A stretch of 64,000 nucleotides of DNA, taken from positions 400,291 through 464,290 of the forward strand of contig NZ_DF976999.1 in the NCBI RefSeq assembly GCF_001485475.2, written 5' to 3'. Below are positions 1 through 64,000 of the stretch, one piece after another. Position numbers and translations under genes: made by a program. The notes under the pieces are model-generated. The model searched no databases and was not told the DNA's origin. It was given only the letters and a program-made list of their open reading frames with translations. Each line of letters starts with the position of its first letter. Position 1 is the stretch's first letter. The DNA is from Tepidanaerobacter syntrophicus. GTDB taxonomy: Bacteria; Bacillota; Thermosediminibacteria; Thermosediminibacterales; Tepidanaerobacteraceae.

Positions 1-684
1 ATACGCTACTTTGTCAAGCAATTCTTGATTATTTGAAACTACCATCCCGCCGCCGCCGGTTGTTATTATCTTGTTGGCATTAAAGGAATATACCCCTATA
101 TCACCGATAGTACCGCAGTACTTGCCTTTATATTTTCCTTCCAGATAATATGAGCCTAAGGCTTCTGTAGAGTCTTCTATAACTTTTAAGTTGTATTTTT
201 CCTTTATCCTTATAAGTTTTTCCATATTTGCAGGATTGCCGAATACATGGACTATTGTTATTGCTTTTATTTGTCTTTTTGTCTTTTTATTGATTACCTT
301 TCCGTCTATAAAATCACATTCATTTTCCAGAAATTCTTCAAGCTTATCCATATCCATATCTAATGTATCATCACAATCCATGAATATAGGTTCTGCACCC
401 ATGTATTTCACCGGATTTACCGCTGCTATAAATGTAACCGTAGGAACTATTACCTCATCTTCCGGCTCTATGCCAAGCACCTTCAGTGCAAGATGAAGCC
501 CTGCTGTACCGCTTTGACATGATACCGCTCTTTTTACACCTACATATCTTGCTGTCTTTTCTTCAAATTCAGTTATAAATCTACCGCCCGTTGACACCCA
601 GCCTGTTTCTATGGTTTCTTTTATATTCTCCATGATGTCTAAAGAAAGGTTAGGAACCGATAGGGGTATTGGGTTATGATCCAT
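1..684 (-). CDS. DegT/DnrJ/EryC1/StrS-type sugar aminotransferase, LegC-like (3' end outside window)
   Basis: A PLP-dependent aminotransferase that would put an amino group on a keto-deoxy nucleotide sugar. The reading frame runs from ATG at 684 to the window edge, giving the first 228 residues. Visible signs are the N-terminal TGWVSTGGRFITEFE segment, the SCQSGTAGLHLAL cofactor-phosphate region, the IEDSTEALGS aspartate motif and FNANKIITTGGGG, where K is the expected Schiff-base lysine. The start is supported by GGAG about 10 nt upstream. It is the last visible gene of the glycan locus. The LegC/PglE sub-type is suggested by the conserved VTFIAAVNPVKYMG stretch and is an inference; the family call is firm. 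Confidence 0.88.
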   Translation of the reverse strand, partial: MDHNPIPLSVPNLSLDIMENIKETIETGWVSTGGRFITEFEEKTARYVGVKRAVSCQSGTAGLHLALKVLGIEPEDEVIVPTVTFIAAVNPVKYMGAEPIFMDCDDTLDMDMDKLEEFLENECDFIDGKVINKKTKRQIKAITIVHVFGNPANMEKLIRIKEKYNLKVIEDSTEALGSYYLEGKYKGKYCGTIGDIGVYSFNANKIITTGGGGMVVSNNQELLDKVAY

Positions 685-841
685 GGTTTACCACTCCAAA
701 CTGCTTTTTGATACTAAATTAAATCCACATTTTAGTAAACGTTAATTTTATTTTCTATATTCAGGGAAAAATGAGCTTTCTTCTGTCTTTGCTTCGCTTA
801 GAATGTCAATTAAATCTTTGCAGAGCCCTATATCAAGGATT

Positions 842-1225
842 TTATATAAAAAATCCTCTTTCTAAAGCAACTAAAGCAACAACTAATTTGTTTTCAGTAT
901 CTATTGTTAGATGTGCTTCTGTAACACCTAATTCATCTGCAAAACTCTTGGCTGTATTTAAAAATTCTATTTTTCTCTCACCATTTTCATTTATTATTAT
1001 TTGAATATCTTGGGTGCCGATAGTATCAGTAAATCCTGTCCCCAAAGCTTTTGCCACTGCTTCTTTTGCTGCCAACATACTACCCAAGGTAATTATTTTT
1101 TCCCTATAATTGAGTTTAACTGTTGATTCTAATTCTAAAGGGGTAAAAAGTCTGCAGAGAATACTTTTTTTACGTTCTATGATTTTTATTCTTTCAAGAT
1201 CAAGGATATCGGCGCCAATTAGCAT
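842..1225 (-). CDS. acpS: Holo-[acyl-carrier-protein] synthase
   Basis: Transfers 4'-phosphopantetheine from CoA to the serine of acyl carrier proteins. The 127-aa length is typical for AcpS. The N-terminal GADILDLERI matches the metal-binding Asp motif (D6), and LAAKEAVAKALGTG carries the second conserved K/E pair (K54, E55). It lies 17 nt after the acyltransferase gene and in the same operon as an ACP gene at 3747-3977, so it probably activates that dedicated ACP. It may also be the cell's only AcpS, which cannot be decided here. The ATG at 1225 follows a modest AAAAGG ribosome site. Confidence 0.9.
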   Translation of the reverse strand: MLIGADILDLERIKIIERKKSILCRLFTPLELESTVKLNYREKIITLGSMLAAKEAVAKALGTGFTDTIGTQDIQIIINENGERKIEFLNTAKSFADELGVTEAHLTIDTENKLVVALVALERGFFI

Positions 1226-1242
1226 ACCTTTTCACCCGAAAT

Positions 1243-1875
1243 TTACTTTATGTATTTTGCTGGATTCCCAAAAACAGTAGAGCCTTCCCTTACATTTCGA
1301 ACCACTACACTGCCTGCGCCAATAACCGAATCATCTCCTATAATAACGCCCGGTAAAACGCAAGCACTACTGCCAATGCTCACTCTCTTACCTACCTTTG
1401 CAAAACCAGTAACATCTACTTTGCCACTGAGAGTTGAGTAGTCGCCCACTGAAGCATCGTGGCCTGTGCCTGATCCGCAATTAATTGTAACAAACTCTCC
1501 TATATTTGCATCACAGGTTATAATAGAATTTGGACATAAAACACTGCCTAGGCCAATCTTTACATTTTTTCCTATAATACTCGTTCTGTGGATAAAGGTT
1601 TCAAACTTTGCACCTTTATCCCTGAGCACATTTGCAAGTTTGTACTTAATTCGAGGAGTTCCTATAGCCATAACCAGATACTCATCATCTTGAGGTTGAT
1701 ACTCCGATATCGTTGATACTACATCAACTTCATAATTGTACTCCCTTAGTGCTGACAAATTATCATCTAAAAATCCCATAACTTGCCAGTCTGGATACTT
1801 TTCCCGCGAATCTTTAATCCAGTTATAGACTTCTCGACCAAAACCGCCCGCACCTACAATTAAAATTTTCTTCAT
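1243..1875 (-). CDS. PglD/NeuD-family sugar O/N-acyltransferase
   Basis: A left-handed beta-helix (hexapeptide) acyltransferase with an N-terminal Rossmann-like PglD_N domain (KILIVGAGGFGREV, residues 3-16) followed by hexapeptide repeats from about residue 97 to 200. H139 in the GTGHDASVGDYS stretch matches the catalytic base of PglD. Family members transfer an acetyl group from acetyl-CoA to the 4-amino group of UDP-sugars or to sialic acids. Here it sits directly after KAS III, ACP and a ketoreductase-like gene. I infer that it may transfer an unusual acyl group made by them. It uses GGAG before ATG at 1875. Confidence 0.85.
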   Translation of the reverse strand: MKKILIVGAGGFGREVYNWIKDSREKYPDWQVMGFLDDNLSALREYNYEVDVVSTISEYQPQDDEYLVMAIGTPRIKYKLANVLRDKGAKFETFIHRTSIIGKNVKIGLGSVLCPNSIITCDANIGEFVTINCGSGTGHDASVGDYSTLSGKVDVTGFAKVGKRVSIGSSACVLPGVIIGDDSVIGAGSVVVRNVREGSTVFGNPAKYIK

Positions 1876-1914
1876 AATGATTCTCCATTATATATATAAT
1901 TAGTAATGCGTATT

Positions 1915-2682
1915 TTATTCTTTGCTAATAGTAAATCCTCCATCAACCACCATAGTAGTTCCTGTTATCCACTTTGAAGCATCTGATAATAAAAACGCTG
2001 CTGCCATTGCCACATCTTCCGGAAGTCCAAATCCAAGCGGATATCTTTCCATTTTTCTTTTAATTGCTTCGCCGGGTGCGCGATTAACCAGATCTTCATA
2101 CATTTTTGTTTTGACCAATCCGGCAGCTATTGAGTTTACCCTGATATTTTTTGGGGCAAGTTCTACAGCCAATGCTCTTACAGCACCGTCAACGGCAGCC
2201 TTGCTGGCAGAATAAAGCGATATTCCATTATTCCCTGTTAATCCGGCTGCTGATGACATAACTACCAAGCTTGAAGTTTCTTGTTTAACATCTTTATGGC
2301 TCAAGCCCTTGGCAATCATTAAAGCCGCAAACGCACTGGTTTTAAAAACAGGTTCAATTTTCTTCTCTTTAATTATATTTAGGGGAATTGTTGCTTCTAT
2401 CCCCGCAGCATGAAATACCCCGGAAAGCCGTCCTTGCTCAGCTGCGATAGTTTTTAATAATTCCGGTATCCCATCTAATTGTTCCAGATCATATTCATAA
2501 ATACTATGGCCACTGCCTTCCAGCTCTCTGCAAGTTTCTTCAAGTCTTTCTCTATTTCTGGCTAACAACACGACTTCTGCTCCAAGTTTGCTTAAAATAA
2601 TCGCCGTTTCTCTGCCTATTCCCGATGAAGCACCGGTTACTAATATTCTTTTACCTTCCAAGGACATAGGGTTAAAAACCAC
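1915..2682 (-). CDS. Short-chain dehydrogenase/reductase, 3-oxoacyl-ACP reductase-like
   Basis: A 255-aa classical SDR. Numbering from the GTG at 2682, TGASSGIG (16-23) binds NAD(P), and S143/S144, Y157 and K161 (YSASK) form the active site. It ends in the usual GTTMVVDGGF segment. I chose the GTG at 2682 because a perfect GGAGG lies at 2690-2694 with 7 nt spacing, and because the longer ATG frame (2745) would overlap the upstream gene by 61 nt. It follows the second KAS III stop by 2 nt, so translational coupling is likely. The context argues for reduction of a 3-oxoacyl-ACP (FabG role); reduction of a keto-sugar is the alternative. Confidence 0.85.
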   Translation of the reverse strand: MVFNPMSLEGKRILVTGASSGIGRETAIILSKLGAEVVLLARNRERLEETCRELEGSGHSIYEYDLEQLDGIPELLKTIAAEQGRLSGVFHAAGIEATIPLNIIKEKKIEPVFKTSAFAALMIAKGLSHKDVKQETSSLVVMSSAAGLTGNNGISLYSASKAAVDGAVRALAVELAPKNIRVNSIAAGLVKTKMYEDLVNRAPGEAIKRKMERYPLGFGLPEDVAMAAAFLLSDASKWITGTTMVVDGGFTISKE

Positions 2683-2684
2683 TG

Positions 2685-3743
2685 CTACACCTCCAATAAT
2701 CGTAAGCTCGCAAGAGGGCCTGCATTCATTAAGGCGCCTCCCCACGAATAACCTACTCCAAAACCTATCATTGCAAGCTTTTTCTTATTGGAGCTTAGCA
2801 CATCTTGCAGTTCACTTGTTATTGTAAGAGGTATTGAAGCAGAGCTTGTATTCCCAAATCTATCAATGCTGATAGGCGTTTGTTCTTGACTAAGCTTTAA
2901 TTTTTTTGCTAAATGTTTTAAAATAAATTCATTTGCCTGATGAAAAACAAAGTAATCAATATCTTTAACATCTAAGTTATTTATACTTAACAGCTCTTTT
3001 ACCAGCGGCGGCACTCTCTTTATTGTAAAATTAAAAATTTCTCCGCCATCCATGTATAGATCATTTAGGCTTCGTATACTCCCATCGGGTTGAACAATTC
3101 TTACAAGATTTTCTTGTGTTGCCGGATTCCTGTAGCCTCCTGCCGGAATAATTAAATTGTCGCTGCCTTTACCGTCTGTTTTTAAAACAAAGCTTATTGT
3201 TGAAGATGTTTCGTCCATCTCTAGTGCGGTTGCCGAGGCAGCATCGCCAAAAAGCATAGATGTTGAGCGATCATTAGGAGAAATAGCTTTGCTTATGGTA
3301 TCACCTACAAGCAGCAAAATCCGCTTCAAAGCTCCTGTTGCGATAAAATTGGCAGCCATCCATAATCCATAAACATAACCGGAACATCCTAGATTTACGT
3401 CAAATGCCATGCATTCCGTAGATAATCCCAGTTTATCTTGCACAACACAGCTTGTGGCAGGGAGCCTATAGTCCGGCGTCTGAGAAATAAAGATAATACC
3501 GTCTATTGTATCTGCCGGCCAATCCAGCTCTTCTATCAATTTTGCAGCAGCTGCCGTACATAAATCCGATGTGCAAGTATCGCTATTTGTGATACGTCTT
3601 TCCTTAACACCTGTCATTTCAGTTATTTTATTTATATCTTCTTTGGGAAAATATTTTTCAAAATCTTCATTCTTAACGATATTTTTTGGTACAGTACAGA
3701 CTATTCCCTTAATATTAACATTCGATGCCAGTGTTTGTATCAT
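2685..3743 (-). CDS. Ketoacyl synthase III (FabH-like) paralogue 2
   Basis: A thiolase-fold condensing enzyme of the KAS III group, 352 aa. The Cys-His-Asn triad is complete: C120 in DVNLGCSGYVYGL, H268 in FHQAN and N298 in FGNTSS. KAS III enzymes join an acyl-CoA primer to malonyl-ACP and release CO2. It is 3 nt from the acp gene and is a diverged sister of the KAS III at 4002-5024, sharing the TPDY/SPDY and MDGxEIFNFT segments. Being paired with an ACP inside a glycan locus, it is unlikely to be the housekeeping FabH of membrane lipid synthesis. Confidence 0.88.
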   Translation of the reverse strand: MIQTLASNVNIKGIVCTVPKNIVKNEDFEKYFPKEDINKITEMTGVKERRITNSDTCTSDLCTAAAAKLIEELDWPADTIDGIIFISQTPDYRLPATSCVVQDKLGLSTECMAFDVNLGCSGYVYGLWMAANFIATGALKRILLLVGDTISKAISPNDRSTSMLFGDAASATALEMDETSSTISFVLKTDGKGSDNLIIPAGGYRNPATQENLVRIVQPDGSIRSLNDLYMDGGEIFNFTIKRVPPLVKELLSINNLDVKDIDYFVFHQANEFILKHLAKKLKLSQEQTPISIDRFGNTSSASIPLTITSELQDVLSSNKKKLAMIGFGVGYSWGGALMNAGPLASLRLLEV

Positions 3744-3746
3744 ATC

Positions 3747-3977
3747 TTAATCCTCTTTTGCTTTTTTTATTAAATCTATTACTTCTCCCACTGTTTTAGC
3801 TTGTGACAGCGACTTTCCGTTAACTGTTACATCGAAATATTCATCGATTAAAGCTATGGTAGATACTACAGCGACTGAATCAAAATTTTCACTATCTAAT
3901 TCGTAATCATCGTTTAAATCTTCTGCATCTACCTCTAATAAATCTGCAAGTTCCGCTAAAAATTCCTTAAATTCCAT
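3747..3977 (-). CDS. Acyl carrier protein (dedicated to the glycan locus)
   Basis: A 76-aa acidic four-helix carrier protein. S34 in the ENFDSVAVV segment is the phosphopantetheine site; the motif is DSV where housekeeping ACPs have DSL, as in many specialised carriers. It lies between two KAS III genes and shares an operon with acpS. It probably carries the growing short acyl chain from the condensing enzymes to the ketoreductase and the sugar acyltransferase. A GGAGG-type site precedes ATG 3977. Confidence 0.88.
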   Translation of the reverse strand: MEFKEFLAELADLLEVDAEDLNDDYELDSENFDSVAVVSTIALIDEYFDVTVNGKSLSQAKTVGEVIDLIKKAKED

Positions 3978-4001
3978 TTATATTCCTCCAATTAATTTTA
4001 A

Positions 4002-5024
4002 TTAAACATATCTTATTATTGTACCTGCCCAAGAAAGTCCTACTCCAAACCCTACCAACATTAATTTATCGCCCTTTTTTATGCTGTTTTTTTCTAACTC
4101 TAATTCAATAGCCATGGGTATAGTAGATGAAACTGTATTGCCATACTCTTCGTTGTTTACGCAAAATTTTTCTTTAGGTATTTTTATCTTTTTGCGCAGA
4201 GTTTCCAGCATAAATGCATTAGCTTGGTGGAATATATACATATCGATATCATCGATTGTCATCTTGCTTTTTTTGAGCAACTCTTTCACTGCAGAAGGCA
4301 CGGATTTTAAGGTAAAGTTAAATATCTCCGCACCATCCATAAAAAGATTTTGCGGTGACCTTATTGCTCCATCATCAAAAGTTTGCTCTATTCCCGTCTC
4401 TTGTGATACCGGCATTCTAAGCCCGCCTGCCGGTACAATTAACAGGTCGGCACCGCTGCCGTCGGTTCCGAAAACAAACGGCCCGATTAGCTCTTCTTCG
4501 CTTTCGATAGAAGATATAAATGTTGCTGCCGCTCCATCGCCGAAAATCGTTCTTACACTCCTGTCACTGGGATGTAAGTATTTGGAATATGTTTCAGAAG
4601 TAATCAGAAGTACATTACTAACAATCCCTGATTCTATCATTCCTTTGACAATTGAAAGCCCATATACATATCCGGAACACCCTAGGTTAATGTCAAAAGC
4701 TCCGCAAGTAGTTGGCAGCTTTAGGCGGTCCTGCACAATGCAAGCTGTTGTCGGCAAATAATAATCTGGACTTTGCGTGCAAAGTATTAGAAATTCTACT
4801 TCTTCTCTTTTGCATATACCTTTTTCAAATAGTTTTTCAGCCGCCGCAACAGCTAAATCAGATGCGCATTCATTCTTTCCCGCAATTGCTCTGGTTGATA
4901 TGCCTGTTTTATTATAAATTTTTTCTACATCCCAATCAGGATAATCTTTTATAAGTTCATCATTAGTCAGTTTTTGTGCGGGAAGGTATGATGCTATATC
5001 TTTAATGTAAGCTCTGTTCCTCAT
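4002..5024 (-). CDS. Ketoacyl synthase III (FabH-like) paralogue 1
   Basis: A second KAS III-type condensing enzyme, 340 aa, with an intact triad: C116 in DINLGCSGYVYGL, H266 in FHQAN and N296 in EYGNTVSS. The two paralogues are similar over their whole length, suggesting an old tandem duplication with acp inserted or retained between them. They may act as a heterodimer, use different primers, or do successive condensations; the sequence cannot tell which. It is the first of the acyl-synthesis genes, lying 63 nt after the PIG-L gene. Confidence 0.88.
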   Translation of the reverse strand: MRNRAYIKDIASYLPAQKLTNDELIKDYPDWDVEKIYNKTGISTRAIAGKNECASDLAVAAAEKLFEKGICKREEVEFLILCTQSPDYYLPTTACIVQDRLKLPTTCGAFDINLGCSGYVYGLSIVKGMIESGIVSNVLLITSETYSKYLHPSDRSVRTIFGDGAAATFISSIESEEELIGPFVFGTDGSGADLLIVPAGGLRMPVSQETGIEQTFDDGAIRSPQNLFMDGAEIFNFTLKSVPSAVKELLKKSKMTIDDIDMYIFHQANAFMLETLRKKIKIPKEKFCVNNEEYGNTVSSTIPMAIELELEKNSIKKGDKLMLVGFGVGLSWAGTIIRYV

Positions 5025-5087
5025 TATTAGCCCCCTAATACAAAAAACTCATTTCAAAAATTTCTTCTCCACAGCCTTAATTTGTCT

Positions 5088-5738
5088 TTACAATGTCTCT
5101 CTCACTAACATAAAACTTTCTGCATATGCTACACCAATCGTTGATCCCCTAAGCTTTGCCAGTGCTTCTATTATTTCATTTGAACGAGGATGGGGTGGCT
5201 CTTTTATTTGAGACTTATAGCAATTCATCGCTTGTTTTTTCTTATCTATAAAACCTGTAATATTGCTCCATACATTTGGAATAAAGGCATTATCGACTGT
5301 GGGAATATTCCATTCGGTTTCGGAAAGGGTTTCGTATGCATAAATCGCATTTACATTTACGCTGTTGATTGGTCTTAATGCAACCATCGCACTGTTCGAA
5401 ACCACAGCATGGTCAATGTGCATGTCTCCTTTATGTGGTATAAAAGCTATATTTGGTTTTATATGCTCAACAACTTTTAGTAATTCAAAATTAATGTCCT
5501 TTAATGGAGTTTCTCTAAGCTGCACTACTGGAAAATCTAAAAAAATCGTTTCTTTGACACCCAATATTTTGTGTGCGTTCAGAGCTTCGGAACGTATCAT
5601 GTTCACCATTTCGTCCGAATCTCCTTTTGTCACTTCACATATAAAAACTTCATGCCCTGAGGCTGAGTATTTAGCAATTGTTCCTCCCACTCCTAAAACT
5701 TCATCATCGTTGTGGGGTGCAAAGACTATTATGCGCAT
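5088..5738 (-). CDS. PIG-L/LmbE-family deacetylase
   Basis: A zinc-dependent N-deacetylase of 216 aa. The PHNDDE motif (8-13; H9 and D12 as ligands) and HIDH (H110 as third ligand) are complete. Members remove acetyl groups from GlcNAc-containing compounds. In this locus it may expose the amino group of an N-acetylated sugar so that a different acyl or formyl group can be added, which fits the neighbouring formyltransferase-like and acyl-synthesis genes. The start at 5738 has GGTGG upstream, 14 nt from the previous stop. Confidence 0.85.
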   Translation of the reverse strand: MRIIVFAPHNDDEVLGVGGTIAKYSASGHEVFICEVTKGDSDEMVNMIRSEALNAHKILGVKETIFLDFPVVQLRETPLKDINFELLKVVEHIKPNIAFIPHKGDMHIDHAVVSNSAMVALRPINSVNVNAIYAYETLSETEWNIPTVDNAFIPNVWSNITGFIDKKKQAMNCYKSQIKEPPHPRSNEIIEALAKLRGSTIGVAYAESFMLVRETL

Positions 5739-5751
5739 CTTTTAAACCACC

Positions 5752-6651
5752 TTATTTGAACTTATGTCCTACTCTGAAATGTACTTGATCTTCTGGCGAA
5801 TACTCATATACGCGGAGTAAACCGTCTAAGCATACTATGTCTATGTAGTTTTCACTGATTTCGGCAATTTGGCCCGGGATTCCGATATATTTATTGTTCT
5901 CTAATTTATCAGCTTTCCAAAAAATCACCTTCGTTTTGCCGTCATACATCGAAAAGGCTCCGGGATACGGATATGATACTGCGCGAATTAAGCGCTGAAT
6001 GTTTTTAGCGGAATCCTGCCAATTTATGCAGCCATCTTCCGGAGTTCTTTTTAATAAATAAGTGGCCAGGCTCTCATCCTGAGGTATGGCTTCTATAGTG
6101 TCATCTAGAAATTTCGGTAAGGACACTTTTAAAAGTTCTTGCAGCGCTACCCCGCATTTTCTGCCCACATCGTCGGCATAATCATCATCTTCTATAAGAT
6201 ACTCCATCTGACCGATAATTCGTCCGGAATCAGTGCCTTCGTCGATAAAAAACAAGGATACCTTTGAATTCTTTACCCCTAATAAAATTTGCCATGGAAT
6301 TGCAGCCCTGCCTCTGAATTTTGGAAGCGGTGTCGGATGAAATCCTACTACGCCCTTCTTTGCACACTGCATTATTTCATTTCCCACCAACTGGGAAAGT
6401 CCTATAACAAATATATAATCAGGCTGAATTTGTCTGATAGCGGAAACACAGCTTTCATCGTTTATTTTTTTAAACGTCATATAAGGCAATCCATGCTGTT
6501 TTGCTATTTTGTGTATAGGCTCATACCCTGAAACATTTTTTGAATACTCCTCGCCAAGCGAAAATACCATATCTACCGGAAAACCTAATTCAATCATTGT
6601 TTCTAATGCGATTTTACTTGAACCGACAGAACCAATAAGTACAGATTTCAT
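5752..6651 (-). CDS. Formyltransferase-fold protein (methionyl-tRNA / sugar N-formyltransferase-like)
   Basis: A 299-aa protein with a formyltransferase Rossmann domain (1-200) and a C-terminal Fmt-like beta-barrel. The GFHPTPLPKFRGRA segment (103-116) contains the catalytic His (H105), and DEGTDSG holds the conserved Asp (D141). The Asn that precedes His by two positions in Fmt, PurN and ArnA is Gly here (G103). Its position in a glycan operon next to a 4,6-dehydratase and aminotransferase points to N-formylation of an amino sugar rather than tRNA. The Asn loss makes the chemistry uncertain. Confidence 0.75.
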   Translation of the reverse strand: MKSVLIGSVGSSKIALETMIELGFPVDMVFSLGEEYSKNVSGYEPIHKIAKQHGLPYMTFKKINDESCVSAIRQIQPDYIFVIGLSQLVGNEIMQCAKKGVVGFHPTPLPKFRGRAAIPWQILLGVKNSKVSLFFIDEGTDSGRIIGQMEYLIEDDDYADDVGRKCGVALQELLKVSLPKFLDDTIEAIPQDESLATYLLKRTPEDGCINWQDSAKNIQRLIRAVSYPYPGAFSMYDGKTKVIFWKADKLENNKYIGIPGQIAEISENYIDIVCLDGLLRVYEYSPEDQVHFRVGHKFK

Positions 6652-6686
6652 ATGTCTATATGCTCCTTATCATCTCTAAAACCAAT

Positions 6687-7286
6687 TTAAGTTGAGGCTT
6701 TAGTTATTTCTTTTTTAAAATGTTTTTCACCAAACAAAATTATTGCAATAGTTTTAAGGAGAATTTTTATATCAAGAATTACCGAATAATTATCCACGTA
6801 AAAAACATCGTATTCAATTCGTTTATCCCATGGCAACGCTACATTGCCATTGACTTGGGCAAGCCCTGTCATACCGGGCCGAACTTTGAGTCTTCGCATC
6901 TCGCGAGAAGTGTAGTTATCAACTTGGATTTTAATTGTTGGCCTCGGACCCACTAACGCCATATCGCCTTTTACAACATTGAATAATTGCGGTAATTCAT
7001 CGATTTTTGTCCTTCTTAAGATTTTCCCTATAAAAGTTATTCTCTCAGCATCTTTGCTCGAATCGAAATTTTTTTCTGCTTTATTATCAACTTTCATCGT
7101 CCTAAACTTATAAATCTTAAATATCCTGCCATTCTTTCCGACTCTCTCTTGTTTAAACAGCACCAGGCCCTTGGGATCTTCCAGTTTGATAGCAATAGCG
7201 GCAAGGAGCATGATGGGAGATAGGGCTACAAGTAAAACTACCGCAAGTATGTAATCTAGTAATCTTTTTATGTATTTTCGATACAT
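6687..7286 (-). CDS. Initiating sugar-phosphate transferase (PglC/WcaJ-type polyprenyl phosphoglycosyltransferase)
   Basis: A 199-aa small-form bacterial sugar transferase (PF02397). It has one N-terminal membrane helix (about 8-32), then KIYKFRTM, the LRRTKIDELPQLFNV core and GDMALVGPRP. It transfers a sugar-1-phosphate from a UDP-sugar to undecaprenyl phosphate, the first membrane step of glycan assembly. Being the short PglC form without the extra transmembrane region, it may act on a 2,4-diacylamino sugar of the bacillosamine kind, consistent with the adjacent PglF- and PglD-like genes. A good AGGGAGG site precedes ATG 7286. Confidence 0.92.
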   Translation of the reverse strand: MYRKYIKRLLDYILAVVLLVALSPIMLLAAIAIKLEDPKGLVLFKQERVGKNGRIFKIYKFRTMKVDNKAEKNFDSSKDAERITFIGKILRRTKIDELPQLFNVVKGDMALVGPRPTIKIQVDNYTSREMRRLKVRPGMTGLAQVNGNVALPWDKRIEYDVFYVDNYSVILDIKILLKTIAIILFGEKHFKKEITKAST

Positions 7287-7477
7287 CTTAATAAAACCTC
7301 CCTAAAAACTTTCTGGGCCACTGCTGTTTTCCTGTTCCTTTTGCTTTTGGGCTTTCAGTGGGGCATATGTGGGAACAAGAGAGTGTATTCCGGAAGGTGC
7401 TTATCCGTTCACGATTTTATAAGTTGTGCTTGTACATTCAAGCACTCTGTCCGTAAATAATGTCCTTTACAAATAAA

Positions 7478-9364
7478 TCATTGAGAAATACTTTTCTCTT
7501 CTTGTGTTAATGTTTTAAATGTCGGTACTATGCTCCTTATAATTTCCACAAAATCTTTTTCTCTTTCTTCTATAAGGATGTTTTTCAGCTGTTCCAGTTC
7601 TTCTGCAAAGGCTGCCTTGTCTATGTGTGTAGGTCTTGCTACAAATATTCTGTTATTTTTGGTGGCGGTAAGGCCTTCTTCGCTTAGGAGAAGTTCTTCG
7701 AAAAGTTTTTCTCCGGGGCGAAGGCCTGTGTATTTTATTTCTATATCCTGGTTGGGCTCAAGCCCGGAAAGGCGAATCATATCTTTTGCAAGATCATCTA
7801 TTTTTACCGGATCGCCCATATCCAGGATAAATATCTCACCGCCTTTTGCAAAGGCCCCTGCCTGTATTACAAGCTGAACAGCTTCAGGTATTGTCATAAA
7901 GTACCTTATAACTTCAGGATGGGTCACCGTTACCGGCCCCCCCGACTCTATCTGCTTTTTAAACAGCGGAACTACGCTTCCTCGGCTTCCTAAAACATTT
8001 CCGAACCTTACTGCCGAAAACACAGTCGAGCTGTTTTGTGAAGCAATCTGGATGATAATTTCAGCGATGCGCTTTGTGGCCCCCATGACGCTGGTAGGAT
8101 TTACCGCTTTATCGGTGGATATAAGGATGAACTTTTGTGTCTTGTACTTGTCGGCTGCCCGTACCAGATTCAAAGTACCAAACACATTGTTCTTTACAGC
8201 CTCCAGCGGGTTTTGCTCCATCAAGGGCACATGTTTGTGCGCCGCCGCATGAAACACTATATCCGGCCTATATTTATTAAAAACATCTTCAAGCTTTTTT
8301 TCATCTCTTACCGACCCTATAATCGGCGTATATCTCAGCTTGGGAAAAACCGTTTTTAAATCATACTCCAGATCATATACACTATTCTCACTTATGTCAT
8401 ATATCAAAAGTTCCTTCGGTTTGAACCTTGCCACTTGCCGGCAGAGCTCTGAACCGATAGAACCGCCGCCGCCCGTTACCATCACCGTCTTATTTTGCAG
8501 GTAGCTTGATATCTCAAAAAGATCTACTTTTACCGGCTCCCTGCCCAAAAGGTCTTCTATCTTCACGTCCCGAATCCGTTTTACCGCGACCTTATCGTCT
8601 ATCAGCTCATATATGCCGGGAAGTATCTTGAGTTTGCACTTGGTTTTATTGCATATCTCAACTATATCCCGGATATCTCTCCTGTCTGCAGACGGAATCG
8701 CAATAATTATCTCCCGGACGTTTTTTTCCAGCACAACTTCCGGAATACACTCTCTTGTCCCCACCACCGGCACGCCCCGAATCTTCATACCCAATTTATT
8801 CTTATCATCATCTATCAGCGCCACCGGCCGCCTTTTCAAAGAAGGGTGTCTCGAAAACTCCTCTACAACTACCGAACTTGCATCTCCTGCCCCTATTATC
8901 ATTACATTTGTCATGTCATCTTTGCCGTTTTTTACAAAGTTTAAAGATTGATGCCTTTTTCCCAATGCCACCCTCATCAAAAACCTATATCCTCCAGTAA
9001 AAGCCGTCAGCAGCAGCCAAAGCAGCACATATACGCTTCGAGGGTAGTGCAGCTGAAGCATATAGGTTAGAGCAAGGAGCAGCAGCGAAGTTGCCGTTGA
9101 TGCCCAGACCACCGAAAACATCTCATTTACGCTGGCAAACCTCCACAGCCTGTCATACAGGTCAAACTTATAGAAACAGGCTAAACCGGCTATTGTTGCA
9201 AGCGGCATAGTCTTTAAAAGGTAAGGTATGTATTGAGAAGGCACATAACCGTCAAAACGAAGGGCCAGTGCCATAAAACATGCAAAATTTATCAAAAAGG
9301 CATCTAGCAAAAACATCAATATCTTTAATTTACCCCTTTTAAATCTCATATTACTTGCCCCCAT
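7478..9364 (-). CDS. Membrane-bound UDP-sugar 4,6-dehydratase (PglF/CapD/WbpM family)
   Basis: A 628-aa protein with four hydrophobic N-terminal segments (about 14-35, 45-64, 83-104, 110-130), a first Rossmann-like domain (IIGAGDAS near 157) and a catalytic SDR domain with TGGGGSIG (297-304). The active site has STDKAVNPTSVMGATKR, where Met (M427) replaces the usual Tyr of YxxxK (K431), which is characteristic of PglF/FlaA1 dehydratases. It makes the UDP-4-keto-6-deoxy-HexNAc that the LegC-like aminotransferase would use. A second in-frame ATG five codons later could be the true start. Confidence 0.92.
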   Translation of the reverse strand: MGASNMRFKRGKLKILMFLLDAFLINFACFMALALRFDGYVPSQYIPYLLKTMPLATIAGLACFYKFDLYDRLWRFASVNEMFSVVWASTATSLLLLALTYMLQLHYPRSVYVLLWLLLTAFTGGYRFLMRVALGKRHQSLNFVKNGKDDMTNVMIIGAGDASSVVVEEFSRHPSLKRRPVALIDDDKNKLGMKIRGVPVVGTRECIPEVVLEKNVREIIIAIPSADRRDIRDIVEICNKTKCKLKILPGIYELIDDKVAVKRIRDVKIEDLLGREPVKVDLFEISSYLQNKTVMVTGGGGSIGSELCRQVARFKPKELLIYDISENSVYDLEYDLKTVFPKLRYTPIIGSVRDEKKLEDVFNKYRPDIVFHAAAHKHVPLMEQNPLEAVKNNVFGTLNLVRAADKYKTQKFILISTDKAVNPTSVMGATKRIAEIIIQIASQNSSTVFSAVRFGNVLGSRGSVVPLFKKQIESGGPVTVTHPEVIRYFMTIPEAVQLVIQAGAFAKGGEIFILDMGDPVKIDDLAKDMIRLSGLEPNQDIEIKYTGLRPGEKLFEELLLSEEGLTATKNNRIFVARPTHIDKAAFAEELEQLKNILIEEREKDFVEIIRSIVPTFKTLTQEEKSISQ

Positions 9365-9382
9365 TGCAAATGCCCTAATTCA

Positions 9383-10117
9383 CTAACTTCTCCGCTTTTT
9401 TCTTTTCTTTTCGTGTCCTCCGCTTTCCCCGTAATAATAGTAATAATAGTAGTAGCCGCTGCCTGTCTGTTTTACCTTATTGAGCACAACACCTAATATA
9501 TGGGCTTTAACCTTCTCCAGCTGCTGTTTTGCAAGTATAGCAGCTTCTCTCGGTGTTGACCCTGCTTCCACTACCAGTATCACACCGTCCACACTTGTAG
9601 ATAATATGGAAGTGTCGGCAACACTGTTTACCGGAGGTGAATCAAGAAGTACTATATCGTACATCGAGCTTACCTTATTCAAAAATTGTTTCATCTTAGA
9701 AGAACCTAAAAGCTCCGCCGGATTTGGAGGCACCGGCCCGCTGGTTATAATATGCAGATTTTCTATTCCTGCTTCTTGAGGCACAAAATCCGCTGAAATA
9801 TCTCCTGCCAGTATACTTGAAAGCCCTCTGTAATTTTCCAAAAGAAATATCTTATGAATCCTAGGCTTCCTTAAATCCGCATCTATAAGAAGGACCCTGC
9901 TGCCTGTAGCGGCTATGGACATAGCAAGATTTGCTATAGTAAAACTTTTGCCCTCACCGGGATTGCTGCTGGTTACCACTATACGCTTTAAGGGCTTGTC
10001 TACCCCCATAAACTGCAGATTTGTCCTCAGCAGGCGGAAGGCTTCGGATACCAGGGATTTCGGGTCATCCATTACCATTAACCCGTTTGAATTTAATTGC
10101 TGCTGTATCTGTTTCAT
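9383..10117 (-). CDS. Bacterial tyrosine kinase (CpsD/CapB/YwqD family)
   Basis: A cytoplasmic BY-kinase of 244 aa. Walker A is SNPGEGKS (51-58), Walker A' is VLLIDADLRKP (76-86) and Walker B is IVLLDSPP. The C-terminus has eight consecutive tyrosines (222-229), the autophosphorylation cluster, followed by a very basic KKRKKRRS end. It overlaps the Wzz-like gene by 4 nt, the usual two-protein arrangement in Firmicutes in which the membrane modulator activates the kinase. Its phosphatase partner is the PHP protein at 14638-15423. It probably controls polymer length or export. Confidence 0.93.
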   Translation of the reverse strand: MKQIQQQLNSNGLMVMDDPKSLVSEAFRLLRTNLQFMGVDKPLKRIVVTSSNPGEGKSFTIANLAMSIAATGSRVLLIDADLRKPRIHKIFLLENYRGLSSILAGDISADFVPQEAGIENLHIITSGPVPPNPAELLGSSKMKQFLNKVSSMYDIVLLDSPPVNSVADTSILSTSVDGVILVVEAGSTPREAAILAKQQLEKVKAHILGVVLNKVKQTGSGYYYYYYYYGESGGHEKKRKKRRS

Positions 10118-10839
10118 TCATTTTCCCCTTCGACATATGGTATATTGCCTATTACCGGCAAACCAAGATATTTCGCCACATCTTCCGGACTTTTTATAGA
10201 AGTGTCGAAAAACTCCATCACAAAAGCCGTGAAAGCACCTATCATCAGCCCTAAGACAAGAGATATGGCAATATTCAGCTTTGGCTTCGGCTTTACCGGA
10301 TTTGTAGGCGGTATGGCCTTATCGATAACCTGTATATTCTCCACATTCATTATCTTTACAACTTGGTCTGAAAACGCCGAGGCAAGTTCATTGGCAATAG
10401 TTGCCGCCATTTTAGGATCTTGGTCTGTAACGCTTATCTGAATGATTTCCGTATCCTTAACAAGGCTTACATTAATCTTTTCTTTCAAAACATCTGTTGT
10501 TACATCAAGGTTTAGATTCTTTATGACCTGTTCCAAAACCGTCCGGCTTTTCGCAATCTCGCCATAAGTTGAAACCAGAAGGCGGTTTGTCTGGATTTCC
10601 TGATAAGTTATTGCTTCATCAGGATTTACTGCTACTTTATGAATCGGTTTGCCCACCATAAGAGTAACATTTGACTCATACTCGGGTTTTAAGACAAAAA
10701 AGGTCACAATAGATGCTATAAGCACACATATTACAGTAATTGCCGCGATTGCTTTAAATCTTTTCTTTATAATCTCGAATACTTCTTTTAGCGAGATCTC
10801 ATCATCTTCTACTTCTTGGATAAATCCGTTTTCTTCCAT
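10114..10839 (-). CDS. Wzz-type chain-length determinant / kinase modulator (YwqC/CapA-like)
   Basis: A 241-aa membrane protein with two transmembrane helices (about 30-50 and 190-211) enclosing an extracytoplasmic Wzz domain. The proline-rich PPTNPVKPKPK just before the second helix is the family hallmark. The C-terminal cytoplasmic tail (SPEDVAKYLGLPVIGNIP) is the part that contacts the BY-kinase in related systems. It overlaps the kinase gene by 4 nt. It probably sets polysaccharide chain length together with the kinase. Confidence 0.92.
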   Translation of the reverse strand: MEENGFIQEVEDDEISLKEVFEIIKKRFKAIAAITVICVLIASIVTFFVLKPEYESNVTLMVGKPIHKVAVNPDEAITYQEIQTNRLLVSTYGEIAKSRTVLEQVIKNLNLDVTTDVLKEKINVSLVKDTEIIQISVTDQDPKMAATIANELASAFSDQVVKIMNVENIQVIDKAIPPTNPVKPKPKLNIAISLVLGLMIGAFTAFVMEFFDTSIKSPEDVAKYLGLPVIGNIPYVEGENE

Positions 10840-10853
10840 GCAACTTTCACACC

Positions 10854-11363
10854 CTAGTAGGCATATTTTTGATATCTATAGTAAAGATTTTGTATTTCCT
10901 TTATTTCTTCCGGCGTAAACCTTTTTAAGGCAAGGTCTACCGCAAGCCTTTTTTCTTCCGGAGTAAGGCCGCCTTTTAAAAGACCAGTAAGATAACTGAT
11001 GTCATCACCTGTAAGTTTGCTTGACACAAGCTGCATAATCCTGCGCTTATCGTCAAAGGTCACTTGAGTGCTTAGATCCTTATCGGAAGAACCTGCTTTC
11101 TTTTCCGGCACACTTTGTGAAGGTGCCGCAGGTTTTTCGGCAGGGGATTCCCCTCCGGTTGCGGAAGGCTCTTCTGCCGGACTTTGAGGGTTTTGAGGGC
11201 TTTGAGAAGGTGGATTTTCAGCCTCAGGCGCCTTTACATTCTCAAGTATCAATTTTTCTGTCATGTCATAGAACTTGTTTACAAAAATATAATATGATGA
11301 GGCCAAAATTATCAAAATCACTACAAGAACTATAAGCCCATATTTTAAAAATTTTCCCTTCAT
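10854..11363 (-). CDS. Membrane-anchored protein of unknown function with Pro-rich linker
   Basis: I do not recognise a family. The 169-aa protein has a short basic N-terminus, one hydrophobic helix (9-28), a low-complexity Pro/Ser/Glu linker (about 45-92) and a helical C-terminal part (95-169) containing SSKLTGDDISYLTGLLKGG and a Tyr-rich tail (NLYYRYQKYAY). The topology suggests an anchored extracytoplasmic protein. It sits 14 nt upstream of the wzz-like gene and follows the SLH genes, so a role in surface assembly or signalling to the Wzz/kinase pair is possible but unproven. Confidence 0.75.
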   Translation of the reverse strand: MKGKFLKYGLIVLVVILIILASSYYIFVNKFYDMTEKLILENVKAPEAENPPSQSPQNPQSPAEEPSATGGESPAEKPAAPSQSVPEKKAGSSDKDLSTQVTFDDKRRIMQLVSSKLTGDDISYLTGLLKGGLTPEEKRLAVDLALKRFTPEEIKEIQNLYYRYQKYAY

Positions 11364-11421
11364 GGCTTTTAATTTTCAAAGGGGCGCTCCGCTTTCACAG
11401 CACCCCTTTGAGTACTCCTTT

Positions 11422-13482
11422 TTAATAGTAGTTATAGAAACCGTAAACTATCTTGGCTGCTTCAGCGCGAGTTATGCTGTTTGCAGGTTTTAAAGTACCG
11501 TCGGGATAACCGTTTACTAATTTTTCTTCAATCAGAAGAGATACATATTCTTTTGCGTAAGAAGACACCTTGTCGCCGTCTTTGAAAGACTTAAGGATAG
11601 TATCAGCATCCGCTGCGCCTTCCTTGCCTATTGCCCTTCCTATAATCGTCATCATTTCTTCTCTTGTTATCTTGCCGTTTGGATCGAAGACCTTTCCGGC
11701 TACTTTGCCTTCAATGAGTTTATTATCAAAAGCTGTCTGCACATAGTCTGCAAACCAGTCGCCGGCTTTCACATCTTCAAAGCTTCCGCTGTATTTGTTA
11801 AGATCAAGTTCCATGGCATTTACGATAATCTTAGCAAACTCAGCTCTGGTCATATCATCATCCGGTGCAAAAATATTTTCTGCTTTGCCATTTACTATTT
11901 GCTTTGCCGCCATAGATTCTACATAACCCTTTGCCCAGTGGTATTTTATATCTGCAAAGGTCTTATTGTATTCTATAAGGGCATATGTGCTAAAGTGGGA
12001 TACAGAAGCTCTTATAGTGTCTTTTTCTTTATCTACTTTGCCGCCGACAAATTCAATAGTCTTCTTGTCGCCGTTTACATAGTAAATTCCGAGTTTATCG
12101 GCATTTGCAGTAATACCCTTAAGGTTGAAATAAATCGTGATTTTGCCCGTAATTTTCGCGTTTGTGCCGTCTGTTTTTATGACTATGTCCGCGGCATCGC
12201 CAACAGCTGTCATTCCGGCAGGAAGTGTTATGCCTGAAAGGGCTTTTCCGGTTTTAATCTGCTGTATAACTATTTCTAGATTTTCTGTATCGCCCATGTC
12301 GACTGCTGCTGCCGGTATCTCGATACTTACTTCCGGTAGAATAACAAGTATATTAGCATCTACTTCCCCGGCTTTTTCAACAATACTTGCAGGTATATTT
12401 ATCTGAGTATCCTCGGTAATCTTTCTACTGGAGCTCAGGTCTATAGTTATCACTAAAGGCCTGTCTTCATCTTCGGCAGTCTTTGCAGCTTCATCAATAA
12501 GCTTTAAGACCGTATTTACCGTGCTGGTGCTAAGGCTTACAACCGCCTTGCCGTCGCTTACAGTAATGCTTACCGCATCAGAGGGAATATTTACAGATAT
12601 AGGCTGCGTCGTATCTTTCGGAGTAACTACTGCCGGTTTTTCCGGAGTAGTTCCGCCTCCGCCGCCTGTGCCTCCGCCGCCGGTTCCGCCTCCGCCGTTA
12701 CCTCCATCGCTGGGTTTTGGAATAGTGGTAACAGTATATCCTAAGCCTCCAAGCGCACTTTTTAAAGTTGCAGTTTCACTTGATGAAAGATCAGCCAGCA
12801 CTGCATTTGCTGCGTTTATAAGGGACAAAACTTCATCGTTGCTGAGAATATTTAAATCATTATCGCTAAGAAATTTATTCAATTTTGTTTTCAAAGCGCC
12901 TGCAGTTTTCTCATTTACACTTAACGTGTTCGTAGCTTCATAGTATTTAAACTCAACAGCATCGCCTCGCAAGTCAATTTCCAAGTTTTTAAGTTTGGAT
13001 AAGAAGCTTCCCCATCCGTCAAAGTCTGACACAACACTGTCATCAAAGTCTTCCAAGGGTGCGCCTGGGTCTTTAAACACCTTGTCGAATTCTGCCTGTA
13101 TTGTAGTTTTATATGAATTATATACGTTAGTATCGTTTCCAAACAAATAATTATTTATGTAACTCGTTGTGGCGCTATAAAACCCATCGCCTTCTACGGC
13201 ACCCACCGCGTTTTCTATTGTGGTTTGTGAAATTCCTTTGTTGCTAAGACGGCCTTTTAAGTCACTATCCAACTTGCTAAAAAATGTCTCAACCGCTGAA
13301 CTACTTTTGGTTTTCGCTATTTCTAATAGATTAACTGCTGTACCTCGTCCTAAAGGTCGAATCTTGTCGTTGATATAACTTAGCACTTTGTCCACATTGT
13401 CCTCTGTCTGTCCATTTGCATAGGCCAGAGGCATCAGTGCCAAGAGTGCTGCCAAAAAAACTACTAATGTCTTTTTTAACAT
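11422..13482 (-). CDS. SLH-domain surface protein, large
   Basis: A 686-aa exported protein. It has a signal peptide (1-22, ending AYA), a novel helical N-terminal region (about 25-255), a Gly/Thr linker (259-278), a beta-rich middle region (about 285-505) and three C-terminal S-layer homology motifs beginning near 510 (FADIKYHWAKGYVESMAAK; later TRAEFAK, TREEMM and TRAEAAK cores). SLH motifs bind pyruvylated secondary cell-wall polymer. It is one of two SLH genes inside the glycan operon and may be a target of, or an anchor for, the polymer made by it. Confidence 0.9.
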   Translation of the reverse strand: MLKKTLVVFLAALLALMPLAYANGQTEDNVDKVLSYINDKIRPLGRGTAVNLLEIAKTKSSSAVETFFSKLDSDLKGRLSNKGISQTTIENAVGAVEGDGFYSATTSYINNYLFGNDTNVYNSYKTTIQAEFDKVFKDPGAPLEDFDDSVVSDFDGWGSFLSKLKNLEIDLRGDAVEFKYYEATNTLSVNEKTAGALKTKLNKFLSDNDLNILSNDEVLSLINAANAVLADLSSSETATLKSALGGLGYTVTTIPKPSDGGNGGGGTGGGGTGGGGGTTPEKPAVVTPKDTTQPISVNIPSDAVSITVSDGKAVVSLSTSTVNTVLKLIDEAAKTAEDEDRPLVITIDLSSSRKITEDTQINIPASIVEKAGEVDANILVILPEVSIEIPAAAVDMGDTENLEIVIQQIKTGKALSGITLPAGMTAVGDAADIVIKTDGTNAKITGKITIYFNLKGITANADKLGIYYVNGDKKTIEFVGGKVDKEKDTIRASVSHFSTYALIEYNKTFADIKYHWAKGYVESMAAKQIVNGKAENIFAPDDDMTRAEFAKIIVNAMELDLNKYSGSFEDVKAGDWFADYVQTAFDNKLIEGKVAGKVFDPNGKITREEMMTIIGRAIGKEGAADADTILKSFKDGDKVSSYAKEYVSLLIEEKLVNGYPDGTLKPANSITRAEAAKIVYGFYNYY

Positions 13483-13508
13483 GTAATTGTCTTACCCCCT
13501 TCAATTTT

Positions 13509-14618
13509 TTATTCTGTCATAGTATCGCTTTCCCCGTTTAAAACTCCATATAGGTTGTAGATTATCACAGCTGCTTCGGCTCTGGTAGCGTTTGCTTTAG
13601 GTTGGAAAAGTTCTGCGGTTGTGCCGCGGACCAAACCGAGTTTTAGTGCAACAGCCGTTTCAGTTTTAGCCCAATCTGAAATTTCTTCTTTGTCTTTAAA
13701 AGGCAGTAGAAGCTGGTCTATCTCCGCTGTGTCAATGGAAACGGATTTGCCCTTTAATGCCGCCGCTCTTGCAACAAGCACTGTCATTTCTTCTCTGGTT
13801 ATCTTGCCCTCAGGATCGAACAAGTCCCCCTTTCCTTTTGCAAGATTTGCTGCATATGCGGTCTTCACCGTTTCGTAGAACCAGTCGGTTTCTGCTACAT
13901 CCAAGAACGGAATAACTGTTTCTTCGGAAACTTCCGGCTGGAGAAGCCTTACCATCATGGCAGTAAATTCCGCTCTTGTGACGCTGTCTTCAGGAGCAAA
14001 AATACCACTTGCTTTACCCTGTATAATGCCTTTTTCTGCTATGTACTGTATCTGAGTTTTGGCCCAGTGGTTTGTAATATCTGTAAACGCTGCCGCCGGT
14101 GTCGGCTCTTGACCGGTATCGGTTTCTTGCTCTTTCTCGGATGCAGGTGATGATGTGGAAGAACCTGCTGTGCCGGAGCCTCCTGACGGATCTGAAGGTG
14201 CCTCAATATTTTTATATTTTTCTACAAGGTCTGCTATACCTTCACTGTCGCCACTTTGTATTTTATCTATAATGGCCATCCTGTCTTCATAGCTCCAGGA
14301 TTTTAGTTCATCTACTTGGGATTTCAGCCGGCTTACACTAAGGCCCTTATCCTCGAGCTGGGCTTCATAATCGTCTCCTAAAACTATCTTAAGAGCCGAG
14401 GGCAGATCTTGTTTTAAAACTTCCAGTGTCCCGCTGCTTTTAAAATAGGTCTTGAGGAGATCTATAGCTTCCTTTTGGGTAGAAGGGCTAAGCTCGTTAA
14501 ACTTCTCAAGTCCTTTGTCTATAAGGCTTGTGTCAATTGTAGCAAGCGCCGGTGTAAATGAAGACAGCACAAGTAGCGCTGCCAACGCTAAAACTAAGAC
14601 GGTTTTTAATTTAAACAC
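13509..14618 (-). CDS. SLH-domain surface protein, small
   Basis: A 369-aa exported protein: signal peptide 1-26 (ending ALA), a helical domain (about 27-150), a Ser/Gly/Thr/Glu-rich linker and three SLH motifs from about 178 (FTDITNHWAKTQIQYIAEKG; TRAEFTA, TREEMTV, TRAEAAV). I placed the start at GTG 14618 because AGGAGG lies 6 nt upstream and a signal peptide begins there. A longer frame to 14696 would overlap the phosphatase gene and add a non-signal N-terminus. It lies 26 nt upstream of the larger SLH gene and shares its layout, suggesting duplication. Confidence 0.88.
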   Translation of the reverse strand: MFKLKTVLVLALAALLVLSSFTPALATIDTSLIDKGLEKFNELSPSTQKEAIDLLKTYFKSSGTLEVLKQDLPSALKIVLGDDYEAQLEDKGLSVSRLKSQVDELKSWSYEDRMAIIDKIQSGDSEGIADLVEKYKNIEAPSDPSGGSGTAGSSTSSPASEKEQETDTGQEPTPAAAFTDITNHWAKTQIQYIAEKGIIQGKASGIFAPEDSVTRAEFTAMMVRLLQPEVSEETVIPFLDVAETDWFYETVKTAYAANLAKGKGDLFDPEGKITREEMTVLVARAAALKGKSVSIDTAEIDQLLLPFKDKEEISDWAKTETAVALKLGLVRGTTAELFQPKANATRAEAAVIIYNLYGVLNGESDTMTE

Positions 14619-14637
14619 ACTGTACCTCCTTTTTCTG

Positions 14638-15423
14638 TTAGATATTGTTGATGAATAAACCGAGTTTTGTGAAAAAACCCATTTCCTTGCCATCATATGC
14701 CTCTGATGCAGAATCCATATCCCTTCCCTTCAAAATCTTAGTGGGGTTTTCTACTAGCAACAGCTCTGCCGCCTGCCCTTTTAAAAATTTTAACGCATCT
14801 TTTATTCTGGGCGATCTTGAGCGGGTTGTGTGGCAGTCAGTAGCAACAAAATGAGCCATTCCGGAATTTATTATCTTCTCTGCCGCGTGTTTTGCATCTC
14901 TTCCAAGAGCCCCCAGAAGGCTTATGGAGTTGATCTGAGTAAGTGTCCCCAACTTTAAAAATTCCTTTAGCTTTTCAGGATTTTTTGCAATTTCGCGATT
15001 TCTTTCCGGATGAGCAAGGATTACATTAAGACCTCGAAGCCTCAAGCTGTGAATTACATCCGGCGCATATAAAGGAATTGTCATCATGGGCAGCTCGACC
15101 AATATGTACTTGCCGGTTCCGCACAGCGTAAGAAGGCGCCCCTCATCATAAAACCGCGGAATTTCCGGTGTCAGGAAAATTTCTTCTCCAGGATATATCT
15201 TAAGGTTAATTGATCGCTGCTTTAGATTTTCGTTTAATTCTTCTACCTTTTCAATGATTGCGGCCTTATCTGTTTCCTTATCGCTTGCTATAAAATGGGG
15301 AGTCGCTATCATATCGGTAATTCCTTCTGATACAGCGATTTCTGCCATTTTAATTGATGTTTCAAGGTCCGGTGAACCGTCATCGATCCCCGGTAAGATA
15401 TGACTATGGATATCTATCAACAC
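14638..15423 (-). CDS. PHP-type tyrosine-protein phosphatase (CpsB/CapC/YwqE family)
   Basis: A manganese-dependent phosphatase of the polymerase-and-histidinol-phosphatase fold, 261 aa. The IDIHSHILPGIDDG motif (H6, H8, D14), the ATPHF segment and LAHPERNREI carry metal ligands, and ATDCHT near the C-terminal third completes the site. It removes phosphate from the Tyr cluster of the BY-kinase encoded downstream. It is the first gene of the locus. The start is GTG at 15423 with AAGGAGG 5 nt upstream; the next codon is TTG. Confidence 0.92.
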   Translation of the reverse strand: MLIDIHSHILPGIDDGSPDLETSIKMAEIAVSEGITDMIATPHFIASDKETDKAAIIEKVEELNENLKQRSINLKIYPGEEIFLTPEIPRFYDEGRLLTLCGTGKYILVELPMMTIPLYAPDVIHSLRLRGLNVILAHPERNREIAKNPEKLKEFLKLGTLTQINSISLLGALGRDAKHAAEKIINSGMAHFVATDCHTTRSRSPRIKDALKFLKGQAAELLLVENPTKILKGRDMDSASEAYDGKEMGFFTKLGLFINNI

Positions 15424-15504
15424 TGCTGCCTCCTTATTGAAGTAAAGGCCCTATTTCCTTTTTCCACATCATATTAGTTTACCCGGCTTAATCCCATATA
15501 TTGT

Positions 15505-15533
15505 TTATTCGACCTTAATTTAAAATTTCCTGC
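15505..15533 (-). promoter_or_regulatory. Candidate SigH-type promoter of the glycan operon
   Basis: On the minus strand, GCAGGAAAT (15525-15533) is followed after 11 nt by GTCGAATAA (15505-15513). This fits the Bacillus SigH consensus RnAGGAWWW-N11-12-RnnGAATWW. The site lies 82 nt upstream of the GTG start of the first operon gene. No convincing SigA -35/-10 pair was seen in the same stretch. SigH control would link surface-polymer synthesis to transition or stationary phase; this is inference from the motif alone. Confidence 0.45.
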
Positions 15534-15577
15534 TATCCGGAGAAAAAAAGCAGAAAAATTTTGTCTAATTCTGATGG

Positions 15578-15700
15578 ACTGAGGCCAGGTGGGCCGAGAA
15601 AAAGTAGGAAATTTAGACGACCTGGGCTAGGTGGGCTGTATTTTGCTCTATTTTTAGACGACCTGGGCCAGGTGGGCTGCCAACCTGAGCTAGGTGGGCT
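15578..15700 (+). repeat. Four phased 18-bp repeats before the DUF1659 gene
   Basis: Four near-identical copies of ACCTGRGCYAGGTGGGCT start at 15578, 15620, 15661 and 15683. Each copy contains the inner dyad ACCT...AGGT. Start-to-start distances are 42, 41 and 22 bp, close to four, four and two helical turns, so all copies face the same side of DNA. Copies 2 and 3 share an extended TTTAGACG left flank. The last copy ends 24 bp before a TATAAT at 15725 that lacks a good -35. The arrangement suggests activator sites, though repeated RNA hairpins are possible. Confidence 0.75.
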
Positions 15701-15724
15701 TTTTCCTTTTTTCTCTTTAGCCCG

Positions 15725-15730
15725 TATAAT
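15725..15730 (+). promoter_or_regulatory. -10 element before DUF1659 cassette
   Basis: A perfect TATAAT, with no recognisable TTGACA 16-18 nt upstream (the stretch is T-rich). If used, the start of transcription would be near 15737, placing the nearest 18-bp repeat at about -45, a usual position for an activator. Confidence 0.4.
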
Positions 15731-15777
15731 TAAGTCACAAACACGCCCCAGGGCGATGGCAAAAGGAGGTGACAGAC

Positions 15778-16008
15778 ATGGCGGTTATTTCAACACCACT
15801 TAATTCAAGTCTTCGCATCGTTGTAACCACAGGCAAAGACGAAAACGGCAAGTTTATTTTCAAAAACAGGTCTTTCAACAATCTAAAGACCGGCGCCGCT
15901 GACGAGGATGTGATGAGCATCGCAAGCCAACTTGCAGACATCCAAGAACATCCGGTGCACGCAATCCGCAGAACTGTGGAAAGCGAACTTACAGAAGTTA
16001 CTGAGTAG
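15778..16008 (+). CDS. DUF1659-family small protein
   Basis: A 76-aa protein of the DUF1659 family found in Clostridia and Bacilli, nearly always beside a DUF2922 gene. The recognisable features are a beta-rich N-terminus (SLRIVVTTGKDENGK), the FKNRSFNNLKTGA segment and an amphipathic C-terminal helix. Function is unknown. The ATG at 15778 is 8 nt after AGGAGG. An upstream in-frame GTG lies inside the ribosome site and is rejected. It leads a four-gene cassette with DUF2922, YvrJ and an amidase. Confidence 0.85.
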   Translation: MAVISTPLNSSLRIVVTTGKDENGKFIFKNRSFNNLKTGAADEDVMSIASQLADIQEHPVHAIRRTVESELTEVTE

Positions 16009-16042
16009 AAAGATTAAAAAAATTTAGAAGGGAGGTATAAAC

Positions 16043-16258
16043 ATGGATAAAAGCCTGGAACTTATTTTCAAGAACCAAGCAGGCAAAAATGCCAGAATGT
16101 CAATGCAGGATCCTAAAGACGACCTTACGGCCGACCAGGTTCAGTCACTGATGGACAGTATCTTGGAGAAAAACATCTTTGAGACTACCGGCGGCGACTT
16201 GGTTGAAGCGGTAGGGGCCCGCCTCATCCAAAAAGAAGTTATTGACCTTATAGGTTAA
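16043..16258 (+). CDS. DUF2922-family small protein
   Basis: A 71-aa protein matching the DUF2922 pattern: an N-terminal strand (LELIFKNQAGKNARMSM), a short turn, then LTADQVQSLMDSILEKNIF and a C-terminal helix. It resembles DUF1659 in fold outline and length, so the two may be distant paralogues that pair. It is preceded by GGGAGG, 34 nt after the DUF1659 stop. Function is unknown. Confidence 0.85.
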   Translation: MDKSLELIFKNQAGKNARMSMQDPKDDLTADQVQSLMDSILEKNIFETTGGDLVEAVGARLIQKEVIDLIG

Positions 16259-16332
16259 TTTTAAGACTTTGGCCGGGTACGAAACAGTATCCGGCCACAC
16301 CTTTATAGGCCTTTACAGGAAGGAGGATTTTT

Positions 16333-16479
16333 ATGGATGAAATAGTAGCTCAAGTGGCAAATGTGGGTTTCCCCATTGCGATTTCCATATACCTTTTGGT
16401 TAGAGTGGAAGCTAAGATCGAAAGCCTTACCTTGAGCATATATGAGCTTGCTAAAGTAATCGAGGGTATGAAAAATTAG
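16333..16479 (+). CDS. YvrJ-family small membrane protein
   Basis: A 48-aa protein: MDEIVAQVANVGFPIAISIY is the YvrJ signature, followed by a hydrophobic stretch and an amphipathic helix (KIESLTLSIYELAKVI). The single membrane helix and short tail resemble small holin-like proteins, and the next gene is a peptidoglycan amidase, so a holin-like export role is a reasonable guess only. AGGAGG lies 7 nt upstream of the ATG. Confidence 0.85.
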   Translation: MDEIVAQVANVGFPIAISIYLLVRVEAKIESLTLSIYELAKVIEGMKN

Positions 16480-16498
16480 AGAAAGGAAGTGTTTTGAT

Positions 16499-17029
16499 TT
16501 GGAAAGAATTTATCCAAGATTCATAGTTATACATCACACAGCAGGTTTTGACTCATCTGCCCTTACAATAGACGGATATCACAGGGCAAGAGGTTTTGGG
16601 GTAGAGGTATCATCCCCTGCCGGCTTAGTAAAAGAGTATGTAAAAAGGGGTTTTAAAAAGACGCAGGCCGGAGTTATGGTAAGTATTGGGTATCACTACC
16701 TGATAAGGGCAGCAGGCGATGTGGAAAAAGGCAGGCCGGATTTTGTGCGTGGAGCTCACTGTACAGCCCTAGGTATGAACTTTAAGTCTATCGGCATAGC
16801 CCTTACCGGCAATTTTGATTCCGTGGACAATCCAGATGGCAGGAAGGGGCACAAGGCGCCTACATCAGCACAGATATCCTCTCTTCGGGCGCTGCTGGCC
16901 CACCTTATAAAAATATATCAGATTCCCGAGTCTTGCATCCTTCGGCATAAGGATGTAAAAGGGGCTGCAACTAGGTGTCCCGGCGATAGATTTTGGCTGG
17001 GCCCCGGAAATTATGGTATTTTGACTTGA
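16499..17029 (+). CDS. N-acetylmuramoyl-L-alanine amidase (Amidase_2 / PGRP fold)
   Basis: A zinc amidase that cuts the MurNAc-L-Ala bond of peptidoglycan. The 176-aa protein is a single domain without a signal peptide. Zinc ligands are visible as H12 or H13 (FIVIHHTAG), H150 (LRHKDV) and C160 (RCPGDRF). IGYHYLI and GIALTGNF are also conserved. The start is TTG at 16499 after GAAAGGAAG. The lack of a signal peptide and the YvrJ neighbour recall phage lysis cassettes, but no other phage genes are near. Confidence 0.88.
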   Translation: MERIYPRFIVIHHTAGFDSSALTIDGYHRARGFGVEVSSPAGLVKEYVKRGFKKTQAGVMVSIGYHYLIRAAGDVEKGRPDFVRGAHCTALGMNFKSIGIALTGNFDSVDNPDGRKGHKAPTSAQISSLRALLAHLIKIYQIPESCILRHKDVKGAATRCPGDRFWLGPGNYGILT

Positions 17030-17115
17030 CATTTGAGCCGAAGTTCACATATAATGGATTTGTTTCCTTTTACAAAATTTTTCGAACAAAAGACTTTCAT
17101 AATGGAGGGAGCTAA

Positions 17116-17718
17116 TTGGATGCAAAGGACATTATACAACGTAAGGTTGCAGCATTGCTGCCGATTTATGACAGAGGAAACGTTACAATATTTATTGCCG
17201 GAGATGGTGAAAAAATAGTAATCAGAAAGACCTGCAAAACAGTTTTAAAAACCCTTGCCCACTGCCGTAACGTAGACCTTGTGGCAGCAAGAAAAAATTG
17301 TGGTAAAGTATTAAACAAAAAACTTCAGGTTCCAATTCCTCTAACGCCAAAAACACTGCTGATACCGGTAAAATTTAGGGAAAAACCCCTGGGTAAAAAC
17401 GATGGAGCACTGGGGTATCTGAATTTTTTCCAAATTAAAGAGGTAAATGAAGCAAAAAACAGAAAATGTATAGTAAGCTTTTACAATGGCGTAAAACTCA
17501 AAGTACCGATTACCTGTGAAACAATGAAAGAATACCTAAAGAACGCCAGAATTGTGGAAAGAATTTTTTTAAAACGCGATATTCCAGAGCGCGACAGTGT
17601 GATGACGTCTAAGGAAAGGCCGGCCGAAATTATTTATGAGTGTATATGCACTGAAACAAGAAATGCAGTAGAGGAATTTTTAAACGAAACTTTTGCAGGA
17701 ATTCCACCTTTTCGGTGA
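17116..17718 (+). CDS. ComK-like protein (possible competence transcription factor homologue)
   Basis: A 200-aa protein that I match by eye to ComK. The order and spacing of several segments agree with Bacillus subtilis ComK: HCRN...ARKNCGKVL (50-65, compare SCRFF...GRKAGTYEV), a Pro-rich PIPLTP then a hydrophobic LLIPV strand (74-85), ALGYLNFFQIKEV (98-110, compare GWISHVHVKEF), VSFYNGVKLKVPI (120-132, compare VTFSNGKTMELPI). ComK binds AT-boxes and drives competence genes. The start is TTG 17116, with GGAGGG 6 nt upstream. The assignment needs a profile search; DNA-binding function is inference. Confidence 0.55.
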   Translation: MDAKDIIQRKVAALLPIYDRGNVTIFIAGDGEKIVIRKTCKTVLKTLAHCRNVDLVAARKNCGKVLNKKLQVPIPLTPKTLLIPVKFREKPLGKNDGALGYLNFFQIKEVNEAKNRKCIVSFYNGVKLKVPITCETMKEYLKNARIVERIFLKRDIPERDSVMTSKERPAEIIYECICTETRNAVEEFLNETFAGIPPFR

Positions 17719-17726
17719 AAAGACTT

Positions 17727-17757
17727 GGTCAGAGAAAATTATTGACTTTCTCTGACC
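17727..17757 (-). promoter_or_regulatory. CtsR operator overlapping the clpB promoter
   Basis: Read on the minus strand, 17757-17741 is GGTCAGA-GAA-AGTCAAT, which matches the CtsR heptad direct repeat (RGTCAAA-N3-RGTCAAA). A further GGTCAGA half-site on the plus strand begins at 17727, making an 11-bp inverted repeat with 17747-17757. CtsR represses class III heat-shock genes and its site typically overlaps the -35 region, as here. The inverted repeat could also act as a weak end signal for the ComK-like gene. Confidence 0.7.
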
Positions 17758-17770
17758 TTTGTAGTAGAAT
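17742..17770 (+). promoter_or_regulatory. SigA promoter of clpB
   Basis: TTGACT (17742-17747), a 17-nt spacer and TAGAAT (17765-17770). It sits 41 nt before the chosen clpB start and overlaps the CtsR box, so repressor binding would block RNA polymerase. Confidence 0.75.
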
Positions 17771-17811
17771 GATTGTAGTAATATTTAGAAGAAAGGACGG
17801 TGGCGGTTATT

Positions 17812-20403
17812 ATGGATCTTAGTAAATACACCCAAAAGTCGCAAGAGGCTATAATGGATGCTCAAAATCTTGCAGTAGAGCATCATCACCAAGAGCTAAA
17901 CTCAAAGCATTTGCTTTATGCCCTTGTATTTCAGAAAGACGGAATTGTCCCTAAGATTATAGAAAAAGCCGGCGCCAATATAAATCAAGTAAAATCACTT
18001 GCCGAGGACCTTATAAAGAAAATACCGGTGGTTCACGGCTACGACGGCCCGCTGACCATGAGCACTAATCTTGCAAGAGTGTTCGTGCGGGCAGAAAAAG
18101 AAGCGCAGAATATGAAAGACGAGTATGTAAGCGTGGAGCACTTGCTGCTAGCGCTGCTGGAAGAAGGAGATGCTGATGTAAAAGACGCCCTTCGAAAGGC
18201 AGGACTTGACAGGGTAAATATACTTTCGGGCTTGAAAAAGGTTCGGGGCGGTCAGCAGGTTACAAGTGAAAATCCGGAGGCTACTTACAATGCCCTGGAA
18301 AAATACGGTAGAGACCTTACACAGCTTGCTCGGGAAGGCAAACTGGATCCGGTTATAGGAAGAGACGACGAAATAAGACGGGTTATCGAAATACTGTCCC
18401 GGCGCACCAAGAACAATCCTGTTCTCATAGGCGAAGCCGGTGTAGGTAAGACCGCTATTGTAGAAGGGCTTGCCCGGCGAATTGTGGCAGGCGACGTGCC
18501 GGAAGGCCTTAAAGACAAAAAGATAATCGCACTGGATATGGGCTCCCTTATTGCAGGCGCAAAATACAGAGGAGAATTTGAAGAAAGACTAAAGGCGGTA
18601 TTAAAAGAAGTCCAGGATTCAAACGGTCAGATAATACTGTTTATAGATGAGCTGCACACAGTGGTTGGGGCAGGAGCTGCCGAAGGTGCCCTGGATGCAG
18701 GAAATATCTTAAAGCCGCTGCTAGCTCGAGGCGAACTGAGAGTTATCGGTGCAACCACTATCGACGAATATAGAAAGTATATCGAAAAAGACGCAGCATT
18801 AGAGCGCAGGTTCCAGCCTGTTATGGTTAATCCTCCCTCTGTGGAAGAGACCATATCAATACTCCGCGGCCTTAAAGAAAGATACGAGGTATATCATGGC
18901 GTTAGAATAAAAGACAGCGCCATAGTGGCTGCCGCAGTGCTTTCTGACAGATATATAACCGACAGGTTCCTGCCGGATAAAGCCATAGACTTGATAGATG
19001 AAGCCGCCGCAAGACTGCGCACAGAAATAGACAGCATGCCGGTGGAGCTTGACGAAATAAAGAGGAAAATCATCCAACTTCAAATAGAAGAAGCGGCTCT
19101 TAAAAAGGAAAAAGACGAGGCATCTTTAAAGAGACTTGAAAAAATACAGGAAGAGATGCAGGAACTTCAGAAAGAGTTTGACAGATTAACCGAAATCTGG
19201 CAAAAAGAAAAAGAAGAAATCGAAAGAATTCACAAGATAAAATCAGAAATCGAGAAAGTGAAACTGGAAATCGAGAAAGCCGAGCGAGAGTATGATTTAA
19301 ATAAAGTAGCAGAACTGAAATTCGGCAAATTAAACGAACTGGAAAGACAGCTTAGAGCCGAAGAAGAAGCTATAAAGCAAAGAAGAGAAAAAGGCGGAGG
19401 CCTTTTGAAAGAAGAAGTAGATGAAGAAGAAATAGCAAGAGTTGTAAGCCAGTGGACGGGGATTCCCGTGGATAAACTTCTGCAGGGTGAAAAGGAGAAA
19501 CTTCTGCATCTGGAAGAAATTCTGCACCGCAGGGTTGTAGGGCAGGATGAGGCTGTTAAAGCTGTTGCAGATGCTATTATCCGTGCAAGAGCCGGTATAA
19601 AGGATCCGAGACGGCCTATAGGAAGCTTCATATTCTTAGGCCCCACAGGCGTAGGCAAGACCGAACTTGCAAAAGCACTGGCAGAAGCCTTGTTCGATGA
19701 TGAGCGAAATATTATCAGAATCGATATGTCCGAGTATATGGAAAAGCACTCAGTCTCAAGGCTTATCGGCGCTCCTCCGGGATATGTAGGCTACGAGGAA
19801 GGCGGACAGCTTACCGAAGCAGTTCGCACCCATCCGTATTCAGTAATACTTTTTGATGAAATAGAAAAAGCCCACAGCGACGTGTTCAACGTGCTGCTGC
19901 AAATCCTCGACGACGGAAGGCTTACTGACGGTAAAGGCCGGACAGTTGATTTTAGAAACACAGTGCTTATAATGACATCTAACATCGGCAGTCAGGAAAT
20001 CCTCGAATTCCAGGCTTCCGGTAACAAGAACTTTGCAGAAATAAAAGAAAAGGTTATGGGTCTCTTGAGACTCTACTTCAAGCCTGAATTCATAAACCGT
20101 GTTGATGAGATAATAGTGTTCCATCCGCTAGAACCGGAGCATGTAGAAAAGATAGCAGAACTTTTGCTCAGCAATTTTGCAAAACGAGTAAAAGAAACGG
20201 CAGGCATCGAACTTACCTGGTCAGATAAGACCATAAAATACCTGGCCAAGAAAGGCTTCGATCCGCTGTATGGCGCACGGCCTCTAAAGAGACTGATTCA
20301 GCAAGAAATTGAGACACCGCTTAGCCGCAAGATAATCGCCGGAGTAAAACCCGGAGAAGTTGTAAATGTAGACGAGATCTTAAACCTTGGCGTAAAGGTA
20401 TAA
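17812..20403 (+). CDS. clpB: ATP-dependent disaggregase ClpB
   Basis: A hexameric AAA+ chaperone that pulls proteins out of heat-made aggregates with DnaK. It has an N-terminal Clp_N repeat domain (about 1-145), AAA module 1 with Walker A GEAGVGKT (207-214), a long coiled-coil middle domain (about 395-525) that identifies ClpB rather than ClpC, AAA module 2 with GPTGVGKT (610-617) and a C-terminal small domain. I start it at ATG 17812 ([14 protein letters not shown], aligned with the family start, GGTGG 7 nt upstream). A GTG at 17800 is only 2 nt from AGGA. Its promoter carries a CtsR box. Confidence 0.95.
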
Positions 20404-20424
20404 TACACACACAGCAGAACACAC

Positions 20425-20490
20425 AGAACACAGAGACCAGCTAACCAGAACACAGAGACCAGCTAACCAGAACACAGAGACCAGCTAACC
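20425..20490 (+). repeat. Three tandem copies of a 22-bp repeat
   Basis: Three perfect adjacent copies (20425-20446, 20447-20468, 20469-20490) containing CACAGAGACCAGCTAAC. There is no unique sequence between them, so it is not a CRISPR. The same word occurs inverted at 22198-22216, beyond the IS110 element. Partial AACACAG copies lie on both sides. Confidence 0.9.
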
Positions 20491-20500
20491 ACAAACACAG

Positions 20501-20547
20501 AGGGACGGTTCTTTTGTGTTGTCTGACAACACAAAAGAACCGTCCCT
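20501..20547. repeat. 47-bp perfect palindrome of the AGGGACGGTTC family
   Basis: A 23-bp left arm (20501-20523, beginning AGGGACGGTTCTTTTG) and its exact complement (20525-20547) are separated by one base. It follows the 22-bp tandem repeat. The related word AGGGACGGTTC reappears at 63864-63874 and, with one change and inverted, at 22233-22243. It may end clpB transcription, but no U-run follows. Such perfect hairpins are typical IS110 insertion targets. Confidence 0.9.
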
Positions 20548-20623
20548 TGTAATATGAGATAGAAGGGTTATCCATTTTTTAATGCAGCAAAACCCGAATA
20601 TTAGCTTTCTAGTATAGTATAAT

Positions 20624-20820
20624 GTTTTTGAAGGATATTAATGCAACCGTCCCAGGGAAGATTTTTTCTATACCCGGCACAAAGACTATTAATCCATTTC
20701 AAAAAGTATATACGTTTTGGCTGGTTGGGATTTGCTTATTCCCGCTTAACGTGCAAGGCTGTAAACTTTGGCAGCGAAATGGATGATCCTTCTACAATAT
20801 TTGTTTGGGGGTTGGTTTTT
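20624..20820 (+). ncRNA. Candidate bridge RNA region of the IS110 element
   Basis: This non-coding stretch lies between a TATAAT (20618-20623) and the transposase start. In the IS110 group the left non-coding end encodes a structured bridge RNA that pairs with target and donor DNA. I see G/C-rich blocks able to fold (for example near 20645-20690 and 20715-20780) but did not derive a firm structure. The call rests on position and family knowledge. Confidence 0.3.
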
Positions 20821-22077
20821 ATGAATAATGTTAACCCTGTAGTTGGTGTCGATGTAGCTAAAGATTTTTGCTACTACTGTGTTCTTTCTCCTGATGGCAA
20901 AAAATATTTGGAGCCATTTAAAGCATTTAACACAAAAGAGGGATTGGATTTTGTCTTAGAAAAATTAAAAAAGGTGGAGAAGGCTTTTAAAAATAGGCCA
21001 GTAATCGTCTTGGAATCCACCGGACACTATTCTACACGCCTAGTCCACTTATTTGGTAAGAATGAGTTTGAAGTATTTTTAGTTAATCCACTTCAATCTC
21101 ATTCTATCAAAAATTCTTCGATTCGAAAAGTAAAAAATGATAAAGCAGATGCAGAAGAATTGGCCAGGCTTTATTTCGTTTGTGATTTACAGCAGCATCG
21201 CCCCTTTGATGATTCTATAGCAAATCTTAAGGTATTGTCCAGGGCTTACTTTTCATTGTCGGAACAAAGGATAAGTATGCTAAATCAGTTAACAGCTGCT
21301 GTTGATCAAGTTTTGCCGGGCTTTACAAGGATTTTTAACATTTCTTCCAAGACTTGTGTTGAACTGCTTGCAAGATATTCTTCTCCGGATGCGCTTTTAA
21401 GCTCGCCTAAGGAGGATGTTGCAAGCTTAATTCGTTCTTGCTCCAGAAGGTCTTTAAAATATGCTCTAGATAAGTACCAGTTGCTTATTCAATGCGCAAA
21501 AGATGCTAAAGAAACCGGAATAACTTTAAGTGCTCTGTATGATGTCATCTGTATTTACGCTCAAAACTTAAAGTATTTAAACGATAAGCTTACAGAGCTA
21601 GATGAGATGATTCAAAGGCTTGCAATTACCATACCTGAGGTTTCTTTAATCAGCAGTATTCCGGGCTTTGGTAAAAGGCTGTCATCTGTTATTGTAAGCG
21701 AGGTTGGCGATATCAGCCGGTTTAATAACGCTAAACAATTGGTGGCTTATTGCGGCATTGATCCAAGTGTCAAACAATCAGGAAATTTTGTTGGAACTAA
21801 AAATAAATTTACCAAGAGGGGCTCTGCCTATATACGCAAGGCTCTTTATATTGCGGCCACTATATCCGTTAGAAAAGATTCCAAAGCAAGATGCGTTAAT
21901 CCGGTTATCTATGACTATTACCAAAAGAAGATCAAGTCTAAACCTAAAAAACAAGCTTTAGGCGCAGTAATGAATAAGCTGGTTAGAATAATATTTTCGG
22001 TTCTTAAAAACAAGCATCCGTTTGTTATGATTACTCCTGAAGAACAAATTAAGCTTTACCGTTCAAAAGCTGCTTAA
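20821..22077 (+). CDS. IS110-family DEDD transposase/recombinase
   Basis: A 418-aa, apparently intact enzyme. The N-terminal RuvC-like domain has the tetrad D11 (GVDVAKDF), E65 (VLESTGHY), D107 and D110 (KNDKADAEELA), with the spacing of the well-studied IS621 enzyme. The C-terminal domain (Transposase_20) has SSIPGFGKRLSS and PSVKQSGNF with the conserved nucleophile Ser (S320). The start is ATG 20821, preceded by GGGGG and matching the family N-terminus. The frame stays open for 60 more codons upstream, but that part lacks homology and lies where a bridge RNA is expected. Confidence 0.93.
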   Translation: MNNVNPVVGVDVAKDFCYYCVLSPDGKKYLEPFKAFNTKEGLDFVLEKLKKVEKAFKNRPVIVLESTGHYSTRLVHLFGKNEFEVFLVNPLQSHSIKNSSIRKVKNDKADAEELARLYFVCDLQQHRPFDDSIANLKVLSRAYFSLSEQRISMLNQLTAAVDQVLPGFTRIFNISSKTCVELLARYSSPDALLSSPKEDVASLIRSCSRRSLKYALDKYQLLIQCAKDAKETGITLSALYDVICIYAQNLKYLNDKLTELDEMIQRLAITIPEVSLISSIPGFGKRLSSVIVSEVGDISRFNNAKQLVAYCGIDPSVKQSGNFVGTKNKFTKRGSAYIRKALYIAATISVRKDSKARCVNPVIYDYYQKKIKSKPKKQALGAVMNKLVRIIFSVLKNKHPFVMITPEEQIKLYRSKAA

Positions 22078-22197
22078 ATTATGATGTTAAATGCGAATAT
22101 TTTTCCTTGCCTTTGTAAAAATGTTTGTTATTTTTAAAGGCTTCTTTGTTATACCTATTTTTCTTAGAATTTATTTTTAAAAAATGACTTGACTTTA

Positions 22198-22252
22198 GTT
22201 AGCTGGTCTCTGTGTTTGTTCTCAGTGGTCTCGAACCGTCCCCCTGTGTTCT
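22198..22252 (-). repeat. Inverted copy of the left repeat cluster, right of IS110
   Basis: 22198-22216 is the reverse complement of the 22-bp tandem unit core, and 22230-22252 is the reverse complement of AGAACACAGGGGGACGGTTC, related to the left palindrome. Between them lies CTCAGTGGTCTCGAACC, shared with the repeat at 63861-63886. The element is therefore bracketed by inverted members of one repeat family. Confidence 0.85.
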
Positions 22253-22312
22253 TCTCTCGCTCCTCTGTGTTCTCCTTTCTCTTCTTCTCCTTCTCCCTCT
22301 CTTGTCCTCTTC
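22253..22312. repeat. Polypyrimidine low-complexity tract
   Basis: A stretch made almost wholly of C and T (CTTCTCC-like words) between the repeat cluster and the 3' end of mgsA. On the mgsA strand it is polypurine. I see no gene in it. Confidence 0.7.
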
Positions 22313-22714
22313 TCATGTGGGGTTAACCACTTTCCTCCAGTCCAGATCTCCTCTCATGAGGCCTTTTATAAGAATTTCTGCGGTGGCAATGTTTGTTGCG
22401 AGGGGCACGTTGTGAACATCGCATACTCTCATAAGTGCATTTATATCAGGTTCGTGGGGCTGAGCGGTTAAGGGGTCTCTTAAAAAGATTACCATGTCAA
22501 TCTTTTCACTTGCTACCATGCCGCCTATCTGCTGATCTCCGCCTAACGGCCCTGACTGGACGCGGTTTACTTGTAATCCCGTGGCTTCCATTATCTTCTT
22601 GCCTGTGGTTCCGGTTGCAAAAAGAATGTGGTCTTTTAGAATGTCTTGATAAGCTATTGCAAACTCGATCATTCTCTCTTTTTTTGCATCATGTGCTATA
22701 AGAGCTATATTCAT
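22313..22714 (-). CDS. mgsA: Methylglyoxal synthase
   Basis: Converts dihydroxyacetone phosphate to methylglyoxal and phosphate, a bypass used when phosphorylated sugars pile up. The 133-aa protein matches the family from end to end: [10 protein letters not shown] (3-12), FATGTTGK phosphate site, [11 protein letters not shown] with catalytic D60, [14 protein letters not shown] (H87, D90) and the C-terminal NIATAE. ATG 22714 has GGAGG at 7 nt; an in-frame TTG two codons earlier is less well placed. It is 23 nt after the membrane protease gene. Confidence 0.95.
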
Positions 22715-22737
22715 TTGCAAACCTCCGTTTTTTGTAT

Positions 22738-23565
22738 TCAGTGCGGCCGTCTGGGTTGTGATCTGCGTTCGGTTGAACCATATTCAACTGAAGGCGTGTA
22801 CTGGGTCGGCTGCGGGAATAGGTTCATTAGCTCAAATACTTCTTGCGACATATCTGTGCTGACATTTAATCCTAAGCCCTTTGCCACATCTACATTAATA
22901 GGAAAATCGTGAGTCCAAATACCCTGTGTCAAAATATCTGCAAGACTTTCTTTTTCGTCCATAGGGTGCTCGTCCGGAAGCAGGTTGATAATGCTGTTTC
23001 TCAGCTGGTTTATTGCCTTTCGTGCAACATCTGCCATTATAATTGTTTCATCGCTTATATTTGCTATTGGTTTTTGTTTCAGCACGCTTACAATAGAAGG
23101 TGCCGGATACTGCCCCAATTGAGGATCCACCGGTCCTAACATAGCATTTTTACCCATCACTATTTCGTCTGCCGCAAGAGCGATAAGAGTTCCTCCTGAC
23201 ATCGCATAGTGCGGCACATATACTGTAACCTTTCCCTTGTGAAGCTTTAAGGCTCTGGCTATCTGAAGGGCCGCCAGTGCTACTCCGCCGGGAGTGTGTA
23301 AAATCATATCTATCGGGGTATTATCATCAGTTGCCTGAATAGCTCGGATTACCCTTTCGGAATCATTTATGTCGATGTAGCGCATTACGGGGAAACCCAG
23401 AATACTCATGGTTTCTTGTCTGTGGATAAGAGTAATAACCCTTGACTTATTTTTCTCCTCAAGGCGCGCTATAAGCCTTTGGCGGGACATTCTCAGTGCT
23501 GCTTGGGTCAGCATAGGCTGCAGCGCTGAAATTATAAAAAACAACATCAGTATATCTAAAAACAT
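22738..23565 (-). CDS. Membrane-anchored ClpP-fold serine protease (SDH/SppA-like)
   Basis: A 275-aa protein with one N-terminal hydrophobic helix (1-22), then a crotonase/ClpP-fold domain of the serine dehydrogenase proteinase group (PF01972). [12 protein letters not shown] (89-100) forms the oxyanion region and S123 in [11 protein letters not shown] is the expected nucleophile. The tail is rich in Arg, Pro and Ser. Such proteins probably cut membrane or exported peptides; no substrate is known. It is the first gene of a short operon with mgsA. Confidence 0.82.
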
Positions 23566-23675
23566 ATTTTCAGCCCCTTTCTTTTCTGTCTTGGAAATAT
23601 TCTTGCTTTAATTATAACAGATATAAAGGTGCTGAGCAAAATAAATATTCAAACATATTTTAGGCTTTTCGCTTT

Positions 23676-24935
23676 TCATAGGTTCAAATAATCTATTATG
23701 CTTCCTACATAAACCTTAGCCGCATTTATCACATCTTTTACATCTACTGTCTCGTTGTAAGAATGAATGCCTTCTGTGTTTGCAGGGCCAAACTGCAGGG
23801 TGGGTATGCCTTTTAGTCTGTAGTACCTAGCATCGCTGGACGCCCACTGATATGTGCGGGTAACCTTTGTGCCTAATATTTTTTCGGCGTTTTGGGCTAC
23901 AATCTCCACTATTTCGCTTCTTGCATCTGTGTAGTTGGCTTCGGCTTTCCAGTCGCATTCATAGGTTATGCCGGAAAGTGAATGTTTTTCTATCGCTTCT
24001 TTTATTTTGTCTTCTACTATAGAGGCTTTTATTCCCACGGGTAGTCTTAAGTCTACCTGGGCTTCTGCATAATCGGGGACCATATTTGCCTTTATTCCTC
24101 CGGAAATCTTGCCTAAGTTTACGGTAATATGGTCTATTATGTTTTCAACTCCGGCAATCTTAAGTTCTTCTCTTGCTATAGCCTTGGATTCTGCTATTAC
24201 ATCGGCGATTTCAGGGGGGTAGTCGGCCTCTACTTGGCGAAGTGTTTTTAGTTCATCACAGATTTTAATTATTTTTTCTATGGCGTTATCGCCTGCATAC
24301 GGTGCAAGGCTTCCATGGGCCGACTTGCCTTTGGCTTTTAGTGTCACCCATACGCTCCCTTTCTGACCTATCTCGATGTTATTGTAGCCGGAGGGTTCTG
24401 CCACAATACAGGCATCGCCGGTTACTACATCATTATCAAGAAGCCACTTTGTCCCCATCTTGCCGCTTACTTCTTCGTCGGGAACTACGGTAAGGACCGC
24501 GCTGCCTTTAAGGTCGATATTGTTTTCTTTAATAAGAGTCATCGCAAACAGCAGGCCGCCCAATCCCGCTTTCATGTCTGAGGCTCCTCTTCCCAGTATC
24601 TTCCCGTCCGCAACTTTTCCGGAAAACGGGTCGAAATCCCATTTATCAAGGTCTCCCACCGGCACTACGTCAGAGTGGCCGTTAAGAAGAAGGGTTCTGC
24701 CCTCTTTTTTTCCGATTTCTGCAATGATGTTGGGGGTTTCCGGTGAGGGCTTTACAATTTTAAATTCTATATTATTCTTTTCCAGATAAGAAGTGATAAA
24801 ATTTGTAATCTCTTCCATATGTCCCGGGGGATTTTCGCTGTTTATTGAAATCAAATCCGAGCACAGCTTTATAAGTTCGTCTTCTCGAGCATCAATCTGT
24901 TTCCATAAGTCTGTCTTTATCTGCGAAATGTCCAT
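23676..24935 (-). CDS. M20-family peptidase/deacylase (ArgE/DapE-like)
   Basis: A 419-aa two-zinc hydrolase. NGHSDVVPVGD carries H87 and D89, GRGASDMKAG carries the bridging D120, and PDEEVSG carries the catalytic E154 and E155. The dimerisation domain and C-terminal HSYNETVDV with the last His ligand are present. Family members remove acyl groups from amino acids (acetylornithine, succinyl-DAP) or act as dipeptidases. It lies 42 nt downstream of the five opp genes, so it probably processes an imported peptide or N-acyl amino acid. It need not be a biosynthetic DapE because this organism has DapL. Confidence 0.88.
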   Translation of the reverse strand: MDISQIKTDLWKQIDAREDELIKLCSDLISINSENPPGHMEEITNFITSYLEKNNIEFKIVKPSPETPNIIAEIGKKEGRTLLLNGHSDVVPVGDLDKWDFDPFSGKVADGKILGRGASDMKAGLGGLLFAMTLIKENNIDLKGSAVLTVVPDEEVSGKMGTKWLLDNDVVTGDACIVAEPSGYNNIEIGQKGSVWVTLKAKGKSAHGSLAPYAGDNAIEKIIKICDELKTLRQVEADYPPEIADVIAESKAIAREELKIAGVENIIDHITVNLGKISGGIKANMVPDYAEAQVDLRLPVGIKASIVEDKIKEAIEKHSLSGITYECDWKAEANYTDARSEIVEIVAQNAEKILGTKVTRTYQWASSDARYYRLKGIPTLQFGPANTEGIHSYNETVDVKDVINAAKVYVGSIIDYLNL

Positions 24936-24977
24936 TGAAATATTCTCCTTTGGTAATTGAAATTTGCTTTCTTTTCA

Positions 24978-25946
24978 CTAATACAAGTGGCAGGAAACTT
25001 GCTGGCCGTCTCCAATTTGCTTTAGAGATGGTTCTTCTTTGGAACATTTTTCCATAGCATAGGGGCATCTGGTGTGGAATTTGCACCCGGATGGCGGTTT
25101 TAACGGGCTTGGCACATCGCCTTCCAAAATCATTTTTTCTTTTTCCTCCAAAGGACTTTCCGGCGGTATCGCGGAAAATAGCGCCTTTGTATAGGGGTGC
25201 ATCGGATTTTTGTAAATATCGTCAGATTTGCCTGTTTCTACGATTTTTCCTAAGTACATAATTGCAAGTTTGTCACTTAAGTATTTTACCACACTTAAAT
25301 CGTGAGATATGAAAATATATGCAAGACCCAGCTCTTCCTGAAGCCGTTTTAAAAGATTTATAACCTGGGCTTGAATAGATACATCCAGTGCTGATACAGG
25401 CTCGTCGCATATAACTATTTCAGGATTGAGAGCAATGGCTCTGGCTATGTTTATCCTCTGCCTTTGGCCGCCGGAAAATTCATGGGGATAGCGGTTGGCA
25501 TGGTAGTAGTCAAGACCTACCATCTTTAAAAGTTCCTTAACCCGCTGTTCCTGCTGAGCCCTTGTTCCCACATTGTGAATTATTAAAGGCTCCTGGATAA
25601 TATAGCCTGCGGTTTTTTTTGGATCCAGGGAGGAATAGGGATCTTGAAATACCATCTGCATGTTTTTGCGAAGCTTTTTCATTTCAGATTCGTTAAAGTT
25701 TGCAGTATCCCGCCCTTTAAATTTTATGGAGCCTGCCGTAGGCCTTTCCAAATTCATTAAAAGCTTTGCCACAGTGGATTTGCCGCATCCGGATTCGCCG
25801 ATTATGCCGAGAGTCTTTCCTTTTTCTACATTAAAAGATACGCCGTCCACAGCCTTTAAATAAACGGGCGCTGCTCCAAAAATACCTGTTTCGACAGGAT
25901 AGTATTTTTTTAAATCTTTTACTTCGAGTATGATGTTGTCATCCAT
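24978..25946 (-). CDS. oppF: Oligopeptide/dipeptide ABC transporter ATPase (OppF-like)
   Basis: A 322-aa ABC ATPase. Walker A GESGCGKST, signature FSGGQRQRINIARA, Walker B IVICDEPVSALD and the C-terminal oligopeptide/dipeptide extension (CKFHTRCPYAMEKC, with cysteines that may bind Fe-S or metal) are visible. I start at ATG 25946, which overlaps the oppD stop by 8 nt; a longer frame to 25985 lacks conserved sequence. It powers import together with OppD, OppB and OppC. Confidence 0.92.
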   Translation of the reverse strand: MDDNIILEVKDLKKYYPVETGIFGAAPVYLKAVDGVSFNVEKGKTLGIIGESGCGKSTVAKLLMNLERPTAGSIKFKGRDTANFNESEMKKLRKNMQMVFQDPYSSLDPKKTAGYIIQEPLIIHNVGTRAQQEQRVKELLKMVGLDYYHANRYPHEFSGGQRQRINIARAIALNPEIVICDEPVSALDVSIQAQVINLLKRLQEELGLAYIFISHDLSVVKYLSDKLAIMYLGKIVETGKSDDIYKNPMHPYTKALFSAIPPESPLEEKEKMILEGDVPSPLKPPSGCKFHTRCPYAMEKCSKEEPSLKQIGDGQQVSCHLY

Positions 25947-26949
25947 TGCGCACAACACTCCTTCGGGAAAGGCGGTGGCTTTCATCTTGAAAATGGCAGC
26001 TGACTTTGTGGCCTTTTTCGATTTCTTTTAGCACCGGAGTTTCATCAAAGCATATTTGCTGTCTGTAAGGGCAGCGGGGTGCAAAACTGCAGCCCTTGCC
26101 CACAAGACGAAGGTCAGGAGGGCTTCCTTCTATAGCGTTTAGCGGCGTTTCTTTGCTGTAGCTAAGTTTCGGCATAGAATCCAGAAGGCCCCATGTGTAG
26201 GGGTGCAGCGGATTTTCGTAAAGGGTCTTGGTGTCTGTATGCTCAACAGCATTTCCTGCATACATTACCATAACATCATGACATATCTCCCATACCACAC
26301 CCAGATTGTGAGTTATTAATATGATAGACATATCAAGCCGTTTTTGCAAATCTTTTAACAGCTCAAGAACCTGAGCCTGAACTGTCACATCCAGGGCGGT
26401 GGTAGGCTCATCAGCAATGAGCAGGCTGGGGTTGCAAGCTATAGCCATTGCTATCATGGCTCTTTGCCGCATCCCGCCGGAAAATTCATGGGGATAGCTT
26501 TTAAGCCTAAGCTCCGCATCAGGCACGCCTACAAGTTCTAATGTTTCGGCGGCCTTTTTTTGTGCTGCCTTTTTATCTAATTTTTGGTGGAGTATAATAC
26601 TCTCCATTATTTGCTCGCCAATAGTAAATACCGGATTTAAAGCCGTCATTGGGTCCTGAAAAATCATGGAAATTTCATTTCCGCGGATTTTAAGCATTTC
26701 CCGTTCGTTAAGCTTAAGTAAGTCCTTGTCCTTGAAGATAATTTTTCCGGAAATAATTTTTCCGGGAGCTGGAACAAGCTTCATTATAGTGGAAACGGTA
26801 ACGCTTTTGCCTGAACCGGATTCCCCTACGATTCCCAGGGTCTTGCCCCGATCTACGCTAAAGCTAACGCCATTGACTGACTTTACAATTCCGGTGGGTG
26901 TATAAAAATATACTTTTAAATCTTCGGCTTCTAATAATTGCTGCGTCAT
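25939..26949 (-). CDS. oppD: Oligopeptide/dipeptide ABC transporter ATPase (OppD-like)
   Basis: A 336-aa ABC ATPase with Walker A GESGSGKSV, signature FSGGMRQRAMIAMA, Walker B LLIADEPTTALD, and the Opp C-terminal module with CSFAPRCPYRQQIC. ATG 26949 is preceded by AGGTGG. An in-frame GTG four codons upstream overlaps that site. Pairs with OppF as the asymmetric ATPase of the importer. Confidence 0.92.
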   Translation of the reverse strand: MTQQLLEAEDLKVYFYTPTGIVKSVNGVSFSVDRGKTLGIVGESGSGKSVTVSTIMKLVPAPGKIISGKIIFKDKDLLKLNEREMLKIRGNEISMIFQDPMTALNPVFTIGEQIMESIILHQKLDKKAAQKKAAETLELVGVPDAELRLKSYPHEFSGGMRQRAMIAMAIACNPSLLIADEPTTALDVTVQAQVLELLKDLQKRLDMSIILITHNLGVVWEICHDVMVMYAGNAVEHTDTKTLYENPLHPYTWGLLDSMPKLSYSKETPLNAIEGSPPDLRLVGKGCSFAPRCPYRQQICFDETPVLKEIEKGHKVSCHFQDESHRLSRRSVVRNG

Positions 26950-26973
26950 ATAAATCACCACCTAGTTGAAAGT

Positions 26974-27849
26974 TTATTTCATCTTTGGATCAAAGGCATC
27001 TCTGATACCGTCTCCAAACAGATTAAATCCAAGAACTGCAAGTAATATGGCAAGGCCGGAATATGTGGCTATGTGGGGAGATGTAAGCAGGTAGTCCCTG
27101 CCTGACCTTAATATATTGCCCCAAGAAGCCGTAGGCGGCTGAATTCCCAGTCCTAAAAAACTTAAGGTTGCTTCTGAAATGATGGAACCTGCCAGGTTCA
27201 TCGTGGCATAGACGATGACCGGTGACAAAATGTTAGGAATTATGTGGTTGAAAATCAGGTGAAAGTCCGAGGCTCCCAAGGATTTTACCGCCTGGCAGTA
27301 TTCCTCACCTTTTACCACAAGCACTTGTCCTCTTGCTATTCTGGCATATCCGGGAACATTCGCAATACCTATTGCGATAATAACGTTTTCCAGGCCTTGG
27401 CCTAGGACAGTCATCAAAACGATGGAAAGGAGAACGAAGGGGAATGCGAACATGCCGTCCATAAATCTCATGATTACGGTATCCAATATTCCTTCCTTAT
27501 AGCCTGCAATTATTCCTAATATTATTCCAATGGTGCCGCCTACCAAAGTCGCACCGGCAGCAACCAGAATTGATATTCTCGAGCCATATATTATTCTGCT
27601 GAGCAGGTCTCTGCCAAACTCGTCGGTTCCAAGGATATGGCCGGGGGTTCCGGGTTTTAAAAATGTTTTACTAATATCCATGGCATTGGGATCATAAGGC
27701 GCAAGCAGCGGAGCAAATATAGCCATGCACACAGCTGCAATAACTATGACCATTCCTATAACGGCGGTCTTGTTGCGCTTGAGCCTGGCCCAAGGGCTGT
27801 TGGCTTTGCGTTCCAGCTGCATCAGCTTATTTTCATCAATCATTTCCAT
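26974..27849 (-). CDS. oppC: Oligopeptide/dipeptide ABC transporter permease (OppC/DppC-like)
   Basis: A 291-aa membrane protein of the BPD_transp_1 family with an N-terminal OppC domain (helix about 30-52 followed by PYDPNAMD and GTDEFGRDLLSRI) and five more helices. The EAA loop (EYCQAVKSLGASDFHLIFNH) contacts the ATPases. It starts 2 nt after the oppB stop. Confidence 0.92.
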   Translation of the reverse strand: MEMIDENKLMQLERKANSPWARLKRNKTAVIGMVIVIAAVCMAIFAPLLAPYDPNAMDISKTFLKPGTPGHILGTDEFGRDLLSRIIYGSRISILVAAGATLVGGTIGIILGIIAGYKEGILDTVIMRFMDGMFAFPFVLLSIVLMTVLGQGLENVIIAIGIANVPGYARIARGQVLVVKGEEYCQAVKSLGASDFHLIFNHIIPNILSPVIVYATMNLAGSIISEATLSFLGLGIQPPTASWGNILRSGRDYLLTSPHIATYSGLAILLAVLGFNLFGDGIRDAFDPKMK

Positions 27850-27851
27850 AT

Positions 27852-28823
27852 CTAAGCGCCACCCCCGTGTTCTGAAGTTTTGGTATAGCGGATTCTGGGG
27901 TTTACTACTGCATAGAGGATGTCTACGATAAGATTTGTGATAACATAAATCAGCGCTATAAAAAGCACGCTCCCCTGTACAAGACCGTAGTCCCGCTTTT
28001 CAATGGCATCTACTACCATTTTCCCCATGCCGGGCCAGCTGAATATTGTCTCTGTAAGAATGGCTCCGGACAAAAGCGATGCAAGCTCTATACCGACAAC
28101 GGTGATTATAGGAGGCAGGGCGTTTTTAAAGGCATGCTTCCATATTACTACGGATTCACGAAGGCCCTTTGCCCTAGCTGTCTTAATATAGTCCTGCCTG
28201 ATTATATCTAGCATGCTGGAGCGGGTTATCCTGGCAAACATAGCCGCCGGAATCGTGGCAAGACACACTGAGGGCAGTATCAAGTGCTTTATAACGTCCA
28301 TTATCCCCTTGCTCATGCTTCCCATTCCTGTAGAAGGCAGCCATCCCAGGTTGACACTGAAAGTAAGAACCATCATAAGGCCGAGCCAAAATATAGGCAT
28401 TGAAACGCCAATAAGCGCAAGTACCATCGTTACATAATCAAAAATAGAATACTGCTTTGTGGCGGAAATAACGCCAATAGGGATGCCCACCAGCAGCGCA
28501 AGTATCATACTTGCCGCAGCCAGTATAACCGTATTCGGGAACCTTTCCAAAATAAGCAGCGTTACAGGCTCATTGTAGTAAAAAGATGTGCCAAAATTTC
28601 CGTGCAAAATATCGTTCATATATATCAAAAATTGTTTGGGAATGCTTTCATTTAAACCCAGCTTCACCCTCATCTTCTCTACAGCTTCCACACTAGCTTG
28701 AGGACCCAGCATCACCGATGCCGGGTCCCCCGGAATTATCCTTGTGACAAAAAATGTGATTAAAGCTACGACGAAAAGGGTGGGCAGGATTTCTACCAAT
28801 CGTTTTAAAATGTATTTAAGCAA
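27852..28823 (-). CDS. oppB: Oligopeptide/dipeptide ABC transporter permease (OppB/DppB-like)
   Basis: A 323-aa membrane protein with six predicted helices. The N-terminal MLKYILKRLVEILPTLFVVA and RIIPGDPA segments and the EAA loop (DYIKTARAKGLRESVVIWKH) are typical of OppB. The start is TTG 28823 with GGGAGG 8 nt upstream. It follows the binding-protein gene by 30 nt. Confidence 0.92.
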   Translation of the reverse strand: MLKYILKRLVEILPTLFVVALITFFVTRIIPGDPASVMLGPQASVEAVEKMRVKLGLNESIPKQFLIYMNDILHGNFGTSFYYNEPVTLLILERFPNTVILAAASMILALLVGIPIGVISATKQYSIFDYVTMVLALIGVSMPIFWLGLMMVLTFSVNLGWLPSTGMGSMSKGIMDVIKHLILPSVCLATIPAAMFARITRSSMLDIIRQDYIKTARAKGLRESVVIWKHAFKNALPPIITVVGIELASLLSGAILTETIFSWPGMGKMVVDAIEKRDYGLVQGSVLFIALIYVITNLIVDILYAVVNPRIRYTKTSEHGGGA

Positions 28824-28853
28824 TTCTTGTACCTCCCACCGAAAAACTATTGC

Positions 28854-30473
28854 TTATTTTTGCTTCCAAACGTTAATTTCGCTCGTTACAAGATTTATCT
28901 GGTTGTCAGGTGAAACTACAAAGCCCTGCACGTTCTTGTTAAGACCATAAATGACTTTTTCATGGGCATAATCTATTTGAGGAAGTTCTTCAACTATTAA
29001 TTTTAGGGCTTTTTTGTAAAGAGCCGCCCGCTCGTTTATATCCACTGTTGTTGTAACAGCATCGTCTAGGAGTTTGTCAACTTCAGGATTGTTAAAGCCC
29101 TGACCGTTGCCTAAAGAGCCTATCTGGCTGCTGTGGAACATCTGGTTCAGGAAGAAGTAAGGATCCGGATACCATGTCCAAGACATGCCGTAAAGGGGTG
29201 CCTTGCCCTTTGATGCGATATCGCTGAATGTACCCCACTCAGATACCTGAATCTTCATATCGATATTTAAGTTTTGCTTTAAGTAGTTCTGCATGATTGT
29301 ACTCATTTTCATTCTTGCAGGTTTATTGCCTACATGAATCTCGGTTTCAAAACCATTGGGATAGCCTGCCTCTGTAAGAAGCTGTTTTGCCTTTTCAGGA
29401 TTGTAGGCCGGTATCAAGGATTCTAAGGAAGGATCGTATCCCCATGATCCGGGAGGCAGCGGCAGGTAACCTCTCTGGGCTTCGCCCCATGTATATATGC
29501 CTTTTACCATTTCGTCAATATCAACAGCGCTTATTATGGCTTCCCTGACTTTTCTGTCTGCTGTGGGTCCCTGCATCATATTCATGTAAACATAGGAAAC
29601 CACGAGACCCGGTACTTCTTCCAGGACCAAATCATCGCTCTGTTTTATGACATTGATGCTTTCGCCTACAAGATCTGTGGCTACATCTATTTCTCCGGTT
29701 CTAAGAGCGTTTGCCATCATGTTGATATCGCTTATGAACTTGAATACTACACCGTCAAGATGGGGTTTTTGTCCCCAATACTTTTCATTTCTCTCTAAAA
29801 CTACGCTGTCATCTTTTATAAAGTCTACAAGCTTGAAGGGACCTGTTCCTACAAGATGAAGTCCGAACTGGTCTCCCCAGCCTTCCACTTCTTCTTTCGG
29901 CACAATGGTATTTCCGGCATCAGTCAGCGCTGTTAAAAATGCCGCATTAGGAGCCTTTAGAACTGCTTTGATTTCAGTGTCAGACACTACATCCACATGG
30001 TCTAACATACTTAGCCTGTTCATCGCAGATTCCTTTGCCGAGCGCTCCAGGCTGTATTTGACATCTTCTGCCGTCATTTTTCTGCCGTCTTGGTATTTGC
30101 CTTTTTGGAAGTAAACATCATCTCTTAATTTAAACGTATATGTTTTCATGTCATCCGACACAGACCATTCAGTGGCAATGGCCGGTATTATATTCTGCAG
30201 GGATTTATCATATTTTACTAAAGTATCACATACATTTATTATTACGTTACCTTCATAAACTCCTGTATAGTCTACGGGATCAAGGTTTTTAGGAGTCGCA
30301 GAAAGAGCTATGGTTAAAGTGCCGCCATCTTTCTCATCAGCTGCTCCGCCTGTCGCTTCACTTGTTTCAGGTTTTGACTCTTTTGTGCCTGTGCCGCAGC
30401 CGGCAACCATTGTAATGCAAATAAATAGAGCAATTAGTATGCAGATTATTCTTTTTAGATTATGAGCTTTCAA
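28854..30473 (-). CDS. ABC transporter peptide-binding lipoprotein (OppA/DppA family)
   Basis: A 539-aa extracytoplasmic solute-binding protein of family 5. The lipobox VAGCG gives a lipidated Cys at residue 26, followed by a Ser/Glu-rich linker and the SBP_bac_5 fold (TWTYPDP, YKKALKLIVEELPQI and similar segments). It delivers oligopeptides, dipeptides or related solutes to the OppBC permease encoded downstream. It is the first gene of the opp-M20 operon. No firm promoter was found in the 80 nt upstream. Confidence 0.92.
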   Translation of the reverse strand: MKAHNLKRIICILIALFICITMVAGCGTGTKESKPETSEATGGAADEKDGGTLTIALSATPKNLDPVDYTGVYEGNVIINVCDTLVKYDKSLQNIIPAIATEWSVSDDMKTYTFKLRDDVYFQKGKYQDGRKMTAEDVKYSLERSAKESAMNRLSMLDHVDVVSDTEIKAVLKAPNAAFLTALTDAGNTIVPKEEVEGWGDQFGLHLVGTGPFKLVDFIKDDSVVLERNEKYWGQKPHLDGVVFKFISDINMMANALRTGEIDVATDLVGESINVIKQSDDLVLEEVPGLVVSYVYMNMMQGPTADRKVREAIISAVDIDEMVKGIYTWGEAQRGYLPLPPGSWGYDPSLESLIPAYNPEKAKQLLTEAGYPNGFETEIHVGNKPARMKMSTIMQNYLKQNLNIDMKIQVSEWGTFSDIASKGKAPLYGMSWTWYPDPYFFLNQMFHSSQIGSLGNGQGFNNPEVDKLLDDAVTTTVDINERAALYKKALKLIVEELPQIDYAHEKVIYGLNKNVQGFVVSPDNQINLVTSEINVWKQK

Positions 30474-30554
30474 ATTTTTCCCCTCCTAATTTTACATAGT
30501 CAAAAAGCTTTTACCTAATATCTCTCTTTTGAAATCGTGAAATCTTAAAATCCC

Positions 30555-30905
30555 CTACCGCCGCTTCACCACCTCCTTGCAAAATTGAAAATCTTTAAGA
30601 TATTTTCTATTCTCATTCATTGCAGAATTTACAGCTTCTTCTTGGAAACTCCTGACAAGTTTGATTGCAAACCATTCTACAGGCCCGGTGATTACATCGT
30701 GAAATGCTTTAGTGGTACATGCCGGCACCATGGAAGCTGCAATAAATGCACCTTTTTTATCCAAACTATTATGTAGTAGCATTAACTTCATAAAGCAATT
30801 GATCTTATATAAATCGATAGGTTTCAGTCTCCTTATTATAACATAATGGTACTTTACTGCAAATATCGAAATGTGAAAACGATTCCAAAATGCAAAAGCC
30901 TCCAT
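30555..30905 (-). pseudogene. Doubtful 116-codon reading frame, possibly a decayed gene
   Basis: This frame begins inside the terminator hairpin of the upstream aminotransferase, has no ribosome site and shows no family I recognise. The C-terminal half (about 45-116: KKGAFIAASMVPACTTKAFHDV... ) has a protein-like composition, so it may be a leftover of a gene once located between the aminotransferase and opp genes. It could equally be chance. The 450-nt gap 30474-30925 otherwise holds only the terminator and a CcpA-like dyad. Confidence 0.2.
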
Positions 30906-30916
30906 ATTCTGGAGGC
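30894..30916 (-). terminator. Rho-independent terminator after the class III aminotransferase
   Basis: On the minus strand GCCTCC-AGAATAT-GGAGGC (30916-30898) is followed by TTTTGCATTTTG. It lies 10 nt after the aminotransferase stop and separates that operon from the opp operon. Confidence 0.8.
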
Positions 30917-30925
30917 AGTTCTTAT

Positions 30926-32296
30926 CTATTTTTTTCGAATGACTCTTTTTACGGTGCTTAATGTAAGTTTAAAGAGGCCGCTATTTTTTGAAAATATGTC
31001 TTCAAGGGAGTTCAGCATGTAGTCGATGTCTTCTTTTTCGATGATAAGAGGCGGTTCAAGCCTTATGACATTAGGATTGTTTAAAGTGTATGCTGTAATT
31101 ATGCGGTGGGTGTTAAGAAGCTCTCCGGCCACCATGGAACCTGTATACTCTTTGTAGAATCTGTTGACAGCGCCTCCTGTAAGCTTACTTAAAATCCCTT
31201 TCTCGGGTGTTTCAAATTCAATACCTGCCATCAGCCCTCTTCCTCTTACATCCTTTATTATGCCGTAGCGGTCTTTTAGGGTTTTAAGTCCCTCCAGCAT
31301 ATATTCTCCCACTTCTTTTGCGTGCTCAGGCAGGTTTTTCTCGATTATTGCGTTGATAGATGCTATTCCTGCAGCGCAGGCCATGGTATTGCCGCCAAAA
31401 GTCGATGTATGCAGGAGGCATTTTTCCATACCGCCAAAGGCCTTTTCCCATACTTCCTCTGTGGTAATAAAGGCTCCTATAGGAACTACTCCGCCTCCCA
31501 ATGATTTTGCAACTGTCATAATATCAGGCGAAACCCCTTCTCTTTCACAGGCAAACATGGTCCCCGTCCTGCCAAAGCCTGTCTGGATTTCATCAGCTAT
31601 CAGAAGCACGCCGTATTTGTCGCAAAGCGCCCTTACATCCTTCAAATAACCTTCGGGAGGCACGATAATTCCGCCTTCTCCCTGTATAGGCTCTACTATA
31701 AATGCTGCTATGTCTTTTTGCTTTAGTTTTTCTTCCAGGGCATTCGCATCACCGTATGGCACTGTTTGAAAACCGGGAACCAACGGTAAAAAGGGCTCCT
31801 GATATTTCTTTCTGCCTGTTGCGGAAAGCGCTCCATAGGTCTTGCCGTGAAAAGACCCTTCGCAGGATATGATGCCGGTTTTACCGCTTGCAGCCCTTGC
31901 GGCTTTCAGTGCGCCTTCAACAGCTTCCGCACCGCTGTTGCAGAAAAAGCTGTGTTTTAAACCTTTAGGAACAACTTGAGCAAGATTGTGGCCCAAAACC
32001 GCCGCAAAAGTGCTTAAGGAAGCTTGAAGAAGATTCGGCCTTTCCTTTACTTTTCCAAGCGCTTCGTATATTTCAGCAGGATTATGCCCTAAGTTCAATG
32101 CGCCATAGGCTCCTAAAAAATCTATATATTTGTTGCCGTCACTGTCATAAACATAGCATCCTTCAGCTTTGACAAAGTTTTTATCGAAATTTATAAGGCT
32201 GAGCATCGATGCAAGGCCCGGATTTACATATTCTGAGTATAGTTTTCGTATATCATTTCGCGATAGTTTCTCCACATCTTCGATTTTGTACAACAT
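30926..32296 (-). CDS. Class III PLP aminotransferase (ornithine/putrescine/GABA group)
   Basis: A 456-aa class III aminotransferase. It shows SGAEAVEGALKAARAASGK, FHGKTYGALSATG, DEIQTGFGRTG and the Schiff-base lysine in TVAKSLGGG. Relatives act on the terminal amino group of putrescine, ornithine, 4-aminobutyrate or similar. The N-terminal extension of about 35 residues before the core recalls putrescine aminotransferases. I start at ATG 32296 with GAGGTG 6 nt upstream. The neighbouring DCyD-like enzyme and peptide importer suggest amino acid catabolism; the substrate is not fixed. Confidence 0.88.
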   Translation of the reverse strand: MLYKIEDVEKLSRNDIRKLYSEYVNPGLASMLSLINFDKNFVKAEGCYVYDSDGNKYIDFLGAYGALNLGHNPAEIYEALGKVKERPNLLQASLSTFAAVLGHNLAQVVPKGLKHSFFCNSGAEAVEGALKAARAASGKTGIISCEGSFHGKTYGALSATGRKKYQEPFLPLVPGFQTVPYGDANALEEKLKQKDIAAFIVEPIQGEGGIIVPPEGYLKDVRALCDKYGVLLIADEIQTGFGRTGTMFACEREGVSPDIMTVAKSLGGGVVPIGAFITTEEVWEKAFGGMEKCLLHTSTFGGNTMACAAGIASINAIIEKNLPEHAKEVGEYMLEGLKTLKDRYGIIKDVRGRGLMAGIEFETPEKGILSKLTGGAVNRFYKEYTGSMVAGELLNTHRIITAYTLNNPNVIRLEPPLIIEKEDIDYMLNSLEDIFSKNSGLFKLTLSTVKRVIRKK

Positions 32297-32367
32297 GCGC
32301 CACACCTCTTTTTTTATTCTATTGAAATTATATATGAGTTGGCATGGCATGTCAAAATATGTTTTTA

Positions 32368-33369
32368 TTAGTCGCTGTTTTCTACCAGCATATCAAATAA
32401 GGCAGGAGTTCCGCCGGTGTGAATAAAAATAATATTTGACCCTTTTTCAAAAAATCCTTTTTTAACCAAATCTATAAGGCCGGCCATAGCCTTGCCTGAA
32501 TATACCGGATCTAATATTATTCCTTCAGTTTCAGCTGTGAATTTTATTGCCTCTACCCCTTGCCGGCTGGGCTTTCCGTATCCGCTTTCACCTATATATT
32601 CGTCAAAGACGATTATCTCGTCAGGCAAAATTTCCAGGTCGGCTCCCAATAAGGATATAGAGTCTTGGGCAATTCTTGAAATGTCTTGCTTAAACACGCT
32701 TTTTTCTGAGTCAACGCTTATGCCAACAACTTTAGCATCCCTTTTCGCAAGGCGCACTCCTACTTCAAGTCCCGCCGATGTTCCTCCGGATCCCACCGCA
32801 TTTACTATATAATCTATTCTTAAGTTTTGGCTGTCGGCCTGACTAAAAAGTTCTAAGGCGCAATCCACATATCCGCATGCTCCAAGGCCGATAGAGCCGC
32901 CAACAGGAATAAAATAAGGATTTTTGCCCTTAGCTCTCAACTCATCCATTAGCTTATCAGCCTCTATGCCTATTTCATTATAACTTGACACATCAAAAAA
33001 CCGCATATCGGCATTCATCAGCTTTTCTAAGAGTAAGTTGCCTTGGAATTGAGCAGGTTTTTTGCCTTTTAGCATTAAAATTACATCAAGGCCAAGTTTT
33101 CTGCAGGCGGCACAAGTCATTCGGGTATGGTTGGACTGAATGCTGCCTGTGGTTATTATTACATCAGCCTCTTTTTTTAGGGCATCGGCCAACAAAAATT
33201 CCAGCTTGCGGCCTTTGTTTCCCCCTATAGCAAGACCGGTGTTGTCGTCTCTTTTAAAATAAATATTCACGTCTCCCAGTTTTTTCGAAAGATTAGATGC
33301 TAAATCTAAATCCGTAGGCAATTGGCAAAGTTTAACCCGAGGTAAGTTTAAGCCTGTCATATATTTCAT
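32368..33369 (-). CDS. D-cysteine desulfhydrase / ACC deaminase-family PLP enzyme
   Basis: A 333-aa fold-type II PLP enzyme. FKRDDNTGLAIGGNKGRKLEF contains the cofactor lysine (in GGNKGRK), followed by TTGSIQSNHTRMTCAAC and GSGGTSAG for phosphate binding. Members degrade D-cysteine to pyruvate, sulfide and ammonia, or open 1-aminocyclopropane-1-carboxylate; some act as racemases or 2,3-diaminopropionate lyases. It is 71 nt upstream of the aminotransferase and probably in one operon. A tandem 16-bp repeat lies just before its AAGGAG site. Confidence 0.87.
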   Translation of the reverse strand: MKYMTGLNLPRVKLCQLPTDLDLASNLSKKLGDVNIYFKRDDNTGLAIGGNKGRKLEFLLADALKKEADVIITTGSIQSNHTRMTCAACRKLGLDVILMLKGKKPAQFQGNLLLEKLMNADMRFFDVSSYNEIGIEADKLMDELRAKGKNPYFIPVGGSIGLGACGYVDCALELFSQADSQNLRIDYIVNAVGSGGTSAGLEVGVRLAKRDAKVVGISVDSEKSVFKQDISRIAQDSISLLGADLEILPDEIIVFDEYIGESGYGKPSRQGVEAIKFTAETEGIILDPVYSGKAMAGLIDLVKKGFFEKGSNIIFIHTGGTPALFDMLVENSD

Positions 33370-33382
33370 CTTCTCCTTTTAT

Positions 33383-33414
33383 ATAATAGTAGTTCTTTAT
33401 AATAGTAGTTCTTT
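33383..33414. repeat. Two tandem copies of a 16-bp word
   Basis: ATAATAGTAGTTCTTT occurs twice in direct tandem (33383-33398, 33399-33414) just upstream of the DCyD-like gene. On that gene's strand it reads AAAGAACTACTATTAT. It may be simple slippage or a small regulatory repeat. Confidence 0.8.
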
Positions 33415-33419
33415 CTAAA

Positions 33420-33710
33420 TTATATAGCTTTATGCTTTACACCCAAATACGCTTCTTGTACTGCAGGGTTTGATAAAAGTTCCTTTCCGGTGCCGGAAAG
33501 CACTATTCTTCCTGTCTCTAATACATATGCATAATCTGCTATTTCCAAAGCCTTTTTAGCGTTTTGTTCAGCTAAAAGGATAGTCGTTCCTTGTTCTTTA
33601 ACCTGCAGTATTGTCTTAAAAACCTCGCTTGTGTAAAGAGGCGAAAGGCCTAGGGAAGGTTCGTCTAAAAGGAGAATTTTTGGTTCGTTTCTAAGTCCTG
33701 TTGATAAAAT
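33420..33710 (-). pseudogene. livF remnant (C-terminal third of a branched-chain-type ABC ATPase)
   Basis: On the minus strand the frame ending at TAA 33420 encodes PKILLLDEPSLGLSPL (Walker B), then the switch region TILLAEQNAKKALEIADYAY and ends EAYLGVKHKAI, about 90 residues of a LivF-type ATPase. There is no Walker A, signature motif or start codon; a stop lies just upstream near 33734. It is not a copy of the intact livF at 55776-56474, from which it differs at many positions. It is therefore a relic of a separate liv operon that once lay between dapL and the DCyD-like gene. Confidence 0.85.
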
Positions 33711-33763
33711 ATTTGAATTGTTCCCTTATATCACATCCCTTCACCTGGGCAGTTAGACAGATA

Positions 33764-34924
33764 TTAAAACTTAAGCTTTCTCATTCTGGATAATGCTTCA
33801 TCTATTCTGTCATCCGGTGTAGTAAGGGAAATCCTGAAAAATCCCTCCCCATATTCTCCATAAGCATTACCCGGAATCACTACTACGGCAGCCTTATCTA
33901 CTAAATACTCTGCGAATGAGGCAGAAATATACCCTTTAGGCACGCTCGCCCAAATATAAAAGGTTCCCTGGGGTAATTCAACGTCAAAGCCCATATCTTT
34001 TAAAGCTTCGAATACAAAGTTCCTTCTTTTTGTAAGTATGCGTCGGAATTCCTCCACGCTGTCTTGAGGTCCTGAGAGTGCCTCAACTGCGGCGCTTTGG
34101 ATCGCTGTAAACTGCCCGGAATCTACATTAGTCTTTATTCTTCCCAATGCTTTGATTATGTCTTTGTTTCCTACGGCATACCCGATTCTCCAGCCTGTCA
34201 TTCTGTAAGGCTTTGATAAAGAGCCCAGCTCGATAGCTGTTTCTTTTGCTCCTTTTGCAGAAAGAATGCTTGGCGCTTTATAATCTTCGTAGATTATATC
34301 TGCATATGCGCTGTCATGGCATATGACAATGTCGTATTTCTTGGCAAATTCTATAGCTTCTTCAAAAAATTCTTTGTTGGCTACTGCCGATGTTGGATTA
34401 TTTGGATAGCATAAAAACATTATTGTAGCTTTTTCGGCAATATCTTTATCGACTTTAGTAAAATCAGGCAAAAATTTATTTTCTTTAAGCAATGGCATCG
34501 TATATGGAATGCCGCCGGCAAAAAGCGTGGCTGTTTTGTATACCGGATATGCGGGATCCGGAATTAGAGCATAGTCATCTTCATCTATAAAGGCATAAGC
34601 AGTATTTACTATACCTTCTTTTGAACCGATAAGAGCCATTACCTCAGTATCAGGGTCAAGTTCTACTTCAAATCTTTTAGAATAATAGCGTGCTACGGCA
34701 CACCGAAACTCATAAGAGCCTTCATAGGCGGGATAACGATGGTAGGCAGGATTATGAATTTCTCTTTCCATAACCTTTATTATATTTTCAGGAGTAGGTA
34801 TATCCGGATCGCCAATTGCTAAAGTTATCACATCAATTCCTTTTTTTGTCAAATCCGCAACTTTTTTATCAATCTCAGCCGAGATATATGGTGGAACTTT
34901 TTTAATTCTTTCTGATATCTTCAT
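33764..34924 (-). CDS. dapL: LL-diaminopimelate aminotransferase (DapL-type)
   Basis: A class I/II PLP aminotransferase of 386 aa that turns tetrahydrodipicolinate directly into LL-diaminopimelate, bypassing the acylated steps. The N-terminal PPYISAEIDKK segment, CYPNNPTSAVA, CHDSAYADIIYEDYKAPSIL and the Schiff-base lysine K238 in SLSKPYRMTGWRIGY match DapL-group enzymes. ATG 34924 has GGGAGG upstream. It lies 28 nt after dapF, which strongly supports the pathway assignment over a general aspartate aminotransferase. Confidence 0.9.
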   Translation of the reverse strand: MKISERIKKVPPYISAEIDKKVADLTKKGIDVITLAIGDPDIPTPENIIKVMEREIHNPAYHRYPAYEGSYEFRCAVARYYSKRFEVELDPDTEVMALIGSKEGIVNTAYAFIDEDDYALIPDPAYPVYKTATLFAGGIPYTMPLLKENKFLPDFTKVDKDIAEKATIMFLCYPNNPTSAVANKEFFEEAIEFAKKYDIVICHDSAYADIIYEDYKAPSILSAKGAKETAIELGSLSKPYRMTGWRIGYAVGNKDIIKALGRIKTNVDSGQFTAIQSAAVEALSGPQDSVEEFRRILTKRRNFVFEALKDMGFDVELPQGTFYIWASVPKGYISASFAEYLVDKAAVVVIPGNAYGEYGEGFFRISLTTPDDRIDEALSRMRKLKF

Positions 34925-34952
34925 CTTTATTCCTCCCATTTTATTATGTCAT

Positions 34953-35798
34953 TTAGCAAATTTTTTCAAGCTCTAAGTGTCCCTCGAAAACCTCCTGGGC
35001 AGGTCCCGTCATATACACTCTTTTATCATCTGTAAGTTCGATAAATAAGTCACCTCCGGGCAAAGTAACTTTTACTTGTTTTCCCGTAAAACCTTTTTCA
35101 AAGGCGGCAGCAGCAACTGCGCATGCCCCTGTGCCGCAAGCCATGGTAATGCCGCATCCTCTTTCCCATACACGCATTTTCAAATGGTCTTTTGAAATTA
35201 CCTGAACAAACTCTACATTCGTCTTTAGCGGAAAAAGCGGATAGTTTTCTATCTTCGGGCCCCATTTTTCCAATGGAACCTTTTCAACATCATCCGTAAA
35301 TATTACGCAGTGGGGATTGCCCATATCAACGCCTGTTGCTTCAAATAAATTTTCATCTATTTTAATCTCAAGATTCTTTGCCTCTTTATCTGGCTCTCCT
35401 TCTACCGGAATGTCTTGATTTAGAAAACTATAAGTTCCTATATCAACTTTAATAGCAGTAACAATATCATCTTTCATAATTATTTCCGGCCTTTGTATAC
35501 CGGCTATAGTTTCAACCGTCATATTTTTTTTGGCTACAATTCCTTTTTTATAGACAAAACTTGCAAAACATCTAACACCATTTCCGCACATAGGAGCTTC
35601 GCTGCCATCACTGTTTATGATCCTCATTTTTATATCTGCCGCATCTGATGGCAGCACCAGTAGTATGCCATCTGCACCGACTCCAAAATGTCTGTCGCAA
35701 ATTTTTTTGGCGTTTTTGATTATTGTCTGTATATCTTCCTCCAGGCCTTTTACAACTATAAAGTCATTGCCTAATCCATGCATTTTTGTAAAATTCAA
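34953..35798 (-). CDS. dapF: Diaminopimelate epimerase
   Basis: A cofactor-free racemase that converts LL- to meso-diaminopimelate for peptidoglycan and lysine. The 281-aa protein has MHGLGNDFIV at the N-terminus and the two catalytic cysteines C71 (MCGNGVRCF) and C221 (ACGTGACAV). It is the first gene of the dapF-dapL operon and has a SigA-like promoter about 40-65 nt upstream. Confidence 0.96.
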   Translation of the reverse strand: MNFTKMHGLGNDFIVVKGLEEDIQTIIKNAKKICDRHFGVGADGILLVLPSDAADIKMRIINSDGSEAPMCGNGVRCFASFVYKKGIVAKKNMTVETIAGIQRPEIIMKDDIVTAIKVDIGTYSFLNQDIPVEGEPDKEAKNLEIKIDENLFEATGVDMGNPHCVIFTDDVEKVPLEKWGPKIENYPLFPLKTNVEFVQVISKDHLKMRVWERGCGITMACGTGACAVAAAAFEKGFTGKQVKVTLPGGDLFIELTDDKRVYMTGPAQEVFEGHLELEKIC

Positions 35799-35835
35799 AA
35801 TGTAGCCCTCCTTCTAAATATAATAATTTACAGCA

Positions 35836-35863
35836 ATAATAATGCCAATCCTTTGATTGTCAA
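35836..35863 (-). promoter_or_regulatory. SigA-type promoter of dapF-dapL
   Basis: On the minus strand TTGACA (35863-35858), a 16-nt spacer and TATTAT (35841-35836). Transcription would begin about 30 nt before the dapF start, leaving no room for a lysine riboswitch. Confidence 0.65.
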
Positions 35864-35909
35864 AATTTGCTTAAATCTGGGGTCTTTCCTGGATTGCTAT
35901 AAAAATAAA

Positions 35910-35997
35910 AGTTCGGTTTTTCGGAATATGTTTATTAAATTTATTAACATATCCGGCAGTAAATCTTACTTTGCCGGGATTTCCGAAAAACCGAACT
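35910..35997. other. Three-arm inverted-repeat structure (possible cruciform or structured RNA)
   Basis: A perfect 17-bp outer stem, AGTTCGGTTTTTCGGAA (35910-35926) with its complement at 35981-35997, encloses two further inverted repeats: ATATGTT...TAACATAT (35926-35952) and CCGGCAGTAA...TTACTTTGCCGG (35953-35977). Together they can form a Y-shaped three-way junction of 88 nt. It lies upstream of the dapF promoter and beyond the kinase terminator, so neither neighbour transcript seems to include it. A DNA-level element or an independent small RNA is possible. Confidence 0.75.
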
Positions 35998-36132
35998 ATG
36001 GTTCAGATATACGAACTAATTTTGTTTTTTATGAAAGAAATTATAAAATCATCTCACTTACCACGCATAATTATATTCTTTTATAGTAACTTACTCAAGA
36101 ACCTTGGAGTATTTCTTAAAAAATTTTTCAGG

Positions 36133-36161
36133 TAAAAGAAAAAGAGGATTTTATCCTCTTT
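36133..36161 (-). terminator. Rho-independent terminator of the exporter/two-component operon
   Basis: On the minus strand AAAGAGGAT-AAA-ATCCTCTTT (36161-36141) is followed by a T-rich tail (TTCTTTT). It begins at the stop codon of the histidine kinase gene. Confidence 0.85.
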
Positions 36162-37569
36162 ACATTTCAATATAAAACGAGACTCCTTCTTCTTCGTTTT
36201 TGGCATATATATTGCCGCCGTGAAGGGTTATTATACGCTGAACTATGGCAAGTCCCAAACCTGTTCTGCCTCTCGAACCTTTGTTGTATTTTTGAAAAAG
36301 GGCATCCATGATTTCAGGTTCGATATTGGGACCATCGTTGTAAATATGAAGAAGGAAGGAATTTTCGCCTTTAGGCTCCAGCTCTATGTCGATTCTGCTT
36401 TTGGCGTGGCGAATTTGGTTGTCAAGAAGATTTTCCAGGGCAACGCGCCACTGCTCTTTGTCAGCTTTTGTTTTGACGGGGGTAAGTTTTATCGACCAAT
36501 CCAAGGCCTTTCGGTGCCAGCGGAGCCTTTCAACTACTTCTTTTATAAGTTCATCCAGCTGGAAGGTTTCTAGTGTCTGCTTATGTGTGGTAAGATAGTC
36601 AAGCTTTGTAAGGTACAGCAGGTTTTGAATAAGTTTTTGAAGTCTGTTGGCTTCCTCCTCGATAACCTCTAGTGTTCGGTTAAGGTCGCCCTTTGGAAAT
36701 ATACCGTCTTTTATGGCCTGTATATAGCTTTGAATCACCATAACGGGAGTCTTAAGCTCATGGGATATATTCTGCAGCAAAGACTGCTGGGCTTCATCTT
36801 GGAAAATCAGCTGCTGTCGGAGTTTTTCAACAGAATTCCCTAAACGGCCTATCTCGTCCTTTCGCTCAAGTTTTATCGGTTCCTGCCAGTCTCGATTTGC
36901 TAGCCTTTCCACACGTTTTTCCAAGATAACCAATGGTTTCGTAAGATACCTTGCCAGTGCCAGTGACGGCAGCCAGCTTAGGATGAACGCAAAACCCATT
37001 ATAGCTGCAAGTTTCTTAAAAAGGGTTTTCACAAGATCTTCTCTATAAGTATCCCACATATATGATACAAGATAAACATCCCGGCCCATGAGTTTGCCTC
37101 TTGTGATTACATAAAATATTCTTCTATTGTTTATCTGGCCGCTGTATTGGCAGCTTTCCTCGGTTTGGCTTTTGGCTTCATTAATTATTTGTTCCAGTAT
37201 TTCTCTTGGCGGAAGTATCAGAAGATGCTTTACAGCGCCTTCCGGAATCTCGGAAGGTTCTATAGGATTTGATATTCCCGGAGACATTATGGTATAGTTT
37301 TCCTTCAGTACTATAAAATGATTGACCGTACGTATATCGTCTTGAGGCGGCCGGTTTAGTATTCTGCTGGACTCCCACTCTTCCTTTGTCGTCTCGTCGG
37401 AAAAGCGCTCAAGGACCATGCCCTGCGCGCTTTCAATAGTTGCGTAGACTTCATTGGTGAAAAATTCCCTAAGGGTTGCAGGAAGCAAAATACACAGAAG
37501 GAGAGTTATGCAAAGGGTGATTATCGCAAATACAAGCCAAATTTGCAGGGAAAGGGGAAGATTTTTCAT
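36160..37569 (-). CDS. Sensor histidine kinase with HAMP domain
   Basis: A 469-aa membrane kinase: helix 1 (about 8-30), an extracytoplasmic sensor region (31-185), helix 2 (about 186-206), HAMP (about 207-258), HisKA with H270 in LLQNISHELKTPV, and a HATPase_c domain with N, G1 (NDGPNIE) and G2 (GRTGLGLAI) boxes. It overlaps the response regulator gene by 4 nt. It is the last gene after an ABC exporter, so it probably senses a toxic compound or envelope stress and controls that exporter. Confidence 0.92.
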   Translation of the reverse strand: MKNLPLSLQIWLVFAIITLCITLLLCILLPATLREFFTNEVYATIESAQGMVLERFSDETTKEEWESSRILNRPPQDDIRTVNHFIVLKENYTIMSPGISNPIEPSEIPEGAVKHLLILPPREILEQIINEAKSQTEESCQYSGQINNRRIFYVITRGKLMGRDVYLVSYMWDTYREDLVKTLFKKLAAIMGFAFILSWLPSLALARYLTKPLVILEKRVERLANRDWQEPIKLERKDEIGRLGNSVEKLRQQLIFQDEAQQSLLQNISHELKTPVMVIQSYIQAIKDGIFPKGDLNRTLEVIEEEANRLQKLIQNLLYLTKLDYLTTHKQTLETFQLDELIKEVVERLRWHRKALDWSIKLTPVKTKADKEQWRVALENLLDNQIRHAKSRIDIELEPKGENSFLLHIYNDGPNIEPEIMDALFQKYNKGSRGRTGLGLAIVQRIITLHGGNIYAKNEEEGVSFYIEM

Positions 37570-38228
37570 GACTTCACCAGCCTATAACCGTATCCGTAAA
37601 TTGTCTCTATATTAAGGTAGGGAAGTTTTTTCCGAAGCCGCCTTATTAAATCATCTACCACTCTGTCTGAGCCGAAGTAGTCAGTGCCCCATACTGCCGC
37701 AAGTATCTGCTCCCTGGATAGGGCTATTCCCTGGTTTTTTATAAAATACAGTGTTATGTCGAACTCCTTTGATGTCAGATCTACTGTCTCATCGTTTGTT
37801 TTGACGGTTCTGCTTGCCTCATTTATTGTATAAGGGGGAACATTGTAAATCTGAAGGCCGGGGCTGTAAATCCGCTCCAGCAAATTCCTGCACCTTATAA
37901 CGAGCTCTCTGGGGAGAAAAGGCTTTGCCAGATAATCATCGCTGCCCAGCTCAAGGCCTACCACTCTGTCGATATCCGCATCTCTTGCAGAAATGAAGAT
38001 GATGGGGGTGGCAGGGGAAGCCTTTTTTATTTCCTGAAGGAGATGATAACCGTCTATATCAGGCAGCATTATATCCAGTATCCATAAATCAGGAGGATCC
38101 TTTATGGCATCCTCAGCCTCGCTGCCGGTTAGGAATGAAGAAACCTGCCAACCTTCCTTTTCAAGATATGAAGTGAGCACTAAATTTAAGTTTTTGTCGT
38201 CTTCCACTAAATATATGCGGTAAGACAT
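37566..38228 (-). CDS. OmpR/PhoB-family response regulator
   Basis: A 220-aa protein with a receiver domain (1-120; acidic pocket E9-D11, phospho-acceptor D52, K at FLAKPFLP) and a C-terminal winged helix (about 130-218, ending ETIYGYGYRLVK). It is the cognate partner of the kinase at 36160-37569 and is 26 nt after the permease gene. Confidence 0.94.
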   Translation of the reverse strand: MSYRIYLVEDDKNLNLVLTSYLEKEGWQVSSFLTGSEAEDAIKDPPDLWILDIMLPDIDGYHLLQEIKKASPATPIIFISARDADIDRVVGLELGSDDYLAKPFLPRELVIRCRNLLERIYSPGLQIYNVPPYTINEASRTVKTNDETVDLTSKEFDITLYFIKNQGIALSREQILAAVWGTDYFGSDRVVDDLIRRLRKKLPYLNIETIYGYGYRLVKS

Positions 38229-38254
38229 AAATTTTTCACCTCTCCCAGCCGGAT

Positions 38255-39436
38255 TTATTCATAGCGCAGGGCTTCAATCGGCTTTAAGCTGCTTGCCTTA
38301 TTGGCAGGATAAAGTCCAAAGAAGATACCCACCAGCATCGAAAAGCCAAAGGCAATGGCCGTCACCGAATACGTGGTTTTTGCCGTTATTCCTATAACTT
38401 GCGCTATACCTCGGCTCATTAAAATTCCGACGATTATGCCTATTACTCCGCCGATGCCGCTGAGCACTAAGGATTCTATGAGAAATTGGCTCAATATGTC
38501 CCGCTTTCTAGCGCCAAGAGCTTTTCTTATTCCTATTTCTCTTGTGCGCTCAGTTACAGACACCAGCATTATGTTCATAATACCTATGCCGCCAACCAGC
38601 AGTGATATCGCCGCAATGCCGCCCAACATCATGGTAAGCGTTGAAGTGGTTTCGTTTAGCGTATCCAGCATTTCAGTCTGGCTGAAAATCCGATAAGCTT
38701 GGAAATCACTATTGGTATCTGTCTTAAATATCCTGGAAAGTTTTACAGATATTTCTTGAGTGGCAAGGTCTACGGTATCTTCTGACGCTGCCTGCATATA
38801 TATTGTCCTTACGCCTCGGTTTTGCAGGAGCCTTTCAGCTGTAGTAACAGGGATGTATATGTCTTCATCATTGGAGCCCATCATGGAGCTGGAGGATTCA
38901 AGGATGCCTACTACTTTAAAAATCTGTCCGTTAATCTTTATTTCTTGTCCTACAGGGCTTACCAGGCCGAAAATATCCTCAGCTATCCCCGGGCCCAAGA
39001 TAGCAATCTTCTGGCGCATGTAAACATCGGCGGATGTTATAAATCTGCCTTCTGCCAGTTTGTAGTTTCGTATGCCCAAAAACTCTTCATTTGTACCCTG
39101 AATCTGGGCGGTAGTATTTTTATTGCCGTGCTTTACGGTTGCGCTGCCGTTCATAATCGGTGCTACTGCGCTGATATAAGGACTTTCTCCAAATTCCATC
39201 GCTTCTTCATAACTTAAAGTGGTATTTGCTCCTCTGCCCGTTATATTTACAGTAAGTAAATTGGAACCCAGGCTTTGAATCTGCTCAGTTACTTGGGAGG
39301 TGGCGCCTTGGCCTATAGATACCAGCGCAATTACCGAAGTTACGCCTATGATTATGCCCAGCATTGTCAAAAATGAACGCAGCTTGTTGTCAAGAATGCC
39401 CCGCATTGCTATTTTTATGGTCTGCAGTATATCCAT
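38255..39436 (-). CDS. MacB/YknZ-type ABC exporter permease
   Basis: A 393-aa FtsX-type permease with four membrane helices: one near the N-terminus (about 20-42), a large extracytoplasmic MacB_PCD domain (45-265), and three C-terminal helices. The GIIIGVTSVIALVSIGQG and ERTREIGIRKALGA segments are family marks. With the adjacent ATPase and adaptor it forms a mechanotransmission-type exporter, in Gram-positives used for peptides or toxins. Confidence 0.92.
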   Translation of the reverse strand: MDILQTIKIAMRGILDNKLRSFLTMLGIIIGVTSVIALVSIGQGATSQVTEQIQSLGSNLLTVNITGRGANTTLSYEEAMEFGESPYISAVAPIMNGSATVKHGNKNTTAQIQGTNEEFLGIRNYKLAEGRFITSADVYMRQKIAILGPGIAEDIFGLVSPVGQEIKINGQIFKVVGILESSSSMMGSNDEDIYIPVTTAERLLQNRGVRTIYMQAASEDTVDLATQEISVKLSRIFKTDTNSDFQAYRIFSQTEMLDTLNETTSTLTMMLGGIAAISLLVGGIGIMNIMLVSVTERTREIGIRKALGARKRDILSQFLIESLVLSGIGGVIGIIVGILMSRGIAQVIGITAKTTYSVTAIAFGFSMLVGIFFGLYPANKASSLKPIEALRYE

Positions 39437-40120
39437 TTAACCTGCCACCTTTACATCTTCTATTATTTTGCCGTCCTGAATATGGACATTTCTTTGAGCC
39501 TGCTTTGCGATGTTTATGTCGTGGGTTATAAGGATGACGGTTTTTCCGCTTTTGTTAAGTTCCTTTAGTATCTGCATAATCTCAGTGCCGGACTTTGTGT
39601 CCAAGTTGCCTGTAGGCTCGTCTGCAAGGATTACGGGAGGATCTGTAGATAAGGCTCTTGCTATGGCGACTCTTTGCTGCTGGCCTCCGGAAAGTTCCTT
39701 GGGCTTATGATGTATTCTATCGCCCAAGCCCACAATTTCCAGCATTTTGACAGCCCGCTCCCTTCTTGCAGGGCCTTTTTTGCCTGCATAAGTCAGGGGC
39801 ACTTCTACGTTCTCCACTGCATCCAGCTTAGGCAGCAGGTTGAAGCTTTGAAATACAAAACCTATGTGCTTGTTCCGTATAATTGCAAGCTGGTCGTCGC
39901 TGAGCTTTGACATATCCTTGCCCTCAAAAAGATAACTGCCTTCGGTGGGAGTGTCCAGGCATCCGAGAATGTTCATTAATGTAGATTTTCCCGAGCCTGA
40001 CGGCCCCACTATTGCTATAAATTCGCCTTGTTCTATCCCAAGTGTTATGCCATCTAATGCATGCACTTCAGTGTCTCCCAGTTTATATATCTTATAGATA
40101 TCCTCAAGTTGTATCAGCAT
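39437..40120 (-). CDS. MacB/LolD-type ABC exporter ATPase
   Basis: A 227-aa ATPase with Walker [11 protein letters not shown]-loop [12 protein letters not shown], signature [14 protein letters not shown], Walker [13 protein letters not shown] and H-loop LITHD. Its stop is immediately adjacent to the permease start, so the two are translated together. It powers the exporter. Confidence 0.95.
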
Positions 40121-40124
40121 TTAA

Positions 40125-41813
40125 CTACCCCCGACCACTGGGCGCAGGGCCTTCGGTTGGCGCAGGACTCATCGGCATCATTTCGTTTTGTCGCTGACTG
40201 TTTGTAGTAGAAGTGCTGGCGGCATTAGATAAGAGCACTGTATCGCCTTCATTTAAACCACTGACGATTTCTACGTATTCATCATTGCTGATTCCTGTTT
40301 TTACTTCCACCATATTATTTGCGGTCGAAGTAGCATTTGATGTCTTATTGACATTTTTGGAGTTTGCAGTCTTGTCGGCAGAAGATGAAGTATCGCCTTC
40401 AGCGGATGCAAGCATCACATAGGTCTTGTTATTTCGGTATTGGATGGCAGTTATGGGAAGCATAAGCACATCTTGCTTGTTTGCAATGATCATCTCAACA
40501 TCCACTGTCATACCGGCTTTTAGCTCGTTTACTTTATCAGTGGTTATCGTAACATCAAATGTAGAAACATTGTTCTGGCTTGTGCCTTGTTCTGCGATCT
40601 TTTCAACCTGACCTTTAAATACCTTATCAGGTACCGCCTCTGCCGTGATATTTACCGGCATGCCTACGGTTATGTTATTTATGTCCAGCTCGTCTACAGG
40701 AAGCACAACCTGCATCTTTGAATAATTTACAATTACCGCAGCCGGTTCGCTGCTTGAACTTGAAGAAGTAGACGGTCTTATAAGGTCGCCTTCCCGAACG
40801 TTTTGCTCTATGATGGTTCCATCTATCGGAGCATATACCAGAAGATTTTCCAGCTCGGATCTTTTCGACTGAAGGTCTAGCTGTGCCTGCTGAAGGCTTA
40901 GCTGCTGCTTTTCAATATTTGCATTTATATCTTCCAAATCAAGGGAGAATAATTTTTGGCCCTTTGTGACAATTTGGCCTTCTTCAATATAAACGTTATT
41001 GACTTTAGATGATATTTCGGATTTTACTTCCACTGCATCCAAAGGCTCTATCAGTGCTTGTTCCATACCTTCCTCTTTACCGCTGTCTGTTATTACATAG
41101 CCCTCAACGCTGGTATCTGATCCTTCTACATAATAGTTGCCATCGACTGTTATGGTCACATAGTAATAAATGCTCCCATAAGATGTGCGCGTCCCGACGG
41201 TGTCTATTTTTGTAACAACACCGTCAATGGTGTATATAGGATCTATAAACATAATTTCAGCTTTTTGTCCTATCTTCATTTTACTTGTTTGCGAAGAAAG
41301 AAATGGAACTTTAACCTGACATTTGTCCTGATTTTGTATAGTAGCCACAACTGTGTTTGCATTTACCGAATCGCCGACTTTAATATCGACTGATTTTACG
41401 ACTCCGTCAGCCGGAGCATAAATCACAGCCTTTTCTTTTTGCTTTAAGGCGTCTTGAAGATCTATCTGCTGCTGCTTAAGAGAGAGCTCTGCTTTTTGAA
41501 GGCTGATTGCAAGGTCTTCATTAGACAATTCATAAAGCAAATCGCCTTCTTTAACCACATCTCCTTCATTGAAGTAAACTTTTTTAACTGTGCCGTCTAC
41601 TTTTAAATTAATTGTTTCCTGCTCCATAGGCTCAAGGGTGCCGGAATCCTTAAGTACAACTTCCAGATTCCCCTTTGTTACCTTGGCTGTAGATAATTTT
41701 TGGGCTGCCGCAGTCCCCTTTGAGCTGCTTTTCTGTTTCCATAAATATCCCGCAAAAATTAATGCAGCAACCACAACACAAATTATTGCTATTTTTATAA
41801 CTTTCTTTGACAA
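40125..41813 (-). CDS. Membrane-fusion/adaptor protein (MacA/YknX/HlyD family)
   Basis: A 562-aa adaptor with one N-terminal membrane helix (5-25), biotinyl-lipoyl-like segments (GTVKKVYFNEGDVVKEGD and a second one near APIDGTIIEQNVREGDL), two helical hairpins with coiled-coil character, beta-barrel domains and a Ser/Thr/Asn-rich C-terminal tail. It is longer than usual because the hairpin/lipoyl unit appears twice. It is the first gene of the operon adaptor-ATPase-permease-regulator-kinase. Confidence 0.9.
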   Translation of the reverse strand: MSKKVIKIAIICVVVAALIFAGYLWKQKSSSKGTAAAQKLSTAKVTKGNLEVVLKDSGTLEPMEQETINLKVDGTVKKVYFNEGDVVKEGDLLYELSNEDLAISLQKAELSLKQQQIDLQDALKQKEKAVIYAPADGVVKSVDIKVGDSVNANTVVATIQNQDKCQVKVPFLSSQTSKMKIGQKAEIMFIDPIYTIDGVVTKIDTVGTRTSYGSIYYYVTITVDGNYYVEGSDTSVEGYVITDSGKEEGMEQALIEPLDAVEVKSEISSKVNNVYIEEGQIVTKGQKLFSLDLEDINANIEKQQLSLQQAQLDLQSKRSELENLLVYAPIDGTIIEQNVREGDLIRPSTSSSSSSEPAAVIVNYSKMQVVLPVDELDINNITVGMPVNITAEAVPDKVFKGQVEKIAEQGTSQNNVSTFDVTITTDKVNELKAGMTVDVEMIIANKQDVLMLPITAIQYRNNKTYVMLASAEGDTSSSADKTANSKNVNKTSNATSTANNMVEVKTGISNDEYVEIVSGLNEGDTVLLSNAASTSTTNSQRQNEMMPMSPAPTEGPAPSGRG

Positions 41814-41909
41814 CCGCTTTTCCTCCCCTGCTCAATTCTTTAAGGTTGAGTTAATTCTATTTAATGAAAACGGATAAAATACGATTAAATTATGGGATTT
41901 TGTGAAAAT

Positions 41910-43250
41910 CTACACTGAACCCATTTTTCCAAGTAAGTCTTCTATGAACTGCCTGGCGGTTCTTCCGGAGCGGCTGTTGTGCCAAAGTTCCCATTTTAGC
42001 GCAAGCTCCCTTAGTTTGTTAGGTTCTATGTCAACACCCTTGCTTTTTGCTATGCCTTCCACAATTTCCAAGTATTTTTCTTTGTCAGGGGAGAGATAGA
42101 CTACGGTTATACCGAAGCGGTCAGAAAGAGAAAGTTTTTCTTGAAGGGTATCCTGAGATTTTAGCTCATCTTCTGCCCTATCGCTGTGATATTCTCTTAC
42201 CAAATGGCGGCGATTGGATGTGGCGTATATAAGGACGTTTTCCGGAGAGGGTTCCAGGCTTCCTTCAAGTATTGCTTTTAGATATTTGTATTCGGTTTCG
42301 TGTTCTTCAAAAGATAAATCATCTACAAATATAATAAAGCGGTAAGGCCGTTTTTTAAGGATTGACACTATATAGGGGAGGTCCCTCAGCTGGTCTTTTG
42401 TAACTTCTACCATTCTCAGGCCTTCCTCTCCGAATTCATGCACCAATGCCTTTATGGTAGATGATTTGCCGGTTCCTCTGTCACCATAAAGCAGCATATT
42501 GTTTGCTCCCAAACCTTTTACAAATTGGCGGGTGTTGCGCAGGACTTCATTCTTTTGTTCTTCATATCCTATTAGGTCGCAAATTCTGATGGGGTCAGGC
42601 TCCGGAATTCCTACAAGCCTTCCTTTTTCTCCTGTGCCTACCCATTTAAATGCCCGATACTTTGCAAAATCTCCACATCCCATATTATTGTAGAATTTTG
42701 CCAGCACATTTATGTTTGCATCCCAAATAGGCGAGCTGTTAAGCAGTATCTTAATTTCCTGTCTTTTGCCATAGTAGGTTTCAGGGTAGGGAAGGGTGGA
42801 GGCGCCCTTCACGGAACACATAATAGTAAAATCTTGCCCTGCTTTTTCTTTTATATATGCTTCAATAGGCGAAAAATCGAAGTCGTGAAGTATCTGAAGA
42901 TGTGCCATATCTTTTTCAACAAGTCTTCTTAATGGCTCTTCCACATCATTTAAATCTTGCCGTTCGCACCGCAGGCTGAAAGGATTCTCATCCAGAAGTA
43001 TAAGGTTTAAAATGTGATTTTGCCAGAGATTTCCCACCAGCGGCTCATTGTATGCCGCAGTTTCTCTAAGAAGGCTTGAAATAAATTCGTGGGATTTTGA
43101 AACCGTTATAATTGCCGCTTCTTCATTGAATATGCTTTCAAGCATATCAAGATATTTTCTGATGATATCATCATCTAGAATGCTGCGGTAAACCGTAAGG
43201 GATTGGGCTGTTGTTTGAATATCAAATATTTGTTGTTGAATTTTGTTCAT
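41910..43250 (-). CDS. DUF815-family AAA ATPase
   Basis: A 446-aa ATPase of the DUF815 family. The N-terminal half (1-190) is family-specific; the AAA core has Walker A LLYGDRGTGKSS, Walker B RFIIFVDDLSFE and a sensor ATSNRRHLVRE. The biological role of DUF815 proteins is not established. ATG 43250 follows AAGGAGA; a frame to 43316 would overlap the upstream gene. It sits 22 nt after a nitrilase-fold gene whose active site is lost. Confidence 0.88.
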   Translation of the reverse strand: MNKIQQQIFDIQTTAQSLTVYRSILDDDIIRKYLDMLESIFNEEAAIITVSKSHEFISSLLRETAAYNEPLVGNLWQNHILNLILLDENPFSLRCERQDLNDVEEPLRRLVEKDMAHLQILHDFDFSPIEAYIKEKAGQDFTIMCSVKGASTLPYPETYYGKRQEIKILLNSSPIWDANINVLAKFYNNMGCGDFAKYRAFKWVGTGEKGRLVGIPEPDPIRICDLIGYEEQKNEVLRNTRQFVKGLGANNMLLYGDRGTGKSSTIKALVHEFGEEGLRMVEVTKDQLRDLPYIVSILKKRPYRFIIFVDDLSFEEHETEYKYLKAILEGSLEPSPENVLIYATSNRRHLVREYHSDRAEDELKSQDTLQEKLSLSDRFGITVVYLSPDKEKYLEIVEGIAKSKGVDIEPNKLRELALKWELWHNSRSGRTARQFIEDLLGKMGSV

Positions 43251-43272
43251 TGCTATCTCCTTCCAACATATC

Positions 43273-43956
43273 TTAATTAGTTTCTGTGTATAAGATGCTT
43301 TGGGACTTTGCCGCATCTATCTGACCTATATTTATCACGGTCGTGAAAACACCGCTGCCCTTATTTTCTGCAACTACCCTGCCCCAGGGATCTACCACTA
43401 TAAAAGCTGTTTGTTTCTCAAATTGATTTAGAGCTACTATAAAGAACTGATTTTCGATAGCCCTTACAATATTTAAAAGCTTCCAGTAAATTTCCTTGGA
43501 CTTGGGCCATGCGCCTAAAACAAAAAGCACTTTCGCGCCTAGAGCAGCTGATTGCTTTATTGCCTCGGGAAATTTCAGATTAGAAATCGGAGCAATGCCG
43601 CAGCACACCCCGTCTACGCTAAACACCATCGTTTCATCCTTTGCTTCGCAAGACTTTGTACAACTTGCGATGATATTCCCATTAGGGTCTGCAGCATAAA
43701 CCTTGTTGAAAATATCAAAGGAAATTACAGTGGTTCGGCACCTTGCAGCGGTGTTTTTTAATAATTCTACTGTCGGGTCAAAGCTTGTATTTATGTGCTG
43801 AGTCGAAAAAATTCTTGGCACCACAAGAATATTAGGCCTTTTTTTCTGACTTACGGCTTTTGCCGCAAGGTTTTGTATTTTGCCTGCCGCAAGATTTATA
43901 TCTTTAAATGTCGGTTCTGTTTGCAGCAATGATATTTTAAGCTCAATGTCTTCCAT
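43273..43956 (-). CDS. Nitrilase-fold protein lacking catalytic residues (probable pseudoenzyme)
   Basis: A 227-aa protein with the carbon-nitrogen hydrolase outline: ILVVPRIFSTQH where active members have LPE, then GIAPISNLKFPEA where they have ICYDxRFPE, then GAKVLFVLGAWP and IVALNQ. The catalytic Glu is Arg (R48) and the nucleophile Cys is Ile (I124), so hydrolysis is not expected. The fold segments are otherwise well kept, arguing for a retained binding or scaffold role rather than decay. ATG 43956 is chosen over a GTG two codons earlier. Probably co-transcribed with the DUF815 ATPase. Confidence 0.78.
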   Translation of the reverse strand: MEDIELKISLLQTEPTFKDINLAAGKIQNLAAKAVSQKKRPNILVVPRIFSTQHINTSFDPTVELLKNTAARCRTTVISFDIFNKVYAADPNGNIIASCTKSCEAKDETMVFSVDGVCCGIAPISNLKFPEAIKQSAALGAKVLFVLGAWPKSKEIYWKLLNIVRAIENQFFIVALNQFEKQTAFIVVDPWGRVVAENKGSGVFTTVINIGQIDAAKSQSILYTETN

Positions 43957-44098
43957 TTGCACCAGCTTCCTTTTAAAAAAAAAAATCGGCTAAAAATCTT
44001 TATTTCGATTATATCACAAATTTTGCCTTATTTACTAAGAAGGAGCAATGTGATAGGATACTGATAGTATATGCCTTATCTTGAAAGGAGTACTTGCC

Positions 44099-45274
44099 AT
44101 GCACTGTTTTAGACTATCATTATTGAAAAAGCCGCTGCTCGTTTTGCTTTCTTTTTCTATTTTCGCTTTAGGTTTTCCTTTTTCTGCCCTTGCCGCCACA
44201 GATGATGGGAAAAATTCTGCGGCTGTGCTCTGCTATCATCATATAGTTCCCGATGAAGAAGCAGCAGTAACAAAAAGCGAAGCTACGATTTCTGTTTCAG
44301 AATTTGAAGAACAGATGAGGTATCTTTACGACCACGGTTATTATACGGCTAGTTTAACCGATATAGAAAACTTTCTCTACTTTAATAAACAGCTGCCTGA
44401 ACGCACTGTTTTAATTACATTCGACGACGGATATGAGTCTAATTATACATATGCTTACCCTATCTTGAGGAAATACGGCCTTCACGCAGTTATTTTTCTT
44501 ATCGGGGGCGCGATAGAAACTCCATCTTCAGGGACAGCAAGCATACCAAAGCTTTCCCTTGATGAAATAAAGGAAATGTCAGAAAGCGGATTTATTGAAT
44601 TTGGAAGCCACACATTTAACGCTCACTACCTGCTGGATAAAAAATCAGCCTTTGTAGAAATGAGCCTGGGTGAAATCACTAAAGATTTTGAAGACATGAA
44701 GGGTTTTTTTGACAAGGCAGGCGCTCCAAAGGTTTTGAGTATAGCTTATCCATATGGACAATATGATGACAAAATAGTTACTTCCGCGGTAGTTGAGGGG
44801 TATAAGCTGGGGTTCACCGTTACTTCCGGCTTTATATATCAGGATTCTTCTCCTATGACTTTAAATAGAATAATAGTTCCGCCGGGAATCGGTTTGGATA
44901 AATTCAAGACTTTAATTAACGATACATCCGAAGCCCTTCCTGAATACTATAACGGTTCCATTGTACTTTGTATAGATTCTGTCACCGCATATCTGGGAAA
45001 ACAACCGGTTCCTTTAGATGCAGCTCCGACTTACGCGGACGGCAAACTGGTTGCGCCGCTTAATTTTTTCAAAGACGTGCTTAAATGGGATATTTTATGG
45101 GATAATAATACAAATAAGGTGGCAAGACGCATCACCACAAGGGAAGATGTATGGTTCCTGCTTCCGACTTATCTTTCAAGGGGACAGGTTATGGTGCCTG
45201 TAAGGGAGCTTGCAGAAAAAATGGGTCATCAGGTTATCTGGCATCAAAACGATAAAACGGTAGAAATAAAATGA
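44099..45274 (+). CDS. Exported polysaccharide deacetylase with copper-amine-oxidase-like domain
   Basis: A 391-aa secreted protein: signal peptide (1-33), a CE4/NodB deacetylase domain (about 41-285) with FDDGY (D109, D110) and SHTFNAH (H171, H176), and a C-terminal Cu_amine_oxidN1 domain (about 290-391; APLNFFKDVL, VMVPVRELAEKMG), a small non-catalytic module common in clostridial envelope proteins that probably binds cell wall. It would remove N-acetyl groups from peptidoglycan or another surface glycan. ATG 44099 is 8 nt after AAAGGAG. Confidence 0.88.
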   Translation: MHCFRLSLLKKPLLVLLSFSIFALGFPFSALAATDDGKNSAAVLCYHHIVPDEEAAVTKSEATISVSEFEEQMRYLYDHGYYTASLTDIENFLYFNKQLPERTVLITFDDGYESNYTYAYPILRKYGLHAVIFLIGGAIETPSSGTASIPKLSLDEIKEMSESGFIEFGSHTFNAHYLLDKKSAFVEMSLGEITKDFEDMKGFFDKAGAPKVLSIAYPYGQYDDKIVTSAVVEGYKLGFTVTSGFIYQDSSPMTLNRIIVPPGIGLDKFKTLINDTSEALPEYYNGSIVLCIDSVTAYLGKQPVPLDAAPTYADGKLVAPLNFFKDVLKWDILWDNNTNKVARRITTREDVWFLLPTYLSRGQVMVPVRELAEKMGHQVIWHQNDKTVEIK

Positions 45275-45284
45275 GGTGTGAAGT

Positions 45285-46010
45285 ATGAAAAACCAAAAAC
45301 TTGCGCGTATCGATAAAATCCTTGCCGCCAGCGGCTATGGCAGCAGAAAAGATGTTAAAAAGTTAATAAAGGCAGGAGAGGTTTTGATAAACGGTAAGGT
45401 TGCAGGCGATGCAGGGGATTTAGTAGATCCCCAGGCAGACGAAATAACGGTATCAGGTGAACCGGTACTCTTTGAGGAGAATATATACATTATGATGAAC
45501 AAGCCCTATGACGTAGTATCGTCCACTCGGGACGAATACGAAACAACAGTCATTGACTTGCTGGAAGGAGAGTACTTTCATAGGAAGTTGTTTCCCGTAG
45601 GAAGACTGGATAAAGATGCAGAGGGCCTTATATTTCTTACAGACGACGGCAAGTTAGCTCATCGGCTGCTGTCGCCAAAGCATCATGTGGCGAAAACATA
45701 TTATGTGAAGGTTCGGGGAGCTTTAGATGAAGAAGATGTTAAGGCTTTTGCAGACGGCATAGAGCTTGAAGATTTTACCGCTCTTCCGGCAAAACTTGAT
45801 ATTTTAAAATCAGGTAGTATCTCCGAGGCCTATGTAACTATATATGAGGGTAAATTTCACCAAATAAAGCGCATGATGAAAACCCGGGGCAAAGAGGTTT
45901 TATACCTAAAGCGACTGTCTTTAGGGCCACTGAACCTTGATGAGGAATTGGAGCCCGGAATGTGGCGAAAACTTACGAAGGAAGAAATAGATTCGCTTAA
46001 GGAAATTTAA
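45285..46010 (+). CDS. 16S rRNA pseudouridine synthase, RsuA/RluB family
   Basis: A 241-aa enzyme with an N-terminal S4 RNA-binding domain (about 6-52) and a catalytic domain with the nucleophile D109 in VGRLDKDAEGL. MMNKPYDVVSS and FHQIKRMMKTRG are conserved; the latter points to RsuA (position 516 of 16S rRNA) rather than the 23S enzymes. It follows the deacetylase by 10 nt and ends at a bidirectional terminator. Confidence 0.9.
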   Translation: MKNQKLARIDKILAASGYGSRKDVKKLIKAGEVLINGKVAGDAGDLVDPQADEITVSGEPVLFEENIYIMMNKPYDVVSSTRDEYETTVIDLLEGEYFHRKLFPVGRLDKDAEGLIFLTDDGKLAHRLLSPKHHVAKTYYVKVRGALDEEDVKAFADGIELEDFTALPAKLDILKSGSISEAYVTIYEGKFHQIKRMMKTRGKEVLYLKRLSLGPLNLDEELEPGMWRKLTKEEIDSLKEI

Positions 46011-46022
46011 GGATAAGAGCGT

Positions 46023-46067
46023 AAAAATCTCCGGTAAAAGCATTTTAGCTTACTGCCGGAGATTTTT
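46023..46067. terminator. Bidirectional terminator between rsuA and the catabolic operon
   Basis: AAAAATCTCCGG (46023-46034) pairs with CCGGAGATTTTT (46056-46067). The A/T ends give a U-run in both directions, serving the rsuA-like gene on plus and the FMN dehydrogenase gene on minus. Confidence 0.88.
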
Positions 46068-46074
46068 GTTCCTT

Positions 46075-47088
46075 CTAAAATAGAATTGATGAATTTATAC
46101 TTTTTATGTCTTTACAGCCTGTAAGAATCATGGCTTGCTTTAGCTCATTTGCCATGGTTTCCAGCACCAACTGCACACCTTCGGCGGCGCCGCCAAAAGC
46201 ACCGATGATGACAGGTCTTCCTACAAGCACTGCATCAGCGCCAAGGGCAAGGTATTTTAATACATCGGTGCCTGAGCGCACTCCTCCATCTGCAAGAATC
46301 GTAATCTTACCTTTCAACTTTCGGGCTATATCAGGAAGGACTTGGGCTGTGCCGGGGGTGCTGTCCAGTATCCGCCCGCCGTGGTTTGATACAACTATTG
46401 CAGCAGCGCCTGCTTCTTTGGCAAGTTCTGCTTCATCTGTTGTCATGATGCCCTTTACTATAAATGGCAGAGAAACCGATGAAATGATTTCTTTTAATTC
46501 ATCTACGTTTTTAGGGCTTACCGGCTGGCCCATTAAAGCCATGGTTACAAGTCCTGCTCCGTCAATATCCATGCCTACCGCAGGTGCCTTTATTTTTTCG
46601 GCCTGTTTTGCCATTTCGATTATTTTTGGGTTTTCTCTAGGCTTTATAATCGGAATCCCATGGCCTTCGGCTTCTTGAATCGCTTCGATTCCGGATGTGT
46701 AAAATACGGGATTTCCTCCGTCGCCGCACATGCCAACAGTTCCGGCATTCTTACTCCCTGATATTACCATACGAATGTACTCCGCCTCCGGCACAGCTCC
46801 GCCCATATTGTATTCAGAGCCGGTTATAGGCGCTGATAAAATCGGCATTGAAAGGTCTATACCTAAGATGTTTGTAGAAATATCAGGATCCTTCGCATCG
46901 TGTATCGTCCTAAGATTAAGTTTTACATCGGCAAGAGCCTTAACATTTGCCGTAAAAGCTGAACCTGTGCCTATTCCGCCCATCCCGGGCACTTCGCCGG
47001 CGCATGCTATCCCATCGCAAGTTTTACATACCCTACAGTAGCCTTTCATCTTTTCTCGAGCCGCTTGTCTTATTTCTTTAAGATTCAC
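46075..47088 (-). CDS. FMN-dependent alpha-hydroxyacid dehydrogenase-like protein with N-terminal Cys cluster
   Basis: A 337-aa TIM-barrel flavoprotein. SAPITGSEYNMGG, VKGIMTTDEAELAKEAGA, the active-site VSNHGGR and the FMN phosphate site LADGGVRSGTDV are visible. Members oxidise L-lactate, glycolate or mandelate. Before the barrel there is a four-cysteine cluster C18-x2-C21-x2-C24-x4-C29, not usual in the family, which could bind an Fe-S cluster. GTG 47088 is chosen because GGGGG lies 8 nt upstream; a TTG at 47103 has no site. It is the last gene of the catabolic operon. Confidence 0.82.
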   Translation of the reverse strand: MNLKEIRQAAREKMKGYCRVCKTCDGIACAGEVPGMGGIGTGSAFTANVKALADVKLNLRTIHDAKDPDISTNILGIDLSMPILSAPITGSEYNMGGAVPEAEYIRMVISGSKNAGTVGMCGDGGNPVFYTSGIEAIQEAEGHGIPIIKPRENPKIIEMAKQAEKIKAPAVGMDIDGAGLVTMALMGQPVSPKNVDELKEIISSVSLPFIVKGIMTTDEAELAKEAGAAAIVVSNHGGRILDSTPGTAQVLPDIARKLKGKITILADGGVRSGTDVLKYLALGADAVLVGRPVIIGAFGGAAEGVQLVLETMANELKQAMILTGCKDIKSINSSILF

Positions 47089-47160
47089 TTTTATTGCCCC
47101 CAATTTATGTGTGATTAATATTATGCATATGTCAACTTATTTTACTTCGACATAAGGAGG

Positions 47161-47532
47161 CTATTTTCCTTCAAGTTCTTCTTGCCAGTGTTCAACTATT
47201 CCTTTTGGAGAATAGCAAAACAGCATTATCATGTCTTCGTTTGAGGTATTTTCCAGAAGATGGGTAGAATCGGAGTCAATGTAGATATAGTCTCCGGCTT
47301 TTATATCAGCGGTTTCATCATTTACGTGTATTTTGCCATTTCCCCTTAATATAACATATACTTCTTCTTGATGATGCAGGTGAAGGGGAACAGAACCTTG
47401 AGGGAAAATCGTCACATAACCCATTACAAAGCCTTCCGCCTCTATCGGAGCTCCGGGACCTACCATTACCCGAGTAAGCCTTCCTGCCGGAAACTTTGTG
47501 CCTGTAATATCAAAGATATTGTTTATCTTCAC
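47161..47532 (-). CDS. Single-domain cupin
   Basis: A 123-aa beta-barrel protein. The first cupin motif is LHLHHQEEVYVILRGNG (two or three His and one Glu as metal ligands) and the second is THLLENTSNED with the last His. Small cupins of this kind can be isomerases, epimerases, lyases or sugar-binding sensors. It sits between the fucose-isomerase-like and FMN dehydrogenase genes, so a step on a sugar or sugar acid is likely; the reaction is unknown. Confidence 0.85.
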   Translation of the reverse strand: MKINNIFDITGTKFPAGRLTRVMVGPGAPIEAEGFVMGYVTIFPQGSVPLHLHHQEEVYVILRGNGKIHVNDETADIKAGDYIYIDSDSTHLLENTSNEDMIMLFCYSPKGIVEHWQEELEGK

Positions 47533-47550
47533 AGCAGCCGCCTCCCATAT

Positions 47551-48876
47551 CTATTTTAAAACTTTCAAGCCTAATAGTTTTCCTACCTCTGTCAGTTGCC
47601 TTTCCCAGTTTCCAAAGGTTACAATCTGATGACACCCAAGAAGATTGTCGATGAAACTGCTCATGGAGTCCGGCTTTATTCGAAGCTGAGTTCGGCAGAT
47701 AGGGGTAGGAGGTGTATCAAGAGTTATACCTGTGCTTACAGAAAGGGAGCTTAGATTATTTCCTATGCGGGTTATGGTTACGGGAACTCCTTCTTCTATG
47801 AGTGCCTCAGGACTTACGCCGATACCGCTTTCATGGTGATTTCTCAAGATATAAGGAAGGGGCTTGCCTTCTAAAAGAAGAGGCGAAGTACAGTGAGAAA
47901 GTCTTAAGACATCATTTTTTTCAAGCATCGGATTTGCCATCCAGGATGGTTTGTCCGTAAGGGCTTTCATCATAAAAAGCGTTACCGCAGAATCCATATC
48001 CCCTTCGCAAGCGCCGATGAAATCCCTGCTGTCGTTTAACATACTTAAAGCAATACAGCTTGTGGTGCCAAGATCCCTTAAAAGTGTAAAACATGCTATG
48101 GCTATGCCATCGCCGTTGTATTTGCGCACCAGCTGATAAATCGCTACTGCAAGTCTGGAAGCTGCAAGGATGTCTTGTTTTTTAGGCTCAATGATTTCTT
48201 TTGCGTTTTCTATCCATTTATTCGAAATTTGTTTTGCATCTTCATCTGTAATAGATTCATAAATCCTATATAATTCCTCTAAGGTAACGCCTATAAAATC
48301 CATGCCGGTTTTTTCTTTTATCTTCTCAAAGGATCGGCAGCTGCTTATAACCCAATCTTCTGTAACCCCTGCAAGAAGGATGACAGCTTTTTTCATCCGA
48401 TCTGCAGTCTGTATTATCTGCAATAAATCAAGTATATCGGATATCTCAAGAGACAGTGCCACAGGTTTTCCCTGCCGCTTTATAACGCTGTAGACATCTG
48501 CCGCAGCCGGCGCTGCATTTGCTTCAAGAAGCCGATAGGCAGTTTCTTGATCCAGCAGTCCCGGTTCATAAGCCGCCAATATGCCGATGCCCTCGAAACT
48601 TTCAGCAGCCTTTATCATCCATGGTTGAACAGCGCCGCTTGCCGGCACAAAAAGCCCGAATCCCTTGTGTTTCTGATTTAAAAAATTTTCCAACTCAGAA
48701 CCGCTAGTAATGCTTATATTTTCCACTATAAGTCCCGGATCGGTTTCGTGAAGAATTCCACTTATATTATTGGTGACGCTTGAAATCATTTTCTGCCTTT
48801 CCACATCATTTGGAAAGTAGCGGGGTTCTGTAAAAACTATGAGATGCAGCGGCAGACGGTATTTTAGTGCATACAT
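47551..48876 (-). CDS. L-fucose/L-arabinose isomerase-like protein
   Basis: A 441-aa protein with the outline of the divergent fucose-isomerase-like family: an N-terminal Rossmann-like part, a middle domain with SRLAVAIYQLVRKYNGDGIAI, and the C-terminal FIGACEGDMDSAVTLFMMKALTDKPSW region with the EGD metal site. True FucI enzymes are near 590 aa, so this is the short form seen in many uncharacterised sugar operons. It probably interconverts an aldose and a ketose or an inososugar. Sequence divergence prevents naming the sugar. Confidence 0.72.
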   Translation of the reverse strand: MYALKYRLPLHLIVFTEPRYFPNDVERQKMISSVTNNISGILHETDPGLIVENISITSGSELENFLNQKHKGFGLFVPASGAVQPWMIKAAESFEGIGILAAYEPGLLDQETAYRLLEANAAPAAADVYSVIKRQGKPVALSLEISDILDLLQIIQTADRMKKAVILLAGVTEDWVISSCRSFEKIKEKTGMDFIGVTLEELYRIYESITDEDAKQISNKWIENAKEIIEPKKQDILAASRLAVAIYQLVRKYNGDGIAIACFTLLRDLGTTSCIALSMLNDSRDFIGACEGDMDSAVTLFMMKALTDKPSWMANPMLEKNDVLRLSHCTSPLLLEGKPLPYILRNHHESGIGVSPEALIEEGVPVTITRIGNNLSSLSVSTGITLDTPPTPICRTQLRIKPDSMSSFIDNLLGCHQIVTFGNWERQLTEVGKLLGLKVLK

Positions 48877-48896
48877 TTTATCACTCCAAACAGGCT

Positions 48897-50858
48897 TTAA
48901 TATATATTGCCATTTTCCCTATAGCTTCTCCAGACATTTTCAAAAAAGTCTTCATCCTTTGGAAGGGGTCGAACTTTTCGCCAGTTAAATTCACATTCTC
49001 CATTTTTGTATATTCCTTCCTGAACCATATCTCCGATAGTGCCGTCGTCTAGAGTAAATCTAAAGACATCAGGGAGGCTTTCATAAGGCTTTATACCGTC
49101 TTTGTCGGTATAAAGAGCTGAGCCTCGGCTTTTCCCACCGTATTTTATATAATCTTCCATGGCTCTCAAGTAAACATACTGGCTCAAAAGCATATCATAA
49201 AGGCGATAGGCCCTTGGAAGCTCTCTATAAGAAGAAATCTTTACAATCTCCTTGAAACTCTTAAGTTCGTTTTTTGTTTCTGCCGCAGCTTGAACAATTT
49301 CCTCCATGCTGCGTATAATTCCTCCAAATCGGCTCATCCGTTTTGCAGCCCTATTCCAAATTTCATTTACGGTATCGCTGTTTGAAAGAAGCTTACCGCC
49401 CAAGCCGATAGAGTCTGCAATAGCCGGCAATGCTTTCTTTATAAATTCCTCTATATACGGCGCATCGCCTTTCCGATTTGCTGCAATATACTGAGCCGCC
49501 CTGGTTGAACCTACCTGGCCGGCATTTAGCGCTGTGCCTCCCGGCCTATATACTCCGTGGCTTGCACTAACCTCTCCCACTGCAAAAAACCCTTCGATAT
49601 TCGTCTGCCACCAATTATCAATCGAAAGCCCGCCGTTATTGTGCTGAGCGCATACGGCAACTTCTAAAGGCTCTTTTGCAAGGTCTACGCCTTTTCCCCT
49701 GTAAAACTCTACAGCGGGTTCGTTCATATGAAGAAGTCTGTCTATAGGTTTTCCGAAGGCTGCTCCGGCCTTTTCCAAGTAATCCCTTGCCTCCGGCGAA
49801 AGAGTGCTAAAATCTATATCGGCTCCTGCCGGATTTTGCCTAAAGTCGAGAAAAACCCTTCGCCCTTTAATGCAAGTTTCTATATACACTAAAATATCTA
49901 TAATAGATGAACCGTCTTCTACCTTCCTTACATCAAAAGGCCATTGATAGCCTTTTAGAAACACCTTTGATAGCATGTCTGCTTTATCTGCAAAAAAGTC
50001 AAGCAAAAATTCTCTTTCATCGCCGCCATTTTTATCTTGTGAGATAAATCGCGGCAGTGCCTGCATATAAGTGCCTGATACATTCCACCTGGGCTTTACT
50101 GATGATATGCCATACTGCCACTCCGTAAGGTTTTTCCCCATGATGCCTGCTTCAAAGGCAATGCCTGATGCTCCTTTTTGGCTGAAGGGATAAACCGCAT
50201 CTGCATACATGCCGGCAGGACCTCCTGTGGCATAAATAACATTTTTACAATTAAAAAGCACGTATCTTTTATCGGGGTCGTGAAGGTTCTGAAGGTCCAG
50301 GCATAAAAGGCCTAACAACTTATTTTTGTCAGTAAGGATTTTAATTACTTGCATCTTGTCAAAAATCCTGATATTTTTTTGCTTTACTGCCTTTTCAAGG
50401 CACTCTGTCATATATTTTGAGGTATAAGGACCTGCTGATGTGGCTCGCCTCTTTGGGTCATGATCTGTTTTGTAGCCGATATATTCCCCATATCTGTTGT
50501 GAGGAAAAGGAACCCCCAGCTCCGCCAGTTTCAAAAAGCACCTTGCGGAAAGCGCTGCCTCACAAAGGGCTATATCTCCATCTACGCATTGGCCGTTAAA
50601 TAGGGTTTTTGCAAGGTCATATACCGAATCCGGCTCACTGCCTGCAAGGGTCAGCTTGTAATAGGTTTGTTTGTCAGAACCTGTATTGCGCGATGTGCCT
50701 GCTTTTAAGTTTTCTGTAATTATCGCAATATCGGTCTGGCCCAAAGAAAACAGCCTGTCTGCCGCATTAAGACCTGCAGCCCCTGTGCCGACCACCGCTG
50801 TATTAAGCGAATAAATTCTGATACCATGGCCGTTTGCCCTAATAGACGATTCCTTCAT
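48897..50858 (-). CDS. Fumarate reductase/succinate dehydrogenase-type flavoprotein
   Basis: A 653-aa FAD enzyme. The dinucleotide motif AVVGTGAAGLNAA (GTGAAG 24-29), the SRNTGSDKQTYYK loop, the FHP-like capping domain and GEVSASHGVYRPGGTALNAGQV are present. No partner Fe-S or membrane subunit is nearby, so it is not a respiratory complex. In this sugar-type operon it may reduce or oxidise a C=C or C-OH bond of an intermediate. ATG 50858 has GAGGGAATG upstream; a GTG seven codons earlier is less likely. Confidence 0.83.
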   Translation of the reverse strand: MKESSIRANGHGIRIYSLNTAVVGTGAAGLNAADRLFSLGQTDIAIITENLKAGTSRNTGSDKQTYYKLTLAGSEPDSVYDLAKTLFNGQCVDGDIALCEAALSARCFLKLAELGVPFPHNRYGEYIGYKTDHDPKRRATSAGPYTSKYMTECLEKAVKQKNIRIFDKMQVIKILTDKNKLLGLLCLDLQNLHDPDKRYVLFNCKNVIYATGGPAGMYADAVYPFSQKGASGIAFEAGIMGKNLTEWQYGISSVKPRWNVSGTYMQALPRFISQDKNGGDEREFLLDFFADKADMLSKVFLKGYQWPFDVRKVEDGSSIIDILVYIETCIKGRRVFLDFRQNPAGADIDFSTLSPEARDYLEKAGAAFGKPIDRLLHMNEPAVEFYRGKGVDLAKEPLEVAVCAQHNNGGLSIDNWWQTNIEGFFAVGEVSASHGVYRPGGTALNAGQVGSTRAAQYIAANRKGDAPYIEEFIKKALPAIADSIGLGGKLLSNSDTVNEIWNRAAKRMSRFGGIIRSMEEIVQAAAETKNELKSFKEIVKISSYRELPRAYRLYDMLLSQYVYLRAMEDYIKYGGKSRGSALYTDKDGIKPYESLPDVFRFTLDDGTIGDMVQEGIYKNGECEFNWRKVRPLPKDEDFFENVWRSYRENGNIY

Positions 50859-50890
50859 AACATTCCCTCGCTTTTTCACGCTTTACTTTT

Positions 50891-51658
50891 TTACAGCCTC
50901 TGGATATGAAATCCGCCATCCACATCAATATAGCTGCCGGTTGTGTATAAAAACTTGCCGGAGCAAAAGGCCGAAACCGCCTGTGCCACATCTTCCGGCA
51001 AGCCCCAGCGTTTAATCGGAAAAAGTCCCTGTTCAATAAGCTTATCGTATTTTTCTTTTGCCTGAGCAGTCATTTCCGTAGCTATAACGCCGGGCCTTAC
51101 TTCATATACAAATACAGCCTCATCTGCCAGTCGATCGGCATATAGTTTTGTAAGCATTGAAACTCCCGCTTTAGAAATGCAGTATTCTCCTCTATTTGTA
51201 GAAGAAACCGTCGCAGAGCAGGAAGATATATTTACAATTATGCCTCTTTTGGATTCTACTATGTCTTGCTTTATCATCTGTTTTGCCACAAGCTGTGTCA
51301 TAAACATAGTGCCCTTTGTATTTATTCCCACAACCCTGTCAAAGCTTTCTTCAGTCATCTCAAGAAGATCTCGGCGCACAGCAGGAGCCACGCCGGCATT
51401 GTTTACCAACACATCTATCCTTCCAAATTTTGAAACGGTTTCCTCTACACATCTTTGCCTGTCTTGGGGGCTGTCAATTCCGCCTTGAATATAAAGATAG
51501 TTAATGCCTTCCGCTAAAAGAATGTCAAGATTTGACTTATATGCCTCTTTGGGGCTTCTGCCCAGTATCACAACATCATATCCGTCTTTGCCCAGCTGAT
51601 GGGCTATTGCAAAACCTATTCCACGGCCTCCGCCTGTAACAATCGCTGTTTTTGCCAT
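50891..51658 (-). CDS. Short-chain dehydrogenase (FabG-like) of the catabolic operon
   Basis: A 255-aa classical SDR with TGGGRGIG near the N-terminus, NNAG, the NISSCSA serine, YCISK (Tyr-x3-Lys) and VDGGFHIQ at the end. It differs clearly from the SDR at 1915-2682. Its operon partners suggest oxidation of a secondary alcohol on a sugar, sugar acid or cyclitol with NAD(P). ATG 51658 follows AAGGAG by 7 nt. Confidence 0.9.
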   Translation of the reverse strand: MAKTAIVTGGGRGIGFAIAHQLGKDGYDVVILGRSPKEAYKSNLDILLAEGINYLYIQGGIDSPQDRQRCVEETVSKFGRIDVLVNNAGVAPAVRRDLLEMTEESFDRVVGINTKGTMFMTQLVAKQMIKQDIVESKRGIIVNISSCSATVSSTNRGEYCISKAGVSMLTKLYADRLADEAVFVYEVRPGVIATEMTAQAKEKYDKLIEQGLFPIKRWGLPEDVAQAVSAFCSGKFLYTTGSYIDVDGGFHIQRL

Positions 51659-51681
51659 ACGCATACTCCTTTTGAATAAAT

Positions 51682-52710
51682 TTATGGATTTAAAACAATC
51701 TTTATTGAATTTGAGTTTCTGTCCAGTGCTGTTTCAAGGGCCTGCTGTAAGTCTTCCAACTTGAATTTATGTGTTATGAGGCTTTTAAGGTCAATTTGCT
51801 GCGACATTTCAAGAGCTACCGGGAAATCCCAGCAATAGCCTTGAGACCCCTGGACTTTTATTTCGTGAGTTATGAAGCGGGATGCAGGAATGGTTATGTT
51901 TGGGTTTTCAAATATGCCGACAACTGTTGCAAGACCGTTTTTCCTAAGAGACATAAGGGCTTGATTAAATGTTGTTTCAAGACCTACACATTCAAAGGCC
52001 TTATCTATCCCGATTCCCGATGTTAAATCCTTCACGGCCTCTAATACATCTTCCCTGCCTGAATTTATGACATTTGTCGCTCCAAGTTTTAGAGCCATTT
52101 CCAAACGGCTTTTGGAAAGATCGGCAACTGTCACGCCGGTAGCTCCGTTTTTCCTGCAAAGGGCCGCAACCATCAATCCTATGGCTCCGGCACCGATTAC
52201 AAGCACCTTTTCGCCCAGCTTTATATCCGCCCTGCGCACTGCGTGAACTGCAACGGATAATGGCTCTATCAATGCTCCTTCGTCATAGGAAAGATTTGGA
52301 GGCAATTTGTAGACGAAGGGTTCCCGAACCGTAATATAGTTTGCCATGGCTCCGTCTCCCATGCGGTAGGTAAAGCTGAGGTTTTCGCAGTAGCCGTAAT
52401 TTCCCGTTCTGCAGGCAGCGCACTTTCCACATACAACTACAGGTTCTACTGTTACTTTGTCTCCAACTTTAATATTTTCCACATCTTCCCCTACGGCTAT
52501 TACATCTCCTGAAAACTCGTGCCCTATAGTAACAGGCAGCGGCACAGTAGGGTGTTTGCCTTTAAATATATGCAGGTCGCTGCCGCAAATAGCGCTTGAG
52601 ACGATTTTTATCAGCACCTTGTCTCCTTTAGGCTCTTCGACGCTGCGTGTTATAAAATCAACCTTGCCGGGTTCTACTACTCTTCCGATCTTATTTATTA
52701 GTTGCTCCAT
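51682..52710 (-). CDS. Zinc-dependent medium-chain alcohol dehydrogenase (sorbitol/threonine/galactitol DH-like)
   Basis: A 342-aa MDR enzyme. Catalytic zinc ligands are C42, H64 and E65 (GHEFSG), structural zinc cysteines C94, C97, C100 and C108, and the NAD site is VIGAGAIGLMVA. The best-known relatives oxidise sugar alcohols or the hydroxyl of galactonate, idonate or threonine. ATG 52710 is placed 6 nt after GAGGG; a longer frame into the upstream gene was rejected. Confidence 0.92.
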   Translation of the reverse strand: MEQLINKIGRVVEPGKVDFITRSVEEPKGDKVLIKIVSSAICGSDLHIFKGKHPTVPLPVTIGHEFSGDVIAVGEDVENIKVGDKVTVEPVVVCGKCAACRTGNYGYCENLSFTYRMGDGAMANYITVREPFVYKLPPNLSYDEGALIEPLSVAVHAVRRADIKLGEKVLVIGAGAIGLMVAALCRKNGATGVTVADLSKSRLEMALKLGATNVINSGREDVLEAVKDLTSGIGIDKAFECVGLETTFNQALMSLRKNGLATVVGIFENPNITIPASRFITHEIKVQGSQGYCWDFPVALEMSQQIDLKSLITHKFKLEDLQQALETALDRNSNSIKIVLNP

Positions 52711-52723
52711 AGTGCATCCCTCT

Positions 52724-54082
52724 CTATTTTTTTGAGGCGTTTTTTCTTGCCTCATTATATAGCGGCAAATAAACCTGGCTGTCGCGCATAACGCAACCGG
52801 TGCGGCCATGGTCCCGCATTATCTGGGTGCATTTGCTGCAGGTAATACAGCACTTATTAGGCTCCATCCTGCCTTTTGTAAGGATATCCCTCGGCGCATC
52901 AGGATACGCAATAGCTTGGCGCCCTAACCCCATCATACCGCAGGCTCCCTCTAGAAGATTTGCGGCGCCTGCATAGGGTAAAAACCAGCGAAGCCAAGTA
53001 TAGCCGCTGCCGATAACCGGAATATCTTTTGCCTCTCTTTGCACTTGGCGGGTAAGCTCAAATAACCGGGCAACGCTTTCAAGGGGATGCTCTTCCGGCA
53101 TTTCTCCTCCTATGACAGGGGTATCAAAGGGCCTTGTTACATAAACTGCTTTGTAGTAAGGGTTCCCTGCTGAGCTTCCTAAAAGATTTACACCGCTTTC
53201 GATCATCTTTCGAACCAATTTTAAAGGCTCTGTCAAGTCAGGTTTCATGTAATTTTCCCTGTCTACGCCAAAACCATAAGGATAAGGATGGGCGTCAAAT
53301 ACATTGAACCTGGAAGCCACTATAAAATCATCGCCAACCTTTTCTCGAACGGCTTTTATTGTGTTTAGGATAAATCGGGTGCGGTTTTCGAAGGAGCCTC
53401 CGTATTTGCCCTCTCGCATATGGCTTGCGGCAAGTTCCGATAGTAAGTATCTGTGGCAGGATTTTATATCAACACCGTCAAATCCTGCCTCTTTTGCAAG
53501 GAGGGCGGATTCTACATATTTTTGGGTAAGATTGTCAAAGTACTCATCAGATAGAACCGGCGCATCAGGCGATAGGCCTACCGTAGGGTCCAGCATAGGA
53601 TCGTGCTGAGGGATCATAGGCGCCGGAAGATCATCAGGTCTTGAGTATCTTCCCGAATGGGTAAGTTGGAGAATTTTGACCGGTCTGTGGCCTGCGCCAT
53701 TTCCTTCTGCTGCTGCTCTATCGGTTTCTTTTACAAGTTCGGCAAATTCTTTAACATTATCTTTTGTAAGAAACATCTGAAGGGGATTCGCTCTGCCTTC
53801 ATGGACTACCGCACAGGCTTCGAACCAGATAAGTCCCGCCCCTCCAGAGGCAAAGCGCCTGTACCGCCGCCTTACCAAATCCGATGGGCTGCCGTCTCTA
53901 TTGCTGTCACAGCCTTCCATAGGTAATATTGCAATAGAGTTTGGCGCAGTAAGATGCCCGACTTTAACGGGTTTTGCCAGGGGCGACAGGTCTTCGCTAA
54001 GTTTTATATTAACTTCGAGTTCTTCAATCTTTCTTTTTAAGTCATCTATTGTCTTGAAATTAAATCTTTCAAAAGATGCCAT
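52724..54082 (-). CDS. Old-yellow-enzyme family flavoprotein with Fe-S cysteines (dienoyl-CoA reductase N-half-like)
   Basis: A 452-aa TIM-barrel FMN protein. LQLTHSGRYSRP, DGVDIKSCHRYLLSELAA and YGGSFENRTRF are the family segments, with His/Tyr substrate-binding residues. Near the C-terminus CCITCSKC and, 11 residues on, TGC match the four cysteines that bind [4Fe-4S] in 2,4-dienoyl-CoA reductase. The NADH-binding C-terminal half of that enzyme is missing, so electrons must come from another protein. It probably reduces an enone or similar intermediate. Confidence 0.85.
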   Translation of the reverse strand: MASFERFNFKTIDDLKRKIEELEVNIKLSEDLSPLAKPVKVGHLTAPNSIAILPMEGCDSNRDGSPSDLVRRRYRRFASGGAGLIWFEACAVVHEGRANPLQMFLTKDNVKEFAELVKETDRAAAEGNGAGHRPVKILQLTHSGRYSRPDDLPAPMIPQHDPMLDPTVGLSPDAPVLSDEYFDNLTQKYVESALLAKEAGFDGVDIKSCHRYLLSELAASHMREGKYGGSFENRTRFILNTIKAVREKVGDDFIVASRFNVFDAHPYPYGFGVDRENYMKPDLTEPLKLVRKMIESGVNLLGSSAGNPYYKAVYVTRPFDTPVIGGEMPEEHPLESVARLFELTRQVQREAKDIPVIGSGYTWLRWFLPYAGAANLLEGACGMMGLGRQAIAYPDAPRDILTKGRMEPNKCCITCSKCTQIMRDHGRTGCVMRDSQVYLPLYNEARKNASKK

Positions 54083-54094
54083 AGTATTCCTCCT

Positions 54095-55750
54095 CTAATC
54101 CCAAAACATCGTTGCGCCTTTATGGGCCGATGTAGTGTTTTCTCTGTAAAGCTTCAGCCAACCTGAGGCAGGTTTTTGAACAGGCTTCCAAAGACTCTTT
54201 CTTTTTGTGAATTCCTCATCGGTTATTTCGGCTGTCAAAATTCGCTTTGTTATGTCTATATGAATGATGTCGCCATCATGTATTAGCGCAATATTCCCGC
54301 CGTCATAGGCTTCTGGAGACACATGGCCTATGGCAAGGCCGCCTGTCGCTCCTGAAAATCTGCCGTCAGTTACAAGGGCTATCTTGGTACCAAGACCCTT
54401 TCCCAGCACTGCTGCCATAAATGTCTCCATATGAGGCATTCCCGGCGATCCCTTTGGCCCTTCGTAGCGTATGATTACTACATTTCCCGGAACAATTTCA
54501 TCTTTTAAAATCGCCTCCCAGGCTTCATCCTGGGAATTATATACCTTAGCAGGACCGGTAAATTCCCATGCGGCTTTATCTACTGCTGAAAACTTCACGA
54601 TAGCGCTTTCAGTTGCTATATTGCCGGAAAGCACTGCAAGGCCGCCCTGCTCATATATTGGGCTTTTGACAGATTTTATTACATCCTTATTTAGATTTTT
54701 CGAAAGCTTTATCTTATCGGCTATAGTGCCGAACATGCCCTTTGCATCGGTATTTATCAAACCGCTTTCCGCAAGCTCTGCAAGAACGGCGCCAAGTCCT
54801 CCGGCAGCAGAAAAATCTGCCATAGTGTAGGTGGGATGATTTGGATAAATAGCGCTGATAACAGGAACCTTGCGGCTTATCTTATCAAAAAGCTCAGGAG
54901 TTATATCTATATGGGCCTGTCGCGCCATGGCAGGTATATGGAGGATTGAATTGGTAGACCCTCCTGTTGCCATCATGTATCTTACCACATTTTCAAAGTT
55001 TTCCTGTTTTATGATATCAAGAGGCCTTATTTCATCTTTTACAAGTTCTACGATTCTGTGGGCAGCGGCAAGCCCCATTGCGCGCCATTCCTCTGTCTGA
55101 GATTTCACGCTGGCATTGCCGTGGGGAGAAAGGCCTAAGATTTCAGCAGTAGCGCACATGGTATTGGCAGTTCCCATAAAGGGGCAAACGCCCGGAGTGG
55201 GGCATGCGTTTTTTACTATTTCTCTATAGTCTTTTTCTTCAATATCTCCTGCCACATATGCCGCATAAGCCTGCTTGGTATGTGTAAGAGTTATCATCTT
55301 TCCGTTATAACAACCGGGCTCCATAAAACCGCCGGTGAACATAACTGTAGGGATATTCACCCTAAGCGCACCCATAATCATACCCGGCACCACTTTGTCG
55401 CAGCTTCCTAGGAGTATCATCCCTTCCAGCATATTCACTTCTGCAACTGTTTCAACTTCCGATGAAACAAGGTCCCTTGCAGGAAGGGTGTATCGGTCTC
55501 CCGGTGTGTTTGAACAAATGCCGTCACATATTCCGCTTATGGGAAGCTCAAGTCCTAAGCCGCCTGCCGCATAAATTTCTTTTTTAATTTCAGGCACTAT
55601 CTCCTTGAAGGGGTAATGCCCCGGATTCATTTCATTCCATGCATTGATGATGCCGATTATCGGCCGTCTTACATCTTCCTCGGATACGCCCATAGCAAAA
55701 AGCAGTGCATTTCGGTGATCCAGGGATTCTCTGTTCCATTTACGAATCAT
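54095..55750 (-). CDS. IlvD/Edd-family dehydratase (sugar acid or dihydroxy-acid dehydratase)
   Basis: A 551-aa Fe-S dehydratase. C117 in [10 protein letters not shown] and C189 in [15 protein letters not shown] are cluster ligands. The first-position segment reads NPGHYPF as in oxygen-labile E. coli IlvD rather than PCN as in [2Fe-2S] relatives. Position beside kdgK, eda and sugar dehydrogenases argues for dehydration of an aldonate to a 2-keto-3-deoxy acid rather than valine/isoleucine synthesis; no other ilv gene is near. Substrate unknown. Confidence 0.85.
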
Positions 55751-55775
55751 TCATCATTACCTCCAAAATTTTGCG

Positions 55776-56474
55776 TTAACCTCCAAGATATGCCTTTTTA
55801 ACCTCCTCAGAATTTAGCAGTTCGCAGCCAGTGCCTGTAAGTTTTATCCTCCCGTTTTCTATAACATAGGCTCTATCGCATATATTCAACGCTTTTCGTG
55901 CATTTTGTTCAACTAGTAGGACTGTAACTCCGCTTTCGCGAATTTGCTCGATGAGATTATAAACTTGATTTACCACAAGAGGCGCAAGTCCGAGGGACGG
56001 CTCATCAAGAAGTATCAGCTTTGGATTTGACATAAGACCTCGGGCAATTGCCAGCATTTGCTGCTCACCGCCGGAAAGTGTGCCGGCGAATTGGTTTTTT
56101 CGGTCTTTTAAGATAGGAAAAAGTTCATAGTTCTTTCTTAAGTTTTCCTGAAGCTCTTTTCCGCTGAGCAAGTAGCCTCCTACCAGTAAGTTTTCTTCTA
56201 CGGTAAGCCCTGAAAAAACTCGGCGTCCTTCAGGAACATGGACAACACCTTTTTTTACTACTTTATGAGGCACAGAAGGAAGAGGCTCGCCTAAAAACAT
56301 TATTTTTCCGGAAACAGGCTTTAACTGACCGCTGATGCAGCGCAAAAGGGTAGTCTTTCCTGCTCCGTTGGATCCTATGATGCTTACTATCTGCCCCTGC
56401 TGCGCTTCAACGGTAACATCTTTTAATGCTTCAATGTATCCGTAACTTGCGCTTAAGTTTTCGACTTTTAGCAT
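55776..56474 (-). CDS. livF: Branched-chain-type ABC transporter ATPase (LivF-like)
   Basis: A 232-aa ATPase with Walker A GSNGAGKTT, signature LSGGEQQMLAIARG, Walker B LILLDEPSLGLAPL and the short LivF C-terminus ending KKAYLGG. It overlaps livG by 7 nt. The liv family also imports urea, amides and aromatic or sugar-like acids, so the substrate need not be an amino acid. Confidence 0.93.
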   Translation of the reverse strand: MLKVENLSASYGYIEALKDVTVEAQQGQIVSIIGSNGAGKTTLLRCISGQLKPVSGKIMFLGEPLPSVPHKVVKKGVVHVPEGRRVFSGLTVEENLLVGGYLLSGKELQENLRKNYELFPILKDRKNQFAGTLSGGEQQMLAIARGLMSNPKLILLDEPSLGLAPLVVNQVYNLIEQIRESGVTVLLVEQNARKALNICDRAYVIENGRIKLTGTGCELLNSEEVKKAYLGG

Positions 56475-57238
56475 TCCGCATCCTCCTCTCCCAGATACGC
56501 CTCAATAACTTCCGGATTTGATCTGACTTCATCCGGCGTGCCTACCGCAATGGTCTTGCCAAAGTTTAAAACATAGATTTTATGGGAAATCCCCATAACA
56601 AGTTCCAATCTGTGCTCAATGAGTAAAACCGCAAAACCCAGCTCAGAGCACAGTCTGCCAATAAGTTCGGTCAGCTCTTTGACTTCTGTAGGGTTAAGGC
56701 CGGCTGCCGGTTCGTCTAAAAGCAGGACTTTCGGCTGGCAGGTAAGAGCGCGAGCGATTTCCAGGCGCCTTTGCAAGCCATATGGCAGGCTTTCCGGTTT
56801 TTCATTGGCATATTTTTTAAGTCCTACTACCTCAAGATTATGCTCGCAGATTTTGCGGCCGCGCTTTTCTTCGGCAAAGCGCCTGGGAGTAGGCAGCAAG
56901 CCATCAAAAATCGAGTAATTGGCTCTTGGATCAAAGGCACACATCACATTTTCCATAACATTTAGCCCTTTAAAAAGCCGGATGTTCTGAAATGTCCGAG
57001 AAATACCTTCTCTTGTTATCTGGTGCTGCTCCATATTCGTTATATCTTTTCCATCTAAAAAAACTTTGCCTTGATCTGCCCGGTAAATGCCGGATATGAC
57101 ATTAAAGGTGGTTGTCTTGCCTGCGCCATTGGGACCGATTATTCCTACGATATCTCCTTTATCCGCAGTTAGGGAGAAGTCTTGGATAGCTTTAACTCCG
57201 CCAAAACTTTTGCTGATATTTTGTACCTCAAGCAGCAT
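56468..57238 (-). CDS. livG: Branched-chain-type ABC transporter ATPase (LivG-like)
   Basis: A 256-aa ATPase with Walker A GPNGAGKTT, the long LivG insert after the Q-loop (TFQNIRLFKGLNVMENV), Walker B VLLLDEPAAGLNPTE, the H-loop region LLIEHRLELVMG and the C-terminal EAYLGEED. It overlaps livM by 11 nt. The signature motif is YGLQRRLEIARAL, a known variant in LivG proteins. Confidence 0.93.
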   Translation of the reverse strand: MLLEVQNISKSFGGVKAIQDFSLTADKGDIVGIIGPNGAGKTTTFNVISGIYRADQGKVFLDGKDITNMEQHQITREGISRTFQNIRLFKGLNVMENVMCAFDPRANYSIFDGLLPTPRRFAEEKRGRKICEHNLEVVGLKKYANEKPESLPYGLQRRLEIARALTCQPKVLLLDEPAAGLNPTEVKELTELIGRLCSELGFAVLLIEHRLELVMGISHKIYVLNFGKTIAVGTPDEVRSNPEVIEAYLGEEDAEC

Positions 57239-58085
57239 TTTTCTTCTCCCTCCCTATTCCAAGGCTTTTTAATGAAAGTTCGTACTCGCCGAACAGGCCT
57301 GCAGGCTTAAAGTTGATTATGAGCAGCACTAAGATAGAATAGAACACAGTTCTGTATTCTGCCGCAAACCTGAGCATTTCAGGCAGGGCTGTAAGAATTG
57401 CTGTGCCGATTATGGAGCCGGTAAGACTGTTGACTCCTCCAAAAAATACCATGATGACCCATTCGGCGCTTTTCTTCCACCCGAAAATTCCGGGATCTAC
57501 ATATGTTGTATAAAAAGCATACAAAACACCGGCATAAGCGGTAACTGCAACGGAAAACAAAAATGCTATCATCTTTATTCTCGCCACATCTATACCCATG
57601 GCTTTTGCGGCAAGTTCGTCGCTTTTTGCGGCTATGCACTGTCTACCATATTTTGATGCTTTAAAATAGGCTACAAGGGCGATGCATACTGCTGCAGAGG
57701 CCACTGCCAGAGTAAATGTGGTCTTTTGAGGAATTCCGGAAAATCCTAAGGCTCCACCGGTTATAGACTGCATTTGATTCAAAAGTGCTGTTATGGCTTC
57801 GCCAAAGCCTAACGTGACAAGAGATATATAGTCGCGGCGAAGGCGAACGGTAGGCAGCCCCACAATATATCCCACAAGGACACTAAGCGCAATTGCTATT
57901 ATTGCCGCCAGCGCAAAAGGAAGTCCTACTTTTACCACAAGAACACCGGAAATATAGGCGCCAATCGCCATAAATGCCGCTTGGCCCAAGGAAAACATGC
58001 CGGTAAGGCCTGTTAGAACATAAACGCCTGTAACAGCTATAACAGATATTAATGTGAAAGTCATTACTGAAAGATAAAATTCCAT
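57228..58085 (-). CDS. livM: Branched-chain-type ABC transporter permease (LivM-like)
   Basis: A 285-aa membrane protein of the BPD_transp_2 family with about eight hydrophobic helices; the GMFSLGQAAFMAIGAY and EWVIMVFFGGVNSLTGSIIG segments are typical for LivM. It pairs with LivH 11 nt upstream in the operon. Confidence 0.93.
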   Translation of the reverse strand: MEFYLSVMTFTLISVIAVTGVYVLTGLTGMFSLGQAAFMAIGAYISGVLVVKVGLPFALAAIIAIALSVLVGYIVGLPTVRLRRDYISLVTLGFGEAITALLNQMQSITGGALGFSGIPQKTTFTLAVASAAVCIALVAYFKASKYGRQCIAAKSDELAAKAMGIDVARIKMIAFLFSVAVTAYAGVLYAFYTTYVDPGIFGWKKSAEWVIMVFFGGVNSLTGSIIGTAILTALPEMLRFAAEYRTVFYSILVLLIINFKPAGLFGEYELSLKSLGIGREKKNAA

Positions 58086-58096
58086 ATATCCACCTC

Positions 58097-58969
58097 CTAA
58101 GCCTTTTCCTGCACGTTGGATCCGGCAATGCCCTGGGGCCTTACGAGTAGGAATACCAACATTATCAAGAATGAAAATACCGGAGCATATCCTGAACCTG
58201 CGAAGTTTATAAGGAGGGTTTCAGTAAGCCCTAAAAGCAGGGCGCCTGCAACTGCTCCAAAGACGCTGCCCAGTCCGCCGATAACCGATGCTATAAATCC
58301 TTTTACAACTAAATTTCCAAGCTGAGGATACAGGGTATAGTTAATTCCCAAAAACACACCTGCAAGGCCGGCTAGAGCACCTGAAAGGAAAAAAGCAAGT
58401 TGTATAATTCTTATCACATCTATACCCATCAGACCTGCTGTTTCCCTGTCAAAAGAGACGGAGCGGAGAGCGCGCCCGAATTTTGTCTTTTGGATAAAAA
58501 GCATTAGAAGCGCTAAAGCTGCACAAGATGAAATAAACATTATTAAATCTGATTTCGATATAACTATAGAGCCTAGTTTTACAACAGTTGTTTCAAAAAA
58601 TCTGGGGTAATTGTAGAAGTTAGGACCTACCCAAATTGTTACAATACCTTCATATAAGGTGCCCAGTGTTATAGAAGATACGAAGAAATAAATCGGCGAA
58701 GTATTGCTAAGCGTTATTTTACGAAAGGCAACGAGTTCGCCAAGGCAGGATACTAAGCCGCCTGCCAGCATTGAAATTGCTACCACCAGCAGCAGTGAAG
58801 AGTTCACTGTTACAGCAAAAAAGTAGCCGATGAAGGCGCTGAGGGTCATTAGGGCGCCATGGGAAAAGTTGGAAAACTTTAAGATATTGAATATAAGTGA
58901 AAATCCCGTAGCGATAATTGCATAAACCGATCCCAGCGCCAGTCCGTTGATTATAATCTGTAAGGACAT
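58097..58969 (-). CDS. livH: Branched-chain-type ABC transporter permease (LivH-like)
   Basis: A 290-aa membrane protein. LQIIINGLALGSVYAIIATG at the N-terminus, FSNFSHGALMTLSAF and the ATP-ase contact region GLMGIDVIRIIQLAFFLSG are family marks. ATG 58969 has GGGAGG 8 nt upstream, placed just after a strong intergenic hairpin; a frame to 58993 would start inside that hairpin. Confidence 0.93.
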   Translation of the reverse strand: MSLQIIINGLALGSVYAIIATGFSLIFNILKFSNFSHGALMTLSAFIGYFFAVTVNSSLLLVVAISMLAGGLVSCLGELVAFRKITLSNTSPIYFFVSSITLGTLYEGIVTIWVGPNFYNYPRFFETTVVKLGSIVISKSDLIMFISSCAALALLMLFIQKTKFGRALRSVSFDRETAGLMGIDVIRIIQLAFFLSGALAGLAGVFLGINYTLYPQLGNLVVKGFIASVIGGLGSVFGAVAGALLLGLTETLLINFAGSGYAPVFSFLIMLVFLLVRPQGIAGSNVQEKA

Positions 58970-58990
58970 GGATCTTTCCTCCCGATTGCT

Positions 58991-59021
58991 CAATACCCCC
59001 CTATAAAGCAGGGGGGTATTG
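58991..59021 (-). promoter_or_regulatory. Strong intergenic hairpin between binding-protein gene and livH
   Basis: An 11-bp perfect stem, CAATACCCCCC with GGGGGGTATTG, around a 9-nt loop. There is no U-run, so it is more likely an mRNA-stability or partial-attenuation element that lets the binding protein be made in excess over the permease, as in many ABC operons. Confidence 0.65.
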
Positions 59022-59045
59022 AAGTTTCATTTTAAAGCTTTATAA

Positions 59046-60248
59046 TTATTCAGATGCCGAATAGCGTTTGAGCATAACAGGAGCTTGGTTTTTGATTTCA
59101 TGCATAACCATTTCAAGACCCTTTGGCTGATGAGTTGCCGGATCAATTGTTATGGTTCCGGTTAAGCCTTCATAATTTGTAAGGTTCTCAATCGCATCCC
59201 TGATTGCTGCAGGATCGTCTCCGACTTTTTCGATTGTAGAGGCAATGATTTTCATAACATCATATCCTAAGAAGAATTTGTTTGTTGCATCATTGCCGGT
59301 TTTTTCCTTGTAAGCTGTGATAATATCTTGAATTTGAGGTTCGGTCTCAGTAATGTTGTTAATATAGATAACTCCATCTGCTTCTGGTCCGCAAAGCTTC
59401 GGGAAGGGCGGGCAAGCGTCAAGGCCGCAGATTAGCGGGCCGTTAAATCCTATTGCGCGAGCCTGCTGAACAATCAGTATAAGTTCCTGAGTATAGTTTG
59501 GTGCATATATCGCTTCAGCACCTGCGGATACCAGTTTATTCAGCATGGTTTTAAAGTCTTTGTCGTTTGGCTGGTAAGTTACTTCGCCAACGATTTGTCC
59601 TCCGTTTTCAACTGCAACTTTCTTAAAGGGTTCAACCAGTGATACTGAATAAGCATTTGACTGATTGTAGATGATACCTATTTTCTTTAAGCCTTTTTCT
59701 TTTACTGCAAACTGTGCCATGATAGCTGCCTGCTGCTTTGCAGAAGGCTGGAACAAGAACATGTTTTTGTAAGGTGTGCCGTCGTCTTTTATTGTCGCCC
59801 TGTCATCAATTGCAAAATGAAGCACCGGAATGTTGTACTGTTCAGATATTGGCGCTATGGCTATGCCGATATTTGCAACCGGAGGTCCGATTACGGCAGA
59901 GACTTTATCGGTAGTGCACATACGTTTAAATGCATTGATAGCTTCCTGGACATCAGCTTTGGTGTCATATGTTACTACTTTTATTTGGCGTCCGTTTACG
60001 CCGCCATTGGCATTAATTTCGTCAGCTGCCCATTTTGCTCCTTCCTCCACCATTTTTCCGAGAGTAGAAGTTACCCCTGTAATGTCTTGCAGACAGCCTA
60101 TGACAATGTCGCCTTTGGCTTCTTCAGTTTCCGAAGTTCCGTTTTCGCCGGTTGTTCCCGACGGAGCTTCGGTTTTTGAGCCGCCACCGCAGGCAGTCAC
60201 ACTAAAGAGCAATAAAACTGCCAACAAAAGTGCTACTATTTTTTTCAT
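59046..60248 (-). CDS. Branched-chain-type ABC transporter substrate-binding lipoprotein
   Basis: A 400-aa periplasmic-binding-protein-like I (Leu/Ile/Val-binding family) lipoprotein. The signal ends in the lipobox VTACG (lipidated C20), followed by a Gly/Thr/Glu-rich linker and the VIGCLQDITG...TLGKMVEEGAKWAADEINANG start of the mature domain. It defines what the LivHMGF importer takes up. Given the downstream sugar-acid-type enzymes, an organic acid or cyclic polyol is more likely than an amino acid, but this is inference. A clear AGGAGG precedes ATG 60248. Confidence 0.92.
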   Translation of the reverse strand: MKKIVALLLAVLLLFSVTACGGGSKTEAPSGTTGENGTSETEEAKGDIVIGCLQDITGVTSTLGKMVEEGAKWAADEINANGGVNGRQIKVVTYDTKADVQEAINAFKRMCTTDKVSAVIGPPVANIGIAIAPISEQYNIPVLHFAIDDRATIKDDGTPYKNMFLFQPSAKQQAAIMAQFAVKEKGLKKIGIIYNQSNAYSVSLVEPFKKVAVENGGQIVGEVTYQPNDKDFKTMLNKLVSAGAEAIYAPNYTQELILIVQQARAIGFNGPLICGLDACPPFPKLCGPEADGVIYINNITETEPQIQDIITAYKEKTGNDATNKFFLGYDVMKIIASTIEKVGDDPAAIRDAIENLTNYEGLTGTITIDPATHQPKGLEMVMHEIKNQAPVMLKRYSASE

Positions 60249-60328
60249 TTTCTCTTTTTCCTCCTAAAAATTTATTTTTTATTATCAATCAGCCCCTTCA
60301 AGATGGCTGACTAATAAGCATAAATTGT

Positions 60329-61333
60329 TTATCTTGTGGATTTGCGTATTATAAGTTCTGAAGGCATAATCTCCACCATTGCACCTGAGGGATTGTCTTT
60401 GCTGCAGAGCTGAAGCACCTTGCTTGCCGCTCTGGCTCCTATATCGTAGAAAGGTTGAGATACGGTGGAAAGGGGCGGGTCTATCAGAGAACTGAATTCT
60501 AAGTTATCAAAGCCGATAACCGAAATGTCGTCAGGAACTCTGAGATTGTGGTCTTTTATAGCTCTTATAGCCCCAATTGCCCTAAGGTCAGTAGTTGCAA
60601 ATACCGCATCAAACTCAATGTTTCTATTAAGTAAGCTGTTTACTGCATTATAGCCGTCAAGACTCCATTGAATACTATCAGAGTCATCGCCTGTTATAAG
60701 TTCGTATTCAATAGGTATGCCTGCATCAAGCAGTGCCTGTTTGTATCCGCTAAACCTGTCCCGGTAAAGAGCCAGCTGCTGGTTTCCTTTTACAATGGCG
60801 ATTCGCCTGTGGCCGGTCTTTATAAGGAACGAAACTGCATCATATGCCGCTTGAAAATTGTCTATTACTATCATGTTGGCTTTTATGTCAAGTTTTCTGA
60901 CTATAACTACCATAGGAAAGCCTTCTTGCTCCAGCTCTTCTAAGTGCTCGACCTTTTTTGCCGCAGGAGCGATTATAAGACCGTCCACCCATCTTTTGCG
61001 AAGTTTTTGTATGGATTCTTTTTCGATTTCTGTATCTTCGTCGGTATTACACAATATTACTGTATATCCGTATTTTCTTGCCACATCTTCCACGCCTCTT
61101 GCTATAACAGGATATATCGGGTTTCTTATGTTTGGTATAATAAGCCCTATGGTTTTTGTTTTTCCGTCCTTGAGGCCTTGAGCAAGAAAGTTCGGGCGGT
61201 AATTTAAACTTTTTACCGCTGCCATTACCTTTTCTTTTGTATCTTCAGCAACCACGTCGCTGCCGTTTAGAACTCTAGAAACAGTGCTGGGTGAAACTCC
61301 CGCTTTTTTTGCAACTTCTTTTATTGTTACCAT
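60329..61333 (-). CDS. LacI-family transcriptional regulator
   Basis: A 334-aa repressor with a helix-turn-helix and hinge (VTIKEVAKKAGVSPSTVSRVLNG and YRPNFLAQGLK, residues 2-60) and a sugar-binding type I periplasmic-protein core (61-334). It lies between kdgK-eda and the liv/catabolic genes on the same strand. A SigA-like promoter and two GAAAACGTTT dyads lie upstream, so it probably represses itself and the genes after it. A weak hairpin (60287-60312) follows its stop without a U-run, so read-through to the liv genes is plausible. Confidence 0.93.
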   Translation of the reverse strand: MVTIKEVAKKAGVSPSTVSRVLNGSDVVAEDTKEKVMAAVKSLNYRPNFLAQGLKDGKTKTIGLIIPNIRNPIYPVIARGVEDVARKYGYTVILCNTDEDTEIEKESIQKLRKRWVDGLIIAPAAKKVEHLEELEQEGFPMVVIVRKLDIKANMIVIDNFQAAYDAVSFLIKTGHRRIAIVKGNQQLALYRDRFSGYKQALLDAGIPIEYELITGDDSDSIQWSLDGYNAVNSLLNRNIEFDAVFATTDLRAIGAIRAIKDHNLRVPDDISVIGFDNLEFSSLIDPPLSTVSQPFYDIGARAASKVLQLCSKDNPSGAMVEIMPSELIIRKSTR

Positions 61334-61393
61334 CTGAACTCCCTTTCTTAAGACCTGTAATCAATTTACAGCAAATATTTGCTTTTATAGGAT

Positions 61394-61407
61394 TGAAAAC
61401 GTTTCCA
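61394..61407. promoter_or_regulatory. LacI/CcpA-type operator downstream of the lacI-family promoter
   Basis: TGAAAACGTTTCCA, a dyad centred on CG, fits the LacI-family operator and differs at one position from the CcpA cre consensus. It lies between the proposed promoter (61482-61510) and the regulator start at 61333. Confidence 0.6.
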
Positions 61408-61481
61408 AATTGTAGCCAATAATATCCAGGATTCTGAAGCTTAGGCATTGTGTTCGAAGTAGATGAATTCGAGTATTTACT

Positions 61482-61510
61482 TATATATCAAGGGATTAAT
61501 AGAGTTCAAG
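61482..61510 (-). promoter_or_regulatory. SigA-type promoter of the LacI-family regulator (and probably the liv/catabolic operon)
   Basis: On the minus strand TTGAAC (61510-61505), 17-nt spacer, TATATA (61487-61482). It is framed by two operator-like dyads, one about 80 bp downstream and one about 40 bp upstream. Confidence 0.5.
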
Positions 61511-61537
61511 AATTTTGCTGTAAATGAATTATCTTAT

Positions 61538-61551
61538 GAAAACGTTTGTAT
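61538..61551. promoter_or_regulatory. Second LacI-type operator upstream of the promoter
   Basis: TGAAAACGTTTGTA shares the GAAAACGTTT core with the site at 61394-61407. Centre-to-centre distance is 144 bp with the promoter in between, a layout suited to DNA looping. Confidence 0.5.
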
Positions 61552-61629
61552 TTATGTACATATTTCGACATGTTATTAGAAATTCCTGCTTGTTTTTTTA
61601 AAATGAGCAAAAAAATTTTTGGTATAAAA

Positions 61630-61664
61630 AAAGGAATGCTATATTTTTAAAGCAGCATTCCTTT
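61630..61664 (-). terminator. Rho-independent terminator after kdgK
   Basis: AAAGGAATGCT (61630-61640) pairs with AGCATTCCTTT (61654-61664). On the minus strand the stem is followed by TTTTTTTATACC. It ends the eda-kdgK transcript before the regulator promoter. Confidence 0.9.
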
Positions 61665-61689
61665 AATGTTATTTTAGTGTCGTCTGTCG

Positions 61690-62715
61690 TTATCTTTGAA
61701 CCCTTCCTGAGGCGTCTCCCTTTGCCAGGTTTTCAACTTCCTTTACTGTCACGTGATTGAAATCCCCTACGATGGTGTGTTTCAAGCAAGAAGCCGCTAC
61801 GGCAAATTCTACTGCATCCTGGGGATTGTAGCCATTAAGTAAAGCATAAATCAAGCCGCCGCCGAAAGAATCGCCTCCGCCCACTCTGTCAACTATGTGC
61901 ACTTTGTATTTTCTTGAAGCATAAAGTTCTTTTCCGTCGTAATAAAGAGCGGACCAACCGTTGTCTGATGCGGAGTAGCTTTCTCTCAGGGTTATTGCTA
62001 CACCTTTCAGTGAGAATTTCTCCATAAGCTTCTGCGCCACATCTTTATAACCTTCCATACTCAGCTGTCCTTTGGTAATATCAGATTCAGCTGCCTGGAT
62101 TCCGAAGACATCGGCAGCATCTTCTTCATTGCCTATGGAAATATCTACATACTGCATAAGTTCAGACATGACTATGCGCGCTTTCTCTCTTGACCATAGT
62201 TTCTTTCTATAGTTTAGGTCGCAGCTGACGGTAATTCCCATTTTGTTTGCGGTTTTTACTGCCTCCAAACATGCCGCTGCTACGTCATCTCCGAGAGCGG
62301 GGGTTATCCCTGTAAAGTGAAACCATTTTGCGCCATCGAGAATTTTCTCCCAGTCAAAATCTCCGGCCTTTGCTTCAGATATGGAAGAATGGCTGCGGTC
62401 GTAGACCACAAGAGATGGCCGCTGGGATGCGCCTATCTCGTTGAAATAAATCCCAAGGCGTTCTCCGCCCTTTACTATATAGTCAGTATGCACTCCATAC
62501 CTTCTGAGATGATTTATAGCAGCCTGGCCGATGGGATTGTCCGGAACTTTTGTCACAAAATAAGCGTCTTCTCCGTAGTTTGCAAGGGATGTGGCAACAT
62601 TAGCTTCACCACCTCCGTAAGTTACATCAAAGGAATCAGCTTGAACAAATCTCAGATAGTTAGGCGGTGTGAGTCGCAGCATTATTTCGCCAAAAGTTAC
62701 AACTTTATTAGCCAT
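61690..62715 (-). CDS. kdgK: 2-keto-3-deoxygluconate kinase (PfkB family)
   Basis: A 341-aa PfkB-family sugar kinase that phosphorylates 2-keto-3-deoxy-gluconate (or a close relative) to KDPG. It has the N-terminal FGEIMLRLTPP, YGGGEANVATSLANYG substrate segment, CDLNYRKKLWS and the anion-hole/catalytic motif VGGGDSFGGGLIYAL, where the usual GAGD is GGGD, common in this KdgK group. It lies 26 nt after the aldolase gene and ends at a terminator. Confidence 0.9.
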   Translation of the reverse strand: MANKVVTFGEIMLRLTPPNYLRFVQADSFDVTYGGGEANVATSLANYGEDAYFVTKVPDNPIGQAAINHLRRYGVHTDYIVKGGERLGIYFNEIGASQRPSLVVYDRSHSSISEAKAGDFDWEKILDGAKWFHFTGITPALGDDVAAACLEAVKTANKMGITVSCDLNYRKKLWSREKARIVMSELMQYVDISIGNEEDAADVFGIQAAESDITKGQLSMEGYKDVAQKLMEKFSLKGVAITLRESYSASDNGWSALYYDGKELYASRKYKVHIVDRVGGGDSFGGGLIYALLNGYNPQDAVEFAVAASCLKHTIVGDFNHVTVKEVENLAKGDASGRVQR

Positions 62716-62741
62716 TTGAATACCCTCCTAAAATATTTTAG

Positions 62742-63383
62742 TTATTTTCTTGCAGCCTTTACGGCTTCTACAAACTTGCGGGCTGTATCTTCAACTTCTG
62801 CGTAGTCGCCTTTTTTGGCGCCTTTAGTAAGTTCTCCGCCGACACCAACAGCCTGGCAGCCTGCTTTAATCCATTCGCCTGCGTTTTCTAGACTTACGCC
62901 GCCTGTTGGGATAAATGGAGCGTAAGGCAAGGGGCCTAACAGAGCTTTAATCATAGAAGGGCCAAATGCATTGCCGGGGAAGAATTTTACAAAGTCCGCG
63001 CCTGATTCCATAACTTCTACCACTTCTTTCACTGACATGGCACCAGGCATAGATACCACTTGATACCTGTTGCACATCTTTACTACATCGGGGTTAAAAT
63101 AGGGACTTACTATAAATTCAGCGCCTGCTAACATAGCTGATCTTGCTGTCTCTGTATCCAAGACAGTCCCTGCTCCTATCAAGATTTCCTTGTTTGGATA
63201 TGCCTTGGCAAGCTCACGGATTACATCCATGGCGCCGGGCACAGTCATGGTAATTTCAATAGACTCTACTCCGCCGGCCTTTACCGCTTCGGCAATTTTT
63301 AGCGCCTGGTCCGGAGACTCGGCTCTTACTACGGCAACAACGCCGCAGTCAATAATGCGTTTTATAACATCTAATTTTTTCAT
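62742..63383 (-). CDS. eda: KDPG/KHG aldolase
   Basis: A 213-aa class I aldolase that splits 2-keto-3-deoxy-6-phosphogluconate to pyruvate and glyceraldehyde 3-phosphate. E43 (IEITMTVPGA) and the Schiff-base K133 (FVKFFPGNAFGP) are present, with the IGAGTVLD and FIPTGGVSLEN segments. ATG 63383 follows AAGGAGG by 7 nt; a frame to 63404 overlaps that site. With kdgK it supplies the lower part of an Entner-Doudoroff-type route for the adjacent dehydratase. Confidence 0.93.
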   Translation of the reverse strand: MKKLDVIKRIIDCGVVAVVRAESPDQALKIAEAVKAGGVESIEITMTVPGAMDVIRELAKAYPNKEILIGAGTVLDTETARSAMLAGAEFIVSPYFNPDVVKMCNRYQVVSMPGAMSVKEVVEVMESGADFVKFFPGNAFGPSMIKALLGPLPYAPFIPTGGVSLENAGEWIKAGCQAVGVGGELTKGAKKGDYAEVEDTARKFVEAVKAARK

Positions 63384-63424
63384 AAAAGATCCTCCTTGTT
63401 TCATGATTCGGTATACTGTTTCAT

Positions 63425-63453
63425 TATATTATGTATTCTACATAAAAAGTCAA
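63425..63453 (-). promoter_or_regulatory. Promoter of eda-kdgK with an internal dyad
   Basis: On the minus strand TTGACT (63453-63448), then AATATA at 17 nt (63430-63425) or TATAAT at 19 nt (63428-63423). The spacer contains the dyad TATGTA-GAA-TACATA (63444-63430), a likely operator for a repressor other than the LacI-family one, whose core motif it lacks. Confidence 0.5.
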
Positions 63454-63489
63454 AATCCTTCTTTCTATAAAAATAAAATTTAAAAAAGA

Positions 63490-63535
63490 AAAAGGGACTC
63501 CGACACTATAATCTTTCAGTGTCAGAATCCCTTTT
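63490..63535 (-). terminator. Rho-independent terminator after the ferredoxin gene
   Basis: AAAAGGGACTCCGACACT (63490-63507) pairs, with two mismatches, with AGTGTCAGAATCCCTTTT (63518-63535). On the minus strand it is followed by TCTTTTTTA. Confidence 0.85.
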
Positions 63536-63555
63536 GTTTTTTAATTTAGAGAATC

Positions 63556-63744
63556 TTATTCCTCTTTTATTGCTTCCGCTGCACAGTTTTCCATAGCTTC
63601 TCTTGCATCGTCTTCTACATCTTCAGGCACTTCGTCTACTATTACCTGTGCTTTTCCATCATCATTCCAATCAAACACCGATGGGCAGGTATCAATACAT
63701 AATCCACAACCAATGCAAAGATCTTGATCAACAGTTAGTTTCAA
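63556..63744 (-). CDS. Monocluster [4Fe-4S] ferredoxin
   Basis: A 62-aa ferredoxin like that of Thermotoga. Cluster ligands are C10, C13, C16 (CIGCGLC) and C54 (CAAEAI); an extra C20 sits where relatives have a disulfide cysteine, but its partner is missing. It carries electrons for low-potential anaerobic reactions, possibly for the flavoproteins of this region. The start is TTG 63744 with GAGGAGG 8 nt upstream, giving the family-typical KLTVDQDLC N-terminus; longer frames upstream lack homology. Confidence 0.9.
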   Translation of the reverse strand: MKLTVDQDLCIGCGLCIDTCPSVFDWNDDGKAQVIVDEVPEDVEDDAREAMENCAAEAIKEE

Positions 63745-63840
63745 TGGAAAGACCTCCTCTGCAATATTTTCTTTGTTTATTCTATCACAAATCACAGTTA
63801 ATGCAAATACATTTTTATATAAATGAGGTGATAAAACAGC

Positions 63841-63890
63841 AGAACACAGCACAAACAGCACAGAGGGACGGTTCGAGACCACTGAAAAAC
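63841..63890 (+). repeat. Third copy of the AACACAG/AGGGACGGTTC repeat family
   Basis: AGAACACAGC is followed by CAGAGGGACGGTTCGAGACC and ACTGAAAA. The GGACGGTTCGAGACCACTGA word is shared with the inverted copy at 22230-22252 and its left neighbour. The rest of 63745-64000 holds A/T-rich sequence in which I see no gene. Confidence 0.8.
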
Positions 63891-64000
63891 TAGCCTTTTT
63901 TATCCTGGTTTCATCAAAAAATATCAAAAACCAAGATTTGCTCTGGAAAATATAGGTTTTTTAAAAAACAAAATAAAAAAAGAGGATACTATTGCTGCTA

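What the first reader, a model, noticed from the sequence alone, without database searches (positions are those of the whole stretch)
46075..61333. Uncharacterised 13-gene catabolic operon joining a Liv importer to sugar-acid and ene-reductase type enzymes
The run includes Liv importer, IlvD/Edd dehydratase, OYE-type Fe-S flavoprotein lacking the NADH domain, Zn-ADH, SDR, FrdA-type flavoprotein without partner subunits, fucose-isomerase-like protein, cupin and FMN hydroxyacid dehydrogenase, with LacI control and neighbouring eda-kdgK. I know no described pathway with this set. Three flavoproteins in one sugar-type operon suggest redox steps on a cyclic or unsaturated substrate (for example a cyclitol, quinate-like acid or keto-glycoside) ending in 2-keto-3-deoxy acid cleavage.
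Basis: inference. Interest (0 to 1): 0.82.

Follow-up and report, generated by a model that had tools for sequence, protein, structure and literature searches.

The report
Widespread flavoenzyme module for sugar acids
This bacterial operon puts an uptake system next to a three-enzyme set (two flavin enzymes and a dehydrogenase) that recurs in the same order in many other bacteria, and it likely turns an unidentified sugar acid into a standard breakdown intermediate by a predicted redox route that I did not find described.

Summary
In detail: 14 same-strand genes (46075-61333) encode a Liv-type importer, LacI, an IlvD dehydratase, an Fe-S Old Yellow Enzyme (OYE) without NADH domain, Zn-ADH, SDR, a FrdA-like flavoprotein, a fucose/arabinose-isomerase-fold protein, a cupin and an FMN hydroxyacid dehydrogenase; eda and kdgK lie just upstream. 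Neighbourhoods cut it into modules. OYE-SDR-FrdA is a conserved core, in that order in 67 of 80 named loci; IlvD (23 of 80) always comes with Zn-ADH. In 398 same-phylum genomes, 27 of 28 OYE genomes also have FrdA, though in 9 of the 27 on another contig. Of 16 FrdA genomes without OYE, 10 have a different FMN/4Fe-4S protein (dihydropyrimidine-dehydrogenase type); 0 of 28 OYE genomes have it. FrdA-like has the complex-II fold but has lost the fumarate-reductase Arg and His residues; OYE keeps its Fe-S cysteines and Tyr but has Lys/His where NemA has His/His. Best reading: a sugar-acid pathway ending in KDG in which the two incomplete flavoproteins work as a redox-balanced pair (inferred). Substrate unknown: lyase-derived unsaturated uronates and Thermotoga-type inositol ring opening were tested and not supported.

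The parts
62742..63404 (-). eda, KHG/KDPG aldolase
   Evidence: NCBIfam PRK06552 294.7 bits, cut-off 238; same order in L027, L028, L173
61690..62715 (-). kdgK-type sugar-acid kinase
   Evidence: best NCBIfam hit: kinase part of KHG/KDPG aldolase/sugar kinase fusion 597 bits (cut-off 700); KDG/KDGal kinase 249 bits, cut-off 440
61393..61408 (.). LacI-type operator-like palindrome TTGGAAACGTTTTCAA upstream of the LacI gene
   Evidence: similar sites 3723 in L027 and 2643 in L052, just upstream of the SBP gene; binding untested
60329..61333 (-). LacI-family regulator
   Evidence: Pfam LacI and Peripla_BP_1
59046..60248 (-). Liv-type substrate-binding protein (Peripla_BP_6)
   Evidence: closest solved structure 3td9 132 bits
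58097..58993 (-). LivH-type permease
   Evidence: NCBIfam 118 bits, below cut-off 379
57228..58085 (-). LivM-type permease
   Evidence: NCBIfam 149 bits, below cut-off 366
56468..57238 (-). LivG-type ATPase
   Evidence: 293 bits, below cut-off 362
55776..56474 (-). LivF-type ATPase
   Evidence: 283 bits, below cut-off 441
54095..55750 (-). IlvD/EDD dehydratase, predicted hexonate (gluconate-type) dehydratase
   Evidence: ILVD_EDD 357 bits; TIGR00110 ilvD 593.3 bits, just below cut-off 618; with OYE and ADH in 23 of 80 loci
52724..54082 (-). OYE-family FMN protein with one 4Fe-4S site, no NADH domain
   Evidence: Oxidored_FMN 101 bits, only domain found; C412/C415/C418/C430, K207 and H210 each in 70 of 70 rows, Y212 in 69 of 70
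51682..52710 (-). zinc alcohol dehydrogenase (start moved to the internal ATG)
   Evidence: ADH_N and ADH_zinc_N; Tdh 242, IolM 217, L-idonate 5-DH 166 bits, all below cut-off
50891..51664 (-). SDR of the PRK12745 family
   Evidence: 333 bits, above cut-off 250; N115, S148, Y161, K165 conserved at 97% or more of 58 rows
48897..50879 (-). FrdA-like FAD protein with changed active site
47551..48876 (-). aldose-isomerase-fold protein (fucose/arabinose isomerase fold)
47161..47532 (-). cupin
   Evidence: Cupin_2 62.8 bits; also in L026, L027, L028, L078, L158, L170, L172, L173
46075..47103 (-). FMN-dependent 2-hydroxyacid dehydrogenase-like protein
   Evidence: FMN_dh 223 bits; next best match in the own genome only 25% identical, E 5e-4

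Best explanation
The run is a LacI-linked operon built round a conserved OYE-SDR-FrdA-like enzyme set, which is predicted to rebuild an imported sugar acid so that the IlvD-type dehydratase, and likely KdgK and Eda next door, can take it through 2-keto-3-deoxygluconate (KDG) to pyruvate and glyceraldehyde 3-phosphate. Shown by sequence: operon, module structure, co-occurrence, folds, active-site changes. Inferred: the Liv importer brings in the acid. The FrdA-like FAD protein (no Fe-S or quinone partner in the operon) would take two hydrogens from the sugar acid. The Fe-S OYE (no NADH domain) would put two electrons back into a C=C or enol formed on the way, so the two half-enzymes would balance each other; a dihydropyrimidine-dehydrogenase-type FMN/Fe-S protein would do OYE's job in some relatives. 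Zn-ADH and SDR would likewise be an oxidising/reducing pair at another carbon (compare L-idonate to 5-ketogluconate to gluconate). The isomerase-fold protein, or an AP_endonuc_2 epimerase in relatives, would supply the ketose or epimer, and IlvD would dehydrate the hexonate to KDG.
For: Order OYE-(ADH)-SDR-(cupin)-FrdA among matched genes in 67 of 80 named loci. FrdA in 27 of 28 OYE-positive genomes and in 43 of 398 overall; Fisher p 1e-29, not corrected for relatedness. The stand-in FMN/Fe-S protein is at least 53% identical in 10 of 16 FrdA-only genomes (six of the ten one genus) and absent at that level in 28 of 28 OYE genomes; within about 0.7 kb of FrdA in 9 of the 10. OYE (L098) and the stand-in (L210) both also occur fused to the same Fer4_20/NAD(P)H module, so they look like equivalent reductases. 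eda or kdgK in 16 of 101 FrdA loci (L134 repeats L028), including operons without IlvD (L150, L155) and L173 in the window's own family, against 0 of 20 arbitrary 20-kb stretches from six genomes. IlvD always with ADH, 23 of 23. OYE has K207/H210, FrdA keeps R445: room for an anionic substrate.
Against: No substrate or activity is known. FrdA-like proteins lack the Arg that serves as acid/base in fumarate reductase (Ser in 60 of 64 rows) and two His positions, so desaturation by the usual mechanism is not assured. Of the 27 genomes with both genes, the best FrdA match lies on another contig than OYE in 9 and about 9-11 kb away in 2 (G368, G375). Six of 16 FrdA-only genomes have neither OYE nor the close stand-in. 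FrdA also occurs in G037, whose stand-in carries its own NAD(P)H module, in G064 and G105, whose OYE frames are long (885 and 918 aa; domains not checked), and beside a full-length OYE (L170), so it is not needed merely as electron donor. No OYE-FrdA fusion among the 120 best of 7996 FrdA relatives. The eda/kdgK background sample is small, and 85 of 101 loci show neither gene.
Confidence: 0.45

Rival explanations
1. The enzymes act in one sugar-acid pathway but are not coupled: the Fe-S OYE is a ferredoxin-fed enoate/enone reductase that serves as electron sink, and the FrdA-like protein is an independent sugar-acid dehydrogenase passing electrons to an unknown carrier.
For: A fused stand-in carries an NAD(P)H module while FrdA is still in that genome (G037); L170 has a full-length OYE beside FrdA; in 9 of 27 genomes OYE and the best FrdA match are on different contigs.
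Against: Near-obligate co-occurrence (27 of 28) and OYE/stand-in exclusion in FrdA genomes; in the stand-in operons the matched stretches of the two genes are 8-16 nt apart or overlap in 7 of 9 cases.
Confidence: 0.27
2. The module removes a substituent from uronic acids, for example the 4-O-methyl ether of 4-O-methylglucuronate from xylan: FrdA-like desaturation beside the carboxylate makes a labile enol ether, water replaces methanol, OYE saturates the bond again.
For: Glycosidases of plant cell-wall type stand beside some copies: GH43, GH39, and Hepar_II_III proteins; a methyltransferase of the MtaA/CmuA kind in L030, L031, L135, L137, L138, L147, L174 (only the L030 copy was scanned).
Against: No direct evidence for methyl removal; the methyltransferase is in few loci (2 of 80 named) and I noticed no corrinoid protein but did not search for one; FrdA has lost the usual acid/base Arg.
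Confidence: 0.1
3. Cyclitol pathway of the Thermotoga type: inosose oxidation by IolM-like Zn-ADH, ring opening, epimerisation, then KDG.
For: Zn-ADH scores 217 bits to IolM; the relatives' epimerase 117 bits to IolO; two Gfo/Idh neighbours hit inositol 2-dehydrogenase first.
Against: All below their cut-offs; ring-opening IolN (taken as DUF4438 from recall; the control rang in Thermotoga maritima) in 3 of 31 genomes and not in the window's genome.
Confidence: 0.07
4. Alternative route for lyase-made unsaturated uronates to KDG in place of KduI/KduD.
For: Hepar_II_III neighbours in a few loci; products would enter KDG without a dehydratase, as in L150 and L155; FrdA genomes are enriched in GH88/GH105 (12 of 43, p 8e-6; six of the 12 are one genus).
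Against: GH88/GH105 in only 4 of 28 OYE genomes (29 of 398 overall, p 0.14), none in the window's genome; the KduI/IolB family is in 10 of 28 OYE genomes (74 of 398 overall, p 0.02) and in the window's genome, so it is not missing there.
Confidence: 0.05

Closest known systems
Bacterial hexuronate isomerase pathway (UxaC, UxaB/UxuB, UxaA/UxuA, KdgK, Eda)
   Same: isomerase, NAD-dependent reductase, dehydratase, KDG, KdgK, Eda logic (pathway as in passages of PMC6353982)
   Different: Liv importer; IlvD and an arabinose-isomerase-fold protein in place of the usual enzymes; two flavoproteins. No word beginning with 'flav' occurs in that review's main text
L-idonate / 5-ketogluconate route to gluconate
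   Same: a Zn-ADH plus an SDR that together would invert C5, then gluconate
   Different: both score below the L-idonate 5-dehydrogenase and gluconate 5-dehydrogenase cut-offs; gluconate would be dehydrated, not phosphorylated; flavoproteins have no counterpart (fungal route: abstract of PMC5814732)
2-enoate reductase / BaiCD / FadH class of OYE
   Same: Oxidored_FMN barrel, 4Fe-4S cysteines, conserved Tyr
   Different: no FAD/NAD(P)H domain; K207/H210 where NemA aligns His/His and FadH Met/Glu; BaiCD 68.7 bits against cut-off 825
Dihydropyrimidine dehydrogenase (PreA/PreT)
   Same: the fused stand-in (L210) has its domains: DHO_dh, Fer4_20, Pyr_redox
   Different: the window has OYE in that place; whether pyrimidine genes lie near the stand-in was not searched
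Complex II flavoprotein (FrdA/SdhA/NadB)
   Different: catalytic Arg, two His and the FAD-linking His position not kept; no FrdB-type subunit in the operon

Membership tests
Fumarate reductase / succinate dehydrogenase / aspartate oxidase flavoprotein | complex-II flavoprotein fold | tested here: met
Fumarate reductase / succinate dehydrogenase / aspartate oxidase flavoprotein | catalytic Arg (E. coli FrdA gene-product R288, NadB R290) and substrate His | tested here: not met
   R to S324 (Ser in 60 of 64), H233 to G257 (64 of 64), H356 to Q412 (64 of 64) in a sequence alignment; residue roles recalled
OYE | FMN barrel (Oxidored_FMN); four Fe-S cysteines of the enoate-reductase class | tested here: met
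   Pfam; cysteines in 70 of 70 rows
OYE | His/His or His/Asn carbonyl-binding pair of classical OYEs (recalled) | tested here: not met
   K207/H210 in 70 of 70 rows; NemA His/His; FadH, itself an OYE of the Fe-S class, aligns Met/Glu, so the pair does not define that class
2-enoate reductase / FadH class | C-terminal FAD/NAD(P)H domain | tested here: not met
   452 aa, only Oxidored_FMN found
IlvD/EDD dehydratase | both ILVD_EDD domains | tested here: met
   357 and 244 bits
IlvD/EDD dehydratase | substrate is a hexonate | not testable with these tools
   needs assay; ilvD equivalog model just missed (593.3 against 618)
L-fucose / L-arabinose isomerase | fold over full length | tested here: met
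Sulfoquinovose isomerase SftI | NCBIfam equivalog cut-off 700 bits | tested here: not met
   33 bits
KDG exit (KdgK-Eda) | KDPG aldolase and KDG-type kinase beside the operon | tested here: met
   eda above cut-off; kinase in the KDG kinase family but under equivalog cut-offs
Hexuronate isomerase pathway | UxaC, UxuB/UxaB and UxuA/UxaA in the operon | tested here: not met
   none among the families found for the 17 proteins scanned; rest of the genome not searched for them
Thermotoga inositol pathway | ring-opening IolN (DUF4438) | tested here: not met
   0 in the window's genome, 3 of 31 genomes

The most novel reading that the evidence does not exclude
Two 'half' flavoenzymes form a redox-neutral pair that edits sugar acids: the FrdA-like FAD protein desaturates the bond next to the carboxylate, the substituent on the neighbouring carbon is exchanged or inverted, and the Fe-S OYE (or a dihydropyrimidine-dehydrogenase-type barrel) saturates it again. 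This would give anaerobes a way to strip ethers such as 4-O-methyl from uronic acids, or to epimerise unreactive sugar carbons, without oxygen, radicals or net NADH.
Probability: 0.1. Interest if true: 0.87.

Novelty: new variant of a known kind. Interest (0 to 1): 0.62.

Why it matters
The OYE and FrdA-like proteins have many relatives that their sources name only 'NADH:flavin oxidoreductase', 'FAD-binding protein' or succinate dehydrogenase/fumarate reductase flavoprotein (the capped lists show 120 each, at 64% and 61% identity or more). That they form one module with a KDG exit, and that OYE appears replaceable by a dihydropyrimidine-dehydrogenase-type protein, gives both a concrete, testable function class and points to an unrecognised route for modified sugar acids in Clostridia, Spirochaetes and others, several of them by title from rumen or rectum samples.

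Tried and rejected
Unsaturated uronates: OYE genomes are not enriched in GH88/GH105 and KduI/IolB-family genes are not missing from them; FrdA genomes are enriched in GH88/GH105 (12 of 43, p 8e-6), six of the 12 from one genus. Thermotoga-type inositol route: IolN in 3 of 31 genomes. FrdA only as electron donor of OYE: weakened by the fused stand-in and by L170. Sulfoquinovose isomerase: 33 bits against 700. Bile-acid type OYE: BaiCD 68.7 against 825. Literature: eight searches, seen as listings, gave no paper on this gene set; one search gave none at all. Subscription papers and supplements were not searched. The Caldicellulosiruptor regulon paper PMC8579813 was seen as passages; its main text does not hold the words flavoprotein, dihydroorotate or fumarate reductase. 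PMC6353982 and PMC4428132 were seen as passages, PMC5814732 as abstract and outline. Rodionova 2013 (inositol) was seen only in a reference list; its content is recalled. The first neighbourhood table used a length-greedy ORF caller that lost genes under antisense ORFs; the counts reported come from tblastn against reference proteins.

Rows dropped or biases: the 80 named loci are the best 80 of 98 confirmed. L134-L157 were picked because they have OYE, L158-L177 because FrdA lay apart from OYE or OYE was missing, so the 101 FrdA loci are not a random sample. 'In order' means among matched genes; other genes may lie between. The twelve named loci without FrdA are L029, L038, L049, L060, L062, L072, L074, L079 and L097-L100; L029, L038, L049, L062, L072 and L097 end within about 1.5 kb of OYE. 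G383, the one OYE genome without FrdA, has OYE near a contig start. Gene names read by eye (GH105, GH112, GH51, MaoC, crotonase, MFS, pectate lyase, ferredoxin and similar) are recalled motifs, not tool results, and are not counted. The 20 background stretches were placed by hand at round coordinates in six genomes.


Full report
WHAT IS THERE. On the minus strand, read from high to low coordinates: eda (63404-62742), kdgK (62715-61690), then LacI (61333-60329), Liv-type binding protein (60248-59046), LivH, LivM, LivG, LivF, IlvD (55750-54095), OYE (54082-52724), Zn-ADH (52710-51682 if the internal ATG is used), SDR (51664-50891), FrdA-like (50879-48897), isomerase-fold protein (48876-47551), cupin (47532-47161) and FMN hydroxyacid dehydrogenase-like protein (47103-46075). 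The families are confirmed by Pfam and NCBIfam. A LacI-type palindrome lies at 61393-61408, upstream of the LacI gene, with similar sites just upstream of the binding-protein gene in L027 and L052. A terminator-like hairpin separates a ferredoxin-like ORF (63927-63556, named by eye) from eda.

WHERE ELSE IT OCCURS. A scan of named bacterial genomes with the OYE family gave 80 loci. Against reference proteins, 80 hold OYE, 68 FrdA-like, 70 SDR; the order OYE-(ADH)-SDR-(cupin)-FrdA on one strand is seen in 67. By record title they are mostly Clostridia, with Treponema and other Spirochaetes and two Lentisphaerae (L051, L059). IlvD is in 23, each time with Zn-ADH; Liv in 13; an AP_endonuc_2 protein in 25; an isomerase-fold relative in 5; kdgK or eda in 9. 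So the core is OYE-SDR-FrdA, and IlvD/Zn-ADH is a second module. The importer varies: Liv, TRAP, Tct, ribose-type and sugar ABC components all occur. The epimerase next to OYE in many Clostridia (L034 copy scanned) is related to D-psicose 3-epimerase and to 5-keto-L-gluconate epimerase, below both cut-offs.

CO-OCCURRENCE. In 398 genomes of the window's phylum, OYE (E up to 1e-80) is in 28 and FrdA-like (E up to 1e-30) in 43; 27 have both (Fisher p 1.2e-29, no correction for relatedness). In 9 of the 27 the best FrdA match is on another contig than OYE (G045, G064, G086, G105, G124, G137, G157, G186, G403), in two it is about 9-11 kb away (G368, G375), in 16 it is close by. Sixteen genomes have FrdA without OYE. 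In ten of these a DHO_dh/PreA-like protein is found at 53% identity or more, within about 0.7 kb of FrdA in nine; the copies read in L173, L175 and L177 carry two CxxCxxC motifs. No OYE genome has it at that level, best 35% (p 3e-6). Six of the ten are one genus, and six of the 16 have neither. A second, distant PreA-like family (24-27% identical) stands together with OYE in six named loci (L053, L057, L068, L069, L080, L092), so only the closer family behaves as a substitute. Both OYE (L098) and the stand-in (L210) are also found fused to the Fer4_20/Pyr_redox module known from dihydropyrimidine dehydrogenase.

EXIT. eda and/or kdgK sit beside the window operon and in L027, L028, L032, L039, L042, L078, L084, L094, L095, L139, L144, L150, L155, L173, L176: with the duplicate L134, 16 of 101 FrdA loci, against 0 of 20 arbitrary 20-kb stretches. 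In L039, L094, L095 and L176 they are on the other strand than FrdA. L150 (LacI-OYE-Gfo/Idh-Gfo/Idh-D2HDH-SDR-FrdA-eda-kdgK) and L155 show no IlvD. L173, from the window's own family, has eda-kdgK-LacI-TRAP-ADH-stand-in-cupin-FrdA, the window's layout with another importer and the stand-in for OYE; its FrdA gene reads in two overlapping frames.

MECHANISM (inferred). The recurring partners are a flavoprotein without Fe-S or quinone subunit, an FMN/Fe-S protein without NADH domain, and an NAD-dependent alcohol dehydrogenase that may be SDR, Zn-ADH or Gfo/Idh. A redox-balanced pair of flavoproteins is the reading I commit to; Zn-ADH and SDR could be a second balanced pair. Against it stand the lost Arg, the genomes in which OYE and FrdA lie apart, the fused NAD(P)H module in G037, which still has FrdA, and the full-length OYE in L170 beside FrdA, ADH, IlvD and cupin. 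Substrate: a sugar acid; which one is not settled.

COMPARISON. The known bacterial hexuronate route has isomerase, reductase, dehydratase, KdgK and Eda (passages of PMC6353982); the fungal glucuronate route has L-idonate, 5-keto-gluconate and gluconate (abstract of PMC5814732). The window resembles a mixture of both in logic but is a member of neither: UxaC and UxuA/B are not in the operon and the ADH/SDR miss the cut-offs. Eight literature searches in the open-access library gave no account of the OYE-SDR-FrdA set.

Noticed in passing
window 63556-63927: Small ferredoxin-like ORF (by eye) upstream of eda, cut off from it by a strong terminator-like hairpin (63535-63490); no NCBIfam hit at E 1e-20.
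   Followed up: no
L158 (same genus) 8652-16689 and L172: FrdA-like gene in an operon with ADH, cupin, a KduI/IolB-family protein, FadX-like CoA-transferase, crotonase- and MaoC-like genes (by eye) and an AP_endonuc_2 protein, without OYE: a possible CoA-linked variant.
   Followed up: partly
L030, L031, L135, L137, L138, L147, L174: A methyltransferase of the MtaA/CmuA kind (L030 copy 115 bits, cut-off 235) sits among the FrdA/OYE genes, hinting at methylated substrates.
   Followed up: partly
L163, L164, L165, L167: FrdA-like gene directly after what reads as an MFS transporter, away from OYE, in four related genomes that have OYE elsewhere.
   Followed up: no
L173 8774-10661: FrdA-like gene reads in two overlapping frames (121 and 529 aa). 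Described only.
   Followed up: no
L031 7557-7922 (cluster c9): 120-aa protein without Pfam or NCBIfam match; relatives in 18 of 80 named loci, often beside IlvD or kdgK/eda. Function unknown.
   Followed up: partly
window 20641-22077: IS110-family transposase gene, on the plus strand.
   Followed up: no
window 30873-30888: Second LacI-operator-like site (2 mismatches) upstream of the SBP_bac_5 gene 28854-30473.
   Followed up: no
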